From the NCBI RefSeq assembly GCF_008124835.1, contig NZ_VNHW01000008.1, forward strand, positions 62,001-126,000: 64,000 bases of DNA. The letters are read 5' to 3'. Source of the stretch: Blastococcus xanthinilyticus (GTDB taxonomy: Bacteria > Actinomycetota > Actinomycetes > Mycobacteriales > Geodermatophilaceae). The position numbers and the translations under genes were made by a program. Below the pieces are notes generated by a model, which worked only from the letters and a program-made list of their open reading frames with translations, was not told where the DNA came from and searched no databases. Positions 1 through 64,000 of this stretch are shown one piece after another. Within the stretch, counting starts at the first letter, position 1, and each line of letters opens with the position of its first letter.

Positions 1-2
1 GC

Positions 3-422
3 GTCCTCGAGGTGTCCTTGGCGCTGATCGTGTTCGGCTGGATGACCGCGATGCGGCTGGTCCGGTCGACGGTGGTGTCGGTCAAGGAAGCCGACTACGT
101 GCAGGCGGCGCGGGCGCTGGGCGCCTCGACGCCGCGGATCCTGCTGCGGCACATCCTGCCCAACGCGATCGCGCCGGTGCTCGTCTACTCGACGATCTTC
201 ATCGGCACCCTGATCGCCGCGGAGGCCACCCTGACCTTCCTCGGCATCGGGCTGCAGCTGCCCGAGATCTCCTGGGGCCTGCAGATCAACTCGGCGCAGA
301 ACCGGCTCCGGGACGCGGCGCACCTCATCTTCTTCCCGAGCGTGTTCCTGTCCCTGACCGTCCTGTCGTTCATCCTCATCGGCGACGCCCTGCGCGACGC
401 CCTCGACCCGAAGCTCCGGTGA
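3..422 (+). CDS. oppC: Oligopeptide/dipeptide ABC transporter permease, 3' part only
   Basis: This is the C-terminal ~139 residues of an OppC/DppC-type inner-membrane permease; the start lies before the window. The cytoplasmic EAA loop, which docks on the ATPases, is visible as EADYVQAARALGAS, followed by LLRHILPN and hydrophobic segments, ending in the family-typical [13 protein letters not shown]. The stop codon overlaps the GTG start of the next gene (GTGA), so the two are translationally coupled in one importer operon. Peptide specificity cannot be read from this part. The oppC rather than dppC or nikC symbol is by general resemblance only. Confidence 0.92.
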   Translation, partial: VLEVSLALIVFGWMTAMRLVRSTVVSVKEADYVQAARALGASTPRILLRHILPNAIAPVLVYSTIFIGTLIAAEATLTFLGIGLQLPEISWGLQINSAQNRLRDAAHLIFFPSVFLSLTVLSFILIGDALRDALDPKLR

Positions 423-1450
423 TGACAGCAGTTCCGGCGTCCTCCGCCACCCCCGTCCTCGAGGTCGACGACCTCACCGTCGAGTTCCGCACGCCCAAGG
501 GCGTGGTCAACGCCGTCAACGGCATCAGCTACGAGGTGCACCGCGGCGAGACCGTGGCGATCCTCGGGGAGTCGGGGTCGGGCAAGAGCGTCAGCGTCCA
601 GGCGGTGATGGGCATCCTCGACTCGCCTCCCGGCTTCGTGACCAACGGTCGGGTGCTGTTCGAGGGCAAGGACCTGCTGACCTCCTCCGCAGAGGAGCAG
701 CGGGCGGTCCGCGGGCCGGGCGTGTCCATGATCTTCCAGGACGCCCTCTCCTCGCTGAACCCCGTCTTCACCGTCGGGTACCAGATCGCGGAGATGTTCC
801 GGGCCCACCGCGGCGCCAGCCGCAAGGAGGCCAAGGAGGCCGCGGTCGAGCTGCTGGACCGGGTGAACATCCCGGAGGCGCGGCGCCGGGCGAACGCCTT
901 CCCGCACCAGTTCTCCGGCGGTATGCGCCAGCGCGTCATGATCGCCATGGCGCTGGCCCTGGACCCCAAGCTGCTCATCGCCGACGAGCCGACGACGGCG
1001 CTCGACGTCACCGTGCAGGCCCAGATCATGCAGCTGCTCAAGGACCTGCAGCGGGAGACCGGCATGGGCCTGCTGCTGATCACCCACGACCTCGGGGTCG
1101 TCAACGAGGTCGCCGACCGCGTCGTCGTCATGTACGCGGGCGGCGTGGTGGAGACCGGCACCGTCGACGAGGTGTTCGCCGACCCGTCGCACCCCTACAC
1201 CGAGGGCCTCATGGCCTCCATCCCGTCCGTGGAGAGCAAGGGCACCCGGCTGCGGCCCATCGTCGGCACCCCGCCGGACCTGTCGCGGATCCCGTCCGGG
1301 TGCTCCTTCCACCCCCGGTGCCCGCGGCGGGTGCTCGAGAACGCGCCGCCCGGCAAGAACTGCCGGGACGACGTCCCGCTCCTGCTCCCGGTCGGGGTCC
1401 CCGGCCGCGCGAGCGCCTGCCACTACCGCGAGGAGGTCCTCGGTGCCTGA
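419..1450 (+). CDS. oppD: Oligopeptide ABC transporter ATP-binding protein OppD/DppD
   Basis: 343-residue ATPase, full length for the family, that powers peptide import with the permease upstream. Visible motifs are Walker A GESGSGKS (about residues 50-57), Q-loop [11 protein letters not shown], signature FSGGMRQR, Walker [13 protein letters not shown] and the switch His in ITHDLG. The C-terminal extension has cysteines (CSFHPRC, then NC and AC) in the pattern linked in DppD-type ATPases to an iron-sulfur cluster. GTG at 419 overlaps the preceding stop; ATG at 422 is the alternative start. The 3' end overlaps the next gene by 8 bases. Confidence 0.95.
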
Positions 1451-2471
1451 GGCGACCCGGACCCTGGGCGAGCCGCCCCTGCTGGAGGTCAACGGCCTGG
1501 TCAAGTACTTCCCGCTGACCTCCGGGGTCATCGCCCGCCGCGTCGTCGGCCAGGTGCACGCCGTGGACGGGGTGAACCTGGTGCTGAACCGGGGGGAGAC
1601 CCTCGGCCTGGTGGGCGAGTCCGGCTGCGGCAAGTCGACCGTGGCCAAGCTGCTGATGGGCCTGGAGAAGCCGACCGCGGGGCAGATCCTGTTCCACGGC
1701 GACGACGTCTCGAAGATGGGCCGCCGGCAGCTCAAGAACTACCGCCGGCGGGTCCAGATCATCTTCCAGGACCCGTACTCCTCGCTGAACCCGCGGATGA
1801 CCGTCGGCGACATCGTCGCCGAGGGCTGGGACGTGCACGCCGACATCGTCCCGAAGTAGGACCGGCGCAACGAGGCCCGCGCACTGCTGGAGCGGGTCGG
1901 GCTCAACCCCGACTACGTCAACCGCTACCCCCACCAGTTCTCCGGCGGCCAGCGGCAGCGCATCGGCATCGCCCGCGCGCTGGCGCTCCGCCCGGAGATC
2001 ATCGTGTGCGACGAGCCGGTCTCCGCGCTGGACGTCTCGGTCCAGGCGCAGGTGGTGAACCTGCTGGAGGACCTGCAGAAGGAGATGGGGCTCTCCTACG
2101 TCTTCATCGCCCACGACCTCTCGGTCGTCCGGCACATCTCCGACCGGGTGTCGGTGATGTACCTGGGCAGCGTGGTCGAGGAGGGCACGCACCACGAGGT
2201 GTACGGGTCGCCGTCCCACCCGTACACCCAGGCGCTGCTGTCCTCGGTGCCGGTGCACGAGCCGCACCTGCGCGGCCTCAAGGAGCGGATCCTGCTGCAG
2301 GGCGACCTGCCCAGCCCGGCCGACCCGCCGTCGGGCTGCCGGTTCCGGACCCGCTGCTGGAAGGCGCAGGACATCTGCGCCCAGGAGCCCCCGGCGCTGG
2401 TCGACCGCGGGCAGGGGCACCCGTCGGCGTGCCACTTCGCCGAGGCCCGGCACGTGGTGCCCTCGGAGTGA
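1443..2471 (+). pseudogene. oppF: Oligopeptide ABC transporter ATPase OppF/DppF, interrupted by an in-frame TAG
   Basis: Second ATPase of the importer. One continuous frame runs from GTG 1443 to TGA 2469-2471 and would give 342 residues, the normal family size. It is broken by a single TAG at 1857-1859 (codon 139). Upstream of the stop are Walker [10 protein letters not shown] and Q-loop [12 protein letters not shown]. Downstream in the same frame are signature FSGGQRQR, Walker B IIVCDEP, switch AHDLS and the C-terminal cysteine motif (CRFRTRC, then IC and AC). Nothing else is decayed, so the lesion is one base change. It could be a recent nonsense mutation, a base-calling error, or readthrough. 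OppD alone might still dimerise. Confidence 0.85.
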
Positions 2472-2483
2472 GGGGAGAGGTGT

Positions 2484-2591
2484 CCGGTCGCGCCGAGTGG
2501 GCCCCGCAGGGGTCCGCGCAGGCGTGACGCAGCGGCTCCGCGCGCCCGGGGGGCGGCACCTGGCCGCGGTGCGGTCCGGCAGGATCGCAGT
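2484..2591 (+). repeat. Dispersed structured repeat, copy 1
   Basis: About 108 bases between the oppF stop and the mshB start, alignable over their whole length with copies at 12901, 29767 and 29878. The first half folds as GTCGCGCC pairing with GGCGTGAC around an inner GGGCCCC/GGGGTCC hairpin. The second half has a GCGGC/GCCGC hairpin and a GCGGT/ATCGC arm. Arm sequences differ between copies but pairing is kept. No protein-coding sense is apparent. The 3' edge reaches the likely mshB promoter (CAGGAT at 2580-2585). Confidence 0.75.
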
Positions 2592-3479
2592 GTGAACCGC
2601 CGGATCCTGCTCGTCCACGCGCATCCGGACGACGAGACGATCACCACCGGGGCGACGATGGCCCGCTACGTCGCCGAAGGGGCCGGCGTCACGCTGCTCA
2701 CCTGCACGCTGGGGGAGGAGGGCGAGATCCTCGTCCCCGGGCTCGCCCAGCTGGCGGCCGACCGGGCCGACCAGCTGGGCGGCTACCGGATCGCCGAGCT
2801 GCGCGCGGCGATGGCCGCCCTCGGGGTGGACGACGTCCGGTTCCTCGGGGGCGCGGGCCGGTACCGCGACTCCGGGATGATCGGCACCCCGGCCAACGAG
2901 CACCCCCGCGCCTTCTGGAACGCCGACCCGGCCGAGGCGGTGGCGCACGCGGTGGCGGTGGTGCGGGAGGTCCGGCCGCAGGTCGTGGTCACCTACGACC
3001 CCGACGGCGGCTACGGCCACCCCGACCACATCCAGGCGCACCGCGTCGCGATGCGGGCGGTCGAGGCCGCCGCGGATCCCGGCTTCGCTCCCGAGCTGGG
3101 GCCGGCCTGGACCGTCGCGAAGGTGTACTGGTCCTGCGTGCCCCGGTCGGCGCTCCGGGCCGGCGCCGCCGCGCTGGCGGCGGCCGGCGACGCGGTGTCC
3201 TTCACCCGGCCGCCCGACCCCGGCACCGCGCCGTTCGCCGTCCCGGACGACGAGGTCACCACCACCGTGGACGCGGCCGCGTTCGTCGACCGCAAGGCCG
3301 ACGCGATGCGGGCGCACGCCACCCAGCTCACCGTGCAGGGCGGCTTCTTCGCGCTGTCGAACGACCTCGGCCAGCAGCTGGTCGGCGTGGAGCACTACCG
3401 GCTGGTGCGCGGCGTGCCCGGGCCGGCGGCGGACGGGAGCGGTCGCGAGGGCGACCTGTTCGCCGGGCTGGACGGGTGA
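2592..3479 (+). CDS. mshB: GlcNAc-Ins deacetylase MshB (mycothiol biosynthesis)
   Basis: Zinc-dependent deacetylase converting N-acetylglucosaminyl-myo-inositol to glucosaminyl-inositol, the second committed step to mycothiol, the main low-molecular-weight thiol of actinobacteria. 295 residues, typical length. The metal-binding AHPDDE motif is at residues 10-15, and the distal metal ligand region is [14 protein letters not shown] 2592 is chosen because AHPDDE must lie near the N-terminus and because CAGGAT lies 6 bases upstream, as expected for a leaderless transcript. The stop overlaps the next start. A mycothiol S-conjugate amidase (Mca) is the close paralogue, but the N-terminus and length fit MshB better. 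Confidence 0.93.
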
Positions 3480-3892
3480 CCGCCCGGCTGGCGGTGGCCG
3501 GCTGGGGGATCGCCGCGGTCGCCGTCGCCGCGTGGCTGGCGGTGGTCGAGGTGCTCTGGCTCCCGCTGCGGGTCGCCGGTGTGCCGGTGCCGGTGTCCGT
3601 CGTCGCGGCGGTGGTGGGCAACGTGCTGCTGGTCGCGGCGGCGCTGCGGCTGTCCGGGTCGAGGGCGGTCGCAGTCCTGCCCGCCGTCACCTGGCTGGTG
3701 GTCGTGCTGGCGGCGATGGTGCGCCGCCCCGAGGGCGACCTGCTGGTGGTCGCCGGTGCCGGGGTGGGCATCGTCAACACCGTCTTCCTGCTGCTCGGCG
3801 TGCTCGCCGCGGCCGTCAGCGTCGGGCAGGCCCTCGGGAGTCCGCAGCCGGGGGCGGCGCGGTCCGGTAGTGGTAGCGGTGGTGCTCGGTGA
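3476..3892 (+). CDS. Small membrane protein downstream of mshB (DUF6113-like)
   Basis: 138 residues with four predicted transmembrane segments (roughly 6-26, 37-58, 66-84 and 95-120) and a short Gly/Ser-rich tail. Its GTG start overlaps the mshB stop (GTGA), so it is co-translated with mshB. Small membrane proteins of this type commonly follow mshB in actinobacteria; their function is not known. The 3' end overlaps the convergent acetyltransferase gene by 77 bases, so the C-terminal tail is antisense to that gene's 3' end. Confidence 0.8.
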
Positions 3893-4595
3893 AGCCCAGC
3901 CGCGCGTAGAGGGCCAGGGCCGGGGCGTTGGACGCCGTGACCTGAAGGACGCAGCAGCGCGCGCCGCGGCTCCGGGCATCTGCGGCCAGGGTGGTCATCA
4001 GCGCCGTCGCCAGGCCGCGCCGCCGGTGCCGCTCGTCCACGGTCACCGCGCTGATCACCAGCACGTCCTCCGCCACGGCACCCCGCGCGACGGCGACCGC
4101 CGGCGCGGGCGGCGGGTACGGCCGCACCGAGGCGAAGCGCGGCTGCTCGGCGCGCCTCAGGACCGCGGTGGCCGAGGCCGGCAGGGCGCCGCCGGCGCGG
4201 TAGCCGGTCAGCCAGACCTCGTCCGGTGCGTCGGCGAGCACCACGGGCACGTCGGGGCACGGCCAGGGGCCGGCCGGGCCGGTGAGGACCACGGTGTCCT
4301 CGTCGCGTCCCCAGCCGGCGGCCGCCAGGGCGGCGTCGGCGTCGGCCGCGGGCCCCGGCACGCAGGCGCGGGCCGGGAGCCCCCGCTCGCGGTACCAGCG
4401 GGTGACGTCGGCGACGGCCGCCGGCAGCCCGGCCGGGGGGTTCCCCAGCACGAGCACCGAGTTGGCCCGGCCGGTGAAGCCACCGCCGGCCCGCAGCAGC
4501 CAGTCGCCGTAGGGCTGCTCCTCCAGCCCGCGCCAGGTGCGCGCGGCCAGCCGCTCCAGGGCGGTCACGGACGCGGGGTCGGGCGGCGCGGGCAT
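3816..4595 (-). CDS. GNAT-family N-acetyltransferase
   Basis: 259 residues. The C-terminal half has the acetyl-CoA-binding GNAT core: ISAVTVDERHRRRGLATAL (motif A with the R/Q-x-x-G-x-A loop), then [15 protein letters not shown] (motif B). The N-terminal half (LEEQPYGDWLLRAGGGFTGRANS) resembles the first of two GNAT-like domains seen in small-molecule acetyltransferases. Substrate unknown. ATG 4595 was chosen because CAGGAT lies 6 bases upstream. The gene is convergent with and overlaps the DUF6113-like gene. Confidence 0.88.
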   Translation of the reverse strand: MPAPPDPASVTALERLAARTWRGLEEQPYGDWLLRAGGGFTGRANSVLVLGNPPAGLPAAVADVTRWYRERGLPARACVPGPAADADAALAAAGWGRDEDTVVLTGPAGPWPCPDVPVVLADAPDEVWLTGYRAGGALPASATAVLRRAEQPRFASVRPYPPPAPAVAVARGAVAEDVLVISAVTVDERHRRRGLATALMTTLAADARSRGARCCVLQVTASNAPALALYARLGFTEHHRYHYRTAPPPAADSRGPARR

Positions 4596-4651
4596 GCGGT
4601 GATCCTGCCGCCCCGGTGGCGCCTCCTCCCGGCGCCCGGCCGGGAGCGGGA

Positions 4652-7498
4652 TCAGACCCGGGGCCGGGCCCCGGGAACCCGCAGCGCGCGGACCGGCCGG
4701 CTGTCCAGCCAGCCGAGCACCCGCTCGGCCGGCATGGGCCGGGAGATGTGGTACCCCTGCGCGATGTCGCACCCCCACGCGCGAAGGGCGGCGAGGGACG
4801 CGGCGTCCTCGACGCCCTCGACGACCATGCTCATGCCGAGGTCCCGGCTCAGCTGCAGCGTGCTGCGCACGATCGCGGCCGCCCGGTCGTCGGTGGTGAG
4901 GTGTGCGACGAAGCTGCGGTCCAGCTTGAGCTCGTCGACGGGCAGCGCCCGCAGGTAGGACAGCGAGGAGTACCCGGTCCCGTAGTCGTCCACCGACAGG
5001 CGGACGCTCAGGCGGCGCAGCCCGGCCATGACCTGCTGGCTGCGGGCGGCGTCGGCCATGAGGACGTCCTCGGTGATCTCCAGGACCAGGGCCCCGGCCG
5101 GGACGGCGAAGGCGTCGAGCAGCATCTCGACCTGCTCGGGCAGGGCGACGTCCTGCAGGTTGGAGACCGACAGGTTCACCGCGACCGACAGGTCGTGGCC
5201 CTGGGCCCGCCAGCCCTGCAGGTCCCGCAGCGCCCGTTCGAGCACGCGCAGGGCCAGCCGGCGCATGAGGCCGGCCTGCTCGGCGAGCGGCAGGAAGACG
5301 TCGGGGTACAGCAGGCCGCGCGCGGGGTGGTTCCAGCGGACCAGCGCCTCCAGGCCGACGACGGTCCCGGTGCGCAGGTCCAGCTTCGGCTGGTAGTGGT
5401 TGTCCAGCTGCTCGCCGTCCAGTGCGCCCCGGAGCTGCTCCAGGGTCTCCAGGCGGTCCCGCGAGGCGGGGGTGCCGTCGGGCGCCCACACCTCATGACC
5501 CTGCCGGCCCCGCTTGGCGGCGTACATCGCGGTGTCGGCGCGGGCGAGGAGGAGCGAGCGGTCGCGGCCGTGGTCCGGGCAGAGCGCGATGCCGACGCTG
5601 GCATCGACGTGCAGCGGCATCCCGTCGAGGACGAACGCGTCGCGCAGCGCCGCGCCGATGCTCTCGGCCACCGCGCGGGCCCGGGTGTCGTCGGCGTCGG
5701 GCAGGAGGACGGCGAACTCGTCGCCGCCCATGCGCGCCAGCAGGTCGCCGTCGTCCAGCACGCCCTGCAGCCGGGGGCCGACGAGGCACAGCAGGTCGTC
5801 GCCCACGCTGTGCCCGAAGCTGTCGTTGATCTCCTTGAACCGGTCCAGGTCGATCATGAGCAGGGCGCACCGGCCGGCCGGCTCGGCGTAGACGGTCGCC
5901 TCCACCGCCTCGGTGAACCGGCGGCGGTTGGCCAGCCCGGTGAGCGGGTCGTGGTGGGCCTCGGTGGCCAGTTGGGCGAGCCGCAGCTGCTCGGCCGCCC
6001 GCAGCTCGGCGTTCTCCACGACGAGGGAGCCCTCGAGGGTGACCTGGGAGACGGCGTCCCGGACGGCCGGGGACCAGGTGCGGGGTGCGCCGACCGAGCC
6101 GGAGACGACCAGGCCGAGGAGGCGGCCGCCGGACAGCAGCGGCACGCTGAGGTAGGAGGACAGGTCCAGTGCCCGCACGAGCTGCGGGTCGAGCAGGTCG
6201 CCGGCGGCCGCGTCCTCCACGAAGACCGGCCTCGGGTCGGCGCTGGCCTGCCGCCACAGCGGTACGGACGCGGCGGGGGTGCCGACCACCCGGGTGGCGA
6301 CGACCTCCTTGTGCGACTCGGGCCAGTCGACGTGCCGCACCTCGCCGATCCGGCCGTCGGCGCCCAGCAGGTAGGCGGCGCTGCGGTCGGTCCCGGCCAG
6401 GCGCTGGACGGCGCGGGCCAGCACCTCCGCGGCCTCGGCCACGCCGGTCGCCGCCGAGCCGTCGACGAGCAGCTGCCGCACGACCTCGGCGGTGGCCAGG
6501 GAGGCGGCGCGCGCCTGGCTGGTGCGGGCCTGCTCGATGACCCCACCGAGGTGGGCTCCCGCGGCGGCGGCCAGGCGACGGACGGCCTCGGAGAACGGGC
6601 GCAGCTGCGTGCTGTCGAGCGTGAGGACGCCGGCCAGCTCCGGAGCGCGGCCCAGCGGCACGGCCAGCGCGGAGGCGATCTGGAAGGAGTCCACCCACCA
6701 GCCGTCGACGAGCCCGGACGTGCGGTCCGCGGTCCGGGGCTCCCCGGTGCGCAGGACCGTCTCGGCCAGCTCGAGGGCGACCGGCGCGTTGCGGAACTGC
6801 TCCCAGGTGACCGGGTCGCGCCGGCCGTCGGCGTAGGCCGCCATCCGCGGGACCAGCCGGCCGTCCTCGACCAGGAAGATGCAGGCGCGCTCCACCTCGC
6901 CGAGCTCGGCGAGCCGGCGGCAGGCCGAGCCGAGCAGGGCGTCCATCGACTGCGCCTGGCCGGCGGACTCGATCAGCCCGAGCAGCACGGCGGCCTGGTC
7001 CAGCCGCCGCTGGTCGGAGCGGCGGGTCCACGCCTCGGCGAGCGCGGCGGCGAGGCGGGGAGCCGCCTGGCGCAGCAGGTGCGGCGCGGCGGCGGCCGCG
7101 GGCTCCACGGTCAGGACGCCCACGACCTCGCCGTCCAGGATCAGCGGCTCGCCGTGGGCCGAGCGGATGCCCACCTCGGCGAGCTGGCGGTCGGCCCTGC
7201 GGCGGCCGTCGGCCCGGGCCACGACGGCCTGCCGGCTGGTGATGACCGCGGACAGGAAGGGGGAGTCGGAGACGAAGGCGGGGGTGCGCAGCGCGGGGTG
7301 CGTGGGCCGCGGCGTGCTGGGGGAGGAGGCCTGCCGGAACGGCACCACGAGCTCGGTGGTCGCCTCGTGCACCCACACCGACACCCGGGTGGCCCCGGAG
7401 GAGGCGCGCAGCCGGGCGAGCAGGTGCGCCAGCGCCGCCTGGGCGTCGTAGGGCGACGGCTGCCGTGGGGCGGAGCCGGCCTGCGTCGTCTCGGGCAC
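4652..7498 (-). CDS. GAF-GGDEF-EAL cyclic-di-GMP signalling protein
   Basis: 948 residues. The first ~480 residues carry GAF-like sensory segments (for example VGVLTVEPAA, LAVPLGRAPELAGVLTLDS and LSVPLLSGGRLLGLVV). A GGDEF diguanylate cyclase domain follows, with intact MGGDEF near residue 590 and DPLTGLANRR at its start. An EAL phosphodiesterase domain ends the protein, with the intact signature GLEALVRW near residue 714 plus DDYGTGYSSL and ITEDVLM. Both active sites look complete, so it could make or break c-di-GMP. No transmembrane segment or signal peptide, so it is cytosolic. GTG 7498 (VPETTQ) is the only sensible start; the upstream frame is low-complexity. Confidence 0.93.
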   Translation of the reverse strand: MPETTQAGSAPRQPSPYDAQAALAHLLARLRASSGATRVSVWVHEATTELVVPFRQASSPSTPRPTHPALRTPAFVSDSPFLSAVITSRQAVVARADGRRRADRQLAEVGIRSAHGEPLILDGEVVGVLTVEPAAAAAPHLLRQAAPRLAAALAEAWTRRSDQRRLDQAAVLLGLIESAGQAQSMDALLGSACRRLAELGEVERACIFLVEDGRLVPRMAAYADGRRDPVTWEQFRNAPVALELAETVLRTGEPRTADRTSGLVDGWWVDSFQIASALAVPLGRAPELAGVLTLDSTQLRPFSEAVRRLAAAAGAHLGGVIEQARTSQARAASLATAEVVRQLLVDGSAATGVAEAAEVLARAVQRLAGTDRSAAYLLGADGRIGEVRHVDWPESHKEVVATRVVGTPAASVPLWRQASADPRPVFVEDAAAGDLLDPQLVRALDLSSYLSVPLLSGGRLLGLVVSGSVGAPRTWSPAVRDAVSQVTLEGSLVVENAELRAAEQLRLAQLATEAHHDPLTGLANRRRFTEAVEATVYAEPAGRCALLMIDLDRFKEINDSFGHSVGDDLLCLVGPRLQGVLDDGDLLARMGGDEFAVLLPDADDTRARAVAESIGAALRDAFVLDGMPLHVDASVGIALCPDHGRDRSLLLARADTAMYAAKRGRQGHEVWAPDGTPASRDRLETLEQLRGALDGEQLDNHYQPKLDLRTGTVVGLEALVRWNHPARGLLYPDVFLPLAEQAGLMRRLALRVLERALRDLQGWRAQGHDLSVAVNLSVSNLQDVALPEQVEMLLDAFAVPAGALVLEITEDVLMADAARSQQVMAGLRRLSVRLSVDDYGTGYSSLSYLRALPVDELKLDRSFVAHLTTDDRAAAIVRSTLQLSRDLGMSMVVEGVEDAASLAALRAWGCDIAQGYHISRPMPAERVLGWLDSRPVRALRVPGARPRV

Positions 7499-7720
7499 GT
7501 CATCAAGATCGGCTTCCTCCCAGGGCGCTTGAGCCGGGTGCGGGGGCCCACCCCGATCGGGTGAGCTGGGCCCAGCGCCGGCCGCCGGGGGACCTCCGCC
7601 GGAGGGACGAGGGAGTGGCCCGTGGCACGGCGCTCGACGGGGCAGGTGATACTGAGGAGGCATCCTGGCGCACCGGTCCCGGCCGGCGGCGCTGCCCGAA
7701 CGTCCCCGGGAGGGAACCCC

Positions 7721-8047
7721 GTGACCTACGTCATCACCCAGGCCTGCGTCGACGTTCTCGACAAGGCGTGCATCGACGAGTGTCCGGTGGACTGCATCTA
7801 CGAGGGCGACCGGATGCTGTACATCCACCCCGACGAGTGCGTCGACTGCGGCGCCTGCGAGCCGGTGTGCCCGGTGGAGGCCATCTACTACGAGGACGAC
7901 GTCCCGGACAAGTGGAAGGACTTCTACAACGCCAACGTGGACTTCTTCTCCGACCTGGGCAGCCCCGGTGGCGCGGCCAAGACCGGCAAGATCGGCAAGG
8001 ACCACCCGCTGGTGGCCGCCCTCCCGCCGCAGGGCGAAGGGCACTGA
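7721..8047 (+). CDS. fdxA: Seven-iron ferredoxin FdxA
   Basis: 108 residues. Cysteines follow the 3Fe-4S/4Fe-4S ferredoxin pattern: C-x7-C-x3-CPVDC in the first 22 residues, then [12 protein letters not shown]. It is a small soluble electron carrier of the actinobacterial FdxA/FdxC type. GTG 7721 (VTYVITQAC) matches the family N-terminus and follows a purine-rich GGGAGGG. The stop TGA overlaps the apparent start of dapC, an arrangement shared in general terms with other actinobacteria, where fdxA precedes dapC. The upstream 7499-7720 region holds the promoter (TGGCAC and TGATAC candidates) and otherwise nothing recognised. Confidence 0.95.
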
Positions 8048-9165
8048 CGGCTGACGCCGCAGGGCCCTCCCGCGCCCTGCCGGACTTCCCCTGGGACTCC
8101 CTCGCCGGGGCGCGCGCCCGCGCGGCGCAGCACCCCGGCGGGGTGGTCGACCTGTCGATCGGCACGCCGGTCGACCAGACCCCCGCCGTGCTCCGGGACG
8201 CGCTGGCCGGCGCGGCGGACGCCCCCGGGTACCCGACGGCGCTGGGCACCCCCGCGCTCCGGACGGCGGCGGCAGCCTGGCTGCGACGGCGCCTGGACGT
8301 CGAGGTCGCCGAGTCGCCGGACGGGCCACCCCCGCTGATCCCCACGGTCGGCTCCAAGGAGCTGGTGGCGCTGCTGCCCACCCTGCTGGGCCTGCAGGGC
8401 AGCGCGACCACCGTCGTCCTCCCGGAGGTCGCGTACCCGACCTACGAGGTCGGCGCCGTCCTGGCCGGGCTGGCGGTCCGGCGCAGCGACGTGCCACCCG
8501 CCGACGGGGCCGGGATCTCGCTGGTCTGGCTGAACTCCCCGGGGAACCCGCACGGTCGGGTGCTCACCGACGACGAGCTCCGGACGTGGGTGGCGTGGGG
8601 GCGGTCGCACGGGATCCCCGTCGTGGCCGACGAGTGCTACATCACCCTCGGCTGGGACGTGAGGCCCCGGTCGATCCTGCACCCCGCCGTGGCGGGGGAT
8701 GACCACACCGGCCTGCTGGCGGTGCACTCGCTGTCCAAGCAGTCGACCGCGGCCGGCTACCGGGGCGGTCTGCTCTCCGGTGACCCGGCGCTGGTCCGCC
8801 AGGTGTGGGAGGTGCGCCGGCACCTCGGCCTGCTGGTGCCGGCACCGGTCCAGGCCGCGATGGCCGCCGCGTTCGACGACGACGCGCACGTCGACGCCCA
8901 GCGCGAGCGGTACCGCTCGCGGCGGGACCGGCTGGCCGCGGCGGTGCGGGACGCCGGGATGCGGATCGAGCACTCCGAGGCCGGGCTCTACCTCTGGGCC
9001 ACCCGCGACGAGGACTGCTGGACCACCATCGACCGGCTGGCCGGGCTCGGGATCGTGGCCGCACCGGGCAGCTTCTACGGCCCGGCCGGCGCCCGCCACG
9101 TCCGGCTCGCGCTCACCGCGACCGACGAGCGGATCGACGCCGCGGTGGAGCGGCTGCGCGGCTGA
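8044..9165 (+). CDS. dapC: N-succinyldiaminopimelate aminotransferase DapC, apparent CTG start
   Basis: PLP-dependent class I/II aminotransferase of the succinylase branch of lysine/diaminopimelate synthesis. The PLP-binding lysine sits in [14 protein letters not shown], the substrate/cofactor region in [11 protein letters not shown], and the C-terminal Arg region in HVRLALTA. Homologues begin a few residues before [12 protein letters not shown], and this frame has no ATG, GTG or TTG near there. The best candidate is CTG 8044, overlapping the fdxA stop as CTGA; translation would read (M)[14 protein letters not shown] and give 373 residues, the usual length. The next in-frame GTG (in GGVVDLS) would cut into the fold. 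Confidence 0.88.
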
Positions 9166-9244
9166 GCGGCGCGGCGGCCCAGACCGCTCCCGTGCAGGGC
9201 GGCCGGGCGGGGTGGCGTCACAGGGCCCGACCGATCGGATGACC

Positions 9245-10828
9245 TCAGCCCTTCTGCCTGCGCCGCTTCGCCGCCATCCGCTGTATGCCGCATGGGCGAC
9301 AACCGCGCGCCGGGTTCTGGTTCAGTGTGTGCGGAGTGGTCCTCCACGGCCGACCGCAGTGCGGGCACGTCCACCAGCAGGCGTCGGTGCAGTTCGGCTT
9401 CATATCGAACAACGACTTGCCCGGGCGTGTCTCGTTCCGCACGAATCGGCCCACCAGGTGAGGATGCCGGTCGGCGAAGCTCTCCCCTCGGCGCGGCACC
9501 GCGGTCGTCGCGGCGCCGCGACGGTAGGAACAGGGCGGGCAGCCGGTGTTCAGGGCCGTTCGGTTGGCCACCCGTGCTTCCCACTCGTGTCCGCAGCCCC
9601 GGCACCGCCAGAGCACGCGGTCATCCCCGGACGGCGCGAGATCCGCGGCCGTGAGGCCCGGTCGACCGATCGCCTCGACGAACTCACCGGCCATCTCCGG
9701 GTGCTCCGAGAGAAGGCTCCGGGAGCGCGCCGCCGACCGCAGCTGCCGCCAACGCGCATCCGCACGAGTCCGTGCTGCCGCACGCGACGCGATCGAGGTC
9801 TGGTGCGTCTGCATACCTGGCTCGTAAGTCCGTAGCGCGCGGAAGACTCCCGACACCCACATTCCCGGGTCGCTCTCGTCGCCATGGGGCAGCAGGATCT
9901 GCTGCCGCGGCGCCGAGCGACCCGGGGGGAGCATCCCCAGAACGCGCGGGCGCACCCGGACGTACCGTCTGCCAGCCAGCCGGTCCAGCTTCCGGGCGTC
10001 TCGCGCGACTGCCTCGTCGGACGCGTGCCAGCCGCTGGGGTCCAGGTCGACGAGTAGGTCGGCTCCCGTGACCAAGAGGTCGATGCGCTCGTCACCAGCG
10101 CGGTCAGCGCGGGCAAGACGGGGTCCGAGGACGACGGTCAGGCCGGTGGCCAGCTGGACGAGTTCGGCCACCTCGAACTCGAGGCGGCTCGTCCACAGCC
10201 CGGCGAGGCACGCCGGGCACTGGCTGCCGTACTTCACGCGCTGGCGGGCTGCCGTCTCCCACTCGTGACCCTGCCTGCAGCGCCACAGGACTCGGTCGTG
10301 GGAACCGCTCGGCGTGCTCGAGGCATCCCGGTCAGGCCGGGTCAGGTTGCCCACGAAGTCACGGGCCAGTTCCCGTGAGACCTCGCTGAGGGGACGTGAT
10401 CTAGCGGGCCGCCTCCGTGCGAGCTCCGCCTGCCGCCGCCGTGCGCACTCGGGGCAGCCGGAAGACCGCTTCGTCCGGTTGGCTACGGAAGTGACCCACT
10501 GCGCGCCACAGGCCGAACACCGCCAACGGCAACGAGCCCCGCTTCCGGTCATCAGGTCGCCCGGCCGGTAGTGGGACGGCGCGCCGTCGACCACGCCGAC
10601 GAACTCAAGCGCGATCTCTGGATGGGTCCGGGCCAGCCCGCGGGACCGGGCCCTCAGAGCGCGTACGTCCAGTCCCCACCCGCGGGCGGCGAGACGCACC
10701 AGCGAGCCACTGCGCCCGTAGATCCTGCCCACTTCGTCGGCAGTGAGGCCCGTTGCCAACAGGCGTTCGAGCGCGTCGCGGTCGAGGTCCTGCCAGCTCT
10801 GCGGCCTGTGCCCGGCGGGCGTCTCCAT
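9245..10828 (-). CDS. Four-zinc-ribbon protein with embedded endonuclease-like domain
   Basis: 527 residues. Residues ~10-60 look helix-turn-helix-like (LTADEVGRIYGRS). Four repeats of a DUF4379-type zinc ribbon follow: Cys104/107 with 125/128; Cys184-x3-His188 with Cys204/207; Cys409/412 with 430/433; Cys488/491 with 510/513. Each repeat has a WxC...W...R/N-x-T core and a preceding FVG/FVE/FVR strand. Between ribbons 2 and 3, residues ~211-295 resemble a Vsr/DUF559-like restriction-endonuclease fold: SRLEFEVAEL, then RIDLL (Asp250), VDLDPSGWH (Asp261, Asp263, His268) and RRYVRVR. The usual IEYDG is DLDPS here. Probably DNA-binding and possibly nucleolytic; a mobile-element or defence role is inference. 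It interrupts the dapC-dapD neighbourhood. Confidence 0.75.
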   Translation of the reverse strand: METPAGHRPQSWQDLDRDALERLLATGLTADEVGRIYGRSGSLVRLAARGWGLDVRALRARSRGLARTHPEIALEFVGVVDGAPSHYRPGDLMTGSGARCRWRCSACGAQWVTSVANRTKRSSGCPECARRRQAELARRRPARSRPLSEVSRELARDFVGNLTRPDRDASSTPSGSHDRVLWRCRQGHEWETAARQRVKYGSQCPACLAGLWTSRLEFEVAELVQLATGLTVVLGPRLARADRAGDERIDLLVTGADLLVDLDPSGWHASDEAVARDARKLDRLAGRRYVRVRPRVLGMLPPGRSAPRQQILLPHGDESDPGMWVSGVFRALRTYEPGMQTHQTSIASRAAARTRADARWRQLRSAARSRSLLSEHPEMAGEFVEAIGRPGLTAADLAPSGDDRVLWRCRGCGHEWEARVANRTALNTGCPPCSYRRGAATTAVPRRGESFADRHPHLVGRFVRNETRPGKSLFDMKPNCTDACWWTCPHCGRPWRTTPHTLNQNPARGCRPCGIQRMAAKRRRQKG

Positions 10829-10912
10829 CTGCGGATCGTGCCGGCGAGGTGTGACAGTTCCGGTGGACCGCCCGGCCCGCGCTGGGTCCGGGCCTGTCGC
10901 AGCGCGACCAGG

Positions 10913-11620
10913 TCACCGGCAGAGCGGAGCCTCGGTCGCAGCGGGGTCCAGCGTGGCTGCGAGCTCCTCGGCGAACGAGGACCACTTCCCGTACGCGAGT
11001 GGGAACGCGCTGCGCTGCACGGCGTCTGCCACGAGCGTCAGCTCCCCGGTCTCCCACCCGGGCACCTGCACGAGGTGGTCGTAGAACGTGCCAGCCGCGT
11101 AGACGGGGTCCTGCACTTGCTCCGGTGTGCCCCAGCCCTGCGAGGGGCGCTGCTGGAACAGCCCGAGCGAGTCGCGGTCGCCGTAGTCGAGGTTGCGGAG
11201 GGTCGACTCCTGCATCGCCGTCGCGAGCGCGATGACGACGGCTCGCTCCGGCAGCCCCCGCGAGCGGCCGACCTCGGCGATGGTGGCCGCGTTGGCCATC
11301 TGGTCGGCGGTGAGCGTCACCGACGAGGCGGGCAGCGCGCACGTCCCGTCGGCGGGATCCTGTTCGGTGCCCCACGCGACGCCGGCGAGGAGGGCGACCG
11401 CGATCAGCAGCGCCGGCCACCAGCGCGCGACGCCACCGGCGCCGCTGCGACGACGTCGCCGTGCCGCGGGGCCGCGTCGGCGGGACGCAGGCCGGGCGCC
11501 GCCGGAACGGGCGGCCGGCCGCCGGGCGGGCCGGCGTCCGGGAGATTGCCGGGACCCCGGCCGGGTGCCGCTGCGGGCCCGGGCCGCGGCGGGGCGCGTC
11601 GCGGTGCGGGGACTGCTCAT
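10913..11620 (-). CDS. Membrane-anchored lysozyme/transglycosylase-like protein
   Basis: 235 residues. A strongly basic, disordered N-terminus (~75 residues of Arg/Pro/Ala) is followed by one transmembrane helix (WWPALLIAVALLAGVAW) and an extracytoplasmic domain of about 130 residues. That domain has a lysozyme-like core, with the candidate catalytic Glu in ATAMQES and then SLGLFQQRPSQGWG. It probably acts on peptidoglycan, but activity is unproven. ATG 11620 follows TACAGT by 8 bases, consistent with a leaderless transcript. It lies 84 bases upstream of the zinc-ribbon gene on the same strand, so they may share a transcript. Confidence 0.75.
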   Translation of the reverse strand: MSSPRTATRPAAARARSGTRPGSRQSPGRRPARRPAARSGGARPASRRRGPAARRRRRSGAGGVARWWPALLIAVALLAGVAWGTEQDPADGTCALPASSVTLTADQMANAATIAEVGRSRGLPERAVVIALATAMQESTLRNLDYGDRDSLGLFQQRPSQGWGTPEQVQDPVYAAGTFYDHLVQVPGWETGELTLVADAVQRSAFPLAYGKWSSFAEELAATLDPAATEAPLCR

Positions 11621-11781
11621 CAGGACCGACTGTAGGTCGAGCTCGCGGCCCGTGCCGGGACGCGGGCACGGTGCCGGGCGTGCGCCGTGGCGCCCGGTGA
11701 CCGAGGTCGCAGCCCGCCCTCGCGTGGGCTGTTCCCGACCGGCCGGCACCGATACCGTGTGCCCGCCGTCGAGGAGGAGCC

Positions 11782-12897
11782 ATGGCTGACGTCCTGCTGC
11801 CCGGGATCACCACCACGCGGGTGGCCACCCCGCGACTGACCCAGAACGTCGTGCACCCGGTCGCCGTGGTGCCGGCGGAGCTCGCCGGCGACGGCGAGGT
11901 CGTGCTCTTCGTCCACGGCAACGTCAGCTCGGCGCTCTTCTGGCAGCAGCCGTTGCTGGCGCTGGTGGAGGAGGCCCGCGTGCGGCCGGTCGCGGTCGAT
12001 CTGCGCGGCTACGGCGACACCGATCCGCTGCCGGTGGACGCGCGCCGCGGCGTGCGTGACTGGGCCGACGACGTCGCGGCGCTGGTGGAGGCCCTCGGCG
12101 TCGAGCGGGTGCACCTGGTCGGCTGGAGCATGGGCGCAGGCGTCGTCCTGCAGTACCTGCTCGACGCGCCCGCCCGGGTCGCCTCCGTGACGCTGGTGGC
12201 CCCCGTCTCGCCGTACGGCTTCGGCGGCACGGCCGGGCCGGAGGGACGCCGCCTCGCCGAGGACGGCGCGGGCTCCGGTGGCGGCGCGGCCAACCAGGAG
12301 TTCGTCGCCGCGCTCGCCGCGGGCGACTCGGGGAGCGGTAGCCCGACCAGCCCGCGGTCGATCCTGCGGGCGTTCTACGTGGCGCCGGGGTCGCTGCCGC
12401 TGGACCCCGCCCTGGAGGACGTCTTCGTCGCCTCGATGCTGTCGACCCGCACCGGCGTGGACCACTACCCGGGCGACTCCGCGCCCAGCCCGACGTGGCC
12501 GGGCGTGGCTCCGGGGAAGCGCGGCGTCCTGAACACCATGGCGCCGACGGTCATGGACGTCTCGGGGATCGCCGCGCTGGCCGACAGGCCTCCGGTGCTG
12601 TGGATCCGGGGCGACGCCGACGCCATCGTGTCGGACACCTCGGCGTTCGACCTGGCCCACCTGGGGCAGCTGGGCGCGGTGCCGGGCTGGCCGGGCGAAG
12701 CGGTCTGCCCGCCGCAGCCGATGGTCGCCCAGACCCGCGCCGTGCTCGAGGAGTACGCCGCGGCCGGGGGCTCCTACCGCGAGGTCGTGCTGCCCGGGGT
12801 CGGGCACTCGCCGCACGTCGAGCGGCCGCAGGAGTTCGTGGTGGCCCTGCTGGAGCACCTCGACGTCGCCACGGAGACGTCGGCCGCCCCCCGGTGA
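11782..12897 (+). CDS. Alpha/beta hydrolase
   Basis: 371 residues, a soluble alpha/beta-hydrolase fold. The oxyanion-hole strand is VVLFVHGN, the nucleophile elbow is GWSMGAG, the acid is in WIRGDADAIVS, and the catalytic His is in GVGHSPHVERP. The lid region (residues ~150-260) is long and Gly/Ser-rich. Substrate cannot be assigned; esterase, lactonase or haloperoxidase-like enzymes all share these motifs. ATG 11782 has a strong GAGGAG ribosome-binding site 7 bases upstream, unlike the many leaderless neighbours. A copy of the dispersed repeat starts 4 bases after the stop. Confidence 0.88.
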   Translation: MADVLLPGITTTRVATPRLTQNVVHPVAVVPAELAGDGEVVLFVHGNVSSALFWQQPLLALVEEARVRPVAVDLRGYGDTDPLPVDARRGVRDWADDVAALVEALGVERVHLVGWSMGAGVVLQYLLDAPARVASVTLVAPVSPYGFGGTAGPEGRRLAEDGAGSGGGAANQEFVAALAAGDSGSGSPTSPRSILRAFYVAPGSLPLDPALEDVFVASMLSTRTGVDHYPGDSAPSPTWPGVAPGKRGVLNTMAPTVMDVSGIAALADRPPVLWIRGDADAIVSDTSAFDLAHLGQLGAVPGWPGEAVCPPQPMVAQTRAVLEEYAAAGGSYREVVLPGVGHSPHVERPQEFVVALLEHLDVATETSAAPR

Positions 12898-12900
12898 CGC

Positions 12901-13001
12901 CCGGTCGTGCCGAGTGGGGCCCGGAGGGTCCCGGGCAGGCGCGAATCAGCGGCTCCGTGCAACGCGGGGACGGCACGTGGCCGCGGTGGAGGCCGGAGGC
13001 C
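12901..13001 (+). repeat. Dispersed structured repeat, copy 2
   Basis: About 100 bases between the convergent ends of the hydrolase gene and dapD. The outer arm GTCGTGCC pairs with GGCGCGAA (one end mismatch), the inner GGGGCCC pairs with GGGTCCC around GGA, and CGGC/GCCG forms a second hairpin. The sequence differs from copies 1, 3 and 4 mostly at paired positions where pairing is retained. It may also act as the terminator between the two convergent genes. Confidence 0.7.
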
Positions 13002-13004
13002 GAC

Positions 13005-13994
13005 CTATGTATTCGCGTGCAGCTCGGCGTTCAGCGCGCCCCACGTGCCCTGTCGGACGACGGCCTCCAGCGTCCCGGTCACGCTGTTGCGGCGGAACAG
13101 CAGCCCGTCGCGGCCGGACAGCTCGCGCGCCTTGACCACCGAGCCGTCGGGCAGCGTGATCCGCGAGCCGGCGGTGACGTAGCAGCCGGCCTCGACGACG
13201 CAGTCGTTGCCGAGCGAGATCCCGATGCCGGCGTTGGCGCCGATCAGGCAGCCGGTACCGATGGAGATCCGCTGGGTCCCCCCGCCGGACAGGGTGCCCA
13301 TGATCGACGCGCCGCCACCCACGTCGCTGTCCGCGCCGACGACCACACCGGCGCTGATCCGGCCCTCGACCATGGAGGGGCCCAGCGTGCCGGCGTTGAA
13401 GTTGACGAAGCCCTCGTGCATGACCGTCGTCCCGTCGGCGAGGTGGGCGCCCAGCCGCACCCGGTCGGCGTCGGCGATGCGGACGCCGGTGGGGATGACG
13501 TAGTCGACCATCCGCGGGAACTTGTCCACGCCGAAGACGGTCACGTGGCCGACCGCCGCCCGCAGCCGGTGCGCGTTGAACGTCGCCGCCTCCACCGGGC
13601 CGGCGCTGGTCCAGGCCACGTTGGTGAGCAGCCCGAAGACGCCGGTCATGTCCGCCTGGTGCGGCCGGATCAGCCGGTGCGAGAGCAGGTGCAGCCGCAG
13701 CCACACGTCGTGGGTGTCCACCGGCGGGGCCGACAGGTCGGCGATGACCGTGCGGACGGCGACGACCTCGACGTCCCGTGCCTCGTCGGTGCGCACCAGC
13801 CCGCCGTAGTCGGGGCCCAGCTCGCCGGAGAGCTCGAGCGCGCCCAGCCGGGTGGTGCCCGTGGCCGCGCCGTCCGGGGCGTCGAGCCGCGGCTCGGGGT
13901 ACCAGGTGTCGAGCACGGTGCCCGCCCGGGTGATCGTCGCCAGACCGGCGGCGGAGGCGGAGACGGGCACGGCGGCGGAGGCTGCGTCGGTCAC
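13005..13994 (-). CDS. dapD: Tetrahydrodipicolinate N-succinyltransferase DapD
   Basis: 329 residues. It transfers succinyl from succinyl-CoA to tetrahydrodipicolinate, the committing step of the succinylase route to meso-diaminopimelate for peptidoglycan and lysine. The N-terminal domain is followed by left-handed beta-helix hexapeptide repeats ([32 protein letters not shown] and [14 protein letters not shown]), as in the actinobacterial DapD group. GTG 13994 lies 7 bases downstream of TAGCGT, so the message is probably leaderless. It is divergent from dapE; the shared spacer contains an inverted-repeat structure. Confidence 0.95.
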
Positions 13995-14098
13995 GAGGAC
14001 GACGCTACCCAGCCCGTGGCTCCGCGTGGGTGCTGGGACCCGGGGAACGCCAGCGGGTCCCGGGGCCCAGCACGGTCCTTCGCCTAGGCTCGGCAGGC
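13995..14098. promoter_or_regulatory. Divergent dapD/dapE promoter region with bulged inverted repeat
   Basis: Toward dapD a -10-like TAGCGT (14007-14002) ends 7 bases before its GTG. Toward dapE TAGGCT (14085-14090) ends 8 bases before its GTG. Between them, 14030-14073 forms an inverted repeat: GTGCTGGG pairs with CCCAGCAC and ACCCG with CGGGT, leaving a 7-base bulge. Its position between two co-functional divergent genes suggests an operator or a shared structural element. No known regulator motif was recognised. Confidence 0.55.
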
Positions 14099-15211
14099 GT
14101 GAGCGCCCCGCCCGAGCTCGACCTGTCCACCGACGTCCTCGCGCTGACCCGCGCCCTCGTCGACGCCCCGTCGGTCTCCGGCAGCGAGACCGCGCTCGCG
14201 GACGCGGTCGAGGCCGCGCTGCGTGCGCTGGGCGGGCTCGAGGTGGAGCGGATCGGGGACACGGTCCTCGCCCGCACCAACCTCGACCGGCCCGGCCGGG
14301 TGGTGCTGGCCGGCCACCTGGACACGGTGCCCATCGCCGACAACGTGCCCAGCCGACTGGACGAGACCACCGGCCGGCTGTACGGCTGCGGCACGTCGGA
14401 CATGAAGGCGGGGGATGCGGTGATGCTGCGGCTGGCCGCGACGTTCGGCGTCCCGGGCGCCGAGCCCGCGCACGACCTCACCTTCGTCTTCTACGACAAC
14501 GAGGAGGTCGAGTCGGTGAAGAACGGGCTCGGCCGGGTGGCCCGCGAGCGCCGCGGCTGGCTCTACGGCGACCTCGCCGTCCTCCTGGAGCCGACCGACG
14601 GCGAGATCGAGGCCGGCTGCCAGGGCACGCTGCGCGCGGTGCTGTCGACCAAGGGCCGCCGCGCGCACAGCGCCCGCAGCTGGCTGGGCGAGAACGCCAT
14701 CCACGGCCTGGCCGGCGCGCTGGCGGCGCTGGCCGCCTACCGGCCGCGCGAGGTGGAGATCGACGGCTGCACCTACCGGGAGGGGCTCAACGCGGTGGGG
14801 ATCGCCGGCGGGGTGGCGGGCAACGTCATCCCCGACGAGTCGTCCCTGACGGTGAACTTCCGGTACGCCCCCGACCGGGACGAGGACGCCGCCGAGGCGC
14901 ACGTCCGGGAGGTCTTCGCCGAGGCGATCGCCGCCGGCGCCACCCTCACCGTGGTGGACAACGCCGGGGGCGCGCTGCCCGGGCTCGGTGAGCCGGCCGC
15001 GGCGGCGTTCATCGCGGCGGTCGGCCGGCCCGCGCGGGCCAAGCTGGGCTGGACCGACGTCTCCCGGTTCGCCGCGTTCGGCATCCCGGCGGTCAACTAC
15101 GGCCCCGGCGACCCGCAGCTGGCGCACACCCGCGAGGAACACGTCCTCGTCGAGCGGCTGCAGCCGGCCGTCGACGCCCTCACCGCCTACCTCTCCGGGA
15201 GCAGCTCGTGA
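14099..15211 (+). CDS. dapE: Succinyl-diaminopimelate desuccinylase DapE
   Basis: 370 residues, M20-family di-zinc hydrolase releasing LL-diaminopimelate from the N-succinyl intermediate. Metal-site motifs are LAGHLDTVP (His/Asp), [13 protein letters not shown] (bridging Asp), FYDNEEVES (catalytic and metal Glu) and [13 protein letters not shown]. The dimerisation lid includes [17 protein letters not shown], and the last His is in HTREEHV. GTG 14099 is supported by TAGGCT 8 bases upstream. The stop overlaps the GTG of the next gene. Confidence 0.95.
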
Positions 15212-16038
15212 CCACCCCGCCGTCCGACGGTCACCGCCCGCGCCCGACCCGGCACAAGGGCCCGATCATGCTGCGCAAGGGCGAGCCCGACCCGCAGAAC
15301 CGGGGCACGACCACCGACCAGCGGCTGCTCGACCGCAGCGGCGGCGCTGACTTCGTGCACACCGACCCGTGGCGGGTCATGCGCATCACGTCGGAGTTCG
15401 TCGAGGGCTTCGGCCTGCTCGCCGAGCTGCCCCCGGCGGTGAGCGTGTTCGGCAGCGCCCGCACGCCCAGGGACCACCCGCACTACGCCGCGGGGGTGCA
15501 GCTGGGCGCCGCGCTGGTCGAGGCGGGGTACGCGGTGATCACCGGCGGCGGCCCCGGAGCGATGGAGGCGGCCAACCGCGGTGCCTCGGAGGCCGGGGGG
15601 ATGTCGATCGGGCTGGGCATCGAGCTGCCGTTCGAGCAGGAGCTCAACGAGTGGGTCGACGTCGGCATCTCGTTCCGCTACTTCTTCGTGCGCAAGACGA
15701 TGTTCGTGAAGTACGCGCAGGCGTTCGTGATCCTGCCCGGCGGCTTCGGCACGCTCGACGAGCTGTTCGAGGCGCTGACGCTGGTGCAGACCCGCAAGGT
15801 GACCCGCTTCCCGGTGATCCTGCTCGGCAGCGCGTACTGGTCCGGTTTGGTCGACTGGATCCGGGCGACGATGCTGACCGAGGGCATGATCGGCCCCGGT
15901 GACCTCGAGCTGGTCACGGTCACCGACGACGTCGCGGAGGCGGTGTCGGTCATCCGCGCCGCCGATGCCGCCCGAGAGCGGGGGGACGCCGGCGACGGGC
16001 TGCCGAGCGCGATCGGCGCACCGCCCTCCGACGCCTGA
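15208..16038 (+). CDS. LOG-family (TIGR00730) Rossmann-fold protein
   Basis: 276 residues. The LOG/lysine-decarboxylase-like Rossmann domain has [21 protein letters not shown] and the signature [12 protein letters not shown]. Family members include cytokinin-activating phosphoribohydrolases and nucleotide 5'-monophosphate nucleosidases, so hydrolysis of a nucleotide N-glycosidic bond is likely, but the physiological substrate is not known. The GTG start overlaps the dapE stop (GTGA). Earlier annotations of such proteins as lysine decarboxylases are misleading. Confidence 0.88.
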
Positions 16039-16039
16039 G

Positions 16040-16408
16040 GTGCTGTCGTTCGTCGTCTTCGTCGTCACCGTCCTGCTGGTCGGGGGGCTGCTCTTCCTGC
16101 TCGCCGCGCTGGTGCTCGGGCGGGGGGAGACCCAGCCACCGGCCGAGGTCGACCGCTCGCCGGTCGAGCTTCCGGACGACCGCCGGGTGACCGCTGCGGA
16201 CGTGCGTGCGCTGCGGATCGCGGTCACCGCGCGCGGGTACCGGATGGCCGAGGTCGACTGGCTGCTCGACCAGTTCGCGCACACCCTGGACGAGCGGGAT
16301 GCCGAGATCGCCGCGCTGCGGGCCGAGCTGGCCGCGCGCCGCGAGCAGGAGCTGCCGACCGATCCCGGTCCCGGGTCAGCTGAGGACGAGAGGAGCACCG
16401 ATGCCTGA
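16040..16408 (+). CDS. Membrane-anchored DivIVA-like short protein
   Basis: 122 residues. One N-terminal transmembrane helix (residues ~2-27) precedes a linker and a DivIVA-type N-terminal motif, VTARGYRMAEVDWLLDQFA, continuing into a charged coiled coil (LDERDAEIAALRAELAAR). The DivIVA motif normally lets such proteins sense membrane curvature at poles or septa. The GTG start lies 1 base past the preceding stop, and the 3' end overlaps the next gene by 8 bases, so it is in the dapE-LOG operon. Function is unassigned; a similar gene sits at this place in other actinobacteria. Confidence 0.82.
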   Translation: MLSFVVFVVTVLLVGGLLFLLAALVLGRGETQPPAEVDRSPVELPDDRRVTAADVRALRIAVTARGYRMAEVDWLLDQFAHTLDERDAEIAALRAELAARREQELPTDPGPGSAEDERSTDA

Positions 16409-16853
16409 GGTGACCCGGCGGGTGGACGTCGACGCGGCGCCGGAGCGGGTGTGGGCGGCGCTGACCGCCTGGACGCGGCAGGGGGAGTGGATGGTCGCCA
16501 CGGACGTGGAGACCGTCGGCGGGCCGGCGCAGGGCGTGGGTGGGCGGCTGGCCGCGCGCACCGGGCTCCCGCTGCCCGGTGGCCGCCACGTCGGCCTGCT
16601 GGACACCATGGTGATCACCGAGTGGGACCCGCCCCGGCGGGTCGTCGTCCAGCACACCGGCCGGCTGGTGCGCGGCCCGGGCATCTTCGTCATCGAGCCA
16701 CGCGGCGCGCACTCCACCTTCGTCTGGACCGAACGGCTCTGGCTGCCCTACGGCCTCCTGGGCCAGGTCGGGTGGGTGCTGGTCAAGCCGTTCGCGCTGC
16801 TGGGCATCGACCTGTCGCTGCGCCGGTTCGCCGCCTTCGCCCGCGACTTCTGA
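16401..16853 (+). CDS. SRPBCC-superfamily (polyketide cyclase/START-like) protein
   Basis: 150 residues with the SRPBCC pattern: VTRRVDVDAAPERVWAALTAW at the N-terminus, then WDPPRRVVVQHTGRLVRGPG and a long C-terminal helix region (LRRFAAFARDF). Such helix-grip proteins bind hydrophobic ligands; no ligand can be inferred. ATG 16401 has AGGAG 8 bases upstream and overlaps the end of the DivIVA-like gene. Last gene of the dapE operon. Confidence 0.85.
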   Translation: MPEVTRRVDVDAAPERVWAALTAWTRQGEWMVATDVETVGGPAQGVGGRLAARTGLPLPGGRHVGLLDTMVITEWDPPRRVVVQHTGRLVRGPGIFVIEPRGAHSTFVWTERLWLPYGLLGQVGWVLVKPFALLGIDLSLRRFAAFARDF

Positions 16854-16894
16854 CCCGCTGCGGGGCGCGCTCCCCGGTCGGTGAGGATGGGCGC

Positions 16895-16933
16895 GTGCAC
16901 ATCCCGTACGCGGCCGCGGAGCGCGGTCGGTGA
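16895..16933 (+). CDS. Possible 12-codon leader peptide before the EamA gene
   Basis: GTG 16895 opens a 12-residue frame (VHIPYAAAERGR) whose TGA overlaps the GTG start of the EamA transporter as GTGA. GAGGAT at 16883-16888 sits 6 bases upstream of the first GTG, the same leaderless spacing seen at many genes here. The downstream gene has no recognisable ribosome-binding site of its own, so coupled translation from this short frame would explain its expression. Inference only; a chance frame is possible. Confidence 0.35.
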   Translation: MHIPYAAAERGR

Positions 16934-17826
16934 GCCGTCGCGGCTGGGCGCTGTTCCTCACCATGTCGGTGATCTGGGGCGTCCCCTACCTGCTGATCAA
17001 GGTCGCCGTCGGCGACGTCTCGCCGGTCTCGGTCGTCTTCGCCCGCTGCGTCATCGGCGCGGCGCTGCTCCTGCCGTGGACGATCGCCCGCGGCCAGCTG
17101 CGCCCCGCGCTGCGGCACTGGAAGCCGCTCCTGCTGTTCACGGTGCTGGAGATGACCGGTCCGTGGCTGCTGCTCGCCTACGCCGAGCAGAGCCTGTCCA
17201 GCTCGCTCACCGGCCTGCTGGTGGCCGGGGTGCCGTTCGTCGCCGCGATCGCCGCCCGGGTGGCGGGGGAGGAGGAGCGGCTGACGCCGGTGCGCCTGCT
17301 GGGCATGGGCATCGGCGTCGTCGGCATCGCCGTGCTGCTGGGTCTGGACGTCGAGGGCGCGCAGCTGCTGCCGCTCCTCGCCGTCGGGCTGGTGGTGGTC
17401 GGCTACGGCACCGCGCCGCTGGTGGTCAGCCGGGCGCTCCCGGGGGTGCCGGGCGTGGCCGCGAGCTCCGTGGCGCTGGCCGTCACCGCGCTCGTCTACG
17501 CGCCCTTCGCCGTCCCCCGGCTCGGGCAGGTGACCGCCGCACCGGCGGACGCACTGCTGTCGCTGCTCGCGCTCGGGGTGCTCTGCACCGCGGTGGCCCT
17601 GGCCGTGTTCTTCGCGCTCATCCGGGAGGTCGGCCCGCAACGCGCCCTGGTGATCACCTTCGTCAACCCGGCGGTCGCCGTGCTGCTCGGGGTGCTGCTG
17701 CTCGACGAGCCGTTCACCCTGGGCCTGGCCCTGGGCCTGCCGCTGGTGCTCACCGGCTGCGTGCTCGCCACGCGGCGGAGCCCCCCGCGGGCCGAGCCGG
17801 CCGTCGCCGCCGTGGCTCCGGGCTGA
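16930..17826 (+). CDS. EamA-family (DMT superfamily) transporter
   Basis: 298 residues, ten transmembrane helices in two EamA repeats (first beginning MSVIWGVPYLLIKVA, second around GYGTAPLVVSRALPGVPG). Members export metabolites such as amino acids or small aromatic compounds; no substrate can be told. The start is GTG 16930, overlapping the stop of a possible 12-codon leader frame. Confidence 0.9.
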   Translation: MSRRGWALFLTMSVIWGVPYLLIKVAVGDVSPVSVVFARCVIGAALLLPWTIARGQLRPALRHWKPLLLFTVLEMTGPWLLLAYAEQSLSSSLTGLLVAGVPFVAAIAARVAGEEERLTPVRLLGMGIGVVGIAVLLGLDVEGAQLLPLLAVGLVVVGYGTAPLVVSRALPGVPGVAASSVALAVTALVYAPFAVPRLGQVTAAPADALLSLLALGVLCTAVALAVFFALIREVGPQRALVITFVNPAVAVLLGVLLLDEPFTLGLALGLPLVLTGCVLATRRSPPRAEPAVAAVAPG

Positions 17827-17837
17827 GTGTTGCGGAC

Positions 17838-17870
17838 GTCAAGTTGCCTTGACAGTCAAGGTGGCTTGAC
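17838..17870. promoter_or_regulatory. Twin GTCAAG-N4-CTTGAC palindromic operators over the promoter
   Basis: Two perfect 16-bp palindromes of the form GTCAAG-N4-CTTGAC lie at 17838-17853 and 17855-17870, centres 17 bp apart. A consensus -35 TTGACA (17849-17854) is embedded in them. A 17-bp spacer leads to GATGGT (17872-17877), and the ATG of the HTH gene follows 6 bases later, so transcription would start at or near the start codon. Binding at the palindromes would block the promoter. The natural candidate is the HTH protein encoded directly downstream (autorepression), which is inference. Confidence 0.7.
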
Positions 17871-17883
17871 GGATGGTGGGCCC

Positions 17884-18291
17884 ATGACCGACCTCTCGGA
17901 GCTCGAACGCCGGTACACGCTGGCTGCTGCCGTAGCCCGGCTCGAGGAGCTGCGGACGCGCGAAGCGGTGGCCGACCCCGAGCAGCCGGGTCAGGACGCG
18001 CTGCCGACCCTGCGCCGGGAGGAGTCGCTCGAGCTGCTTGCGCTCCAGGAGCTGGTCGCCCGCAAAGCCGGCTACGGGCGACAGCTGACGGTGCGCACGG
18101 CCCGGGCGGCCGGCGCCTCCTGGGCGGAGATCGGCGAGGCGCTGGGCACCACCCGTCAGGCGGCGTGGGAAGCCCACCAGCGCTGGATCGACGGACAGGC
18201 AGCTCAGTTCGGCGCCGTGGGTCAGATCGGCTTCGACCCGGCGGACACGGACGCCGCACGGGCGCTGGCCGGCGAGCCCGACCGGGACTGA
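17884..18291 (+). CDS. Small helix-turn-helix regulator
   Basis: 135 residues. An N-terminal helical, charged region (ELERRYTLAAAVARLEELRTRE) precedes a helix-turn-helix of sigma-region-4/AsnC-like type (RTARAAGASWAEIGEALGTTRQAAWEAHQRW), then a short acidic tail. No sensor domain. It starts 13 bases after a twin palindromic operator that overlaps its -35 box, so it is probably an autoregulator. Target genes elsewhere are unknown. ATG 17884 fits both the promoter spacing and the protein N-terminus. Confidence 0.8.
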   Translation: MTDLSELERRYTLAAAVARLEELRTREAVADPEQPGQDALPTLRREESLELLALQELVARKAGYGRQLTVRTARAAGASWAEIGEALGTTRQAAWEAHQRWIDGQAAQFGAVGQIGFDPADTDAARALAGEPDRD

Positions 18292-18376
18292 CCGAGGGCA
18301 GGCAGGCGCGCTCGCCCCCGGCCGAGCGAACCGGGTGGAGCGGGGAGCGTCGGCACCGGTCGCTAGCGTCGGGCGC

Positions 18377-18928
18377 GTGGACGAACCCGGCCGGTGCGGA
18401 TGGGCGACGAGCGCGCCCGAGTACATCGCCTACCACGACGAGGAGTGGGGGAGGCCGCTGCGCGGGGACGATGCGCTCTTCGAGCGGTTGTGCCTCGAGG
18501 CGTTCCAGTCGGGGCTGTCCTGGATCACCATCCTGCGGAAGCGACCGGCGTTCCGGGCCGCGTTCGCCGGCTTCGCGATCGACGCCGTGGCCGCCTTCAC
18601 CGCCGAGGACGAGGCCCGGCTGATGGCCGATGCGTCGATCGTGCGGAACCGCGCGAAGATCGCCGCCGCCGTCTCGAACGCGCGGGCGGCGCAGCGGCTG
18701 CCCGAGGGGCTGTCGGAGCTGCTGTGGTCCTTCGCCCCGGCCGGCGACCGGCCCCGCCCCGCCACCCTCGCCGACGTGCCGGCCACCAGCCCCGAGTCGG
18801 GAGCCATGGCGAAGGAGCTCAAGCGCCGTGGCTTCGTCTTCGTCGGTCCGACCACCGCCTATGCCCTGATGCAGGCGACCGGGATGGTCGACGACCACGT
18901 GGCCGGCTGCTTCCGCGCGCGATCCTGA
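18377..18928 (+). CDS. tag: DNA-3-methyladenine glycosylase I
   Basis: 183 residues, the usual Tag size. It excises 3-methyladenine from alkylated DNA. Family hallmarks are RCGWATSAPEYIAYHDEEWGRP at the start, CLEAFQSGLSWITILRKRPAF, the HhH-like centre and FVGPTTAYALMQATGMVDDHVAGCF, where conserved Cys and His residues form the zinc snap. GTG 18377 is preceded by TAGCGT, consistent with a leaderless transcript. An upstream in-frame GTG at 18335 would add 14 residues not seen in the family. Confidence 0.95.
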   Translation: MDEPGRCGWATSAPEYIAYHDEEWGRPLRGDDALFERLCLEAFQSGLSWITILRKRPAFRAAFAGFAIDAVAAFTAEDEARLMADASIVRNRAKIAAAVSNARAAQRLPEGLSELLWSFAPAGDRPRPATLADVPATSPESGAMAKELKRRGFVFVGPTTAYALMQATGMVDDHVAGCFRARS

Positions 18929-19070
18929 CCCTGGTGGAAGGCCCGAAAGGAGGGTCCGGCGGGGTTCGTGTTGGACGACGGGAGCTCATACGGGATCATT
19001 GCCGTAGCTCACAGCATCGGACACCACGCGCCTGCCTCCGGCGGGCTCGTGGCTGGCGAAGGAGGCACGC

Positions 19071-19238
19071 ATGGCGGCCATGAAGCCGCGCACGGGTGAA
19101 GGTCCCCTCGAGGTCACCAAGGAAGGGCGCGGCCTGGTCATGCGCGTACCGCTGGAAGGCGGCGGTCGCCTCGTGGTGGAGCTGTCGCCGGACGAGGCGG
19201 CGGCGCTGTCGGAGGCGCTCAAGGGCGCGACCAGCTGA
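19071..19238 (+). CDS. DUF3117 family protein
   Basis: 55 residues: begins MAAMKPRTGEGPLEVTKEG and ends DEAAALSEALKGATS, the nearly invariant DUF3117 sequence of actinobacteria. ATG 19071 has GGAGG 5 bases upstream. Function is not established; from memory the M. tuberculosis counterpart Rv1211 has been described as calmodulin-like. A strong hairpin terminator follows the stop by 38 bases, so this small gene probably forms its own transcript. Confidence 0.92.
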   Translation: MAAMKPRTGEGPLEVTKEGRGLVMRVPLEGGGRLVVELSPDEAAALSEALKGATS

Positions 19239-19276
19239 ACTCCTCCGCGACGCCGCCTCCCGGCAGCTCCGCGCAG

Positions 19277-19329
19277 GACGGCACGGCCCCGGCCGCCGGC
19301 TTCTCGCCGGTGACCGGGGCCGTGCCGTC
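19277..19329 (+). terminator. Strong intrinsic-type hairpin after DUF3117
   Basis: A perfect 16-bp inverted repeat (GACGGCACGGCCCCGG at 19277-19292 with its complement at 19314-19329) encloses an inner CCGGC/GCCGG hairpin. It directly follows the DUF3117 stop. There is no long T run, as is usual for actinobacterial terminators. Confidence 0.85.
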
Positions 19330-19390
19330 TCCGGGGTCGCCGCCCGCCGTCCGTGCGGTGGGCCCCCCGCTGCGGGCCGGACGCCGTCCG

Positions 19391-19444
19391 GGAGATGCTG
19401 TGCCGGTGGGAGACGCTGTGCCGGTGGGAGATGCTGTGCCGGTG
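19391..19444 (+). repeat. 18-bp minisatellite, three copies
   Basis: Three tandem 18-bp units with the core GGAGAYGCTGTGCCGGTG lie at 19391-19408, 19409-19426 and 19427-19444; only one base differs, in the middle unit. They lie just upstream of the next gene. Read in one frame they encode GDAVPV repeats that end at a TGA overlapping the next ATG, but that frame has no convincing start. Confidence 0.85.
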
Positions 19445-19455
19445 GTGAGCGACTG

Positions 19456-20922
19456 ATGGCGGACGAGGACCTCGGGGTCGTGTTCCCCGCCGGACCGGAC
19501 GGCCGGCGCAGCACCGCCGCCCTCGGCCGCGCCGTCGTGGCCGACGCGCTGCGCCCGGTCGACGCCACCGGGGCGCTGGCCGCCGAGCAGGAGACCAACT
19601 GGCGGGCCGGCTACCTGCCGCACTTCCGCCGGCTGGTGGAGGCGGGCCTGCCGTCGGCGGGGGCGGCGCGCTCGATCGCCGCCGCCGGCCTCGACTCGCT
19701 GCACCGGCGCATGCGGGTGGCCGGCCCGGACGGCGAGTCCGGCCTGGAGACGCTGAGCACCGCCCCGGCCGGCCGGGCCCTGCACACGGCAGAGGTGACC
19801 GGCGGCGGGCAGCCCGAGGGCGAGCTCTCGCTGCCCTTCCGCGGTGAGCGGCTGCGTGGCGACGCGTTGCTGCGCCGGCTCGACCGGTGGGTGGAGCGCG
19901 GGGTCGTCGAGCCCTCGGCGGCCGAGGCGGTCCGCACGGTCGCCGCGAACCCCGGCTGGCTTGCGCTGCCGGGCCGCACCGTGGTCGTGCTCGGCGCCGG
20001 CGCGGAGATGGGGCCGCTGACCGCGCTGCTCCGGTGGGGCGCGCAGGTGGCCGCGGTGGACCTGCCGCGGGCTCCCCTGTGGGAGCGGGTGCTCGACACC
20101 GCGCGCGGTGGTGCCGGCACGCTGCTGGTCCCGGTCACCGAACCGGGAACCGGCGCCGACCCGCGCCGGGCCGGCGCCGACCTGATCGCCGAGGTGCCCG
20201 CGGTGGCCGACTGGATCGCCGGCCTGCCCGGGCGGCCGGTGCTCGGCAACTACGTGTACGCCGACGGCGCCACCAACGTCCGGGTGTCCACGGCGGTCGA
20301 CGCGCTGACGGTGCGGCTGACCGGGGCGCGGCCCGACCTCGCCCTGGCCTTCCTCGCCACGCCCACCGACGTCTTCGCCGTCCCTGCCGACGCGGTGGCC
20401 CAGTCGGTGCGGGCCTACGCCGACCGCAGCCGCCGGGCCAAGCTGCTCGGCCGTCCGCTGCGCACGGTGTCCGGCGGCCGCCTGCTGCGGCGGGCCTACG
20501 TGCCCGGCGCGGACCCGGGGATCGCCGACAGCCTGGTCGCCCAGCAGGGCCCCAACTACGCGCTGGCCAAGCGGCTGCAGCGGTGGCGGGCCACCGTCGC
20601 GTCGGCGGCCGGGAGCACGGTCTCCATGAACGTCGCGCCGCCCACGCGCACCCGGTCGGTGGTGAAGAACCGCGCCCTGGCCGCGGCCTACGCCGGTGCG
20701 CACCGGTTCGGCGTCGAGATCTTCGAGCCGGCGACGGCCAACGTGCTGATGGCCGCGCTGCTGGTGCACGACCTGCACACCGGCGGCGGGCCGGTGCACG
20801 CGCACCCGTGGCAGGACGAGGCCTACGAGGCGGCGCACGGCGGCCTCTGGCGGACCGCCTACGCCCCGCGTAGCGCCCTGGGGCTGGCCGCGCTCCTCGG
20901 GTACGGGGCCGCGCGGGCCTGA
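19456..20922 (+). CDS. Conserved unknown protein with a central Rossmann-like motif
   Basis: 488 residues, not recognised. A dinucleotide-binding-like stretch, RTVVVLGAGAEMGPLTALLRWGAQVAAVDLP, lies at about residues 174-205. Other motifs are NWRAGYLPHFRRLVEAGL near the start, GNYVYADGATNVRVSTAVDALT in the middle and NYALAKRLQRWRATVAS later. There is no signal peptide, and the last ~80 residues contain hydrophobic helices. It could be a dehydrogenase-like enzyme, but no catalytic signature is visible. ATG 19456 overlaps the stop of the minisatellite-coded frame. It is convergent with the carotenoid-type oxidoreductase, 7 bases apart. Confidence 0.75.
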   Translation: MADEDLGVVFPAGPDGRRSTAALGRAVVADALRPVDATGALAAEQETNWRAGYLPHFRRLVEAGLPSAGAARSIAAAGLDSLHRRMRVAGPDGESGLETLSTAPAGRALHTAEVTGGGQPEGELSLPFRGERLRGDALLRRLDRWVERGVVEPSAAEAVRTVAANPGWLALPGRTVVVLGAGAEMGPLTALLRWGAQVAAVDLPRAPLWERVLDTARGGAGTLLVPVTEPGTGADPRRAGADLIAEVPAVADWIAGLPGRPVLGNYVYADGATNVRVSTAVDALTVRLTGARPDLALAFLATPTDVFAVPADAVAQSVRAYADRSRRAKLLGRPLRTVSGGRLLRRAYVPGADPGIADSLVAQQGPNYALAKRLQRWRATVASAAGSTVSMNVAPPTRTRSVVKNRALAAAYAGAHRFGVEIFEPATANVLMAALLVHDLHTGGGPVHAHPWQDEAYEAAHGGLWRTAYAPRSALGLAALLGYGAARA

Positions 20923-20929
20923 GCGCGGA

Positions 20930-22432
20930 TCAGGCCGGACCGACCAGCCCTGCCACGATCTCGGCCGACAAGCCGACCAGCGGCAGCCCGCCGCCGGGGT
21001 GCGCCGAGCCGCCCACCAGGAACAGCCCGGGAACCGGCGAGGCGTTGGCCGGGCGCAGGAACGCCGCCCGGGAGCCGTTGCTGGAGGTCCCGTAGATGGA
21101 GCCGCCCACGCTGCCGGTGGCCCGGGCGAGGTCGGCCGGCGTCCGGACCTCCCGCCAGCGCAGCCGGTCCCGGACGTCGAGCCCCCGCCGGGCCATGACC
21201 TCGAGCACGCGGTCGGCGTAGCCCGCGGCCAGGCCGGGCGCGTCCCAGTCGACGCCGCCGGCCGGGTCGTGCCGGGGGGCGTTGACCAGCACGAACCAGG
21301 ACTCGCTGTCGCCGTCGGGCACCAGGGCGGGGTCGTCGGGCGCGCTGATGTACACCGTCGGGTCGGCCACCGGGCGCGGCGCGCCGGCGTGCCGCCCGGT
21401 GCCGAAGACGGCGTCGAACTCCGCGTCGTAGTCGTCGGGGAAGAGCACCGTGTGGTGGGCCAGCCCCGGCGTGCGCCCGCGCAGGGCCAGCAGGAGCACG
21501 AAGCCGGACAGCGAGGGGGTCGCCCGGCGCAGGTCCCGCCGCACTCCGCGCGTGGCCGGGCCGGCGGACAGGAGGTCGGTGTGCAGGGCGGTGGCGTCCA
21601 CGCCGGAGACGACGACGTCCGCGCGCAGCCGCTCGCCACCCGCGAGCTCGACCCCCGCCGCGCGGCCGCCCTCCACCAGCACCCGCCGCACGGTTGTGCC
21701 GGTGCGGACCACCGCGCCGTGCCCGACCGCCCGGTCGAGCACGGCCAGGCCGAGCCGGTGCAGCCCGCCGCGCACGTACCAGGAGCCGAACGCCTGCTCG
21801 GCGTACGGCACGGTCGCCAGGACGGCGGGCGCCCGGCGCGGGTCGGACCCGGAGTAGGTCGCGTAGCGGTCCAGCAGCGTGCGCAGGTGCGGGTGCCGCA
21901 GGTAGCGCCGGCCGAGCCCGCGCAGCGACTGCCAGGGCGCGACGGCCGCGACGTCCCCCGGGCGCCGGGCCAGCCGCGCCAGCGTTCCCGCCCCGGCCAG
22001 GGGGGTGCGCAGGAACGGGCGTTCGCTGATCGCCCACATCCGCTCGGCGCGGTCGAGGAGGGCGCTCCACTGGCGGCCCGCGCCGTCGCCGAGCGCGGCG
22101 TCCAGGGCGGCGGGCACGTCGTCCCGGCGTCCGGGGAAGGTCAGCGCGGTGCCGTCGGCGAAGCGGTAGCCGACGGCGGGGTCCAGTCGCACCAGGTCGA
22201 CGGCGTCCTCCAGCCGGCCGCCGGTGGCGGCGAACAGGTCGCGGTAGACCTGCGGGAGGGTGACCAGGCTCGGGCCGGTGTCGAAGGAGTGCCCGTCGCG
22301 GCTGTACCAGCCGAGCTTCCCGCCCACCTGGTCGGCCTGCTCGACGACGGTCACCGCGTGGCCCCGCGCGGCCAGCCGCGCGGCGACCGCCAGACCGCCC
22401 AGGCCCGCGCCCACGACCACCACGCGCGCCAC
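20930..22432 (-). CDS. Phytoene-desaturase-family FAD oxidoreductase (CrtI/CrtD/CrtO-like)
   Basis: 500 residues. The N-terminal FAD-binding motif is [22 protein letters not shown] with [13 protein letters not shown]. The typical desaturase segment is [17 protein letters not shown], and the C-terminal FAD-contacting motif is [23 protein letters not shown]. It probably desaturates or otherwise oxidises a carotenoid, but no phytoene synthase, GGPP synthase or other carotenoid gene is adjacent, so the step cannot be fixed. GTG 22432 follows TACGGT by 6 bases (leaderless) and gives the motif at the correct distance; the longer upstream frame would be spurious. Confidence 0.88.
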
Positions 22433-22489
22433 GGACCCACCGTAGCCAGCCCGCGCCGACCTCCCGGCCGGTGGGCCGCCGGGCACCGG

Positions 22490-24157
22490 TCAGCGGGCCG
22501 CGGGCACCGCGAGCGCCAGGACGGCGAGGTCGTCGGGCTCGTGGCGGGAACCGGCCAGCTGGCTCTCGACGGCGGCCGACACCGCGGCGACGACGGCCTC
22601 CGCGTCGGCGACCGGGGCCCCGGCGACCACCCGCAGCAGCGCGTCCTCCCCGAACTGCCGGCCGGCGTCGTCGCGGGCCTCGGTGACCCCGTCGGTGTAG
22701 AGCACGAGGGTGGACCCGGGTGCCAGGTCGAGGACCGTCTCGGTCACCTCCAGGTCGCCGTCGATGCCGAGCGGCCGGCCGGCCGTCCCGATCGCCCGGG
22801 CGTCGCCGTCGGGGCCGGTGACCAGCGGCAGCGGGTGGCCGGCCACGCCGAGGCGCAGCCGGGCGCCCCGTGCGGCCGGCTCGAGGACCAGGCAGCAGGC
22901 GGTGACGAAGCGCAGCGGTCCGGTGCCCTGCTCGTGCAGCAGGGCGGCGTTGACGGCGCGGAGGATCTCCGCCGGGCTGTCCGTGGCCGCCGCGCGGGCG
23001 GTGTGCCGGGTGACCGCGGTGACGGCGGCGGCCTCCGCCCCGGTGCCGCAGACGTCGGCGATCAGCACCATCCACCGGCCACCCGGGAGCGGCATCACGT
23101 CGTAGGTGTCGCCGCCGACCAGCGCGGCCTCGCCTCCGGCGCGGTAGTGGGCCGCCAGCTCGACGCCCGGGATCGTCGGGAGGTGCGACGGGAGCAGGCT
23201 GCGCTGGAGGGTCTCGGCGAGCTCGCGGACCACCGACTCGGCGCGCAGCCGCGCGAGGAACTGGCCGATCTGCCGGCCGGCGTGCCCGAGCACCTCGAGC
23301 AGCTCCGGGGGCACCGGTCGCTGGGTGGTGGAGAACAGCTCGCAGACGGCGAGCAGCGAGTCGCCGCTGAGCACGGGGAACGCCACCCCTGTGCTGAGCC
23401 CGTCGGCCCGGACCACCTCGCGGCGGACCAGCCGGGGATCGGCCGCGAGCTCCTCGGCCACGACCGGTGCGCGGTGCAGCCACGCGCGCCCCGGCAGGCC
23501 CTCACCGCGGTGGAACACCCGGGTGGGAGCATCGGTGGCCAGGGCCGGGACGTCGGCGTCGGGAGCGGCCCAGGTGGCCGCGTGGAGCAGCCGTCCGTGC
23601 TCGGTGTCGGCCTGCCACAGCAGGGCGGCGTCCCAGTCCAGCGCGGTGCACAGCGTGGGCAGCAGCTGGGCGAAGGCGACGTCGGCGTCGCGGGCCTCGG
23701 TGAGGGCCGCGGTGACCCGCAGCGTGGCCGCCAGGTAGCGGCTGACCTGGAGCTGGCGCTCCAGCAGGATCGTGGTGCTCGCGTCACGGAGCACGCCGAC
23801 GATCGAGGACTCCGCGGCCGAGGCGCCGGGGAACGGCTCCACGCGGGCGAGGGTGACGTCGATCGAGATCTCGTGCCCGTCGACGTGCAGCGCGGGCAGC
23901 TGGGTGGTGTTGCCGACGAGTTCGCCCTGCCCGGTGGTGAGGAAGCGGGTGATGTGGCCGCCGTGCCCCGTGCGGAACCGGGACGGCATGATCTCGGTCA
24001 GGTCGCGGCCGAGCAGGTCGGCCGGGGAGTACCCCAGCAGCCGGGACACGGCCGGGTTCACGTACGTCACGCGGCCGCCGGCGTCGGCCACGACGACCGT
24101 GTCCGGCAGGGCCGCCAGCAGCGTCGCCGCAGGCACCCCTGAGGTGGCCTCGGGCAC
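22490..24157 (-). CDS. PAS-GAF-PP2C (SpoIIE/RsbU-type) serine phosphatase
   Basis: 555 residues. A PAS domain (about 10-130, VVVADAGGRVTYVNPAVSRLLGYS), a GAF domain (about 140-300, VAFPVLSGDSLLAVCELFS) and a C-terminal PP2C-type phosphatase (about 330-550) are visible. The phosphatase metal-site motifs are VGGDTYDVMPL, LIADVCGTGAEAA, GHPLPLV and LYTDGVTEAR. Such proteins dephosphorylate anti-anti-sigma factors in partner-switching stress control; no partner is adjacent. GTG 24157 has GGGGGAG upstream. No transmembrane helix, so it is a cytoplasmic sensor. Confidence 0.93.
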   Translation of the reverse strand: MPEATSGVPAATLLAALPDTVVVADAGGRVTYVNPAVSRLLGYSPADLLGRDLTEIMPSRFRTGHGGHITRFLTTGQGELVGNTTQLPALHVDGHEISIDVTLARVEPFPGASAAESSIVGVLRDASTTILLERQLQVSRYLAATLRVTAALTEARDADVAFAQLLPTLCTALDWDAALLWQADTEHGRLLHAATWAAPDADVPALATDAPTRVFHRGEGLPGRAWLHRAPVVAEELAADPRLVRREVVRADGLSTGVAFPVLSGDSLLAVCELFSTTQRPVPPELLEVLGHAGRQIGQFLARLRAESVVRELAETLQRSLLPSHLPTIPGVELAAHYRAGGEAALVGGDTYDVMPLPGGRWMVLIADVCGTGAEAAAVTAVTRHTARAAATDSPAEILRAVNAALLHEQGTGPLRFVTACCLVLEPAARGARLRLGVAGHPLPLVTGPDGDARAIGTAGRPLGIDGDLEVTETVLDLAPGSTLVLYTDGVTEARDDAGRQFGEDALLRVVAGAPVADAEAVVAAVSAAVESQLAGSRHEPDDLAVLALAVPAAR

Positions 24158-24292
24158 TTCTCCCCCTCGAGCACGGTGGTGCGGACGGCCGTCGACGGCT
24201 CGTTCCAGGTCTCACGTTCTCACACGGGGGGTGAGTGCGCGCGCACGGAAAGTCGACATGTGGTCAAGTCGACATGGCGGTGCGATCCGAGC

Positions 24293-25411
24293 TCAGAAGG
24301 CATACCTCATCCGCAGCCACGGCGCGCGCCGGGCGACCAGGTCGCGCACCCGGGCCACCGCCGCGCGCTTGACGTCGGCCCGGTAGCGGACGTTGTCCTG
24401 GCCGTTCTGGCTGCGCTTGGGCTCCTGCAGGTCGGGGCGCCAGAGCAACCGCTCCGCCGTCGGGTGCCAGCCGAGGTTCACCTCGTGCAGCGCCTCGTTG
24501 TGGGTGAGCAGGATGACCTCGGCCGCAGCCTGGGACTTCGCGGCCGGCCCGAGCTCGTCGTCCAGCCGGTCGAGCAGCCGCCCCCAGTCCTGCTCCCAGC
24601 CCTCGCGCAGCACGACGGGGGAGAGGTTCAGGTGGACCTCGTAGCCGGCGGCCACGAAGTCGTCGACCGCCGCGATCCGGTCGGCGATCCGGCTGGTGCG
24701 GACGTCGAGGACCCGCGCGTCGTCGTCGGGCATGAGCGAGAACCGGATGCGGGTGCGCCCGGCCGGGTCCAGCTCCAGCAGCCCCCGGTTGACGTACTTG
24801 GTGGCGAAGGAGGCCTTCGCCGTCGGCAGGTCGCGGAACGTGGCCACCAGGTCGGCGACGTTGTCGCTGACCAGGGCGTCCACGGAGCAGTCGCTGTTCT
24901 CGCCGATGTCGTACACCCAGCTGTCGCGGTCGCACTGGTCCGGTTCGGTCTTCGGGCCCTGGCGCGCTACGTGCCGGCGCAGGTGACCGGTGATCTGCTC
25001 GATGTTGGTGAAGACGGTGATCGGGTTGGCGAACCCCTTGCGCCGGGGCACGTAGCAGTAGACGCAGGCCATCGCGCAGCCGTTGGCGAGGCCGGGGGCG
25101 ATGAAGTTCGCCGACCGGCCGTTGGGGCGGGTGGCGAGCCCCTTGCGGACGCCGAGCACCAGCGTCTCGGTCTTCACCCGCACCCAGCGGTCGACGAGCC
25201 CCTCGTTGCCGTGCAGCTCCGGGATCTGCCAGTGCGACGGGACCTCGACGACCTCCGCACCGGGGAAGCGGCCGAGCACCTGCCGGCCGCGCGGGATGGT
25301 CAGCGCCGCGGGCTCGGCGTAGATCCGGCGCACCTGCAGCAGCGCGTTGGTCGGCATCGGCGTCGCCGGCGGGTCGACGTCGAAGAGGGTCAGCGGCTCG
25401 GCGGCGGCCAT
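24293..25411 (-). CDS. Spore-photoproduct-lyase-like radical SAM protein
   Basis: 372 residues. The iron-sulfur motif is CAMACVYC (Cys112, Cys116, Cys119; CX3CX2C spacing as in spore photoproduct lyase rather than the usual CX3CX2C-at-N-terminus enzymes). The SPL-family body includes [26 protein letters not shown] and [14 protein letters not shown]. This organism is not expected to form endospores, so the substrate may be another DNA or RNA lesion, or something unrelated; actinobacteria carry such genes widely (Rv2578c-like family). ATG 25411 gives [10 protein letters not shown]; upstream in-frame sequence looks non-coding. Confidence 0.88.
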
Positions 25412-25463
25412 GCCTGGTGCAGCGCCGGGGAGGCGGCCGCCATTCCGGTGCGAGACTGCCCCG

Positions 25464-26240
25464 GTGAGCGCGCCCGGCCCCCGCCGCATCGACCTCAACG
25501 CCGACCTCGGTGAGGGGTTCGGCGTCTGGCGGCTCGGGGACGACGAGGCGCTCCTCGAGGTCGTCACCAGCGCCAACGTCGCCTGCGGGTTCCACGCCGG
25601 TGACCCCGTCACGATGCGCCGGGTGTGCCGCGGCGCCGTCGCCGCCGGGGTGTCCATCGGCGCGCAGGTCTCCTACCGCGACCTGGCCGGCTTCGGCCGG
25701 CGGTTCGTCGACGTCGCGCCCGAGGAGCTGGCGGCCGACGTGCTCTACCAGCTGGCCGCGCTCGACGGCATCGCCCGGACGGCCGGGGGACGGGTCTCCT
25801 ACGTCAAGCCGCACGGCGCCCTCTACAACGCCGTCGTGCACCACGAGGCGCAGGCCGCGGCGGTGGTGACGGCCGTCGCCGGCTACGACCCCGGGCTGGC
25901 CGTGCTGGGGCTGCCCGGCTCGCGGTTGCTGCAGGCGGCGGCGGAGGCCGGGCTGCCGACGGTCGGCGAGGCGTTCGCCGATCGGGGCTACACCCCGGAG
26001 GGCACGCTGGTGCCGCGCGGCCTGCCGGGCGCGGTGCTGCACGAGCCGGCCGCCGTCGCCGGGCGCGCGGTCCGGATGGTCCGCGACGGAACGGCGGTCG
26101 CCGTCGACGGCAGCGTCGTGCGGGTGGACGTCGGCTCGGTCTGCGTGCACGGAGACACCCCGGGCGCGGTGCACCTGGCGCGGTCGGTCCGCGCCGCGCT
26201 GGAGGCAGCCGGCCTGGTGCTGGCGCCGTTCGCCGGCTGA
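25464..26240 (+). CDS. pxpA: 5-oxoprolinase subunit PxpA (LamB/YcsF family)
   Basis: 258 residues. It begins [12 protein letters not shown], has [15 protein letters not shown] and [10 protein letters not shown], and closes with [12 protein letters not shown], all LamB/YcsF hallmarks. With PxpB and PxpC it forms ATP-dependent 5-oxoprolinase, recycling pyroglutamate to glutamate. The partner genes pxpBC lie 2 kb downstream, separated by two genes on the other strand. GTG 25464 was chosen because it places IDLNADLGE near the N-terminus. Confidence 0.94.
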
Positions 26241-26259
26241 GCGGTCGCGGGCCGGGCGG

Positions 26260-27000
26260 TCACGGGCCGGGCGGCCGGTCGGCGCGCAGCTCCTCCAGCG
26301 GCCGCCGCCCGGCGAGCAGGTCGGCGGCCACCTCGTCGACCGAGCGCCCGGCCGCGTAGGCGTCGACCCGGAGCAGGGCCAGCGCCTCGGCGGACCCGAT
26401 GTCGAGGGCCACGCCGATCTTGCCGACCGCCTCCCACACCGCGGCCCGTTGCCGCGGTGCCGGCCCGTGCAGCCAGTCCGGCCCCTCGGCCGGCGACCAG
26501 GTCGACCACATCGCCGCCTCCGCGAGCGCGGAGCTGATCAGCTCACCCACGGCGACGGCGTCGAACACGTCGAGCTCGGCCACCGCATCCCCGCGGGTCA
26601 CGTACAGGTCGAGGGCGCCGCCGCCGGACGGCGGCGACCGCAGCGGCAGCGCGACCACCCCGCGGTAGGGCGTCCCGCCGAGGAACAGGGTGGCGAACAT
26701 CGGCCAGCGCCGCCGGAGGTCCTCCTCGGCCGCGAACACCGGTTGCCCGGTCCGCTGGGAGGCCACGCAGGGGCCCTCGCCGGCCGTGAACTGCATCTGC
26801 TCGGCCGTCGACGCCGCGGCGCTGCTGGCGCCCAGCGGAACCCGCCGGCCGCTCGCGTCGCTCATGCTGAGGCCGGCGCCGTCCACGGCGAGCACCCGGG
26901 CGCACGCCCGGCTCAGCCGCACCGGCAGCAGCTCGGGAGCGGCCAGCGCGGGTGCGGAGACCGCGGCGAGCGCAGCGGAGAACCGCTCGGCGATGGGCAT
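26260..27000 (-). CDS. GAF-ANTAR domain regulator
   Basis: 246 residues. The GAF-like sensor covers about residues 25-165 (GPCVASQRTGQPVFAAEEDLRRRWP, RGVVALPLRS). The C-terminal ANTAR domain (about 180-240: AVWEAVGKIGVALDIGSAEALALLRVDAYAAGRSVDEVA) binds nascent RNA hairpins to cause antitermination in characterised members. Ligand and target RNAs are unknown. ATG 27000 lies 5-6 bases after an ACAAT-type -10. It sits inside the split pxp cluster on the opposite strand. Confidence 0.88.
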   Translation of the reverse strand: MPIAERFSAALAAVSAPALAAPELLPVRLSRACARVLAVDGAGLSMSDASGRRVPLGASSAAASTAEQMQFTAGEGPCVASQRTGQPVFAAEEDLRRRWPMFATLFLGGTPYRGVVALPLRSPPSGGGALDLYVTRGDAVAELDVFDAVAVGELISSALAEAAMWSTWSPAEGPDWLHGPAPRQRAAVWEAVGKIGVALDIGSAEALALLRVDAYAAGRSVDEVAADLLAGRRPLEELRADRPPGP

Positions 27001-27072
27001 GCCCGATTGTGTGCCCGGACGTGGCAGTCCTCATCCCGGGCCGGCGCGTCCCTCCTCCGGCCCGCGTGCGGT

Positions 27073-28206
27073 TCAGCCGGGCGAGCGGTCCGGTCGGTAG
27101 GTGTAGGCGGCCTCGCGGACCGCCTCGTCGGTCTCCAGCCCCGCGCCCAGCGCACCGCCCACGGTCGCCAGCGAGCTGGTCAGCCAGGCCAGCTCCAGGT
27201 AGTCCGCCAGCGACGCCGGGTGCCCGAGCCCCTCGGCGAAGAGCGGTTCGACCACGAGCAGCAGGCCACCCAGCAGGGCCAGCACGAAGAGCGCGAGGTA
27301 CAGCGACAGCACCCCGATGGCCACGGTCGCGGCCGTGGCGATGTTGAACAGCACCACCTGCTTGCGCACCCGCGGCTGCCGGGGCCGCTCCCACATGTCG
27401 GCCCCGACGATGAGCGTGACCGCGATCGCGACCACCGATCCGATGCCGACCAGCAGCAGGCGCAGCCACCCGAAGGCGTCGGCCAGCCGCCAGATGTCGG
27501 CGGTCACCAGGGCGAAGACGCCGGCGGCGATCGCCGCGGTGAGGGCCCGCGAGAGCCGGACGGCCAGCCGCCACGGCCGGTTGGCCCGCACCATCCCGCC
27601 GAGCAGCCGCAGGTTGCCCGAGAGCACCCGCGCGGTGAACCGGACCCCGTCGGCGGAGTCGGCCGGATCGGTGGCCAGCTGCCGCAGGCGGGCGCCGAGC
27701 GCGGCCCGGTCGCCGGGGTCGTCGGGGTCGTCGTCGCCGTCGCTCACCAGCGCCTGCACCAGGCCGACCGCGGTCTCCAGCGCGCGCCGGCGGCGGCCCA
27801 CGGCGCCGAGGGCGGGCAGGGAGAGGACGCCGACGCCGTGCAGGGGGCTGGCGTGGCCGGTGACCGGGCGACGGGCCACCTCCAGTGGGACGTCGGTGAA
27901 GCAGAGCGCCAGGTCCCAGTCGGCCTGCAGCAACCGCTCGCGGGTGGCGCCGACCAGCTCGGCGTCGTCGGCCGGTGGCTGCACCAGGCCGTCCTCGACC
28001 ACCGGCACCTGCCAGCCGACCTCCGGGTGCCGGGCGGTCAGCTCGGCGGCGAGCTCGGTCGCCAGGCCCGCGGCCAGCTCGGCCGGTGCGCCGGGAGCCG
28101 CCACCAGCCCCACCACGACCACGGGCACGGGCTGCTCCGGCGCAGCGCCGGCGCCGGCCGGGGCGGTCGCACGGGGTCCGGCGTCCGCGGGCGGCGTCGA
28201 GGTCAC
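27073..28206 (-). CDS. Conserved membrane protein of unknown function
   Basis: 377 residues. A soluble N-terminal part (about 20-200) has alternating hydrophobic strands (PVPVVVVGLVA, WDLALCFTDVPL and GVGVLSLPALGAVGRR). It is followed by four transmembrane helices (about 215-240, 245-265, 285-320 including LALFVLALLGGLLLVV). The middle holds an acidic linker, DGDDDPDDPGD. Not assignable. GTG 28206 gives VTSTPPAD; other starts add low-complexity residues. Runs opposite to pxpA and pxpBC and separates them together with the GAF-ANTAR gene. Confidence 0.78.
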   Translation of the reverse strand: MTSTPPADAGPRATAPAGAGAAPEQPVPVVVVGLVAAPGAPAELAAGLATELAAELTARHPEVGWQVPVVEDGLVQPPADDAELVGATRERLLQADWDLALCFTDVPLEVARRPVTGHASPLHGVGVLSLPALGAVGRRRRALETAVGLVQALVSDGDDDPDDPGDRAALGARLRQLATDPADSADGVRFTARVLSGNLRLLGGMVRANRPWRLAVRLSRALTAAIAAGVFALVTADIWRLADAFGWLRLLLVGIGSVVAIAVTLIVGADMWERPRQPRVRKQVVLFNIATAATVAIGVLSLYLALFVLALLGGLLLVVEPLFAEGLGHPASLADYLELAWLTSSLATVGGALGAGLETDEAVREAAYTYRPDRSPG

Positions 28207-28306
28207 GACGGTCCAGCATTCCAGCCGCCCCGCGCCGCCGGGCACCGGGCCGCCGCACGGCTCTTCTGTACCCGATCATGGGCCGGTGGACGAGGGGAGC
28301 GCAGGG

Positions 28307-28915
28307 GTGCGCGCGGTGCCGTACGGCGACCGCGCGGTGCTGCTCGAGGTGGCGGGCGCCGAGGCGCTCGCGGGGCTGCGGGCCGCGCTGCTGGCCACCC
28401 CGCTCGCCGGTCAGGTGGATCTCGTCCCGGCGGCGCGCACGCTGCTCGTGGTCCTCGACCGGCCGCCCACCGACCTCGACCTGGCCGCGCTGCGCCGGCT
28501 GGTGCCCGCCGCTCCGGCGGCCGGCGGTGCTGCCGCGGCGGTGGAGCTGGCGGTGGTCTTCGACGGCCCCGATCTCGACGAGGTGGCCGAGCGCACCGGC
28601 CGCTCCGCCGACGCCGTCGTCGCCGGGCTCACCGGCGCCCGGCTCACCGTCGCCTTCGGCGGCTTCGCCCCCGGCTTCGGCTACCTGACCGGGCTGCCGC
28701 CGGAGCTGCACGTGCCGCGCCGCGCGACCCCGCGCACCCGGGTGCCGGCCGGCGCGGTCGGGCTCGCCGGCCCCTACGCCGGGGTCTACCCGCGGGCCTC
28801 GCCGGGCGGCTGGCAGCTGGTCGGCCGGACCGCCGCGGTGCTCTTCGACGTCGACCGCGACCCACCGGCGCTGCTCTCGCCCGGCACGGCGGTCCGGCTG
28901 CGGGCGGTGGGCTGA
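28307..28915 (+). CDS. pxpB: 5-oxoprolinase subunit PxpB
   Basis: 202 residues, allophanate-hydrolase-subunit-1/KipI-like. It begins VRAVPYGDRAVLLEV and contains VAFGGFAPGFGYLTGLP, PRTRVPAGAVGLAG, YAGVYPRASPGGWQLVGRT and FDVDRDPPALLSPG. Partner of PxpC in 5-oxoprolinase. GTG 28307 has GAGGGGAG 9 bases upstream and matches the family N-terminus; GTG 28286 is an alternative that would add seven residues. The stop TGA is directly followed by the pxpC GTG. Confidence 0.93.
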   Translation: MRAVPYGDRAVLLEVAGAEALAGLRAALLATPLAGQVDLVPAARTLLVVLDRPPTDLDLAALRRLVPAAPAAGGAAAAVELAVVFDGPDLDEVAERTGRSADAVVAGLTGARLTVAFGGFAPGFGYLTGLPPELHVPRRATPRTRVPAGAVGLAGPYAGVYPRASPGGWQLVGRTAAVLFDVDRDPPALLSPGTAVRLRAVG

Positions 28916-29764
28916 GTGCTCACCGTCCTGACGCCCGGGCCGTTCTGCACCGTGCAGGACGCCGGCCGCACCGGCTGGGCGTCGATCGGGGTGCCCCGCT
29001 CCGGCGCGGCCGACCGGGCCGCGGCCGGGCTGGCGAACCGGCTGGTGGACAACCGGCCTGCCGCGGCGGTCCTGGAGGCGACCGCCGGGGGGCTGCGGGT
29101 CCGCGCCGGGCGGACGGTGCTGGTGGCCGTGGCCGGTGTCCCGGCCCCGGTCACGGTCGACGGCCGGCCGGCGCCCTTCGCCGCCCCGACGACCCTGCCC
29201 GCGGGTTCGGTGCTGGGGCTCGGGACGCCGCCGGCCGGGCTGCGCAGCTACCTCGCCGTGCGCGGCGGCATCGACGTCCCGCCGGTACTGGGGTCGCGCA
29301 GCACCGACACGCTGTCCGGCCTGGGGCCGGCGCCGCTGGCCGCCGGGGCGCGGCTGCCGATCGGCACGGAGGCCGGTGCGGAGCCGTTCGTCGACGTCGC
29401 GCCGGTCGGCGTCCCGTCCGACCGGCCGGTGCTGCGGGTCCTTTCCGGGCCGCGGCGGAACTGGCTGGCCGAGGACGCCTGGGCGGCCCTGCTCCGGGCG
29501 GAGTGGCAGGTGCGCCCGGACAGCGACCGGATCGGGCTGCGGCTGGCCGGCCCCCGGCTGGACCGGGCGAGGGAGGGCGAGCTGCCCAGCGAGGGACTGG
29601 TTCCCGGCGCCGTCCAGGTGCCGCCGGACGGGGCCCCGGTGCTCTTCCTCGCCGACCACCCGGTCACCGGCGGCTACCCGGTCCTCGCCGTGGTGGTCAG
29701 CGCCGACCTCCCGGCCGCCGCCCAGCTGCGGCCGGGAGACGTCGTGCGGTTCCGCGCCGCCTGA
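28916..29764 (+). CDS. pxpC: 5-oxoprolinase subunit PxpC
   Basis: 282 residues, biotin-dependent-carboxyltransferase-like (KipA/urea amidolyase C2-like). Motifs are VLTPGPFCTVQDAGRTGWASIGVPRSGAAD at the start, YLAVRGGIDVPPVLGSRSTDTL, SDRIGLRLAGPRL, SEGLVPGAVQVPPDGAPVLFLADHPVTGGYPVLAVV near the end. Works with PxpA and PxpB. Starts immediately after the pxpB stop without a gap. A tandem pair of dispersed repeats follows the stop. Confidence 0.94.
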   Translation: MLTVLTPGPFCTVQDAGRTGWASIGVPRSGAADRAAAGLANRLVDNRPAAAVLEATAGGLRVRAGRTVLVAVAGVPAPVTVDGRPAPFAAPTTLPAGSVLGLGTPPAGLRSYLAVRGGIDVPPVLGSRSTDTLSGLGPAPLAAGARLPIGTEAGAEPFVDVAPVGVPSDRPVLRVLSGPRRNWLAEDAWAALLRAEWQVRPDSDRIGLRLAGPRLDRAREGELPSEGLVPGAVQVPPDGAPVLFLADHPVTGGYPVLAVVVSADLPAAAQLRPGDVVRFRAA

Positions 29765-29766
29765 TC

Positions 29767-29877
29767 CCGGTCGTCCCGAGTGGGCCCCGGAGGGGTCCGC
29801 GCAGGGACGACGAATCGGCTCCGCATGACTGGGGACGGCCGTTGGCCGCGGTGCGATCCGGAGGACCGCAGTGCCAT
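29767..29877 (+). repeat. Dispersed structured repeat, copy 3
   Basis: Full-length copy, best hairpin of the family: GTCGTCCC (29770-29777) pairs perfectly with GGGACGAC (29804-29811), enclosing GGGCCCC/GGGGTCC with a GGA loop. A CGGCC-GTT-GGCCG hairpin and a GCGGT/ACCGC arm follow. It lies right after pxpC. Bases 29783-29877 are duplicated in tandem by copy 4. Confidence 0.8.
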
Positions 29878-29972
29878 GGCCCCGGAGGGGTCCGCGCAGG
29901 GACGACGAATCGGCTCCGCATGACTGGGGACGGCCGTTGGCCGCGGTGCGATCCGGAGGATCGCCGTGTCAT
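29878..29972 (+). repeat. Dispersed structured repeat, copy 4 (tandem duplicate of copy 3)
   Basis: A 95-bp direct repeat of 29783-29877, almost identical until the last ~12 bases. It lacks the outer left arm of the first hairpin, so its GGGACGAC arm has no local partner. It ends a few bases before the stop of the convergent btuD gene. Confidence 0.8.
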
Positions 29973-29976
29973 CGCC

Positions 29977-30789
29977 TCAGTCCCTCACGGGGAGGACCGC
30001 CGGACCGGAGGGGCCGGCCACCACCTCCGCGCGCGCTCCGTAGTGCCGGCTCAGCGCCTCCGCGGTCAGCACCTCGGCGGGCGGGCCCTCGGCGGCGACC
30101 CGGCCGCCGGAGAGCAGCGCCAGCCGGTCGGCGTACTGGCCGGCGAGCGTGAGGTCGTGCAGCGTGCTGATCACCGTGAGGCCGTCCTGGCGGCGCAGCA
30201 CGTCGACGAGGTCGAGCACCTGCTGGGCGTGGCCGAGGTCGAGCGCCGCGGTCGGCTCGTCGAGGAGCAGCACCCGCGGCTGCTGGGCCAGCGCCCGGGC
30301 GAGCACCGCGCGCTGCTGCTCGCCGCCGGAGAGGGTGCTCAGCGGCCGCCCGGCCATGGAGCCCAGCCCGAGCCGGTCGAGCACGTCGGCCACCACCCGG
30401 CGGTCCGCCTCGCGCGGCGCGGCCAGCAGGGGCCGGTGCGGCGTCCGCCCGAGGGTGACGTAGTCGCGGGCGGTCACGCCCTCGGGGAGGACCGGCGTCT
30501 GCGGGGCGTAGGCCATGGCCCGCGCCCGGTCGCGGCGGTGCATGCCGGTGGTGGGGACGCCGTCCAGGCGCACCTGGCCCTCGTGCGGGTGGAAGCCCAG
30601 GACCGACCGCAGCAGCGTCGACTTGCCGGAGCCGTTGGGGCCGATGACGGCCAGCCAGCCGCCCGGCTCCACGGTGAGCCGCACCGCGTCCAGCACCTGG
30701 GTGCGGCCGTACCCGGCGGTCAGCCCGAGCACCTCCACCCGGGCGCCGCCCCCGGTGCCGCCCGGCCGCGGTGCGCTCCGGCGGCTCAT
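29977..30789 (-). CDS. btuD: Cobalamin (B12)-type ABC transporter ATP-binding protein
   Basis: 270 residues. Walker A IGPNGSGKST, Q-loop AYAPQ, signature LSGGEQQR, Walker B RVLLLDEPTAALD, H-loop STLHD: the FecE/BtuD class. Its ATG overlaps the stop of the permease gene (ATGA). It is the third gene of an operon preceded by a cobalamin riboswitch, so cobalamin or a corrinoid is the probable substrate; iron-siderophore systems share the fold, but the riboswitch decides in favour of B12. Confidence 0.92.
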   Translation of the reverse strand: MSRRSAPRPGGTGGGARVEVLGLTAGYGRTQVLDAVRLTVEPGGWLAVIGPNGSGKSTLLRSVLGFHPHEGQVRLDGVPTTGMHRRDRARAMAYAPQTPVLPEGVTARDYVTLGRTPHRPLLAAPREADRRVVADVLDRLGLGSMAGRPLSTLSGGEQQRAVLARALAQQPRVLLLDEPTAALDLGHAQQVLDLVDVLRRQDGLTVISTLHDLTLAGQYADRLALLSGGRVAAEGPPAEVLTAEALSRHYGARAEVVAGPSGPAVLPVRD

Positions 30790-31868
30790 CGGCGCCGCGC
30801 CCCGGCCCAGAGCAGGCCGGCGAAGAACGGCGCCCCGATGAAGGCGGTGACCACGCCGATCGGCAGCTCCGCGGGCGCCAGGAGCACCCGCGCGACGAGG
30901 TCGCTGAGCACGAGGAAGGCGCCGCCGACCAGCAGCGACATCGGCAGCACCCGGACGTGCGAGCCGCCGACGAGGCGCCGCACGATGTGCGGCACGACCA
31001 GCCCGACGAAGCCGATCAGGCCGCTCACCGCCACCGCGGCGGCGGTGGCCAGCGAGGCGGCCAGGATGACCAGCAGCCGCAGCCGGCCGGGGTGCACGCC
31101 CAGGGAGCTGGCCTCGTCGTCCCCGACCGCCAGGACGTCGAGGGCCCGGCCGCACAGCAGCAGCACCAGGGCGGCCGTCCCCAGGTAGGGCAGCACGAGG
31201 GTGACGTCGGACCACTGGGAGCTGCCCAGCTGGCCCAGCAGCCAGCTGTAGATCTCGCGCAGGTCCTCGGTGTTCTGCTGCTGGACCAGCGTCTGGGCCG
31301 CGGCCAGGAAGGCGGCGACCGCGATGCCCGCGAGCAGCAGCGTCGGGCTGTGCGAACCGCCGGCCACCGAGCCCAGGGCCAGGGCGCAGCCGACCCCGAC
31401 CAGCGCGCCGGCGAAGGCGGCCAGCGGCACGACCCCGACCGGGCCCACCGACTGCACGGGGGAGTAGGCGATGACCAGCGTGGCGCCCAGCCCCGCGCCG
31501 GCCGCCGCGCCGAGCAGGTAGGGGTCGGCCAGCGGGTTGCGGAACACGCCCTGGTACCCGGCGCCGGCGATCGCCAGCCCGGCACCCACCAGCGCCGCCA
31601 TCAGGACGCGGGGCAGGCGCAGCTCCAGCAGCACCGCCGCCTGCGCGCCCTCCAGGGCGCCGGGGACGCTGCCGCCGAACGGCCGCACCAGCAGGTCGAG
31701 CAGGGTGACGACGACGGCGCCCGGGGGGAGCGGGAGCGCGCCCACCCCGACCCCGGCCAGCATCGCGAGCACGAGCACCAGGCCCGCCCCCGCGAAGGCC
31801 GCGACGGAGCCGCGCCGGCCGCGGGACCGGGCCGTGCCCGCGCGCGCCCGGGGCGCCGTCGTCGTCAC
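30786..31868 (-). CDS. btuC: Cobalamin-type ABC transporter permease (FecCD/BtuC family)
   Basis: 360 residues with about nine to ten transmembrane helices. Family motifs are LRLPRVLMAALVGAGLAIAGAGYQGVFRNPLADPYLLG near the N-terminus, SWLLGQLGSSQW, and GLIGFVGLVVPHIVRRLVGGSH, which contains the ATPase-coupling loop. GTG 31868 sits 13 bases after the btuF stop. Same operon as btuF and btuD, under the cobalamin riboswitch. Confidence 0.94.
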   Translation of the reverse strand: MTTTAPRARAGTARSRGRRGSVAAFAGAGLVLVLAMLAGVGVGALPLPPGAVVVTLLDLLVRPFGGSVPGALEGAQAAVLLELRLPRVLMAALVGAGLAIAGAGYQGVFRNPLADPYLLGAAAGAGLGATLVIAYSPVQSVGPVGVVPLAAFAGALVGVGCALALGSVAGGSHSPTLLLAGIAVAAFLAAAQTLVQQQNTEDLREIYSWLLGQLGSSQWSDVTLVLPYLGTAALVLLLCGRALDVLAVGDDEASSLGVHPGRLRLLVILAASLATAAAVAVSGLIGFVGLVVPHIVRRLVGGSHVRVLPMSLLVGGAFLVLSDLVARVLLAPAELPIGVVTAFIGAPFFAGLLWAGARRR

Positions 31869-31881
31869 CGGAGGGCTGCTC

Positions 31882-32868
31882 TCAGCCCTGCAGCGTCTCG
31901 GCGACCGACTCCGCGAAGTCGGCGATCCGCGGACCCCAGCGGGAGGCGATGTCGTCGTTCGCCTCGAGGATCCGGCCCTCCTGCACGGCCGGCAGCGTGT
32001 CGAACGCGGGCCGCTCGGCGACGGTCGCCGCGGACTGCTCGCAGCAGACCGTGTCGGCGAGCACGATCAGCTCCGGCGCCTGCCCGGCGATGTACTCCGC
32101 CGACAGCTGCGGGTAGCCGCCGGCCGCGTCGGGGGCGGCGTCGGCGATGTTCTCCAGCCCGAACATGCTGTAGATGCTGCCGATGAAGGTGCCGCTCGTC
32201 GCCGAGTACAGCTCCGGGCCGAGCTCGTGGTAGACGCTCGTGCCCTCCACCTCGGCCGGCACGGAGGCGACGGCCGCGGCGATCCGGTCCTGCACCTCGG
32301 CGGCGACCTCACCGGCCTCCTCGGGATGGCCGGTCGCCTCGCCGAGGGTGTCCAGCTGCGCGTAGGTGTCGTCGAGGGTCTCGGCGGCCGGCAGCAGCAG
32401 GGTCGGGACCGACAGGGCCTCGAGCGCGTCGACGATGCCGTTCTGGTCGTTGCTCAGCACCACCAGGTCGGGGTCGTACCCGGCGATCGCCTCGGCGTTG
32501 GGGGTGAACGCCGACAGGTCGGTGGTCGGCGCCTCCTCCGGGAAGTTCGAGTTGTCGTCGACGGCCTCCACCTGGTCGCCGGCGCCGATGGCGAACAGCA
32601 TCTCGGTGGCCGTGGGCGACAGGGAGACGATGGCCTCCGGGCGCTCGTCGAGGGTGACCTCGCCGTTGGCCCCGGTCACCGTCACCGGGAAGGCGCCGGC
32701 CTCGGGGGAGGGCGACGGGGCCGCGGCGCCGTCGTCGGACGCGTCCGACCCGCCGCAGCCGGTGAGCGCCAGCAGCAGCGCGGTCAGGAGGGCCAGGAGG
32801 GCGGCGGGGGAGAGCCGCCGCGGGGCGCGCGACGTCGACCGCGCCGCACGGGGGGAAGAGCCGGACAA
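31882..32868 (-). CDS. btuF: Cobalamin-binding lipoprotein (BtuF-like), TTG start
   Basis: 328 residues. Basic N-terminus, hydrophobic stretch and lipobox LLALTGC mark a lipoprotein anchored outside the membrane. The mature domain is a class III binding protein: RPEAIVSLSPTATEMLFAIGAGDQVEAVDD, YDPDLVVLSNDQ, and AEYIAGQAPELIVLADTVCCEQ. TTG 32868 is chosen because GGAGG lies 7 bases upstream and because the region further upstream is riboswitch. The ribosome-binding site can be hidden in a hairpin with upstream CCTCC (see the expression platform). First gene of the btuFCD operon. Confidence 0.9.
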   Translation of the reverse strand: MSGSSPRAARSTSRAPRRLSPAALLALLTALLLALTGCGGSDASDDGAAAPSPSPEAGAFPVTVTGANGEVTLDERPEAIVSLSPTATEMLFAIGAGDQVEAVDDNSNFPEEAPTTDLSAFTPNAEAIAGYDPDLVVLSNDQNGIVDALEALSVPTLLLPAAETLDDTYAQLDTLGEATGHPEEAGEVAAEVQDRIAAAVASVPAEVEGTSVYHELGPELYSATSGTFIGSIYSMFGLENIADAAPDAAGGYPQLSAEYIAGQAPELIVLADTVCCEQSAATVAERPAFDTLPAVQEGRILEANDDIASRWGPRIADFAESVAETLQG

Positions 32869-32873
32869 GGAAG

Positions 32874-32957
32874 GCCTCCAGAGGAGGCGGGAAGGGTCGC
32901 CTCCGAGCTGACCCGACGCCCGATGCGCGACCCCTGCCGCGAGGGTCGGTTGCATGA
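32874..32957 (-). promoter_or_regulatory. Riboswitch expression platform: competing hairpins over the btuF ribosome-binding site
   Basis: On the minus strand GCCTCC (32888-32883) can pair with GGAGGC (32879-32874), which contains the Shine-Dalgarno sequence, forming a sequestering hairpin with a 3-base loop. The same CCTCC segment can instead pair with GGAGGCG (32904-32898), freeing the ribosome-binding site. A CGACCC/GGGTCG hairpin lies further upstream near 32930-32950. This suggests translational control by the cobalamin aptamer. Pairings are read by eye, not folded by software. Confidence 0.65.
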
Positions 32958-33092
32958 CGCAGGGCAGGCGATCTGGCTCGGGTCACCCGGTTCGCGGACC
33001 AGGGGGCCACCACAGTTGCGGGACAGCGCCGGCATCGCACCGGACTTCGCTGCTGCTGCGCCGCCGGCAGACACCGGCGGGCAGAAAGGTAC
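32958..33092 (-). promoter_or_regulatory. Cobalamin riboswitch aptamer
   Basis: Upstream of btuF on the minus strand the transcript shows the conserved cobalamin-aptamer core: GAAGTCCGGTG, then GCCGGCGCTGTCCCGCAACTGTG, then the B12 box in the form GAGCCAGATCGCCTGCCC. A stable GCCGCCGG-type hairpin stands where P3-P5 elements are expected. Binding of adenosyl- or other cobalamins normally represses downstream import genes. It begins just downstream of the glgM stop, so btuFCD may have a promoter inside or upstream of glgM's 3' end. Confidence 0.9.
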
Positions 33093-33100
33093 CAGCGGCC

Positions 33101-34273
33101 TCAGGAGCGGGCGGCCAGCACGGCCTCGTAGACCTCGACGGTCTGCCGGGCGATCGCGGCCCAGCCGAACTCGGCGACCACCCGTTCCCGACCGGCGGCA
33201 CCCATGGCGGCGGCGCGCCCCGGATCGGCCAGCAGCTCACCGGTGCGCGCCGCCAGCCCGGCCGCGAAGCCCGCCGGGTCGGCCTCGTCGTAGGGCACCA
33301 GCAGCCCGGTCCGGCCGTCGTCGACGACCTCCGGGATGCCGCCGACGGCGCTGGCCACCACGGCGGTGCCGCAGGCGGCCGCCTCGAGATTGACGATGCC
33401 GAGCGGCTCGTACACCGACGGGACGACGAACACGGTCGCGCCGGTGATCAGCGGGACCAGCTTCTCCCGGGGCAGCATCTCCTCGATCCACACCACGCCG
33501 CTGCGCCGCTGCTGCAGCTCGGCCACCGCATCGGCGACCTGCTGGCGCTCGGCGGGGGTGTCGGCCGCGCCCGCGCAGAGCACCAGGCCGGCGTCGGCGG
33601 GCAGCTGCTCGGCCGCGCGCAGCAGGTGCCCCACGCCCTTCTGCCGGGTGATCCGCCCGACGAACAGCGCGTACGGCCGGTCGGGGTCCACCCCGAGGGA
33701 GCGGACGACGTCGGGGTCGTGCACCGGGCGGTAGGCCTGCGCGTCGACGCCGTTGCCCACGACGTGCACGCGGGCGGGGTCGAGCTCGGGATAGGCGTCG
33801 AGGACGTCGGCGCGCATGCCGCGGCTCACCGCGATCACCGCGTCGGCGGCGAGGTACGCCGTCCGTTCCGCCCAGGAGGAGAGCCGGTAGCCGCCACCCA
33901 GCTGCTCGGCCTTCCACGGCCGGCGCGGCTCCAGCGAGTGCGCGGTCACCACGTGCGGGATGCCGTGCACCAGCCCGGCCAGCAGCCCGGCGGTGTTGGC
34001 GTACCAGGTGTGGCTGTGCACGAGGTCGGCGCCGGCGAGCGCCGAGGCGATCTCGACGTCCACGCCGAGGGCCTGCAGCGCGCCGTTGGCCCCGGTGAGG
34101 CCGGCGGGGACGGGGTGCGCGGTGGCGTCGTCCCGCTCGCCCCCGAAGCAGTGGACGTCGATCTCCGGCCCGTCGGGCAGCGCGCGCAGGGCCGCGACGA
34201 GGTGCTCGACGTGCACCCCCGCGCCGCCGTAGACGTCCGGCGGCCACTCGCGCGTGACGATCCCGATGTGCAC
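33101..34273 (-). CDS. glgM: Actinobacterial GlgA-type glycosyltransferase (maltose-1-phosphate synthase GlgM)
   Basis: 390 residues, GT4/GT5-like glycosyltransferase of the type called GlgA in corynebacteria and mycobacteria and shown there to make maltose-1-phosphate from ADP-glucose. Motifs are [18 protein letters not shown] at the N-terminus, [24 protein letters not shown] (nucleotide-sugar domain) and [24 protein letters not shown] (the E-x7-E site). It is divergent from glgC, which supplies ADP-glucose. GTG 34273 follows TAGGGT by 6 bases (leaderless). Confidence 0.92.
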
Positions 34274-34345
34274 GCCGTCACCCTAGGGGGGCGGATGCGG
34301 CGCACGCAGAGCGCCACCGTTCCCAGCAGCGGATACGGTGCCTGC
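34274..34345. promoter_or_regulatory. Divergent glgM/glgC promoter region
   Basis: TAGGGT on the minus strand (34285-34280) ends 6 bases before the glgM GTG. TACGGT on the plus strand (34334-34339) ends 6 bases before the glgC ATG. Neither gene has a ribosome-binding site, so both transcripts appear leaderless. The 44 bases between the boxes hold no clear palindrome. Confidence 0.65.
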
Positions 34346-35566
34346 ATGCGCGGCGGTCCTCGGGTGCTCGGCATCGTCCTGGCGGGCGGTGAGGGGAAGC
34401 GGCTGTCGCCGCTGACCCGGGACCGCGCGAAGCCGGCAGTCCCCTTCGGGGGCAACTACCGGCTCATCGACTTCGTGCTCTCGAACCTGGTCAACGGCGA
34501 CGTCCGGCAGATCGCCGTCCTCACCCAGTACAAGAGCCACAGCCTCGACCGGCACATCACCCAGACCTGGCGGATGTCCCAGCTGCTCGGCAACTACATC
34601 ACCCCGGTCCCGGCCCAGCAGCGGCTCGGCCCGCGCTGGTACACCGGCAGCGCCGACGCGATCTTCCAGAGCCTCAACCTCATCTACGACGAGCGGCCCG
34701 AGATCGTGGTGGTCTTCGGCGCCGACCACGTCTACCGCATGGACCCGGCGCAGATGATCGACCAGCACCTGCAGACCGGCGCCGGCGTGACCATCGCCGG
34801 GCTGCGGGTGCCGCGCCGGGAGGCGACGGAGTTCGGCGTGATCGACTCCGACGCCGAGGGGAAGGTGCTCGGCTTCCTGGAGAAGCCCGCGGACCCGCCC
34901 GGCCTGCCGGACTCGCCCGAGGAGAGCTTCGCCTCCATGGGCAACTACGTGTTCACCACCGACGCCCTGCTCGAGGCGCTGCGCACCGACGCCGAGGACG
35001 AGGACTCCGTCCACGACATGGGCGGCTCGATCATGCCGATGCTCGCCGACGCCGGTGAGGCCTTCGTCTACGACTTCTCCACCAACGTGGTCCCCGGCGC
35101 GACCGAGCGCGACCACGGCTACTGGCGGGACGTCGGGACGATCGACGCCTACTACGACGCGCACATGGACCTGGTGTCGGTGACCCCGGTGTTCAACCTC
35201 TACAACGACCGCTGGCCGATCCTCACCCTGCCGCCGCAGCAGCCGCCGGCGAAGTTCGTGCTCGGCGGCCGCGCGGAGGAGTCGATGGTCAGCGCCGGGG
35301 CCATCATCGGCGGCGGCGCGGTGCACGGGTCGGTCATCTCACCCGGGGTGCGGGTGGAGCGCGGTGCCCGCATCGAGCAGAGCGTCATCATGGACGGGGC
35401 GTACGTCGGCGAGGGCGCGCAGGTGCGCCGGGCGATCCTGGACAAGAACGTCGTCGTCCCCGCCGGCGCGCGGATCGGGTTCGACCACGACCTGGACCGG
35501 GAGCGCTACCACGTGAGCGCCGGGGGGATCACCGTCGTCGGCAAGGGCACCCGCGCCTTCCAGTGA
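34346..35566 (+). CDS. glgC: Glucose-1-phosphate adenylyltransferase GlgC
   Basis: 406 residues, full length. It makes ADP-glucose from glucose-1-phosphate and ATP for glycogen and alpha-glucan synthesis. Nucleotidyltransferase motif [29 protein letters not shown] lies at the N-terminus; substrate loops [10 protein letters not shown] and [10 protein letters not shown] are present; C-terminal left-handed beta-helix segment ([21 protein letters not shown]). ATG 34346 is set by TACGGT 6 bases upstream and by the position of the motif. Confidence 0.96.
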
Positions 35567-35571
35567 GCTGT

Positions 35572-35634
35572 CCCCGGGCACAGAGCTCTCCCTACGGTTT
35601 CCGCAGGTCAGACGTAGGCACAGCTTCCTATGCC
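35572..35634. terminator. Hairpin between convergent genes, diverged relative of the 50.3-kb hairpin
   Basis: CCTACG (35591-35596) pairs with CGTAGG (35613-35618) between the converging ends of glgC and the methyltransferase gene. The flanks share TTCCGCAGGT and AGCTTCCTATGCC with the right arm of the perfect hairpin at 50339-50398, and CCCCGGGCA with its left edge. So this is a decayed copy of the same element, probably acting as a bidirectional terminator. Confidence 0.6.
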
Positions 35635-35641
35635 TCGGGGA

Positions 35642-36301
35642 TCAGGCGCGCTTCGTCGCGACCAGCAGGCCGCTGCCCATCGGGAGCACGGCCGACAGCA
35701 GGGTCTCCTCGTCCCGGATCGTGCGGGCGATCTCCCGCCACGCCACCGTCTGGGGGTCCCGCGCCGTCCGGTCGGCGACGCGGCCGCCCTCGAGCAGCCC
35801 GTGGCAGGTGAGCGTGCCGCCCACCCGGACCAGCGCCAGCAGCGCCGCGAGGTGTTCGGCGTACTCCCGCGGCGGGCCGGCGCAGCAGACCATGTCGTAC
35901 CCGCCCGGGGAGAGCCGGGGGAGCACCTCGCCCGGCGTCCCGAAGATCAGCCGGGCCCGGCTGGCGGGCACCCGTGCCTCGGCGAGCGCCGCGCGGGCGG
36001 CGCGCAGCTGCTCCGGGTCGCCGTCCAGGGCGGTGAGCACGCCGTCGGGCCGCATGCCGCGCAGCAGCCACAGGGCAGCCAGCCCGCCACCGCTGCCGAT
36101 GGACACGACCGAGCGGGCGCCCGTCGTGGCGGCCAGCACGGCGAGGGTGGCGCCCACGGGTGGCTCGACCGGCCTCGACCCGGCGAGGGCGGACGCCCGC
36201 TGCCGGGCCGCGCCCATCTCCGGTGACTCCGCGGCGAACCGGTCGGCGTAGGCGGCGCCCTGCTCGGTGCCGCCCCCGGGCGGCGGCTGCTCGGCGCTCA
36301 T
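35642..36301 (-). CDS. SAM-dependent O-methyltransferase (class I)
   Basis: 219 residues, O-methyltransferase family 3-like. The SAM-binding motif is [19 protein letters not shown], the acidic loop is [10 protein letters not shown], and [14 protein letters not shown] follows, where the usual DxxD metal motif is not obvious. Position next to sigE matches the methyltransferase beside sigE in mycobacteria (Rv1220c, from memory). Substrate unknown. ATG 36301 lies 9 bases after TACCCT. Confidence 0.87.
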
Positions 36302-36499
36302 CACCGGCCGAGGGTAGTGGCCGGGCCGCCGGAGGCCGCGCGGGCGGCGAACCTGTGGGTCTCCTGGGAGACGCGGTGCCCGGGAACACGGGTGTGCCGG
36401 TCGTCCGTTGATCGTGGTGTGCGCCTGAAGCGAGCCGTGCCCGCCCCCTCCGCCGACGCCGGGGCAGTCGTGCCCGCGCCCGTCTGCGATCCTGGTGAC

Positions 36500-37090
36500 G
36501 TGTCCGAGGCCACTCCCGTGCAGCCCGCCAGCGCAGCGGCGGGCGCCGACGGCTGGGTGGCGCCCTCCTGGGAGCAGGTCGTGCGCGACCACTCCGCCCG
36601 GGTGTACCGGCTGGCCTATCGGCTGTCGGGCAACCCGCAGGACGCCGAGGACCTGACGCAGGAGACCTTCGTCCGGGTCTTCCGCTCGCTCGCCGACTAC
36701 TCGCCGGGCACGTTCGAGGGCTGGCTGCACCGGATCACCACGAACCTGTTCCTCGACATGGTCCGCAGGCGGCAGCGGATCCGGTTCGACGCGCTGCCCG
36801 AGGACACCGAGCGCCTGCCCGGCCGCGCGCCGAGCCCCGAGCAGGTCTACGCCGACACCCACCTCGACCCGCAGGTGCAGGCCGCGCTGGACGCGCTGTC
36901 CCCGGAGTTCCGGGTGGCGGTGGTCCTCTGCGACATCGAGGGACTCACCTACGAGGAGATCGCGGCGACCCTCGGCATCAAGCTGGGCACCGTGCGCAGC
37001 CGCATCCACCGCGGCCGGGTGCAGCTGCGCGAGGCGCTGGCCCACCTGGCACCGCGCCGGCCGACCGCACAGGGGGAGGTGCCGGCGTGA
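36500..37090 (+). CDS. sigE: ECF RNA polymerase sigma factor SigE
   Basis: 196 residues. Region 2 is [30 protein letters not shown] with [19 protein letters not shown]; region 4 is [51 protein letters not shown]. Sequence and the following anti-sigma, HtrA and TatB genes identify the envelope-stress sigma factor SigE. GTG 36500 is chosen; an upstream in-frame GTG at 36419 would give a longer N-terminus, and mycobacterial SigE is known to have alternative starts. The stop overlaps the anti-sigma start (GTGA). Confidence 0.93.
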
Positions 37091-37653
37091 TCCCGGAGAG
37101 CCACCTGGCGCAGGAGGCGATCGCCGCGCTGGTCGACGGCGAGCTGCCGGCCGGCCCCGCCGGCCGGGCGGCCCGGCACCTCGCCGGCTGCGCGTCCTGC
37201 CGCATGGCGGTGGAGGCGCAGCGGGAGGCGAAGGACGCCCTCCACGGCTCCGCGGACGTCTGCATGCCCGGCGACCTGATGTCGCGGCTCTGCGCCATCC
37301 CGTTCACCGCCCCGGTCCCCGGCTCCGGCGACGGCAGCGGATCGATCAGCGCGGGCGCCGGCGAGCTCACCATCACCGGCGCCTCCGGCTCGTGGTCGGT
37401 CGACCTGACCGAGGGGGCGCACCGCCGCGGGGGCTCCGGGAGCCGCTGGTTCCGCCGCGGGGTGGCCGGCACGCTGGCCGGGCTCGGCGCCGGCGTCACC
37501 GCGCTGGCGCTCACCCTGCCCCCCGGCACGGACGACAGGACGACGGCGGGCACCGCGCGGCCCCAGCAGCACACCGAGGTGGTCCCGCCGGTGGTCCGGA
37601 CGATCACCGTCGACACCTCACCCGACGCCGGCTCCCCGGGCGGTACCCCCTGA
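37087..37653 (+). CDS. rseA: Anti-sigma factor RseA (zinc-finger type)
   Basis: 188 residues. The zinc-associated anti-sigma motif H-x3-C-x2-C is visible as HLAGCASC near residues 37-44, with an upstream His in ESHLAQEA. A hydrophobic segment ([20 protein letters not shown]) at about 122-142 suggests a membrane anchor, with an external Thr/Pro-rich tail. It holds SigE inactive until stress. The stop overlaps the apparent CTG start of htrA. Confidence 0.9.
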
Positions 37654-39203
37654 GCGAGCCCCGCGACGACGACCGCACCGGTACCGGGGACGCCGCCTTC
37701 GCGCGCCCCGCGGGCCGGTCCGGTGGGTTCGACGACACGACCGCCGAGCGGCTCGCCCCCCGGCCGGCCGCGGCGCCGGAGGCCACCCCGGCCCAGGCGG
37801 GCGCGTTCGGTCGCCCCGACCGCGTCGACGGTGGCTTCGCCGACGGGCGGCCCGCGCTGCCGCCGCGCCCGGTGCCGCCCCCGCCCCCCGAGGCGCTGCT
37901 GCGGGCCTTCGGTCCGCCGGCTCCCGGTCGTGGTGGCCTGCAGCCCCCGCCGGGTGGCCGGCCCGGCGCCCGGCGGACGGCCAGCGGGCCGTGGTGGAAG
38001 GCCGATGCGACCAGCGACCCGTGGCGCGATCCGTCGTCCCCGGCCGGGCTGGGCGCTCCCGCGGTGTACGACGAGGAGGACGCGCCCGGTCCGCTCGTGA
38101 TCGACCCGCAGGGCCGGCGCAAGGTGCGGCTGCGCGACGTCTCGGTGCGGCTGGCCACCCTCGTGGTCATCGGCGTGCTCGCGGTCGGCGCCGTCGGCGG
38201 GGGCGTCGGCTGGTACCTCACCCGCACCGCCGACGAGACCCCGCTGTTCACCCCGGAAGCGACGCTCTCGCAGGTCGAGCCGGGCGTCACCCGCGAACCG
38301 GGGTCGGTCTCCGACATCGCCGACGCCGTGCTCCCCACAGTGGTCTCGATCGAGGTCCGCGTGGGCCAGGGCGGGGCCACCGGGTCCGGCGTCGTGATCG
38401 ACGGCGAGAACGGCTACATCGTCACCAACAACCACGTGGTCTCCGGCGCCGACGGCGTCGAGGGCGCCGAGATCCGGGCCGTGTTCTCCGACGGCAGCGG
38501 CTCGGCGGCCCGCATCGTCGGCCGCGACCCGGCCAGCGACCTCGCCGTCATCAAGGTGGAGAAGCCCGGTCTGGTCACCGCCACCCTCGGCCGCTCCGAC
38601 GGCATCGTCGTCGGCGACCCGGTGGTCGCCGTCGGCTCGCCCCTGGGGCTGGCCGGCACCGTCACCAGCGGCATCGTCAGCGCGTTGGAGCGGCCGGTCC
38701 GGCTGTCCGGCGCCGGCACCGACACCAACGCGGTCATCAGCGCGGTGCAGACCGACGCGCCGATCAACCCGGGCAACTCCGGCGGCGCGCTGGTCGACGC
38801 CAGCGGCGCGCTCGTCGGCATCAACACCGCGATCGCCTCCACCGGGGCGGGGGGCTCGATCGGCCTGGGCTTCGCCATCCCGATCGACACCGTCAAGCGG
38901 ATCTCCGAGCAGCTGATCTCCACGGGGTCGGCCGTGCACGCCACCCTCGGGGTGAACGCCCGGTCGGTCACCGACGGCACCCGCGACGGCGCGCTCGTGG
39001 TGAACGTGGAGCCGGGCGGCGCGGCCGCGCAGGCCGGCATCCGCGAGGAGGACATCATCATCGCCGTCGACGACACCCCGGTCGGCAGCTCCGAGGAGCT
39101 CGCCGTGGCCGTCGACGCCCGGCAGCCGGGTGAGGACGTCGTGCTCGAGGTCGTCCGCGGTGGCAGCTCCCGGACGGTGCAGGCGACGCTCGGCGCGGCC
39201 TAG
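37650..39203 (+). CDS. htrA: HtrA/DegP-like membrane serine protease with PDZ domain, apparent CTG start
   Basis: 517 residues. A long Pro/Gly/Ala-rich cytoplasmic region (1-160), one transmembrane helix (~168-190), a trypsin-like protease with His262 (TNNHVV), Asp297 (ASDLAVIK) and Ser377 (GNSGGA), and a C-terminal PDZ domain (about 430-510). It degrades or checks envelope proteins in the SigE stress circuit. The frame has no ATG, GTG or TTG near the junction; CTG 37650 overlaps the rseA stop as CTGA and would give (M)SEPRDD. The first in-frame GTG is near 37880, within the disordered region, and is the alternative. Confidence 0.9.
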   Translation: MSEPRDDDRTGTGDAAFARPAGRSGGFDDTTAERLAPRPAAAPEATPAQAGAFGRPDRVDGGFADGRPALPPRPVPPPPPEALLRAFGPPAPGRGGLQPPPGGRPGARRTASGPWWKADATSDPWRDPSSPAGLGAPAVYDEEDAPGPLVIDPQGRRKVRLRDVSVRLATLVVIGVLAVGAVGGGVGWYLTRTADETPLFTPEATLSQVEPGVTREPGSVSDIADAVLPTVVSIEVRVGQGGATGSGVVIDGENGYIVTNNHVVSGADGVEGAEIRAVFSDGSGSAARIVGRDPASDLAVIKVEKPGLVTATLGRSDGIVVGDPVVAVGSPLGLAGTVTSGIVSALERPVRLSGAGTDTNAVISAVQTDAPINPGNSGGALVDASGALVGINTAIASTGAGGSIGLGFAIPIDTVKRISEQLISTGSAVHATLGVNARSVTDGTRDGALVVNVEPGGAAAQAGIREEDIIIAVDDTPVGSSEELAVAVDARQPGEDVVLEVVRGGSSRTVQATLGAA

Positions 39204-39283
39204 TTCGCCTGGCGTTCACCCGGCCCACCTACGCTGGGTCCCGGCTCCGTGGCGCGGGGCCGTGACCGGGGACAGGAGCGGTG

Positions 39284-39646
39284 GTGTTCGACTCGATCGG
39301 CTGGGGCGAGATCGCCGTCCTGATGCTCGCCGCGCTGTTCATCTTCGGCCCGGAACGGCTGCCCGACCTGGCCAAGGACGCCGCGAGCGGGCTGAAGAAG
39401 GTGCGGTCGGCGATCACCGGCGTCCGCGCGCAGGTCAACGACTCCCTCGGTGACGACTTCGCCGAGTTCCGTGACCTCGACCTGCGCAAGTACCACCCGC
39501 GCACGTTCATCCGCGAGCAGCTGCTCGCCGACGACGAGCACGACGCGCCGGCCGCTCCGCCCAGCGGTGCCACGTCGTCGCGGGTCGTCGCCGCGCAGCT
39601 GCGCGACCGCGACGTCCCGCCGCCGTTCGACGTCGACGCGACCTGA
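39284..39646 (+). CDS. tatB: Sec-independent translocase subunit TatB
   Basis: 120 residues. An N-terminal helix (IGWGEIAVLMLAALFIFGPERLP) with the Phe-Gly-Pro hinge is followed by an amphipathic helix (DLAKDAASGLKKVRSAI) and a charged tail. It forms the twin-arginine substrate receptor with TatC. Two adjacent GTGs exist; 39284 (MFDSIGW) is preferred because AGGAG then sits 5 bases away and the family starts MFDSIGWGE. GTG 39281 adds one Val. Confidence 0.93.
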   Translation: MFDSIGWGEIAVLMLAALFIFGPERLPDLAKDAASGLKKVRSAITGVRAQVNDSLGDDFAEFRDLDLRKYHPRTFIREQLLADDEHDAPAAPPSGATSSRVVAAQLRDRDVPPPFDVDAT

Positions 39647-39654
39647 TCTGACGG

Positions 39655-40083
39655 TCAGCTGCGGTCGACGCGACCGGACCCGGTGACCGGCTCCGGCGGC
39701 GGCAACACCACCCGGCACGCGGCCGCACCTCCCGGCAAGCGGTGGCGGTTGGCGGCGACGAGGCGGTAGACCGGCGGCGCCACCCACCGGACCGGCGGCA
39801 GCGAGAGCAGCACCCCGACGAGCCGCAGCACCCGCCATACCCCGGCGGCCGCGCGCAGCGCCCGGGCCACCGCAGGCGCGCCGCCGGTCACCGCGCCGTC
39901 GGCGCCGACCCAGAGGACCTCCCGCTGAGCCCGTTCGGGAGTCACCCCCACGGCCGCGAGGTCGAAGGACTGCCATGGGGTCACGGCGCAGTCGGCCGGC
40001 AGGATCCGCCGGGCCGCGTCGGCACAACGGGCGCAGAACGCGCAGTCGCCGTCGAAGACCAGCGTGGGTACGGGCACGAACAC
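39655..40083 (-). CDS. DCC-family thiol-disulfide oxidoreductase-like protein (DUF393)
   Basis: 142 residues. The family signature DGDCAFCARCA, with a CxxC motif, is near the N-terminus after TLVFDGDC; then PWQSFDLAAVGVT, EVLWVGADGAVTGGAPAVARAL and a hydrophobic stretch (VLRLVGVLLSLPPVRWVAPPVYRLVA). Redox activity is presumed from the CxxC. GTG 40083 has GGAGG upstream. Convergent with tatB, 8 bases apart. Confidence 0.88.
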   Translation of the reverse strand: MFVPVPTLVFDGDCAFCARCADAARRILPADCAVTPWQSFDLAAVGVTPERAQREVLWVGADGAVTGGAPAVARALRAAAGVWRVLRLVGVLLSLPPVRWVAPPVYRLVAANRHRLPGGAAACRVVLPPPEPVTGSGRVDRS

Positions 40084-40165
40084 CTCCGCGGTGGGGACAG
40101 CCGTCAGGGAGTCTGTCGACGGGGCCTGCCGGGGTCCACCACCGCGCCGCGAGGTGTCGGTCGGC

Positions 40166-41317
40166 TCAGTGCTTGACCGGGGTCAGCCCGAGCGACATGC
40201 CGGACAGCCCGCGCTGGCGGACGGCGAGCCCGTCGGCGATCTTCTCCAGCGCCTGCGCGGCGGGGGAGTCGGGATCGGCGAGCACGATCGGCGCACCGGC
40301 GTCGCCGGCCTCGCGCAGCCGGGTGTCCAGCGGGATCTGGCCGAGCAGCGGCACCCGGGCACCGAGGGTCCGGGTCAGCGCGTCGGAGACGGTCTGCCCG
40401 CCCCCGGAGCCGAACACCTCGACGCGGGAGCCGTCGGGCAGGTCCATCCAGCTCATGTTCTCGATGACCCCGACCACCTGCTGGTGGGTCTGGGTGGCGA
40501 TCGCGCCGGCCCGCTCGGCCACCTCGGCGGCGGCCAGCTGCGGCGTGGTGACGACGAGGATCTCGGCGTTGGGCAGCAGCTGGGCGATCGAGATCGCGAC
40601 GTCACCGGTGCCCGGGGGCAGGTCCAGCAGCAGGACGTCGAGGTCGCCCCACCACACGTCGGCGAGGAACTGCTGCAGCGCGCGGTGCAGCATCGGCCCG
40701 CGCCACACGACCGGCGTGTTGCCGGGGGTGAACATGCCGATCGAGATGACCTTCACGCCCAGCGACTGCGGCGGCATGATCATGTTGTCGACCTGGGTGG
40801 GCTTGTCGTCCACGCCCAGCATCCGCGGCACCGAGTGGCCGTAGATGTCGGCGTCCACGACACCCACCGCCAGCCCGCGCTTGGCGAGGGAGGCAGCCAG
40901 GTTCACGGTGACGCTGGACTTGCCGACACCGCCTTTGCCGGAGGCGACGGCGTAGACGCGGGTCAGCGAGCCGGGCTGGGCGAAGGGGATGACCGGCTCG
41001 GCGGCGTCGGTGCCGCGCACGGTCTTGCGCAGCTCGCTGCGCTGCTCGTCGCTCATCACGTCCAGCGCGACCTGCACCGCGGTGACCCCGGGGACCGCCC
41101 CGACCGCCTGCGTGACCCGGTTGGTGATCGTCTCGCGCATGGGGCAGCCGGCGACGGTGAGGTAGACCTCCACGGCGACCGAGCCGTCCGGCCCGATCCG
41201 CACGTCCTTGATCATGCCCAGCTCGGGGAGCGGGCGGTTGATCTCGGGGTCCTGGACGGTGGCCAGAGCGGCGTTGACGGCGTCGAGCGCCGGCGTACCG
41301 GTCAGCTGGTCGGACAT
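40166..41317 (-). CDS. mrp: Mrp/ApbC-family iron-sulfur cluster carrier ATPase
   Basis: 383 residues. The N-terminal MIP18/DUF59 domain (about 1-95, VQDPEINRPLPELGMIKDV, AGCPMRETI) is followed by a P-loop ATPase with deviant Walker A SGKGGVGKSS, Switch I DADIYGHSVPRMLG and LLDLPPGTGD. Such proteins bind and transfer Fe-S clusters. The usual CxxC near the C-terminus is not seen, as in many actinobacterial members. ATG 41317 is preferred over an upstream in-frame start because MSDQ aligns with the domain edge. Confidence 0.93.
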   Translation of the reverse strand: MSDQLTGTPALDAVNAALATVQDPEINRPLPELGMIKDVRIGPDGSVAVEVYLTVAGCPMRETITNRVTQAVGAVPGVTAVQVALDVMSDEQRSELRKTVRGTDAAEPVIPFAQPGSLTRVYAVASGKGGVGKSSVTVNLAASLAKRGLAVGVVDADIYGHSVPRMLGVDDKPTQVDNMIMPPQSLGVKVISIGMFTPGNTPVVWRGPMLHRALQQFLADVWWGDLDVLLLDLPPGTGDVAISIAQLLPNAEILVVTTPQLAAAEVAERAGAIATQTHQQVVGVIENMSWMDLPDGSRVEVFGSGGGQTVSDALTRTLGARVPLLGQIPLDTRLREAGDAGAPIVLADPDSPAAQALEKIADGLAVRQRGLSGMSLGLTPVKH

Positions 41318-41484
41318 CGTGTTCGTCTGTCTCCTCGTGAAGCGGGGGACCGGCATCCGGCGGTCGGCGTCAGCCGCGGCGACCTGCGCGATCGGTCGCC
41401 TGCCACTGTACGGCGGGAGACGTCCCGCCCCGGTCGGCGGAGGGTGATCCGGGACGCACCGGGGAGCGTCACTAGGGTCGCGTC

Positions 41485-42174
41485 GTGCCCCCGGACCGTG
41501 CGCAGACGCTGCGGGACGCCGTGGGGCTGGGGCTCGCCGTCGGGCTCTACGGCGTGGCGTTCGGCGCCGCGGCCGACGCCGCGGGGCTCGACGTCTGGCA
41601 GGCGCTGGTGCTCTCCGCCGTCATGTTCACCGGCGCCTCCCAGTTCGCCCTGATCGGCGTTCTCGGAGCCGGCGGCAGTGCCCTCGCCGCCGTCGGCAGC
41701 GCGCTGCTGCTCGGCACCCGCAACACCGTCTACGGCGTGCGGCTGGTCCCGCTGCTGCGGCCGCGCGGCCGGCTGCGTCGCGCCGGGACGGCGCACTGGG
41801 TCATCGACGAGACGACGGCCCTCGCGCTGGCGGCTCCGGACCGGGCCATGGCCGGGCTGGCGTTCCTGGTGGGCGGCGCGACGCTGTACCTGACCTGGAA
41901 CGCGACGACCGTCGTCGGTGCGCTGGGCGCCGCCGCGCTCGGCGGTACCGCACGGGCCGCGCTGGACGCCGTCGTCCCGGCCGCCTTCCTCGCCCTGCTG
42001 TGGCCCCGGCTGGGCCGGGCGTTCCCCGAGCCGGCCGTGCAGCGCCGGGTGGCCCTGGGCGGGGCGGTGGTCGCGCTCGCGCTGACGCCGTTCGTGCCGC
42101 CCGGCGTGCAGGTGGTGACCGCGGTGGTGGCGGTCGCGCTGGCCGGCCGGCCGCGCCGGGCGGTGGCGTCGTGA
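41485..42174 (+). CDS. azlC: AzlC-family branched-chain amino acid exporter subunit
   Basis: 229 residues with seven to eight hydrophobic helices. Family motifs are GVAFGAAADAAGLDVWQALVLSAVMFTGASQFALIG and LLGTRNTVYGVRL with WVIDETTALAL. AzlC pairs with AzlD to export branched-chain amino acids in characterised bacteria. GTG 41485 lies 6 bases after TAGGGT (leaderless). The stop overlaps the azlD start (GTGA). Confidence 0.93.
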   Translation: MPPDRAQTLRDAVGLGLAVGLYGVAFGAAADAAGLDVWQALVLSAVMFTGASQFALIGVLGAGGSALAAVGSALLLGTRNTVYGVRLVPLLRPRGRLRRAGTAHWVIDETTALALAAPDRAMAGLAFLVGGATLYLTWNATTVVGALGAAALGGTARAALDAVVPAAFLALLWPRLGRAFPEPAVQRRVALGGAVVALALTPFVPPGVQVVTAVVAVALAGRPRRAVAS

Positions 42175-42482
42175 GCGCCACCTGGACGGCGGTCCTCGTC
42201 GCCTCCGCCGGCTGCTACCTGCTCAAGCTGGCCGGGCTGTCGGTGCCCGCCGCGTGGGTCGAGCAGCCGTGGGTGGCCCGCGTCGTGGACTTCGTGCCCG
42301 CCGCGCTGCTGGCCGCGCTCGTGGTGGTGCAGGGGCTGACCAGCGGCGACGAGATCGTCGTCGACGGGCGGCTGGCCGGGCTGGCCGTCGCCGCGCTGGC
42401 CCTCGCGCTCCGGGCGCCGTTCATCGTGGTGCTGCTGCTCGCCGGCGCGGCCGGCGCGCTCGTGCACGTCGTCGTGGGGTGA
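42171..42482 (+). CDS. azlD: AzlD-family branched-chain amino acid exporter subunit
   Basis: 103 residues, three to four hydrophobic helices, standard AzlD size. Begins VSATWTAVLVASAGCYLLKLAGLSVP and contains VARVVDFVPAALLAALVVVQ. Small partner of AzlC. Bases 42203-42332 recur as a ~93% identical fragment at 43428-43561. Confidence 0.92.
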   Translation: MSATWTAVLVASAGCYLLKLAGLSVPAAWVEQPWVARVVDFVPAALLAALVVVQGLTSGDEIVVDGRLAGLAVAALALALRAPFIVVLLLAGAAGALVHVVVG

Positions 42483-42661
42483 GCGGTGGCGTGCGACGCC
42501 CGGCACGGCAGCTGGATGTCGGGCGGGGGGCAGCTCCGGCCGGTTCACGCAGGGGCCGATGCTGGTGCGGATCGATCTGGTGCCGTAACTTCCGCCACCT
42601 GGTCCCGTGTCTCCAGCGATCCGCGAGGTCGCCGGGAGCCGGGTAGGGAGGCACGGCAAGG

Positions 42662-43300
42662 GTGGACGCTCACGGCGCCGGCTGGGAACGCCGCGAGTCG
42701 TCTTCGTCTCCGCCGGCATCCGCGGATGGAGCGGGTTCCGAGCAGCCGCGCGGCCGTGTGAGGCACCCGGCGGCCGCGGCGGTGGTCGCGTCGTTGGCCG
42801 TCGCCGTCGGAGCCGCGACCCTGTGGGCTCCCTCTGGCGACGACCGGGACGACGGGGTCGTGATGGCCGAGGAGGCCCCCCGGCTCGACGAGCCGTGGCT
42901 CCCCGCGCCCTGGGAACTGGCTGGGTCCGACTCGCGCACCGTGGCTGCGGACCAGGCTTCCCCTCATCGTCCGTGCGGGCGCGAGATGGTCTCCGCGACG
43001 GAACTCGACGTCGCCGAGCAGACCTTCGTCCACCCGTCCGGCACGCGGGCGCGGCTCCTCGTGTTGAGGCCTGCGACCGGCGGTCCGATGACCCTCTTCC
43101 AGTTCGTCTACGCCTCCTGTCTGGTAGCGGGGCAGGCGGAGAGCGTTCCGGGGCCGCACAACCGATGGGCCTACGCGGGCGACGCCGGCGCCGCGGGGGT
43201 GGTGAACGAGTCGCTGTACCTCGTCGAGCTCGAGGGCGGAGCACAGGTGCCGCTGCCGGGTGATGCCGAGGACCTGCTGGAGACGTGGGAGAGCCGGTAG
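42662..43300 (+). CDS. Hypothetical single-pass exported protein
   Basis: 212 residues, not recognised. A Ser/Ala-rich cytoplasmic N-terminus, one hydrophobic helix (about 36-55, AAAAVVASLAVAVGAATLW) and an extracytoplasmic domain with three cysteines (RPCGRE, YASCLV). GTG 42662 has GGGAGG 10 bases upstream. Base composition is less extreme than in neighbours. The gene lies between azlD and a partial azlD copy, so it was probably brought in or trapped by the same rearrangement. A hairpin terminator follows. Confidence 0.6.
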   Translation: MDAHGAGWERRESSSSPPASADGAGSEQPRGRVRHPAAAAVVASLAVAVGAATLWAPSGDDRDDGVVMAEEAPRLDEPWLPAPWELAGSDSRTVAADQASPHRPCGREMVSATELDVAEQTFVHPSGTRARLLVLRPATGGPMTLFQFVYASCLVAGQAESVPGPHNRWAYAGDAGAAGVVNESLYLVELEGGAQVPLPGDAEDLLETWESR

Positions 43301-43319
43301 TCGCAGCGATGTCCGTCAG

Positions 43320-43345
43320 GGTCCTGGTCCGTCGTGGACAGGACC
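43320..43345 (+). terminator. Hairpin after the hypothetical gene
   Basis: GGTCCTG (43320-43326) pairs with CAGGACC (43339-43345), with TCC/GGA continuing inside and a short loop; 20 bases after the preceding stop. Likely terminator for the 42662 gene. Confidence 0.7.
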
Positions 43346-43427
43346 GTCGCCCATGTCGAGCAGTCCCGGGATCTGGTCGGCGGATGCCCTGAGAAAGGCA
43401 TTCGGCCACCGTTCCCCGTCCGGAGCG

Positions 43428-43561
43428 ACTCCGCCGGCTGCTACCTGCTCGAGCTGGCCGGGCTGTGGGTGCCCCTCACGTGGGTCGAGCAGCCGCGGGT
43501 GGCCCGCGTCGTGGACTTCGTGCCCGCCGCGCTGTTGACCGCGCTCGTGGTGGCGGGCTGA
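43428..43561 (+). pseudogene. Partial azlD duplicate
   Basis: Bases 43429-43558 match azlD 42203-42332 with about nine differences and one small gap. The copy preserves reading frame (SAGCYLLELAGLWVP ... VARVVDFVPAALLTALVVAG) and then stops, so it lacks the azlD start and its last two helices. An upstream in-frame GTG at 43334 could give 75 residues, but no ribosome-binding site is evident. Remnant of a duplication, probably non-functional. Confidence 0.8.
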
Positions 43562-43571
43562 GTCGCAGCCC

Positions 43572-44093
43572 TCATCCACGCTGCCAGCGGACCTCGCCGT
43601 CCACGACGGTGTCCGTCGGCTCGAGCCCGAGACCGCGGGCCACTCCCGCAGACGCCTCGTGGTCCGGGTGGATGGCGGCTCGCAGGCGGTGGACGCCATG
43701 CTCGTGGAGCCAGTCCGCCACCACCGCGGCTGCCTCCCGTGCACAGCCCTGTCCCTGGTGCGCCGTCGCCACGACCCACGCCAGGTCGGCGGCCGGTCCG
43801 TCGCGGTCCGGGGTGACGGTCGCCTGCACGGTGCCGACCAGGCGGCCGCTCCGCCGGTCGCGCAGCATCCAGTTGAGCCAGCTGTCCCGGCCGTCGGGGG
43901 AGGAGCCGACGGACTGGCGGCGATACCGGGAACGCAGCTCGTCCAGGCCGGCGGGCGAGCCCCCGGTGTAGGTGTGCAGGGCGGGATCGGCGAACAGCGG
44001 CGCCGCCTCGTCGGCGTGGTCGACCGACAACGGTTCGAGGTCCAGGCGGGCCGACCGCAGCGGTTCGATCGGGAGCACGATCGGCCGGTCCAT
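43572..44093 (-). CDS. GNAT-family acetyltransferase (RimJ/RimL-like)
   Basis: 173 residues, GNAT fold of the RimL-like type: IEPLRSARLDLEPLSVDHADEAAPLFADP at the N-terminus, LVGTVQATV, then motif A VVATAHQGQGCAREAAAVV and HRLRAAIHPDHEASAGVARGLGL. Probably acetylates a protein N-terminus or small amine; substrate unknown. ATG 44093 is 7 bases after TACCGT (leaderless). Ends 10 bases from the azlD remnant. Confidence 0.9.
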   Translation of the reverse strand: MDRPIVLPIEPLRSARLDLEPLSVDHADEAAPLFADPALHTYTGGSPAGLDELRSRYRRQSVGSSPDGRDSWLNWMLRDRRSGRLVGTVQATVTPDRDGPAADLAWVVATAHQGQGCAREAAAVVADWLHEHGVHRLRAAIHPDHEASAGVARGLGLEPTDTVVDGEVRWQRG

Positions 44094-44162
44094 CGGCCGA
44101 CGGTAGCCGGATCCGCGTGCCGGGACGGCCGATCCCGGCCGGCATCGGCCAGGATCGGCGCC

Positions 44163-44831
44163 GTGACCGACCTGGCCGAACCGACCGCGGGAACGACGGC
44201 GCCACCCTCCCGCAGGGGAGAGCTGCGCCGGCTGTGCGGCTTCGCCGTGCTCGGCGCGCTCGCCGGGGTGGCCGCCAAGCTGGGCGACGAGTCCGGCTGG
44301 CAGTGGGCCGGCGACCTCGGCACCTACCCCGCGGCGTGGGTGCTGGTGGTGGCGCTGATCGGCCGGTTCGCGCCCGGCGTCGGTACCGCCGCCGTGCGGG
44401 CCGCAGTGTTCTTCGCCGCCATGACCGCCGCCTACTACTCCTGGGCCGTGTTCGTGCTCGGCTTCGGCTACCAGCCCGCGCTGATCGCCGCCTGGCTGCT
44501 GCTGTCGGCCAGCGCGGTGGCGGCCTTCGCTGCGGTCGTCTCGTGGGCCGCCCGGCGGCCCGGCCCGCTCGCCGGGGCCGTCCTCGCCCTGGCGGCCGGC
44601 ACGGCGTTGGTGAACGGGGCGCTGCGCGGGGTCTGGCTGGTGTGGACGGGCTCGGCCGTGGTGCTGCACCCGGTCCAGGCGGTCGCGGAGGTCGTCGTCG
44701 TCCTCGTGGTCGTGCTCGTCCTGCCCCGGCACCGGAGCACCCGCCTGTGGGCCCTCGGGCTGCTGCTGCCGATGGCCTGGCTGGCGCAGGAGCTGGTGAA
44801 CCGGCTGCTCTACGACACCGGGGTCATCTGA
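44163..44831 (+). CDS. Seven-helix membrane protein (DUF6518-like)
   Basis: 222 residues with about seven hydrophobic helices (LCGFAVLGALAGVAAKLGDE, WVLVVALIGRF, FFAAMTAAYYSWAVFVLGF and others). Acidic cytoplasmic start. The pattern resembles actinobacterial DUF6518-type proteins; no function is known. GTG 44163 has CAGGAT 7 bases upstream. The last 8 bases overlap the convergent DUF4184 gene. Confidence 0.75.
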   Translation: MTDLAEPTAGTTAPPSRRGELRRLCGFAVLGALAGVAAKLGDESGWQWAGDLGTYPAAWVLVVALIGRFAPGVGTAAVRAAVFFAAMTAAYYSWAVFVLGFGYQPALIAAWLLLSASAVAAFAAVVSWAARRPGPLAGAVLALAAGTALVNGALRGVWLVWTGSAVVLHPVQAVAEVVVVLVVVLVLPRHRSTRLWALGLLLPMAWLAQELVNRLLYDTGVI

Positions 44832-45609
44832 CCCGCTGCGGCCGACGGCGGTGCGCGACCGGCCGGCCGAGGTGCCACACCCCGGCGTACACCGCCACCC
44901 CCGGACCGAGGGCGCTGCCGGCGTCCGCCACGAAGATCCTGGCCTCGTCCTGCACGACCGCCGCGATGCTCTCGGTGCCCTGGACGCGGTGGGACTCGCG
45001 CACCTCCGGCAGGTACCGCCCCGCGCCGAGCCCACCGGCCAGCACGGCCAGCCCCCCGAGGAGACCGACGACGGCGATCCGCAGCCCGCGCGGGAGCACG
45101 GTCCCCGGCGGGAGCGGCACCGGACGGGTGACCCGCCACCACCGGGCCAGCCACCAGAGCAGCGCCGCGGCCCCGACCACGCCACCGACGAGGTTCAGCC
45201 GCGGCGACCACCCGTACCCGAGCACGTCGCCCAGCGCGTCCCACGCCAGGTGGGTCGCCGAACCCACGACGACCGACGGGACGATCCAGGCCGCGGCGGC
45301 GCCCCGCCAGGAGAAGCCCTGCGACGCGGGCCACGCCCGCCCGGCGGCGACGGGCGGGAGCAGCGCCAGCAGGGGCCGCACGAGCACGAGGTGGAACACG
45401 GCGAGGAGGGCCAGCGCGATCAGGGGGTCGAGCCAGAGGACCGAGGAGGCCGTGTGGGTCAGGGTGAGGTTGTAGTCCCCGCCGATCCACTGCAGCGAGA
45501 CGTAGTACGGCAGGTCGGGTGCCACGGCCCCGGCCACGAGCGCCGAGGGCACGAGCGGGGTCCGCAGGAAGAGCAGGACCGCGGCCGGGTGGACCAGCGT
45601 GACGGGCAC
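44824..45609 (-). CDS. DUF4184 family membrane protein
   Basis: 261 residues, about six to seven transmembrane helices. The N-terminus MPVTLVHPAAVLLFLR ... APDLPYYV, together with HTASSVLWLDPL and SATHLAWDALG, is the DUF4184 signature with conserved His and Asp residues reminiscent of a metal-dependent membrane hydrolase. Function unproven. GTG 45609. Convergent overlap of 8 bases with the preceding gene. Confidence 0.85.
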   Translation of the reverse strand: MPVTLVHPAAVLLFLRTPLVPSALVAGAVAPDLPYYVSLQWIGGDYNLTLTHTASSVLWLDPLIALALLAVFHLVLVRPLLALLPPVAAGRAWPASQGFSWRGAAAAWIVPSVVVGSATHLAWDALGDVLGYGWSPRLNLVGGVVGAAALLWWLARWWRVTRPVPLPPGTVLPRGLRIAVVGLLGGLAVLAGGLGAGRYLPEVRESHRVQGTESIAAVVQDEARIFVADAGSALGPGVAVYAGVWHLGRPVAHRRRPQRVR

Positions 45610-45643
45610 GGCCGCACCCTGGGCCGCGGCGCCCCGGCGCCCG

Positions 45644-46171
45644 TCAGGCCACCGGGTCGGCCTGCTCCCGGCGCTTCTTCGCCTTCTTCTTGCGCTCGCC
45701 GTCGTCGCCGCCGTCCTCGGGCATCAGCCGGTTCAGCTCGCTGCGGATGAAGTCACGGGTGGCCAGCTCGCCGACGGCGACGCGCACCGACGCGAGCTCG
45801 CGGGCGAGGTACTCGGTGTCCGCGCGCGTCGACGCGGCGCGGGCGCGGTCCTCCTCGGCCTGCACCCGGTCGCGGTCGGCCTGCCGGTTCTGCGCCAGGA
45901 GGATCAGCGGGGCGGCGTAGGCGGCCTGGGTCGAGAAGGCCAGGTTGAGCAGGATGAACGGGTAGGGGTCCCAGCGCAGCTGCACGGCGAAGACGTTGAG
46001 CGCGATCCAGACGACGACGAGGATCGTCTGCACGGCCAGGAACCGGCCGGTGCCCAGGAAGCGCGCGATGCTCTCGGCGAACTGCCCGACCGCGTCCGGG
46101 TTGAGCCGCAGGAAGCTGCCGAACCGCCGGGCGCCACCACGAGGGACGTCGAGCCGGGGGCCGTCAGCCAC
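45644..46171 (-). CDS. DUF1003 family membrane protein
   Basis: 175 residues. Two transmembrane helices with the DUF1003 motif GTGRFLAVQTILVVVWIALNV ... WDPYPFILLNLAFSTQAAYAAPLILLAQNRQADRDR, then a coiled coil and a Lys-rich tail. Its GTG overlaps the end of the MgtE-N gene by 8 bases, so they are co-translated; the same pair occurs in mycobacteria (Rv1231c/Rv1232c, from memory). A role in cation homeostasis is suggested by the partner only. Confidence 0.88.
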   Translation of the reverse strand: MADGPRLDVPRGGARRFGSFLRLNPDAVGQFAESIARFLGTGRFLAVQTILVVVWIALNVFAVQLRWDPYPFILLNLAFSTQAAYAAPLILLAQNRQADRDRVQAEEDRARAASTRADTEYLARELASVRVAVGELATRDFIRSELNRLMPEDGGDDGERKKKAKKRREQADPVA

Positions 46172-47402
46172 GGCGGGCCCGCTCCCGCCAGTCCTCGGGC
46201 AGCAGGTGGTCCAGGACGTCGTCGACGCTGACCGCCCCGACCAGCCGGCCCTGCGCGTCGACCACGGGTGCGGCCACCAGGTTGTAGGTGGCGAAGTAGT
46301 GGGTGACCTCGGCCAGCGGGGCCTCCGGCTTCAGCGGCTCGAGGTCGTCCAGCACCCCGCTGACCAGCGTCGACGGGGGCTCGCGCAGGAGGCGCTGGAT
46401 GTGCGCCAGCCCGAGGTAGCGCCCGGTCGGCGTCGCCGACGGCGGGCGGCAGACGTAGACCTGGCTGGCCAGCGACGGCGTGATCTCCTCCTGGCGGACC
46501 CGCGCCAGCGCCTCGGCGATCGTGGCGTCCGGGGCGAGGATCACCGGCTCGCTGGTCATCATCCCGCCGGCGGTGTCCTCGGAGTACTTGAGCAGCTGCC
46601 GCACCGACTCGGCCTCGTCGGGCTCCATGAGCTCGAGCAGCCGGGTCCGGTCGACGTCGTGCAGCTCGGACAGCAGGTCGGCGGCGTCGTCGGGGTCCAT
46701 CTCCTCGAGCACGTCGGCCGCCCGGCCCTCGTGGAGGGTGCCGAGGATGGTGATCTGCTCGGCCTCGGGCAGCTCCCCGAGGACGTCGGCCAGCCGCTCG
46801 TCGTCCATCGCCTCGGCGACCTCGTGCCGGCGCTTGATCGGCAGCTCCTGCAGGGCATGCGCCATGTCCGCGGCGTTGAGCTCCCGGTAGGTGGCGATCA
46901 GCGTCTCCGCGCCCTGCCCCGTCTCCGGCAGCGCCAGCCCGGTGACCTCGTCCCACTCCAGCTGGTGCAGCTGCCCCCGCCGGCCGATCCGGCCGGGCTC
47001 CTGGACGGCGAGGCGGGTGAGCAGCCAGTCGCCGGTGCGGGTCTGCTCCATGCCCGCGTCGACGACGTGGGCCGGCCGGCCGGACTCGTTGATGCGCACC
47101 TGCCGGTCCAGCAGCTCGCCCAGCACCAGCGTCTCGCCGGCCCGCTGCTCGAAGCGCTTGAGGTTCAGCGTGCCGGAGGAGAGCATCACCGCCCCCGGGT
47201 CGAGCGTGGTGACCCGGCCCATCGGCACGAAGATCCGGCGGCGGGCGACGACCTCCACGACCACGCCCAGCACCCGCGGGCAGGCGCTGCCCACCCGCAG
47301 GGCGACGACGACGTCGCGCACCTTGCCGACGCGGTCGCCGTTCGGGTCGAACACGGTCAGCCCGGCCAGCCGGGAGACGTACGCCCTGCTCACCGTCGTC
47401 AC
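46164..47402 (-). CDS. MgtE N-terminal/CBS-domain protein without the channel domain
   Basis: 412 residues. The N-terminal ~160 residues contain PRC-barrel-like strands (AGLTVFDPNGDRVGKVRDVVV), then the MgtE_N superhelical domain (about 170-280: LNAADMAHALQELP, RLADVLGELPEAEQ, EMDPDDAADLLSELHD) and two CBS motifs (EDTAGGMMTSEPVILAPDATI, FATYNLVAAPVVDAQGRLVGAVSVDDVL). These form the magnesium-sensing part of MgtE channels, but no transmembrane channel follows, so this is a soluble regulator or partner protein. GTG 47402 follows a TAGCCT -10 by 7 bases. Confidence 0.9.
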   Translation of the reverse strand: MTTVSRAYVSRLAGLTVFDPNGDRVGKVRDVVVALRVGSACPRVLGVVVEVVARRRIFVPMGRVTTLDPGAVMLSSGTLNLKRFEQRAGETLVLGELLDRQVRINESGRPAHVVDAGMEQTRTGDWLLTRLAVQEPGRIGRRGQLHQLEWDEVTGLALPETGQGAETLIATYRELNAADMAHALQELPIKRRHEVAEAMDDERLADVLGELPEAEQITILGTLHEGRAADVLEEMDPDDAADLLSELHDVDRTRLLELMEPDEAESVRQLLKYSEDTAGGMMTSEPVILAPDATIAEALARVRQEEITPSLASQVYVCRPPSATPTGRYLGLAHIQRLLREPPSTLVSGVLDDLEPLKPEAPLAEVTHYFATYNLVAAPVVDAQGRLVGAVSVDDVLDHLLPEDWRERARRG

Positions 47403-47426
47403 GGGCGGAAGGCTACCGTCGGCGCC
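47403..47426. promoter_or_regulatory. 24-bp bidirectional leaderless promoter
   Basis: Only 24 bases separate the GTG starts of the MgtE-N gene (minus) and the PhzF-like gene (plus). TACCGT (47414-47419, plus) and TAGCCT (47415-47410, minus) share the TA at 47414-47415. Each ends exactly 7 bases before its start codon. The two -10 elements therefore overlap symmetrically, and the -35 region of each lies inside the other's coding sequence. Confidence 0.6.
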
Positions 47427-48329
47427 GTGAACGGCCCGGAGATGCTGGATTACGAGATCGTCGACGTCTTCGCGCCCCGCGCGTTCGCCGGTAACCCGCT
47501 GGCCGTGGTGTTCGACGCCGACCGGCTCTCGACCGAGCAGTGCCAGGCGCTGGCGAACGAGTTCAACCTCTCGGAGACGTCGTTCCTCTCCGCCCCCACC
47601 GAGCCGGGCGCCGACCACCCTGGGTCGGCCGGCGGTCCGGCGGCCGACTACAGGGTGCGCATCTTCACGCCGTTCGCCGAGCTCCCCTTCGCCGGTCATC
47701 CCAGCGTGGGCGCGGCGCACACGCTGGTCCGCGCGGGGCGGCTGCCGGCCGGGACGCTGCGCCAGGAGTGCGGCGCCGGCGTGCTGGACGTGGTCGTCGA
47801 GGGTGACGGCGCGGTCCTTTCCGGGGGCCGCCCGACGCTGGCCGACGGCCCGGACGCGGTCGCCCTGGCCGAGGCGATGGGGCTCAGCGGCGACGACACG
47901 ACCGGGGTGCCGGTCGAGGTGGCCGGGTGCGGGCTGCCGTTCGGCTACCTCTCGGTGTGCCCGGACGCGGTGGACCGGGCCCGGCCCGACCCGGCGGCGC
48001 TGGCCGCGCTGGAGGTGAGGGAGGGGGTGTCGGTGCTGTCCTGGGACGCCGCCACCGCCACGGCCCGGGCGCGGGTCTTCGGCCGCGACCTGGGCTGGGG
48101 CGAGGACCCGGCCACCGGCTCGGCCGCCCTGGGCGCCGGCGTCTGGCTGGTCGAGACCGGGCTGCTCGCCGGCGACGGGACGTCGTCCTACGTCATCCAC
48201 CAGGGCGAGCGGCTCGGCCGGCCGTCGGTGCTGGAGTGCACGGTCACCGCCACCGGCCGGCGGGCGACCGCGGCCACCGTGCGCGGCGCCGTCCTGCCGG
48301 TGGCGACCGGCCGGATCCGGGTGCCGTGA
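47427..48329 (+). CDS. PhzF-family epimerase/isomerase-like protein
   Basis: 300 residues, diaminopimelate-epimerase fold of the PhzF family: YEIVDVFAPRAFAGNPLAVVFDAD at the start, with FNLSETSFL (catalytic Glu), FTPFAELPFAGHPSVGAAH and GEDPATGSAALGAGVWL. Reaction unknown; some members are isomerases. GTG 47427 is favoured over ATG 47442 by the promoter spacing. The stop overlaps the EamA start. Confidence 0.92.
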   Translation: MNGPEMLDYEIVDVFAPRAFAGNPLAVVFDADRLSTEQCQALANEFNLSETSFLSAPTEPGADHPGSAGGPAADYRVRIFTPFAELPFAGHPSVGAAHTLVRAGRLPAGTLRQECGAGVLDVVVEGDGAVLSGGRPTLADGPDAVALAEAMGLSGDDTTGVPVEVAGCGLPFGYLSVCPDAVDRARPDPAALAALEVREGVSVLSWDAATATARARVFGRDLGWGEDPATGSAALGAGVWLVETGLLAGDGTSSYVIHQGERLGRPSVLECTVTATGRRATAATVRGAVLPVATGRIRVP

Positions 48330-49285
48330 GCGGGGCACCTGCCGCTTCCGGCGGGACCGCGCACGCCGACCGGTCGGCCGCGGCGTGGGCGCTGCACCGG
48401 CCCGGCGGCCGGGACGTCGGGCTGCTGTCGCTGGCGGTCGTGGGGGTGTCGCTGTCCGCGCCGCTGACCGCGATGGTGACCGCGCCGATGCTGGCGCTGG
48501 CCTTCTGGCGGAACGCCGCCGGCGCCGCCGCGCTCGTGCCGGTGCTGCTGACCCGCGAGCGCTCGACGCTGACCGGCCTGCGCTGGCGGGACCTGCGCAG
48601 CTCCGTGGTGGCCGGCCTGTTCCTGGCCGCGCACTTCGCCGCCTGGCTGCCCAGCCTGTCGCTGACCACCGTCGCGGCGTCGGTCGCCCTGGTCACCACC
48701 ACTCCGATCTGGACGGCGCTGGCCGCCCGGATCTCCGGTGTCCGGCTGCCCGCGGCCGTGTGGTGGGGGCTGCTGCTCGCGTTCGCCGGCGTCGTCCTGA
48801 TCGTCGGGGTGGACGTCACGGTGAGCGGCGAGGCGCTCGCCGGGGACGCCCTCGCGCTGCTCGGTGCCGTCTGCGCCGGGGGCTACGTGCTGGCCGGCGC
48901 CCGGGCCCGGCAGCGGCTGGCCACCTCGGCGTACGCGGTGGTCTGCTACTCCGTCTGCGCGGTGGTGATCGCCGCAGCGGCGCTCCTGGTCGACGCGCCG
49001 CTGGCCGGGTTCGAGGCGCGCGACTGGTGGCTGATCGCCGGCATCACCGTGTCCGCGCAGCTGTTCGGCCACACGCTGCTCAACCTGGTGCTGTCGTCGG
49101 TGGGGCCGACGGTCGTCAGCCTCGCCGTGCTCCTCGAGGTGCCCGGTGCCCTGCTGTTCGCGCTCGTCCTGCTCGGCCAGGTGCCGCCGCTGCTGGCGCT
49201 GCCCGGGGTGGTGCTGGTGGTGGCCGGGGTCGCGCTCGTGGTGCGGGCCGGCCGACCGACCACGCTGGTCGAGCCGGCCACCTGA
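48326..49285 (+). CDS. EamA-family (DMT superfamily) transporter
   Basis: 319 residues, ten transmembrane helices in two EamA repeats (SLAVVGVSLSAPLTAMVTAPMLALAFWRN; LLGAVCAGGYVLAGARARQRL). Possibly exports the product or substrate of the coupled PhzF-like enzyme, because its GTG overlaps that gene's stop (GTGA). Substrate unknown. The second EamA protein of the window; not closely similar to the one at 16930. Confidence 0.9.
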   Translation: MSGAPAASGGTAHADRSAAAWALHRPGGRDVGLLSLAVVGVSLSAPLTAMVTAPMLALAFWRNAAGAAALVPVLLTRERSTLTGLRWRDLRSSVVAGLFLAAHFAAWLPSLSLTTVAASVALVTTTPIWTALAARISGVRLPAAVWWGLLLAFAGVVLIVGVDVTVSGEALAGDALALLGAVCAGGYVLAGARARQRLATSAYAVVCYSVCAVVIAAAALLVDAPLAGFEARDWWLIAGITVSAQLFGHTLLNLVLSSVGPTVVSLAVLLEVPGALLFALVLLGQVPPLLALPGVVLVVAGVALVVRAGRPTTLVEPAT

Positions 49286-49374
49286 GGGGTTGATCACTCC
49301 CCGGCGCGGCCAGGCAGCGCCGTCGCTACCCTCCGGGTGCTGAAGACGCCGTCGTCTGCACGAAGAGAGGCACT

Positions 49375-50328
49375 GTGGCCGAGCTCCGTTCCCGCCGTTC
49401 CAACCTCGCCGTTCCCGGCAGCAACCCCCGGTTCCTGGAGAAGGCGAAGGGCCTCCCCACCGACCAGGTGTTCCTCGACCTCGAGGACGCGTGCGCGCCG
49501 CTGGCCAAGCCCGGCGCCCGCAAGAACATCGTCGCGGCGCTGAACGAGGGCGGCTGGGGCGACAAGATCCGCACCGTCCGCGTCAACGACTGGACGACGG
49601 AGTGGACGTTCCAGGACGTGCTCGAGGTCGTCGGCGGAGCAGGGGCCAACCTCGACGCGATCATGCTGCCGAAGGTCCAGGACGCCGCCCAGGTGAAGGC
49701 GCTGGACCTGCTCCTGACCCAGATCGAGAAGGCCAACGGCCTGGAGATCGGGAAGATCGGCATCGAGGCGCAGATCGAGACGGCGCAGGGCCTGATCAAC
49801 GTCAACGACATCGCGTTCGCCAGCGACCGGATCGAGACGATCATCTTCGGCCCGGCCGACTTCATGGCCAGCATCAACATGAAGTCGCTGGTGGTGGGCG
49901 CGCTGCACCCGGACTACCCGGGCGACCCCTTCCACTACATCCTCATGCAGATCCTCATGGCCGCCCGCGCCCGCGGCGTGCAGGCCATCGACGGTCCCTT
50001 CCTGCAGGTGCGCGACGTGCCCGCGTTCGAGGAGGTCGCCAAGCGCTCGGCGATGCTGGGCTTCGACGGCAAGTGGGTGCTGCACCCCGGCCAGATCGAC
50101 GCGGCGAACGAGATCTACGCGCCGTCGCAGGAGGACTACGACCACGCCGAGCTGATCCTCGACGCCTACGACTGGGCGACGTCGGAGGCCGGCGGCAAGA
50201 AGGGCTCGGCGATGCTCGGCGACGAGATGATCGACGAGGCCAGCCGCAAGATGGCGCTGGTCATCGCGGGCAAGGGGCGCGCCGCCGGGATGTCCCGGAC
50301 GTCGTCGTTCACGCCGCCGGAGAGCTGA
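49375..50328 (+). CDS. HpcH/HpaI-family CoA ester lyase (CitE/malyl-CoA-lyase-like)
   Basis: 317 residues, TIM-barrel lyase. Motifs are RSNLAVPGSNPRFLEKA at the start, DQVFLDLEDACAPLAK (metal-binding Glu/Asp), IMLPKVQDAAQV, IEAQIETAQGLIN, FGPADFMASI and GKWVLHPGQIDAANE. The sequence is nearer to L-malyl-CoA/beta-methylmalyl-CoA lyases than to citrate lyase subunits; the exact thioester is not fixed. GTG 49375 follows a GAGAGG stretch. TACCCT at 49326-49331 may be its -10 box. Confidence 0.88.
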   Translation: MAELRSRRSNLAVPGSNPRFLEKAKGLPTDQVFLDLEDACAPLAKPGARKNIVAALNEGGWGDKIRTVRVNDWTTEWTFQDVLEVVGGAGANLDAIMLPKVQDAAQVKALDLLLTQIEKANGLEIGKIGIEAQIETAQGLINVNDIAFASDRIETIIFGPADFMASINMKSLVVGALHPDYPGDPFHYILMQILMAARARGVQAIDGPFLQVRDVPAFEEVAKRSAMLGFDGKWVLHPGQIDAANEIYAPSQEDYDHAELILDAYDWATSEAGGKKGSAMLGDEMIDEASRKMALVIAGKGRAAGMSRTSSFTPPES

Positions 50329-50338
50329 CCCCACCCCG

Positions 50339-50398
50339 GGCATAGGAAGCTTTACCTGCGGATTCGACCTCGATTCCGCAGGTAAAGCTTCCTATGCC
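50339..50398. terminator. Perfect 24-bp inverted repeat between convergent genes
   Basis: Arms 50339-50362 and 50375-50398 are perfect complements (24 bp); allowing one mismatch the stem extends by TCG/CGA to 28 bp with an ACCT loop. Convergent ends of the CoA lyase and M23 genes lie at its edges, and the TAG stop of the M23 gene (50394-50392) is inside the right arm. It is AT-richer than its surroundings (AAGCTTTACC, GGAAGC) and has a diverged relative at 35572. Probably a bidirectional terminator. Confidence 0.85.
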
Positions 50399-51069
50399 GT
50401 GGCGGGCAAGGGTTCCACCACGGCGCGCTCTGCGGGCAGCCCCTGGTCCCGGACCCGCACCTCGCCGCCCCGGAGCTCCTCGCGGTACCGGCGGAACACC
50501 ATCGGCACCCCGCGGGCCACGGCGAGGTCGGCGCTGTCCATGACCTGCAGGTGCACGTGCGGCTCGGTGGAGTTGCCGGAGTTCCCGCAGGTGGCGATCG
50601 GCTGCCCGGTGGTGACCGCATCGCCGGTGGCGACCCCGATCGAGCCGCGCCGCAGGTGCACCAGCGCGACGAAGCCCTGCCCCCCGGGCAGCGCGATGAC
50701 GACGTGGTTGCCGGCGATGGCGGGCACTCCCGACCGGAGCCGGCCGGCCTGGCCCAGCGCGTACGGCACCAGCGCCAGCTGCGAGCGCCGCGCCTCGTGG
50801 TCGGGCTCGCCGTCGTGCACGGTGACGACGGTGCCGCCGGCGGGGGCGAGGACCGGCCGGCCGAACCCGACGAACCGCTCCGGTGGCTCGGTGGCGAGGA
50901 GGGTCCGCCAGTCGTGGGTCCCCGACGTCCGGCCGCGCTCGTCCACCGCGACGAAGTCGATGGCGTAGCGCTCGCCGAGCAGGTCGGTGCCGTGGCTCGG
51001 TACCCGCCGGGCCGGGCTGTTCTGGGTCAGCCAGCGGCCGGTGAAGGGGAGGACGAGCTCCACCGCCAT
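50392..51069 (-). CDS. M23-family (LytM-like) metallopeptidase domain protein
   Basis: 225 residues. The M23 core has AIDFVAVDERG (first metal His replaced in context), VLAPAGGTVVTVHDG, GNHVVIALPGG, VALVHLRRGSI and CGNSGNSTEPHVHLQ (HxH). No signal peptide, transmembrane helix or lipobox is visible, so export route is unclear; most M23 enzymes cut peptidoglycan cross-bridges outside. The first H-x3-D motif is weak, so it may be a degenerate, non-catalytic member. ATG 51069 starts MAVELVLPF. Confidence 0.85.
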   Translation of the reverse strand: MAVELVLPFTGRWLTQNSPARRVPSHGTDLLGERYAIDFVAVDERGRTSGTHDWRTLLATEPPERFVGFGRPVLAPAGGTVVTVHDGEPDHEARRSQLALVPYALGQAGRLRSGVPAIAGNHVVIALPGGQGFVALVHLRRGSIGVATGDAVTTGQPIATCGNSGNSTEPHVHLQVMDSADLAVARGVPMVFRRYREELRGGEVRVRDQGLPAERAVVEPLPATA

Positions 51070-51078
51070 GCCGGGAGC

Positions 51079-51555
51079 CTAGGGGCCGAAGCCGGTGCTG
51101 GTCAGCGTCGCGAAGGCGGCGATCCAGAACACGATGAGCAGGACGTAGAGGCCGGTCACGATGCCGCCGACCACGATCCCGGCCAGCGCGAGCCCCGCAC
51201 CCTCCTCGCCGGTGGCCCGGATCTGCCTGCGCGCGACGACGCCCAGCACCAGCCCGGCCGGGGCGAAGACGAAGGCCATGACCAGCGCGAGGATGGCCAT
51301 GGTGTTGGTCTGCCGGGGCCAGGCGCCCGGATGCCCGGGGCCGTAGCCGGGCGGCGGGCCGTAGCCGGGCGGTGGGCCGTAGCCGGGCGGTGGGCCGTAG
51401 CCGGGCGGGGGGCCGAAGGGAGAACGCGGGCCGGAGCCGGAGGGCCAGCTGGAGCCGGAATGCGGGCCGTAGCCGGGGGTCGAGCCGGAGCCGGGCGGCG
51501 TGCCGTGGGTGGGCGGCGGGTCGCCGCGGTACAGCCCGTCGTCGTCGTTGGTCAT
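51079..51555 (-). CDS. DUF4190-type membrane protein with PPGYGP repeats
   Basis: 158 residues. The N-terminal ~85 residues are disordered, Pro/Gly/Tyr-rich, with four copies of the hexapeptide PPGYGP encoded by an 18-bp minisatellite. Two transmembrane helices follow (NTMAILALVMAFVFAPAGLVLGVVARRQI and AGLALAGIVVGGIVTGLYVLLIVFWIAAFA), the DUF4190 pattern. ATG 51555 has GGAGGAG 6 bases upstream. Function unknown. Lies just upstream of, and co-directional with, the M23 gene, 9 bases apart. Confidence 0.85.
   Translation of the reverse strand: MTNDDDGLYRGDPPPTHGTPPGSGSTPGYGPHSGSSWPSGSGPRSPFGPPPGYGPPPGYGPPPGYGPPPGYGPGHPGAWPRQTNTMAILALVMAFVFAPAGLVLGVVARRQIRATGEEGAGLALAGIVVGGIVTGLYVLLIVFWIAAFATLTSTGFGP
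51338..51409 (-). repeat. 18-bp minisatellite inside the DUF4190 gene
   Basis: Four tandem units of GGGCCGTAGCCGGGCGGY (plus-strand sense) at 51338-51409 differ only in the last base. They code for PPGYGP-type hexapeptides. Copy number could vary between strains by slippage. Confidence 0.85.
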
Positions 51556-51740
51556 GGAGCTCCTCCTGTGCCGGGACGGGGTACTCCACCACGTGGCCGG
51601 CACCGGTGCCCGCGCCGCCACGCCTGCGTGCCCGAGCCGGAACCCGGCCGGGGGAGTGACCAGGCGCACTCCGACGCTCCGGCCACGGTGCCCCATACTC
51701 GCCGGTAACCCGGACGCCGGAGCCCCCGAGGAGTGGACCG

Positions 51741-52940
51741 TTGACCCGCTTGGCCCAGACCGCTGACCTGACCGACATCCAGCGCGAGATCCTCTCGACG
51801 GTCAGGAGCTTCGTCGACCGCGAGATCATCCCCCACGCCCAGGAGCTCGAGCACGGCGACGTCTACCCGCAGGAGATCGTCGACGGGCTCAAGGAGCTCG
51901 GCATCTTCGGCCTGATGATCCCGGAGGAGTACGGCGGTCTCGGCGAGTCGCTGCTCACCTACGCCCTGGTCGTGGAGGAGATCGCCCGCGGCTGGATGAG
52001 CGTGTCGGGTGTCATCAACACCCACTTCATCGTCGCGTACATGATCAAGCAGCACGGCACGCAGCAGCAGAAGGAGCACTACCTCCCGCGCATGGCCACC
52101 GGCGAGGTGCGCGGCGCCTTCTCGATGTCCGAGCCGGGGCTGGGCTCCGACGTCGCCGGTATCCGCACCAAGGCCGTGAAGCAGGCCGACGGCGGCTACG
52201 TCATCGACGGCCAGAAGATGTGGCTGACCAACGGCGGCAGCTCCACCCTGGTCGCGGCGCTGGTGCGCACCGACGAGGGCGCCGAGAAGGCCCACCAGAA
52301 CCTCACGACGTTCCTCGTCGAGAAGCCGGCCGGGTTCGGCGAGGTCAAGCCCGGGCTCACCATCCCCGGGAAGATCGACAAGATGGGCTACAAGGGCGTC
52401 GACACCACCGAGCTGGTGTTCGACGGCTACCGGGCCGAGGCCGCCGACATCCTGGGCGGCGACCCGGGCCGCGGCTTCAGCCAGATGATGGACGGCGTCG
52501 AGGTCGGCCGGGTGAACGTCGCCGCCCGCGCCTGCGGCATCTCCATCCGGGCCTTCGAGCTGGCCGTCGCCTACGCCCAGCAGCGGGAGACCTTCGGCAA
52601 GCCGATCGCCCAGCACCAGGCGATCGCCTTCCAGCTGGCCGAGATGGCGACCAAGGTCGAGGCCGCCCACCTGATGATGGTCAACGCCGCCCGCCTCAAG
52701 GACGCCGGCAAGCGCAACGACGTCGAGGCCGGCATGGCCAAGCTGATCGCCAGCGAGTACTGCGCCGAGGTGACCACCCAGTCCTTCCGCATCCACGGTG
52801 GCTACGGCTACTCCAAGGAGTACGAGATCGAGCGGCTGATGCGCGAGGCGCCGTTCCTGCTCATCGGCGAGGGCACCAGCGAGATCCAGAAGACGATCAT
52901 CAGTCGGGGTCTGCTCAAGACCTACCAGCTCAAGCGCTGA
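51741..52940 (+). CDS. Acyl-CoA dehydrogenase, TTG start
   Basis: 399 residues, FAD-dependent. FAD-binding GAFSMSEPGLGSDVAGIRTKAV and WLTNGG, the flavin/substrate segments RVNVAARACGI and YAQQRETFGKPIAQHQAIAFQLA, and the C-terminal IHGGYGYSKEYEIERLMREA with IGEGTSEIQKTIISR (catalytic Glu region). Chain length preference unknown. TTG 51741 has GAGGAG 9 bases upstream. A hairpin terminator follows. Confidence 0.94.
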   Translation: MTRLAQTADLTDIQREILSTVRSFVDREIIPHAQELEHGDVYPQEIVDGLKELGIFGLMIPEEYGGLGESLLTYALVVEEIARGWMSVSGVINTHFIVAYMIKQHGTQQQKEHYLPRMATGEVRGAFSMSEPGLGSDVAGIRTKAVKQADGGYVIDGQKMWLTNGGSSTLVAALVRTDEGAEKAHQNLTTFLVEKPAGFGEVKPGLTIPGKIDKMGYKGVDTTELVFDGYRAEAADILGGDPGRGFSQMMDGVEVGRVNVAARACGISIRAFELAVAYAQQRETFGKPIAQHQAIAFQLAEMATKVEAAHLMMVNAARLKDAGKRNDVEAGMAKLIASEYCAEVTTQSFRIHGGYGYSKEYEIERLMREAPFLLIGEGTSEIQKTIISRGLLKTYQLKR

Positions 52941-52954
52941 TCCTGCCCCGCGGA

Positions 52955-52997
52955 CGACTCGGCCCCCCGCTCCGCGAGCGGGAGGCCGGGTCGTTCC
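52955..52997 (+). terminator. Hairpin terminator after acyl-CoA dehydrogenase
   Basis: CCCGCTC (52966-52972) pairs with GAGCGGG (52976-52982), with GACTCGGCC and GGCCGGGTCGT extending the stem outside; GTTCC follows. Lies between convergent genes. Confidence 0.8.
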
Positions 52998-53019
52998 GGG
53001 TGCGGTCGCCGGCGGCGGT

Positions 53020-53742
53020 TCAGCTGCCGTCGGCCGGGGCCGGCTCGAACCGCACCTCGACCCGGTCGACGCCGAGGGACCGGGCGAGGACGGTGAGCAT
53101 GCTGCGGGTGTTCCGCTCCGCGCGGTCGGCGAGGTCGCTGTCGGCTGCCGCGGTGGCCAGCCGGCGCTCGGCCAGCGCGTAGAGCTCGCCGTCGTCGGAG
53201 GGGTTCTCCACGAACACCCCGCCGACCCGGTCGAGCGCGCCGCGGTCGCGGTCGAGCACCCGGCTGCTGTCGGCTTCGATCCGCGCCTCGCCGATGCTCG
53301 GCGCCGGCAGCACGATCTCCGCGGACGAGCCGTCGGGTGCCAGCGTGACGGCGTCGGCGGTCAGGCCCTCCAGGTCGACGTAGGCGTCGACCGTGCCGGT
53401 GGCCAGGAAGCTGACCCGCTCACCGCTGATCACCGACGGCACGAACGGGGTGTCCTTCTCCCGGTCGATGACGACCTGGAACCGGCCGGTCGCGGCGTGG
53501 TACTCGTGCAGGTCCTCCAGCGCCAGCAGGAGCGGCGGGGTGCTGCGGTCGACCACGCGCTGCTCCAGCGGGTTCTCCAGGCCGGTGATCCAGCCGGCCA
53601 GCCCACCGGCCACCGGGACGACCATCGCGACGCCGACGCCGGCGGCGATCAACTTCACCGGCACCCGCCGGCGGGGCCGGGCGGCGCGGACCGGCTCGTC
53701 GGTGCGGGGGGAGCGGGCGGGGTCCTGCAGCAGTCCGGGCAT
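53020..53742 (-). CDS. DUF4230 family membrane-anchored protein
   Basis: 240 residues. A basic N-terminus and one transmembrane helix (about 29-52, LIAAGVGVAMVVPVAGGLAGWITGL) precede the DUF4230 domain (LALEDLHEYHAATGRFQVVIDREKD, FLATGTVDAYVDLEGLTADAVTLAPDGSSAEIVLPAP). Extracytoplasmic; function unknown. ATG 53742. Preceded by a terminator-like hairpin, so it is likely its own transcript. Confidence 0.85.
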   Translation of the reverse strand: MPGLLQDPARSPRTDEPVRAARPRRRVPVKLIAAGVGVAMVVPVAGGLAGWITGLENPLEQRVVDRSTPPLLLALEDLHEYHAATGRFQVVIDREKDTPFVPSVISGERVSFLATGTVDAYVDLEGLTADAVTLAPDGSSAEIVLPAPSIGEARIEADSSRVLDRDRGALDRVGGVFVENPSDDGELYALAERRLATAAADSDLADRAERNTRSMLTVLARSLGVDRVEVRFEPAPADGS

Positions 53743-53831
53743 GCGCAGCCTCTCGGGGTCGTGCCGGGGGATGTGCGGTGCAGCGGCCCGGTCCGCCGGG
53801 CTATTCCGGCGACACGCGCGACACGCCGGAC

Positions 53832-53874
53832 GGCCCCCTGCCCGCTCCCGCGCGAGGCGGAAGGGGAGGGGGCC
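53832..53874 (-). terminator. Hairpin after the DrrB-like permease gene
   Basis: GGCCCCCT (53832-53839) pairs with AGGGGGCC (53867-53874), with further G-C pairs inside. It follows the permease stop on the minus strand by 12 bases. Confidence 0.7.
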
Positions 53875-53885
53875 GGTGCAGTGGA

Positions 53886-54677
53886 TCAGCGGGCGGGGCG
53901 CCGCTCGTAGTTCCGGCGCGCCCACAGGTAGCCGACCAGCGCGATCCCGGCGCACCACGCGGTCGCGACCAGGCCGCTGGAGCCGATCGCCGTCCCGGTG
54001 AGCAGGCCGCGCACCGTCTCGATGATCGGGGTGAACGGCTGGTGCTCGGCGAACCAGCGCAGCCCGGCCGGCATCGACTCCACCGGCACGAAACCGCTGC
54101 CGAAGAACGGCAGGAGCATCAGCGGCATCGGCACGTTGCTGGCCGCCTCGACGGTCCTGGTCCACAGCCCCATCGCCACCGACAGCCAGGACAGCGCGAA
54201 GCTGGTCATGCCCAGGACGCCGATCACCGCGAGCCACTCGACCGCGTTCGCCTCCGGCCGGAAGCCGATGAGCAGCGCCACGGCGACGACGAGCGCCAGC
54301 CCGACCATCGTCTGGATCACCGCGCCCACGACGTGCCCGGTGAGCACCGACGCACGGGCGATCGACATCGTGCGGAACCGCGCGATGATGCCCTCGGTCA
54401 TGTCCATGGCGATCCCGATCGCCGTCCCCTGCGCGCCTCCGGTGATGGCCAGGACCAGGATGCCGGGGACGACGTAGGCGAGGTACTCCGCCCGGCCACC
54501 GGCCGGGAGGCCCAGCCCGGCGCCGAGCGTCCCGCCGAAGACGAAGACGAACAGCAGCAGGAACACGATGGGCAGCGCGGCGACGATCACCGTCAGGCCC
54601 GGGTAGCGCACGGCGCGCTTCAGGTTGCGGCGCAGCATCGTCGCCGAGTCGTTCACGGTGAGTGCGAGCGCGGTCAT
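53886..54677 (-). CDS. ABC-2 type permease (DrrB-like)
   Basis: 263 residues with six transmembrane helices. Pattern ALPIVFLLLFVFVFGGTLGAGLG near the N-terminus, YLAYVVPGILVLAITGGAQGTAIGIAMDMTEGIIARFRTMSIAR and FFGSGFVPVESMPAGLRWFAEHQPFTPIIETVRGLL is typical of daunorubicin-resistance-type exporters. Pumps an unknown hydrophobic compound or lipid with the ATPase whose stop overlaps this start (ATGA). Confidence 0.92.
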   Translation of the reverse strand: MTALALTVNDSATMLRRNLKRAVRYPGLTVIVAALPIVFLLLFVFVFGGTLGAGLGLPAGGRAEYLAYVVPGILVLAITGGAQGTAIGIAMDMTEGIIARFRTMSIARASVLTGHVVGAVIQTMVGLALVVAVALLIGFRPEANAVEWLAVIGVLGMTSFALSWLSVAMGLWTRTVEAASNVPMPLMLLPFFGSGFVPVESMPAGLRWFAEHQPFTPIIETVRGLLTGTAIGSSGLVATAWCAGIALVGYLWARRNYERRPAR

Positions 54678-55615
54678 GCGGTCACCTCTGCGGGGGTCGG
54701 GCGGCCGGTGAGGGCCAGGAAGACGTCGTCCAGGTCGGGGGTGTGCACGGTGAGCCCGGCGACGTCGACGCCGGCGTCGTCCAACCGTGCGAGCAGGGAC
54801 TTCAGGGCGGCGACGCTGCCGTCCCCGGGCACCTCGAGGGCGAGGGAGCCCTCGTCGGCCGGGGCGATCCCGAGCGCGTGCGCCGCACGGCGCAGCGGCT
54901 CCGGCCCGGCGAACTCCAGCCGGACGTGGCTGCCCGGGACCATCCGCTTGAGCTCGTCGGCGGTGCCCTCGGCGACCAGCCGCCCGGCGTCCAGGACGCC
55001 GATCCGGTCGGCCAGCTGGTCGGCCTCCTCCAGGTACTGGGTGGTGAGCAGGATCGTTCCCCCGTCGGCCACGAGCCCGCGGACGATGTCCCACATGGCC
55101 CGGCGGCTGCGCGGGTCCAGGCCGGTGGTCGGCTCGTCGAGGAAGACCACGCGCGGATCGGCCATGAGGCCCATGGCCAGGTCGAGCCGGCGTCGCATGC
55201 CGCCGGAGTACATGGCCGGCACCTTGTCCGCTGCCTCCACGAGGTCGAACCGCTCGAGCAGGTCGTCGGCGCGGCGCTGGCCCTCCTTGCGGCCGAGGTG
55301 GTTCAGGTCGGACATGAGCCGCAGGTTCTCCCTGCCGGTGAGCAGGGTGTCGACGGCGGAGAACTGGCCGGTCAGGGCGATGGCGGAGCGCACGGCGGCG
55401 GGGTCGCGGTGCAGGTCGTGCCCGGCGATGCGGACCTCGCCGCCGTCGGCCGGGGTGAGGGTGGACAGGATGTCGACGGTGGTGGTCTTGCCGGCACCGT
55501 TCGGGCCCAGAAGGGCGAAGACGGTTCCTTCCGGCACGGTCAGGTCCAGGGCGTCGAGGACGACCTTCGGCCCGAAGGACTTGCGCAGGCCGGTGACGGC
55601 GATGGCGGGGTTCAC
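54674..55615 (-). CDS. ABC transporter ATP-binding protein (DrrA-like)
   Basis: 313 residues. Walker A LLGPNGAGKTTT, Q-loop LTGQFSAVD (the DrrA variant), signature YSGGMRRRLDLAMGL, Walker B VVFLDEPTTGLD, and a C-terminal DrrA-type domain with TPDLDDVFLALTGR. GTG 55615 lies 12 bases after the DUF4097 stop. Member of an RHH regulator-DUF4097-DrrAB operon. Confidence 0.94.
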   Translation of the reverse strand: MNPAIAVTGLRKSFGPKVVLDALDLTVPEGTVFALLGPNGAGKTTTVDILSTLTPADGGEVRIAGHDLHRDPAAVRSAIALTGQFSAVDTLLTGRENLRLMSDLNHLGRKEGQRRADDLLERFDLVEAADKVPAMYSGGMRRRLDLAMGLMADPRVVFLDEPTTGLDPRSRRAMWDIVRGLVADGGTILLTTQYLEEADQLADRIGVLDAGRLVAEGTADELKRMVPGSHVRLEFAGPEPLRRAAHALGIAPADEGSLALEVPGDGSVAALKSLLARLDDAGVDVAGLTVHTPDLDDVFLALTGRPTPAEVTA

Positions 55616-55627
55616 GGTCCGCTCCTC

Positions 55628-56419
55628 TCAGGCCCGGCGGATCAGGATGTCGCCGTAGGACGTGCGGGCGTGGATCTCGACGGTCTCGGTGGACCCCTCG
55701 GGGCCTTCGGTCTCGGTCAGCAGGTTGCGGACGCGGCCGGCACCGGCCGAGACGTCGAGCCAGGCCGCCGTCCCCTCGCGCACGCCCGCCTCGACCTCGC
55801 CGTACGCGGTCTCCAGGACCACCGTGCCGCGGACGGCCTGGCCCACGCGCAGCTGGCCGTACTTGGTGGTGCCGGTGAGCGACCCGAGCGCCCGGTCGAC
55901 GGTGACGTTGCCGTAGGCGGTCTCCAGCCGGGCCGGGCCGGCGGTCTCGCCCACCCGGACGTCGCCGTAGGCGGTGGTCGCGTCGGTCTCGCCGTCGACG
56001 GTGGCGGCGGAGATGTTGCCGCTGGCGCAGCGGGCGCGCAGGCTGCTCGCCTGGTCGATGCGGACCGCGCCGTACTTGCTCTCCAGCTCGGCGGCGCCGA
56101 GCCGCCCGGTGCAGGTGATGTCGCCGGCGGTCGTGCGGACGTCGAGCGAGGAGCCCGCGGGCAGGACGACGTCGACCTCGATCTCCGGGCTCGACCCGAA
56201 GAAGGGCAGCCGCGGCCGGGTGGTGGACCGGACGAGCAGCTCGCCGTCGCGGAAGGTCACCCGGGTCTGCTCGGCGGCGGCGACGTCGCCGGGCTTGGCG
56301 GCGTTGCGCGGGCGGACGGTGACGGTGGTGTCGTGCCGGTCCTCCGCGCGGACCTGCACGGCGCCGTGGACGACCTCGATGCGGGCCGCGATGGGCTCGG
56401 GGGTGTCGAACGTGGGCAT
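55628..56419 (-). CDS. DUF4097 beta-solenoid protein
   Basis: 263 residues of repeated short beta-strands (AELESKYGAVRID, TTAYGDVRVGETAGPARLETAYGNVTVDRALG, TTKYGQLRVGQ, LETAYGEVEAGVREG), the DUF4097 solenoid. No signal peptide or transmembrane helix here, so it is apparently cytoplasmic. Related domains occur in LiaF/envelope-stress proteins. Lies between the RHH regulator and the ABC exporter, so it probably modulates one of them; function unproven. ATG 56419 has GAGGAG nearby. Confidence 0.88.
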   Translation of the reverse strand: MPTFDTPEPIAARIEVVHGAVQVRAEDRHDTTVTVRPRNAAKPGDVAAAEQTRVTFRDGELLVRSTTRPRLPFFGSSPEIEVDVVLPAGSSLDVRTTAGDITCTGRLGAAELESKYGAVRIDQASSLRARCASGNISAATVDGETDATTAYGDVRVGETAGPARLETAYGNVTVDRALGSLTGTTKYGQLRVGQAVRGTVVLETAYGEVEAGVREGTAAWLDVSAGAGRVRNLLTETEGPEGSTETVEIHARTSYGDILIRRA

Positions 56420-56514
56420 GGCTGCGCCCTCCTCGGGGCAGGGGGGATCGCCCCCGGACCGGTCGGCCGGGGTCGGAGGTGCGAGGTGCGAGGTGCGCGG
56501 TGCGGGGCCGGGCG

Positions 56515-57033
56515 CTAGCGCGCCCAGCCGGTGTACTGGGAGCCGGAGGAGCGGCGACCGCGACGCGGCTCGGCCGAGGGACCCGGCCCGGGGACGACGG
56601 CGTCGGCGACGGCGCGGACCAACCAGGTGTTCACCGAGACGCCGAGGCGGGTGGCCGCCTCGTCGACCCGGGCCTTGAGCTGCTCGGGCAGCCGCAGCGT
56701 GATGCGCAGCGTGCCGCCCTCGTCGAGATCGACCGTCGGGGTCTCGGCCTTCGGGGCCGCCCCGGCGGCGGGGCCGGCGGACGATTCGGTCGGGGGTGTG
56801 GTGACGGCGAAGCCCAGGTCGCTGCCGCGGAGCCGGACGTCGACGGTTCCGGGGGCGAGCTGGGCGGTGATCTCCTCGGCCGCCTGGGACAGCGCGCTGA
56901 GCAGCGCCAGGCGGACCGAGGACTCCAGCGGGGCGGTGAGCCGCTCCGCCAGTGCGCGGGCCTCCTCTCCGCCGGCATCGGCCGCGGTCAGCAGGTCGCG
57001 GCGGAGCTGGTCGACGAAGGGTGTGAGGTCCAT
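56515..57033 (-). CDS. Ribbon-helix-helix regulator (HicB-antitoxin-like C-terminus)
   Basis: 172 residues. A helical N-terminal half (MDLTPFVDQLRRDLL ... SALSQAAEEITAQLA) and an Arc/HicB-like ribbon-helix-helix domain at about 105-150 (GTLRITLRLPEQLKARVDEAATRLGVSVNTWLVRAVADAV). It ends in a basic, Gly/Ser-rich tail. No HicA-type toxin gene is adjacent, so it is better read as a transcription factor. Its start codon lies within an 11-bp-phased array of TGRYGTCA sites that also covers the upstream region, implying autoregulation of the whole operon. Confidence 0.85.
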   Translation of the reverse strand: MDLTPFVDQLRRDLLTAADAGGEEARALAERLTAPLESSVRLALLSALSQAAEEITAQLAPGTVDVRLRGSDLGFAVTTPPTESSAGPAAGAAPKAETPTVDLDEGGTLRITLRLPEQLKARVDEAATRLGVSVNTWLVRAVADAVVPGPGPSAEPRRGRRSSGSQYTGWAR

Positions 57034-57095
57034 GGCGTCACTATGACACCACGATGGCGTCACGCGCAAGCAGCAGTGACGTCAGGGTGATGTCA
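57033..57095. promoter_or_regulatory. Phased TGRYGTCA operator array
   Basis: TGGCGTCA at 57033 and 57055, TGACGTCA at 57077 and TGATGTCA at 57088; a 6-of-8 match TGACACCA at 57044. Spacings are 11, 11, 22 and 11 bp, so all sites face one side of the helix. The core is palindromic, as ribbon-helix-helix dimers prefer. The array starts at the regulator's own ATG and extends toward the divergent oxidoreductase gene at 57136, so both could be controlled. Confidence 0.7.
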
Positions 57096-57135
57096 CGACC
57101 GTGCACGGCGTCCGTGGAGGTGTAGGCAGGGGGCC

Positions 57136-58071
57136 ATGCGTGCCGTGGGAGTGACCGAGTTCGGTGGGCCCGAGGCCCTGCACCTCGTCGACGTGGAGCC
57201 CGAGCCCCTCGGGCCGGGGCAGGTGCGGCTGCGGGTGCGGGCGGCCGCGGTCAGCCCGACCGACACGCACGCCCGCTCGGGCGCCTACGCCGACCGCGAC
57301 CCGGTGAAGACCCCGCCGTGGGTGCCCGGCATGGACGTCGCCGGCACCGTCGCAGAGGTCGGCGAGGGTGTGGACCACCTCGCCGTCGGGGACCTCGCCA
57401 TGGGGATCGTCGTGCCCTTCGGGCCCTACGGCGGCTACCGCGAGGACAAGGTGCTGCCGGGCGACTCGGTGGTGCGGGCGCCCGCGGGCGCGACCGCGGC
57501 CGAGGCGTCGACCCTGCCGATGAACGGGCTCACCGCGCGGCTCTCGCTGGACCTCATGGGCCTGCGGCCGGGGCAGGTGCTCGCGGTCACCGGCGCGGCC
57601 GGCGCCTACGGCGGCTACGTGGTGCAGCTGGCCAAGGCCGACGGGCTGACCGTCGTCGCGGACGCGTCGGAGGCGGACGAGGAGCTCGTCCGCGGCCTGG
57701 GCGCGGATCTCGTGGTCCGCCGGGGGGAGGACGTCGCGGCGCGGATCCGCGAGCACGTCCCCGAGGGCGTCGACGGGCTGGCCGACGGCTCGGTGCAGGA
57801 CGAGCAGGTGCTGCCCGCCGTCCGGGACGGGGGAGCGGTGGCCACGGTCCGTGGCTACCGCGGCAACGGCGAGCGCGGGCTGCGCTTCTTCCCGACCCTC
57901 GTGCGACGGGTGGCCACCGACCGGCCGGCGCTCGACCGGCTCCGCCAGCAGGTGGAGGACGGCGCGGTGACCCTCCGGGTGGCCCGGACGTTCCCGGCCG
58001 AGCAGGCCGCCGAGGCGCACCGGGTGCTGGCGGCCGGCGGGGTACGGGGGCGGCTGGTCCTCACCTTCTGA
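57136..58071 (+). CDS. Zinc-type alcohol dehydrogenase/quinone oxidoreductase family (MDR superfamily)
   Basis: 311 residues. GroES-like N-terminal domain ([68 protein letters not shown]) and a Rossmann domain with [22 protein letters not shown]. No structural or catalytic zinc cysteines, so it is of the NADPH:quinone oxidoreductase type. Substrate unknown. ATG 57136; GGAGG lies about 15 bases upstream. Divergent from the RHH operon, and its upstream region includes that operator array. Confidence 0.9.
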
Positions 58072-58083
58072 CCGATGCCTCCC

Positions 58084-58107
58084 GCGCCGCGCGCGTGCGC
58101 GCGGCGC
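58084..58107 (+). terminator. CG-alternating hairpin after the oxidoreductase gene
   Basis: GCGCCGCGCGC (58084-58094) pairs perfectly with GCGCGCGGCGC (58097-58107) over a 2-base turn. It lies 13 bases after the stop. The core is a run of alternating purine and pyrimidine. TTTT follows at 58135. Confidence 0.65.
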
Positions 58108-58266
58108 CCGTGCGGGTGACCCGCGACCGGGGGTTTTCCACAGCCGCCGATGGCCCCGGTCCGAGCTGCCGGTCTACCGTCTCGGCGACATCGGCCGCGG
58201 CGGACCGGGCCGCCCGGGAGCGTCCGGCGGACGGGGACGGGGACGGGGGCGGTCGGGAGGAGTGCG

Positions 58267-61200
58267 GTGCGCGTCCAGCTCAGCGTCGGCCAGGCCGACG
58301 GCACGCTGCTCGACGTCGCCGTCGACGTGGACGAGGACCTGCCGGTCCGCCGGGTGGCCACCGAGCTGGGCCGGGTGGCGGGAGTGCCCGCCGAGGGGCT
58401 GTGGCTGTCCGGCGTCCGGCAGGACGACGACCAGCCGGTCGGGGAGAGCGCGCTGGTCGACGGCGCGGTCGTGCACCTGTCGGCGGCGCCCGCCGCGCCG
58501 GCCGGCCCGACGGCCCGCGGCTGGCAGCTGCGGGTGGGAAGCGGGCCCGGTAGCGGGCTGGTCGCCGACCTCCCCGTCGGCGAGCACGTGCTCGGCCGCA
58601 GCAGCGACCTCGGGTTCGCCGACCGGTCGATGTCCCGCCGGCACGCGCTGCTGCGCATGGGCCCCGACGGCGCGACCCTGCGCGACCTCGGCTCGGCCAA
58701 CGGCACCCTGCTCGACGGCGAGCCGGTGACCGGGGACGAGGACGGCGTCGAGGTGCGGCCGGGGCAGCTCGTGCGGCTCGGCGACACCCAGCTGGAGATC
58801 GGCCCGGCACGGACCTCCGACGCCGCGGTCGAGCCCGCCGGGCCCGGCGCCCGCGCCTTCGTGCGGGCGCCGCGCCTGCTGCCGGCGGAGCGCGAGGTGC
58901 GCATCGAGCTGCCGCAGGAGCCCAGGGCCCGGGAGCCCCGCCGCTTCCCGCTGGTGATGATCCTGGCGCCGGTGGTCGTCGGCGTCGTGCTGGCGGCCGT
59001 CATGCGCTCGCCGCTGTACCTGGTGTTCGCCGTCGCCGGGCCGCTGATGATGGTGGGCAACACCGTGGCCGACCGCCGGCAGGGTGCCCGCGAGGACCGC
59101 CGCGCGCGCGAGGAGCACCAGCGGGAGCTGGCCCGCGCGCTCGCGCGCATCGAGACGGCGCTGCGCGAGGAGACCGCCCGCCGCCGGGTCGCCCACCCCG
59201 ATCCGCCCGAGGCGCTGCTGACCGCCGTCCTGCCCGGTCGCCGGCTGTGGGAGCGGCGGCGGGACGATCCCGACGCCCTCGACCTGCGCCTGGGCGCCGC
59301 GGACCTGCCGGCCCGGGTCGTGGTCACCGAGCGCTCGGGCCGGGGCGAGCCGTCGGAGCAGCGCACGGTGCCGGCGGTTCCGGCCGTCGTCCCGCTGCGG
59401 GAGGCCGGCGTCCTCGGCCTCGCGGGGCCCGCCGGGCCGCTGGCCGGGCTGCTCCGCTGGGTGGTGCTGCAGCTCGCCGTCCACCACCCGCCGCGCGACC
59501 TCGCGCTGACCGTGCTCGCCCCGCGGGGGCGCGACGACTGGAACTGGGTGCGCTGGCTGCCGCACGCCCGCCCGGCCGGCGGCGAGGGCCCGGTGGCCCT
59601 CGTCGGCAACGACCCCGAGACGGTCTCCACGCGCGTCGCCGAGCTCGTCGCCCTGGTCAAGGCCCGCCGGGACGCCGCCGCCTCCGGCGGAGGGCGGGCG
59701 CAGCCGGAGTCGTTCCCCGCGCACGTGCTGGTCGTCCACGGCTACCGCCCGCTGCGGACGACGCCCGGGCTGGCCCAGGTGCTGCAGGACGGGCCGGCCG
59801 TCGGGGTCTACGCCGTCTGCGCGGACGAGGAGGAGCGCTTCCTGCCCGAGGCGGCGACCGCCACGGCGGTGTTCGACCCGGCGGAGGAGGCGCTGCTCTC
59901 GGTGCGGCGCAGCGGTTCCGACGCGGTCCACGGGGTGCTGGCCGAGCCGGTGGCGGCCGACCTGGCCGAGGCCGCGGCCCGCGCCCTCGCCCCGCTGCGC
60001 GACGTCAGCCTCGCCGACGACGACGAGGTGCTCCCCGACAGCGTGCGGCTGCTCGACGTCCTCGGCCTGGAGCCGCCCACGGTGGACGGGATCCGGGCGC
60101 GCTGGCAGCTGGAGGGGCGCACGACCCGGCTGGTCGCCGGCGCGGGCCTGCACGGGAGCTTCGCCCTCGACCTGCGCACCGACGGCCCGCACGCCCTGGT
60201 CGCCGGCACGACCGGTGCCGGCAAGTCCGAGCTGCTGCAGACGATGATCGCCTCGCTCGCGGTGGGCAACCGCCCGGACGCGCTGAACTTCGTGCTCGTC
60301 GACTACAAGGGCGGCAGCGCGTTCAAGGACTGCGTGCGCCTGCCGCACACCGTCGGCATGGTCACCGACCTCGACGCCCACCTCGTGGAGCGGGCGCTCA
60401 CCTCGCTCGCCGCCGAGCTGACCTACCGCGAGCACGTCCTGGCCGGCGCGGGGGTCAAGGACATCGACGACCACCTCGAGCTCCGGGCCCGGGAGCCCGG
60501 GCTCCCGCCGCTGCCCCGGCTGCTCATCGTGATCGACGAGTTCGCCTCCATGGCGCGCGAGCTGCCCGACTTCGTGAGCGGCCTGGTCGGCATCGCGCAG
60601 CGCGGCCGGTCGCTGGGCATCCACCTGGTCCTGGCCACCCAGCGGCCCAGCGGCGTGGTCTCGCCGGAGATCCGGGCCAACACCAACCTGCGCATCTCGC
60701 TGCGGGTCACCGACGCCGCCGACAGCACCGACGTGCTCGACGCCCCCGACGCCGTCCGCATCCCCAAGTCGGCGCCCGGCCGCGGGTTCGCCCGGCTCGG
60801 GCACGGCGCGCTCGTCCCCTTCCAGGCCGGCCGCATCGGCGGGCGCCGGCCGGGCCAGGGCGCGGTGGCGGCGGCGGTGCCGTTCGTCGTCCCGCTGGGC
60901 TGGCACCAGGTGGGCTACGCCCCGCCCGCGACGCCGCGGGCGGCGGACCGGCCCGCCGACGTCGAGCTCACCGACCTGTCGGTGCTCGTCGAGGCGGTGC
61001 GCGGCGCCGCCACCGCCGAGCAGGTGCCCGCGCAGCGCAGCCCCTGGCTGGACCCGCTGCCGGACCGGGTGCTCGCTGCCGACCTGGACGCCCCGCCCGC
61101 CCACGCCCCGCCCACCGACGCCCCGGCACCGGTGCGGCTGCCCTACGGCGTGCAGGACCTGCCCGCCCGGCAGGAGCGCCGGATCGCCGTCTTCGACCCC

Positions 61201-62655
61201 GCCGCCGACGGGCACCTGCTGGTCATCGGCTCGCCGAAGAGCGGGCGGTCCCAGCTGCTCCGGACCCTGGCCGGGGCCGTCGGAACGCGCTGCTCGACCG
61301 GCGACGTGCACCTGTACGCGCTGGACTGCGGGAACGGCGCGCTCCTGCCGCTGGCGGACCTGCCGCAGTGCGGCGCGGTGGTGACCCGCACCCAGACCGA
61401 GCGTGCGGTGCGACTCCTGGACCGGCTCTCCCGGGAGCTGGAACGGCGTCAGCAGGTGCTCGCCGACGGCGGGTTCGCCGACATCGCCGAGCAGCGCCGG
61501 CGGACGGCCGCCGGCGAGCGGCTGCCGCACGTCCTCCTGCTGCTCGACCGCTGGGAGGGGTTCACCCCCACGCTCGGCGAGGTGGAGGGCGGCCGGCTCA
61601 CCGACGTCCTCCTGTCGATCGTCCGCGAGGGCGCGTCGGTGGGGGTCTCGGTGGTGATCACCGGCGACCGGTCGCTGGGCACCGCCCGGCTGGCATCGCT
61701 CACCGACGGCAAGCTGGTGATGCGGCTGGCCGACCGCGGCGACTACCCGCTCGTCGGCGTTCCCGGCCGCCAGGTGCCCGACGCCATGCCGCCGGGCCGG
61801 GCGGTCGCGGTCGACGGCGCCGTGGAGACGCAGGTGGCGCTGCTCGCCGACGACGAGTCCGGTCAGGGGCAGGCCGCCGCGATCGCCGAGATCGCCAAGG
61901 CGGCGCACGTGCGCGACGCGCTGGTGCCGCGACCGGCCCGCCCCTTCCGGGTGGACGTGCTGCCCGCGCGGATCACCTTCGACGCGGCGGAGGACCTGCG
62001 CCCGGCCGGGGCGGGGGCCGGCTTCGCCCTCGTGGGGGTCGGCGGCGACGAGCTCGCCGCCGTCGGGCCGGACCTGGTCGGGGGCGCCCCGGCGTTCGTG
62101 GTGGCCGGCCCCGGGCGGTCGGGCCGGAGCTCGGTCCTGGCCGTCATGGCCGAGTCGCTGCTGCGCCGGGGGACGCGGGTCGCCGTCTGCGCGCCGAAGG
62201 CCTCACCGCTGCGGGCACTGGCCGGACGTCCCGGTGTGGTCGCGGTGGTCGAGGACCCCGCCACGCCGGCCGACCGCTGGCGCGAGCTGCTCGCGGCCGA
62301 GCCCGGCCGGCCGCTCGTGCTGCTGCTCGACGACGGCGACGTGCTGCGCGACTGCCCGGCGGGCGAGGTCTTCCGGGAGGTGGCCCGGGGTTACGCCGGG
62401 CCGCGGCGCAGCCTGGTGCTCGCCGGCAGCGCCGACGGCATCTGCACCGGGCTGTCGGGGTGGCAGGTGGACGTGCGCCGGGCCCGGCAGGGCGTGCTGC
62501 TGTCCCCGCAGGGCAGCACCGACGGCGACCTGATCGGGATCCGCGTGCCGCGCGGCGCCGTCGGCGGGCCGGTGCAGCCCGGGCGCGGGCTGCTGCACCT
62601 GGGCGACGGCGCGCTGCGCACGGTGGCCGTGCCCGCCCCGCCGGGCGACCGCTGA
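58267..62655 (+). CDS. FHA-domain FtsK/SpoIIIE ATPase (EccC/EssC-like type VII secretion motor)
   Basis: 1,462 residues. Residues 1-72 form a ubiquitin/YukD-like strand pattern; 85-180 are an FHA domain (VLGRSSDLGFADRSMSRRHALL, GSANGT); two transmembrane helices follow at 227-266. Three FtsK/SpoIIIE-type ATPase domains have Walker A GTTGAGKS (~647), GSPKSGRS (~988) and GPGRSGRS (~1281); the Walker B of the first is LLIVIDEF (~752). The second and third P-loops have Arg in place of the catalytic Lys, so only domain 1 should hydrolyse ATP normally. Architecture is that of EccC/EssC; no EccB, EccD, EccE or mycosin gene is nearby. GTG 58267 has GGGAGGA upstream. Confidence 0.93.
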   Translation: MRVQLSVGQADGTLLDVAVDVDEDLPVRRVATELGRVAGVPAEGLWLSGVRQDDDQPVGESALVDGAVVHLSAAPAAPAGPTARGWQLRVGSGPGSGLVADLPVGEHVLGRSSDLGFADRSMSRRHALLRMGPDGATLRDLGSANGTLLDGEPVTGDEDGVEVRPGQLVRLGDTQLEIGPARTSDAAVEPAGPGARAFVRAPRLLPAEREVRIELPQEPRAREPRRFPLVMILAPVVVGVVLAAVMRSPLYLVFAVAGPLMMVGNTVADRRQGAREDRRAREEHQRELARALARIETALREETARRRVAHPDPPEALLTAVLPGRRLWERRRDDPDALDLRLGAADLPARVVVTERSGRGEPSEQRTVPAVPAVVPLREAGVLGLAGPAGPLAGLLRWVVLQLAVHHPPRDLALTVLAPRGRDDWNWVRWLPHARPAGGEGPVALVGNDPETVSTRVAELVALVKARRDAAASGGGRAQPESFPAHVLVVHGYRPLRTTPGLAQVLQDGPAVGVYAVCADEEERFLPEAATATAVFDPAEEALLSVRRSGSDAVHGVLAEPVAADLAEAAARALAPLRDVSLADDDEVLPDSVRLLDVLGLEPPTVDGIRARWQLEGRTTRLVAGAGLHGSFALDLRTDGPHALVAGTTGAGKSELLQTMIASLAVGNRPDALNFVLVDYKGGSAFKDCVRLPHTVGMVTDLDAHLVERALTSLAAELTYREHVLAGAGVKDIDDHLELRAREPGLPPLPRLLIVIDEFASMARELPDFVSGLVGIAQRGRSLGIHLVLATQRPSGVVSPEIRANTNLRISLRVTDAADSTDVLDAPDAVRIPKSAPGRGFARLGHGALVPFQAGRIGGRRPGQGAVAAAVPFVVPLGWHQVGYAPPATPRAADRPADVELTDLSVLVEAVRGAATAEQVPAQRSPWLDPLPDRVLAADLDAPPAHAPPTDAPAPVRLPYGVQDLPARQERRIAVFDPAADGHLLVIGSPKSGRSQLLRTLAGAVGTRCSTGDVHLYALDCGNGALLPLADLPQCGAVVTRTQTERAVRLLDRLSRELERRQQVLADGGFADIAEQRRRTAAGERLPHVLLLLDRWEGFTPTLGEVEGGRLTDVLLSIVREGASVGVSVVITGDRSLGTARLASLTDGKLVMRLADRGDYPLVGVPGRQVPDAMPPGRAVAVDGAVETQVALLADDESGQGQAAAIAEIAKAAHVRDALVPRPARPFRVDVLPARITFDAAEDLRPAGAGAGFALVGVGGDELAAVGPDLVGGAPAFVVAGPGRSGRSSVLAVMAESLLRRGTRVAVCAPKASPLRALAGRPGVVAVVEDPATPADRWRELLAAEPGRPLVLLLDDGDVLRDCPAGEVFREVARGYAGPRRSLVLAGSADGICTGLSGWQVDVRRARQGVLLSPQGSTDGDLIGIRVPRGAVGGPVQPGRGLLHLGDGALRTVAVPAPPGDR

Positions 62656-62693
62656 CCCCGGTCCCGGCGCGGCGACCGCGGCCGGGAACGACA

Positions 62694-62723
62694 GAGGCCG
62701 CCTCGCGGGTGCGAGGCGGCCTC
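62694..62723. terminator. Bidirectional terminator hairpin
   Basis: GAGGCCGCCTCGC (62694-62706) pairs perfectly with GCGAGGCGGCCTC (62711-62723) over a GGGT loop, between the convergent ends of the ATPase and WXG100 genes. Confidence 0.88.
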
Positions 62724-62740
62724 CGCGGTGCGGTGCCGGG

Positions 62741-63037
62741 TCAGCGGCCGAGGGCACCGGCCAGCTGGGTGTCGGCGTCGCGGAAGGTGGCGGCGGCCTG
62801 GTTCAGGTACTGCGCCATGCCGTCGAGGCCGGCGATCGTGTTCTTCGCGCCGGAGTCGAACTCCTCGTAGGAGGCCTGGAAGCTCCGGCTCGAGCTGTCG
62901 GTGACGTAGCCCTCGGCGACCAGCTGGTCGACCAGGCTCTTCAGCCGCCCGAGCATGCCGTCGATCTCGGTACGGCCGGCCTGCAGCCGGCCGGCCGCGT
63001 CCTCCATCTGCTGGTAGGTGACGTTCACGTTCGCCAT
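62741..63037 (-). CDS. WXG100-family protein
   Basis: 98 residues, the standard size of secreted ESAT-6-like helical hairpin proteins. First helix [43 protein letters not shown], turn, second helix [43 protein letters not shown]. The canonical Trp-x-Gly in the turn is replaced by VTDSSS. Likely substrate or partner of the convergent EccC-like ATPase. ATG 63037. The next 242 bases (63038-63279) contain its promoter region and no gene. Confidence 0.9.
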
Positions 63038-63279
63038 GGCGCATCCAATCCGAACAGGCCCGGTAGCGGACGTCGCACCGGGGGTGAGTGGGTCTGCGCG
63101 GGACCGTAGCCACCCGGCGGCGCGGCCCGCTGGGCTCCGCCGGCTGCCTGTGGACAACGGTGCGCCGGCGTCGTCGCACCGGCCGGACCCGTCGGGGTCG
63201 CGGACCCCACCGGGCACCTGCTTGGGTGCAGGGGCGGCTCCGGGCAGCGGGCCCGGCCGCTTCCGGGAGGTTCGGCGCG

Positions 63280-63597
63280 ATGGTGCACAGGCTCGTGGTC
63301 AGCTACGGACAGCCGGCCGACCCGGCGGCGTTCGACACGTACTACCGGGAGGTGCACGCACCGCTGGCGCTGCGGCAGCCCGGGCTCGTGCGGCTCACCT
63401 ACGGCCACGCCCGGCCCCTGGACCCCCGGCAGGAGGGCCCCTACCTCGTGGCGGAGCTGGACTTCGACTCCGAGGCGGCGATGGGGGAGTCGATGGCCTC
63501 CCCGGAGGGGCGCGCCGCGGGCGCCGACCTCGCCAATTTCGCCACCGGGGGCGTCACCCTGGTGCACTTCGACGTGCAGCAGGCGAGCGGCGCGTGA
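63280..63597 (+). CDS. EthD-family ferredoxin-like-fold protein
   Basis: 105 residues. EthD-type alpha+beta barrel: [40 protein letters not shown], then [20 protein letters not shown] and a C-terminal strand ([10 protein letters not shown]). Members often assist ring or ether degradation or act as small cofactor-free enzymes. Its stop overlaps the GTG of a ThDP enzyme, so they likely belong to one catabolic pathway; substrate unknown. GGGAGG lies 9 bases before ATG 63280. Confidence 0.85.
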
Positions 63598-64000
63598 ACG
63601 GCGCGCAGGCACTGATCCGCACCCTCGTCGACGCCGGCGTCGACGTCTGCTTCGCCAACCCCGGCACGTCGGAGATGCACTTCGTCGCCGCGCTCGACGA
63701 CGTCCCGGAGATGCGCGCGGTGCTGACCCTCTTCGAGGGTGTCGCCACCGGTGCCGCCGACGGCTACGCGCGCATGACCGGCCGGCCCGCCGCGACCCTC
63801 CTGCACCTGGGGCCGGGCATGGGCAACGGGCTGGCCAACCTGCACAACGCGCGGCGCGGCCGGGCGCCGATGGTCAACGTGGTCGGCGACCACGCCCGCT
63901 CGCACAAGCGGCTGGACGCGCCGCTGGAGTCCGACATCGACGCGGTCGCCGGCACCTTCTCCTCGTGGGTGCGCCGGTCGCTGGCGCCGGCCGACGTGGC
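63594..64000 (+). CDS. Thiamine-diphosphate enzyme (acetolactate-synthase-like), 5' part
   Basis: The first 135 residues of a ThDP-dependent decarboxylase/synthase. N-terminal ThDP-binding module: [31 protein letters not shown] with the catalytic Glu in [30 protein letters not shown]. IlvB-like and benzoylformate-decarboxylase-like enzymes share this pattern, so the reaction is open. GTG 63594 overlaps the EthD stop (GTGA). The gene continues past the window end. Confidence 0.88.

Follow-up and report, generated by a model that had tools for sequence, protein, structure and literature searches.

We describe a structured repeat of about 110 bp whose best reading is a new REP/MITE-like family. 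We consider it probable that this is a non-autonomous family of Geodermatophilaceae that is mobilized in trans and whose fold is still selected in place. The copies analyzed here lie at three intergenic places in a 64,000-nucleotide stretch of the Blastococcus xanthinilyticus genome (the window; window positions equal positions on contig C8 minus 62000), as follows.

2483..2596, + strand: copy 1, full length (covariance model R1 match C8:64483-64596, 98.1 bits)
2487..2528, + strand: module A of copy 1, an outer stem with an inner hairpin nested in it
2571..2588, + strand: module C hairpin of copy 1, GCGGTCC-GGCA-GGATCGC
12900..13016, + strand: copy 2, with a decayed right hairpin (R1 match C8:74900-75016, 86.5 bits)
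12904..12945, + strand: module A of copy 2, with the outermost pair broken (G with A)
29766..29880, + strand: copy 3, full length, unit 1 of a head-to-tail pair (R1 match C8:91766-91880, 114.7 bits)
29770..29811, + strand: module A of copy 3, with 8/8 outer pairs formed
29853..29869, + strand: module C hairpin of copy 3, GCGATCC-GGA-GGACCGC, with a single A-C mismatch
29878..29972, + strand: copy 4, duplicated in tandem from copy 3 but lacking the module A left arm (R1 match C8:91872-91975, 68.7 bits)
29948..29964, + strand: module C hairpin of copy 4, GCGATCC-GGA-GGATCGC

The unit has three modules. Module A comprises two hairpins, one nested in the other; module B is a linker that forms a weak hairpin; and module C is a hairpin of 7 bp with a tip that is mostly C-GGA-G, followed by a tail near GATGTCAT. 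Head-to-tail expansion was seen for the whole unit and also for module C alone. An initial annotation of this DNA had proposed four related segments that align end to end and all directly follow stop codons. We confirmed that the four segments are related and that the outer arms claimed for copies 1 to 3 are present: GTCGCGCC (2487-2494) pairs with GGCGTGAC (2521-2528) in copy 1, GTCGTGCC (12904-12911) with GGCGCGAA (12938-12945) in copy 2, and GTCGTCCC (29770-29777) with GGGACGAC (29804-29811) in copy 3. The end-to-end alignment did not hold for copy 4, which is truncated; it is 97% identical to copy 3 over 95 nt but begins with GGCCCC (29878), and its outer stem cannot form because the 5′ arm is missing. 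The right-hand hairpin of copy 2 has decayed to ~4 bp. Copies 1, 2, and 3 start 12, 3, and 2 nt, respectively, after an upstream stop codon, whereas copy 4 follows copy 3. The right end of copy 2 reaches the CTA stop (13005-13007) of a minus-strand gene, that of copy 4 reaches the stop of a minus-strand gene at 29977, and that of copy 1 extends into the GTG start codon (2592) of the gene that follows.

A covariance-model search of the B. xanthinilyticus genome found further copies. There were 115 matches at an E value of ≤1, of which we kept 109 (E values to about 0.02), located at 69 sites in the B. xanthinilyticus genome; BLAST with copy 3 gave 68 matches in the same genome. The repeat was present in 100 of 112 Geodermatophilaceae genomes. 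One congener (G003) had 0 copies, compared with 108 in B. xanthinilyticus. In a sample of 393 other genomes from across the class, in each of which no more than 9 candidates were scored, there was one weak match. No match to copy 3 was found in plasmid and phage collections at an E value of ≤0.01, and viral contigs did not contain the exact pattern of module A. Rfam gave 0 matches at the curated threshold in the window and, around copies 3 and 4, just three chance-level matches (E values of 2.7 to 3.5); we rejected a known RNA family as the identity of the repeat. The literature on Geodermatophilaceae, its genera, and actinobacterial repeats, represented mostly by titles and abstract openings, contained no description of these repeats, and the available part of PMC9686282 mentions CRISPR as the sole repeat type.

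The proposal that bases change while pairing is kept, as in a selected fold, was supported by covariation beyond that in shuffle controls. In an alignment of 20 copies made without reference to structure (20 of 30 BLAST loci, excluding 10 that were partial or near-identical), both sides had changed in 10 of 30 pairs. None of 500 shuffles reached the observed value on four of the five measures, and 15 of 500 did so on the fifth (further pair types). In alignments fitted to the covariance model, double changes were seen in 19/30 pairs for the family, whose 80 loci were picked by the exact module A pattern and are biased towards an intact module A, and in 20/30 pairs for B. xanthinilyticus; 0/500 shuffles matched the observed value on any of the five measures in either alignment. 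Copy number and covariation together rule out chance similarity of the copies. Folding of lone copies was unremarkable for their composition (RNA z scores of -1.98, -0.87, -2.19, and +1.44 for the four copies), and the evidence for the fold is comparative rather than from single-copy folding.

Imperfect pairs identified the strand that folds. Read on the + strand, the G-U:A-C counts were 132:21 and 100:13, and 16:3 in the structure-free alignment. Since G-U pairs far exceed A-C pairs on one strand, a single strand folds, and we concluded that the pairing strand is the + strand of the repeat. The same asymmetry disfavors a cruciform selected equally on both strands. It also bears on another possible source of complementary stems. 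Quasi-palindromes can undergo templated correction during replication, and a mobile repeat could keep its stems complementary by this mechanism with the fold unselected. The letters of the stems do vary widely while complementarity is kept, above all in module C, as this mechanism would have it. However, templated correction predicts Watson-Crick pairs alike on both strands, contrary to the excess of G-U over A-C. Two wobble columns are also close to invariant, one having U-G in 94 of 95 cases. We therefore regard this explanation as improbable.

We also compared copies that occupy equivalent places in two species (same-place pairs). Starting from 37 same-orientation rows, 33 were distinct (4 were repeated via overlapping B. 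xanthinilyticus loci), 22 passed a flank test, and 15 were independent. The flank threshold coincided with the 95th percentile for random pairs, so a portion of these pairs may have arisen by separate insertion. Stems had changed at 10.1% of sites and loops at 20.5%. Single stem transitions kept pairing in 21 cases and broke it in 4. The 15 independent pairs also had 29 single non-transition stem changes, mostly pairing-breaking, and single changes therefore break pairing more often than they keep it; within the 12 pairs of highest similarity, 18 of the 42 base pairs with a change had lost pairing. From these sequence comparisons, selection probably continues to act on the fold after insertion.

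We determined the position of the repeat relative to genes at 124 sites, comprising 58 of the 69 B. xanthinilyticus sites (one mixed-orientation cluster and 10 sites below a stricter match cut or not starting a locus were left out) and, from the family, 66 of 85 clusters (the other 19 were close to the edge of a locus); p-values on these 124 sites are optimistic because the two sets are partly orthologous. Convergent junctions made up 61/124 sites with a copy, compared with 93/827 junctions without a copy. The C end lay at an antisense stop at 62/124 sites and the A end at a sense stop at 34/124, and the right-hand hairpin often adjoins the stop codon of a gene oriented toward the repeat. At 103/124 sites, a polymerase entering the C-end gene in the antisense direction would copy the + strand. 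This location at gene ends, with one-sided stop-codon contact, would suit a repeat that is chiefly a cis-acting RNA element (a terminator, 3′-end stabilizer, or antisense barrier) selected at gene ends, with its dispersion old and mobility minor. The strand-specific pairing among same-place copies fits such an element, as does the similarity of the best same-place pairs (86 to 93% identical, with flanking genes at 72 to 96%). Against it, no T run follows module C (judged by eye), Rfam gave no match, the congener G003 lacks the repeat, and the same spacer is empty or oppositely oriented in related species. We regard a chiefly cis-acting element as rather unlikely.

The versions of each site bear directly on mobility. 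The same intergenic site was occupied, inverted, or empty in related species, and such polymorphism was seen at all three places in the window (3/3). Copies therefore come and go, and the insertion polymorphism at orthologous sites that characterizes MITEs is present. The REP/MITE-like mobile element suggested by the initial annotation is thus supported by covariation, by occupied and empty sites, and by many copies across most of the family. No terminal inverted repeats or target-site duplication were seen in the consensus or when sites 2 and 3 were compared with relatives, the closest of which are too distant to fix the exact ends of the repeat or a target duplication. A regular-expression scan of repeat loci for a longer, gene-bearing form found only tandem arrays and neighboring separate sites, as judged from spacing. 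The processed RNA also suggested by the initial annotation may apply, as the strand that would fold is identified; left flanks contained no conserved promoter candidate that travels with the element (by eye). There was no replication-strand bias (48:60 sites) in three closed genomes, which we take to start at dnaA, judging by eye from the first protein.

A RAYT-type transposase, which had been suggested as the mover, was not borne out. The Y1 transposase domain (PF01797) was found in 0 of 112 family genomes, with a control search positive in 5 of 14 genomes, and we rejected a RAYT/IS200 transposase on this basis. A retroelement, in which a reverse transcriptase copies the folded + strand RNA, would account for the strand-specific fold, and RVT_1 genes occur in 49/112 family genomes, including that of B. 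xanthinilyticus. However, the phyletic pattern is wrong for such a mover: genome G008 carries 60 copies but lacks an RVT_1 match, and G091, with two RVT_1 matches, carries none. Although the enzyme may have been lost recently, we see hardly any chance that this explanation holds. A folded single-strand recombination site for a tyrosine recombinase, like attC of integrons, would likewise keep its fold while its sequence drifts and would lie behind stop codons; in the repeat, the strand that folds is the bottom strand of the gene it abuts. The attC core is GTTRRRY; the repeat consensus holds no GTT and hence no such core, and copies are dispersed rather than arranged as a cassette array. We consider an attC-like site very improbable.

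BOX elements of Streptococcus pneumoniae are modular, intergenic, and strongly structured, with a variable internal copy number, and we know of no enzyme of their own. Compared by description, they resemble the repeat in modularity, structure, and the lack of a known own enzyme, and differ in hosts, sequence, and modules. MIRU of Mycobacterium prefer TGA sites. In the available parts of PMC2734929 and PMC4213456, MIRU are intergenic repeats of 40 to 100 bp that are scattered (41 places in M. tuberculosis) and also tandem, and MIRU-bearing spacers shrink to a few base pairs in relatives without MIRU. They are, like the repeat, actinobacterial, intergenic, scattered, and tandem, a likeness at the level of description; unlike for the repeat, those parts describe no structural covariation (PMC2734929, PMC4213456). 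GTAG and CGTC REPs, in the available part of PMC3733652, are single palindromes of 20 to 40 bp that carry GTAG or CGTC as an unpaired tag; GTAG REP ends often provide the stop codon of a flanking gene, and the transposase of CGTC REPs is not known. The repeat shares with REPs many palindromic intergenic copies near 3′ ends, between convergent and unidirectional genes, and, with CGTC REPs, the lack of a known transposase. It differs in being ~110 bp long with nested hairpins plus a third, and in having head-to-tail arrays where those of REPs are in opposite orientation (PMC3733652, same part). The consensus lacks GTAG, and a reverse-strand CGTC lies in or against a paired arm. The text of PMC3733652 names none of Geodermatophilus, Modestobacter, Blastococcus, or "actinobacter." REPINs are miniature repeats moved in trans by RAYT transposases (PMC3116915 and PMC2817692, available parts), unlike the repeat, for which the 112 family genomes yielded no Y1 transposase.

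For the non-autonomous, trans-mobilized family that we favor, we propose that copies spread by insertion with the enzyme supplied in trans. This enzyme would probably recognize the folded + strand, and copies would be found mainly where the C end meets a gene 3′ end. After insertion, the folded + strand would still be selected, most likely as RNA. Its likely effect in place would be as a transcript end or a barrier, since 103 sites place the + strand antisense to the C-end gene; this is the weakest step of the proposal. With low confidence, we also suggest a bolder version. A selfish, family-wide element would move as a folded single strand by a kind of enzyme new to REP-like repeats, and would also have been domesticated, with the + strand RNA fold selected for stopping or blocking antisense transcription into the abutting gene 3′ end.

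Where the mover of REP-like repeats is known, RAYT transposases account for them; here, an abundant structured family occurs without a detectable Y1 transposase. As a congener with 0 copies exists, the mover could be sought by comparison of gene content. The G-U versus A-C count is a simple test for the folding strand of a bacterial repeat and, applied to same-place copies, helps to distinguish selection acting in place from selection acting on movers. Because position and copy number vary among species, the repeats may serve as markers.

The initial annotation treated four intergenic segments of the window as one repeat, and sequence comparison confirmed that all four are related. With copy 3 as the BLAST query, we obtained 68 matches in this genome (4.6 Mb, 38 contigs), and a search with R1, a covariance model of the ~110-bp repeat, returned 115 matches at E ≤ 1. 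When matches ≤1.5 kb apart were merged, the 109 strongest of these 115 fell into 69 sites, comprising 49 single copies and 20 clusters of 2 to 5; orientation was uniform within 19 of the 20 clusters. The copies and modules, read on the repeat's own forward (+) strand, are as follows.

Copies in the window and modules of the repeat
Copy 1, 2484-2591: full
Copy 2, 12901-13001: right hairpin decayed
Copy 3, 29767-29877: full
Copy 4, 29878-29972: tandem duplicate of copy 3 without the left arm
Module A: outer stem GTCGTSCC with GGSACGAC, enclosing the inner hairpin GGGCCCC-GGA-GGGGTCC
Module B: linker; its hairpin, near GACGGCACCTGGCCGCGG, is weaker
Module C: 7-bp hairpin (e.g., GCGATCC-GGA-GGATCGC or GTCGTCC-GGA-GGACGAC) and tail near GATGTCAT

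Judged by eye, the tip C-GGA-G is common to both strong hairpins, and the loop is sometimes a four-base GGNA. Local duplication of units takes several forms: 84-bp units (100% match), 94-bp units (99%), and module C alone as 31-bp units (96%). The window also holds a 128-nt direct repeat (42200-42327 and 43426-43553, 1.2 kb apart, 93% identical) that is unrelated to the ~110-bp repeat, and an 18-nt tandem array of the GGGCCGTAGCCGGGCGGC type with ~10 registers (51302-51553).

The structure of the repeat is real. Even when 20 copies were aligned without structure, both sides had changed at 10 of 30 pairs. Copies from other Geodermatophilaceae loci (family set, 96 matches) had such changes at 19 of 30 pairs, in 236 cells versus a shuffled mean of 80; this genome's copies (own set, 88 matches, 79 distinct) had them at 20 of 30, in 262 cells versus 72. 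In neither set did any of 500 shuffles reach the observed level for even one of the five measures, a comparison that is inflated by kinship among the sequences and that uses alignments fitted to the covariance model. Sliding the partners by 1 to 3 columns removed most of the covariation signal from both sets.

A selected double-stranded cruciform would tolerate G-T and A-C pairs equally, each being the counterpart of the other on the opposite strand. Instead, imperfect pairs on the + strand were far more often G-U than A-C (132 versus 21 for family copies and 100 versus 13 for own copies, both omitting columns with G-U as the rule; 16 versus 3 in the structure-free alignment). A similar bias held for copies flanked by convergent genes (106:17) and for those whose + strand is antisense with respect to the genes on both sides (74:14). 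The asymmetry disfavors the cruciform, and we concluded that a single strand pairs, as RNA or single-stranded DNA. In RNA folding of the copies with full length, the + strand was better than the minus strand (-71.5 versus -53.6, -56.9 versus -50.4, and -62.4 versus -51.8 kcal/mol); in truncated copy 4 it was no better (-41.1 versus -42.1 kcal/mol).

Copies come and go at shared sites. We compared site 1, the place of copy 1, in 22 genomes of the genus, this one included; the assignments of G013, G002, G008, and G033 are concordant with model matches, and the others were judged by eye. A forward copy was present in this genome and G013, and an inverted copy in G033, G034, G008, G005, G002, and, partly, G016. 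Nine genomes (G031, G011, G009, G030, G001, G017, G012, G003, and G006) had spacers of 10 to 95 nt without a full copy, by eye, and the remaining five had other, longer spacers. The spacer at site 2 (copy 2) is 107 nt here versus 4 nt in G015 and 12 nt in G014, and that at site 3 (copies 3 and 4) is 212 nt versus ≤12 nt in G003, G013, G010, G032, and G004, all lengths resting on extrapolated gene ends. Site 3 elsewhere carries a two-unit array (G008), one copy (G007), or a remnant (G034). Across all loci compared, single-copy sites sharing a spacer formed 33 distinct pairs in the same orientation and 19 in opposite orientation, numbers that are not frequencies, since loci were mostly picked for carrying a copy.

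Several site 1 spacers without a full copy (L075, L078, L079, L081, L065, and L064) end at or near (G)GATCCGGCAGGATCG..GTG, which resembles module C plus a start codon (compare window 2571-2594) and which we take to look like a leaderless -10 region. Because GGTCCGGCAGGATCG is present at site 1 of G003, a genome without any copy by R1, ends of this type may have been there natively, with copy 1 merging into them. In the site 1 spacers of G007, G015, G032, and G004 (L082, L068, L083, and L070), the sequence differs and is rich in palindromes; it contains ones similar to GATCAGGTGACCTGATC as well as recurrent GTCCTCCCTC and may represent a second family of repeats. In the inverted copies of G008 and G005 (L073 and L074), module A begins GTGGACCGGTCG rather than GGTCGTGCC, a subtype that sites of this genome such as C15:31071 (on another contig) resemble.

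Of the 33 same-orientation pairs, 22 also have a common immediate flank, including 15 independent pairs. Across these 15, changed sites numbered 90 of 895 in stems versus 170 of 829 in loops (P = 1.5e-9); of the lone stem transitions, 21 preserved pairing and 4 disrupted it (P = 9e-4). Strand-biased mutation was ruled out as the cause of the kept pairing, because A/G changes in loops (34) exceed C/T changes (19). As counterevidence, 29 further single stem changes were non-transitions, mostly breaking pairing. Another 36 changed sites fall in pairs altered on both sides, outside the kept and broken counts, and among the 12 pairs with the highest similarity, pairing is kept at 24 changed base pairs and broken at 18. 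Same-place pairs could also partly represent separate insertions of related copies. We regard the same-place changes as support, not proof, for selection on the fold in place.

Gene context was determined with a purpose-built gene caller at 124 copy sites (58 own, 66 family) and 827 copy-free junctions. Of the copy sites, 61 were convergent and 5 divergent; at the tandem sites, the repeat was antisense in 42 and sense in 16. The copy-free junctions were mostly tandem (571), with 163 divergent and 93 convergent. Convergent sites were in excess (P = 5e-21), divergent sites in deficit (P = 2e-6), and antisense exceeded sense at tandem sites (P = 9e-4), all P values being optimistic, since orthologs of own sites occur among the family sites. 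When the weaker own sites were counted too, the total of 69 split into 34 convergent, 31 tandem, and 4 divergent sites. The C end lay at the antisense gene's stop codon in 62 of 124 sites and the A end at the sense stop in 34; where just one stop was contacted, the numbers were 50 and 22 (P = 0.001, likewise optimistic). Promoter avoidance accounts for part of the location bias but not for this difference between the ends.

We found the repeat in 100 of the 112 genomes of the family and in 9 of its 12 genera, with per-genome counts that are lower bounds because at most 33 candidates were scored per genome. In a class-wide sample of 394 genomes (9 candidates scored per genome, strict filters), matches occurred only in this genome and in G144, from another family, which had one weak model match (E = 8e-5, at L347). 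A pattern scan of species genomes gave at least 110 stretches; the 80 listed were from Blastococcus, Geodermatophilus, Modestobacter, or other Geodermatophilaceae, bar two labeled Bacillus sp. AZ43 and marked UNVERIFIED.

The suggestion of a RAYT-type transposase (a Y1 tyrosine transposase tied to REPs) was not borne out: Y1 transposases were present in 0 of 112 family genomes. The RVT_1 reverse transcriptase was rejected as the mover; it occurs in 49 of the 112, and none is found in G008, which has 60 copies. Plasmids, phages, and viral contigs gave no match to the repeat, the loci compared contained no longer form, and there was no replication-strand bias (48:60).

Location at gene ends and even sharing of stop codons with genes are features common to REPs (PMC3733652) and this repeat, but the latter has neither the REP tag, nor REP size, nor a RAYT. 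By habit, the nearest actinobacterial kind is MIRU. We class the repeat as REP/MITE-like in kind, likening it to REPs in the way it works.
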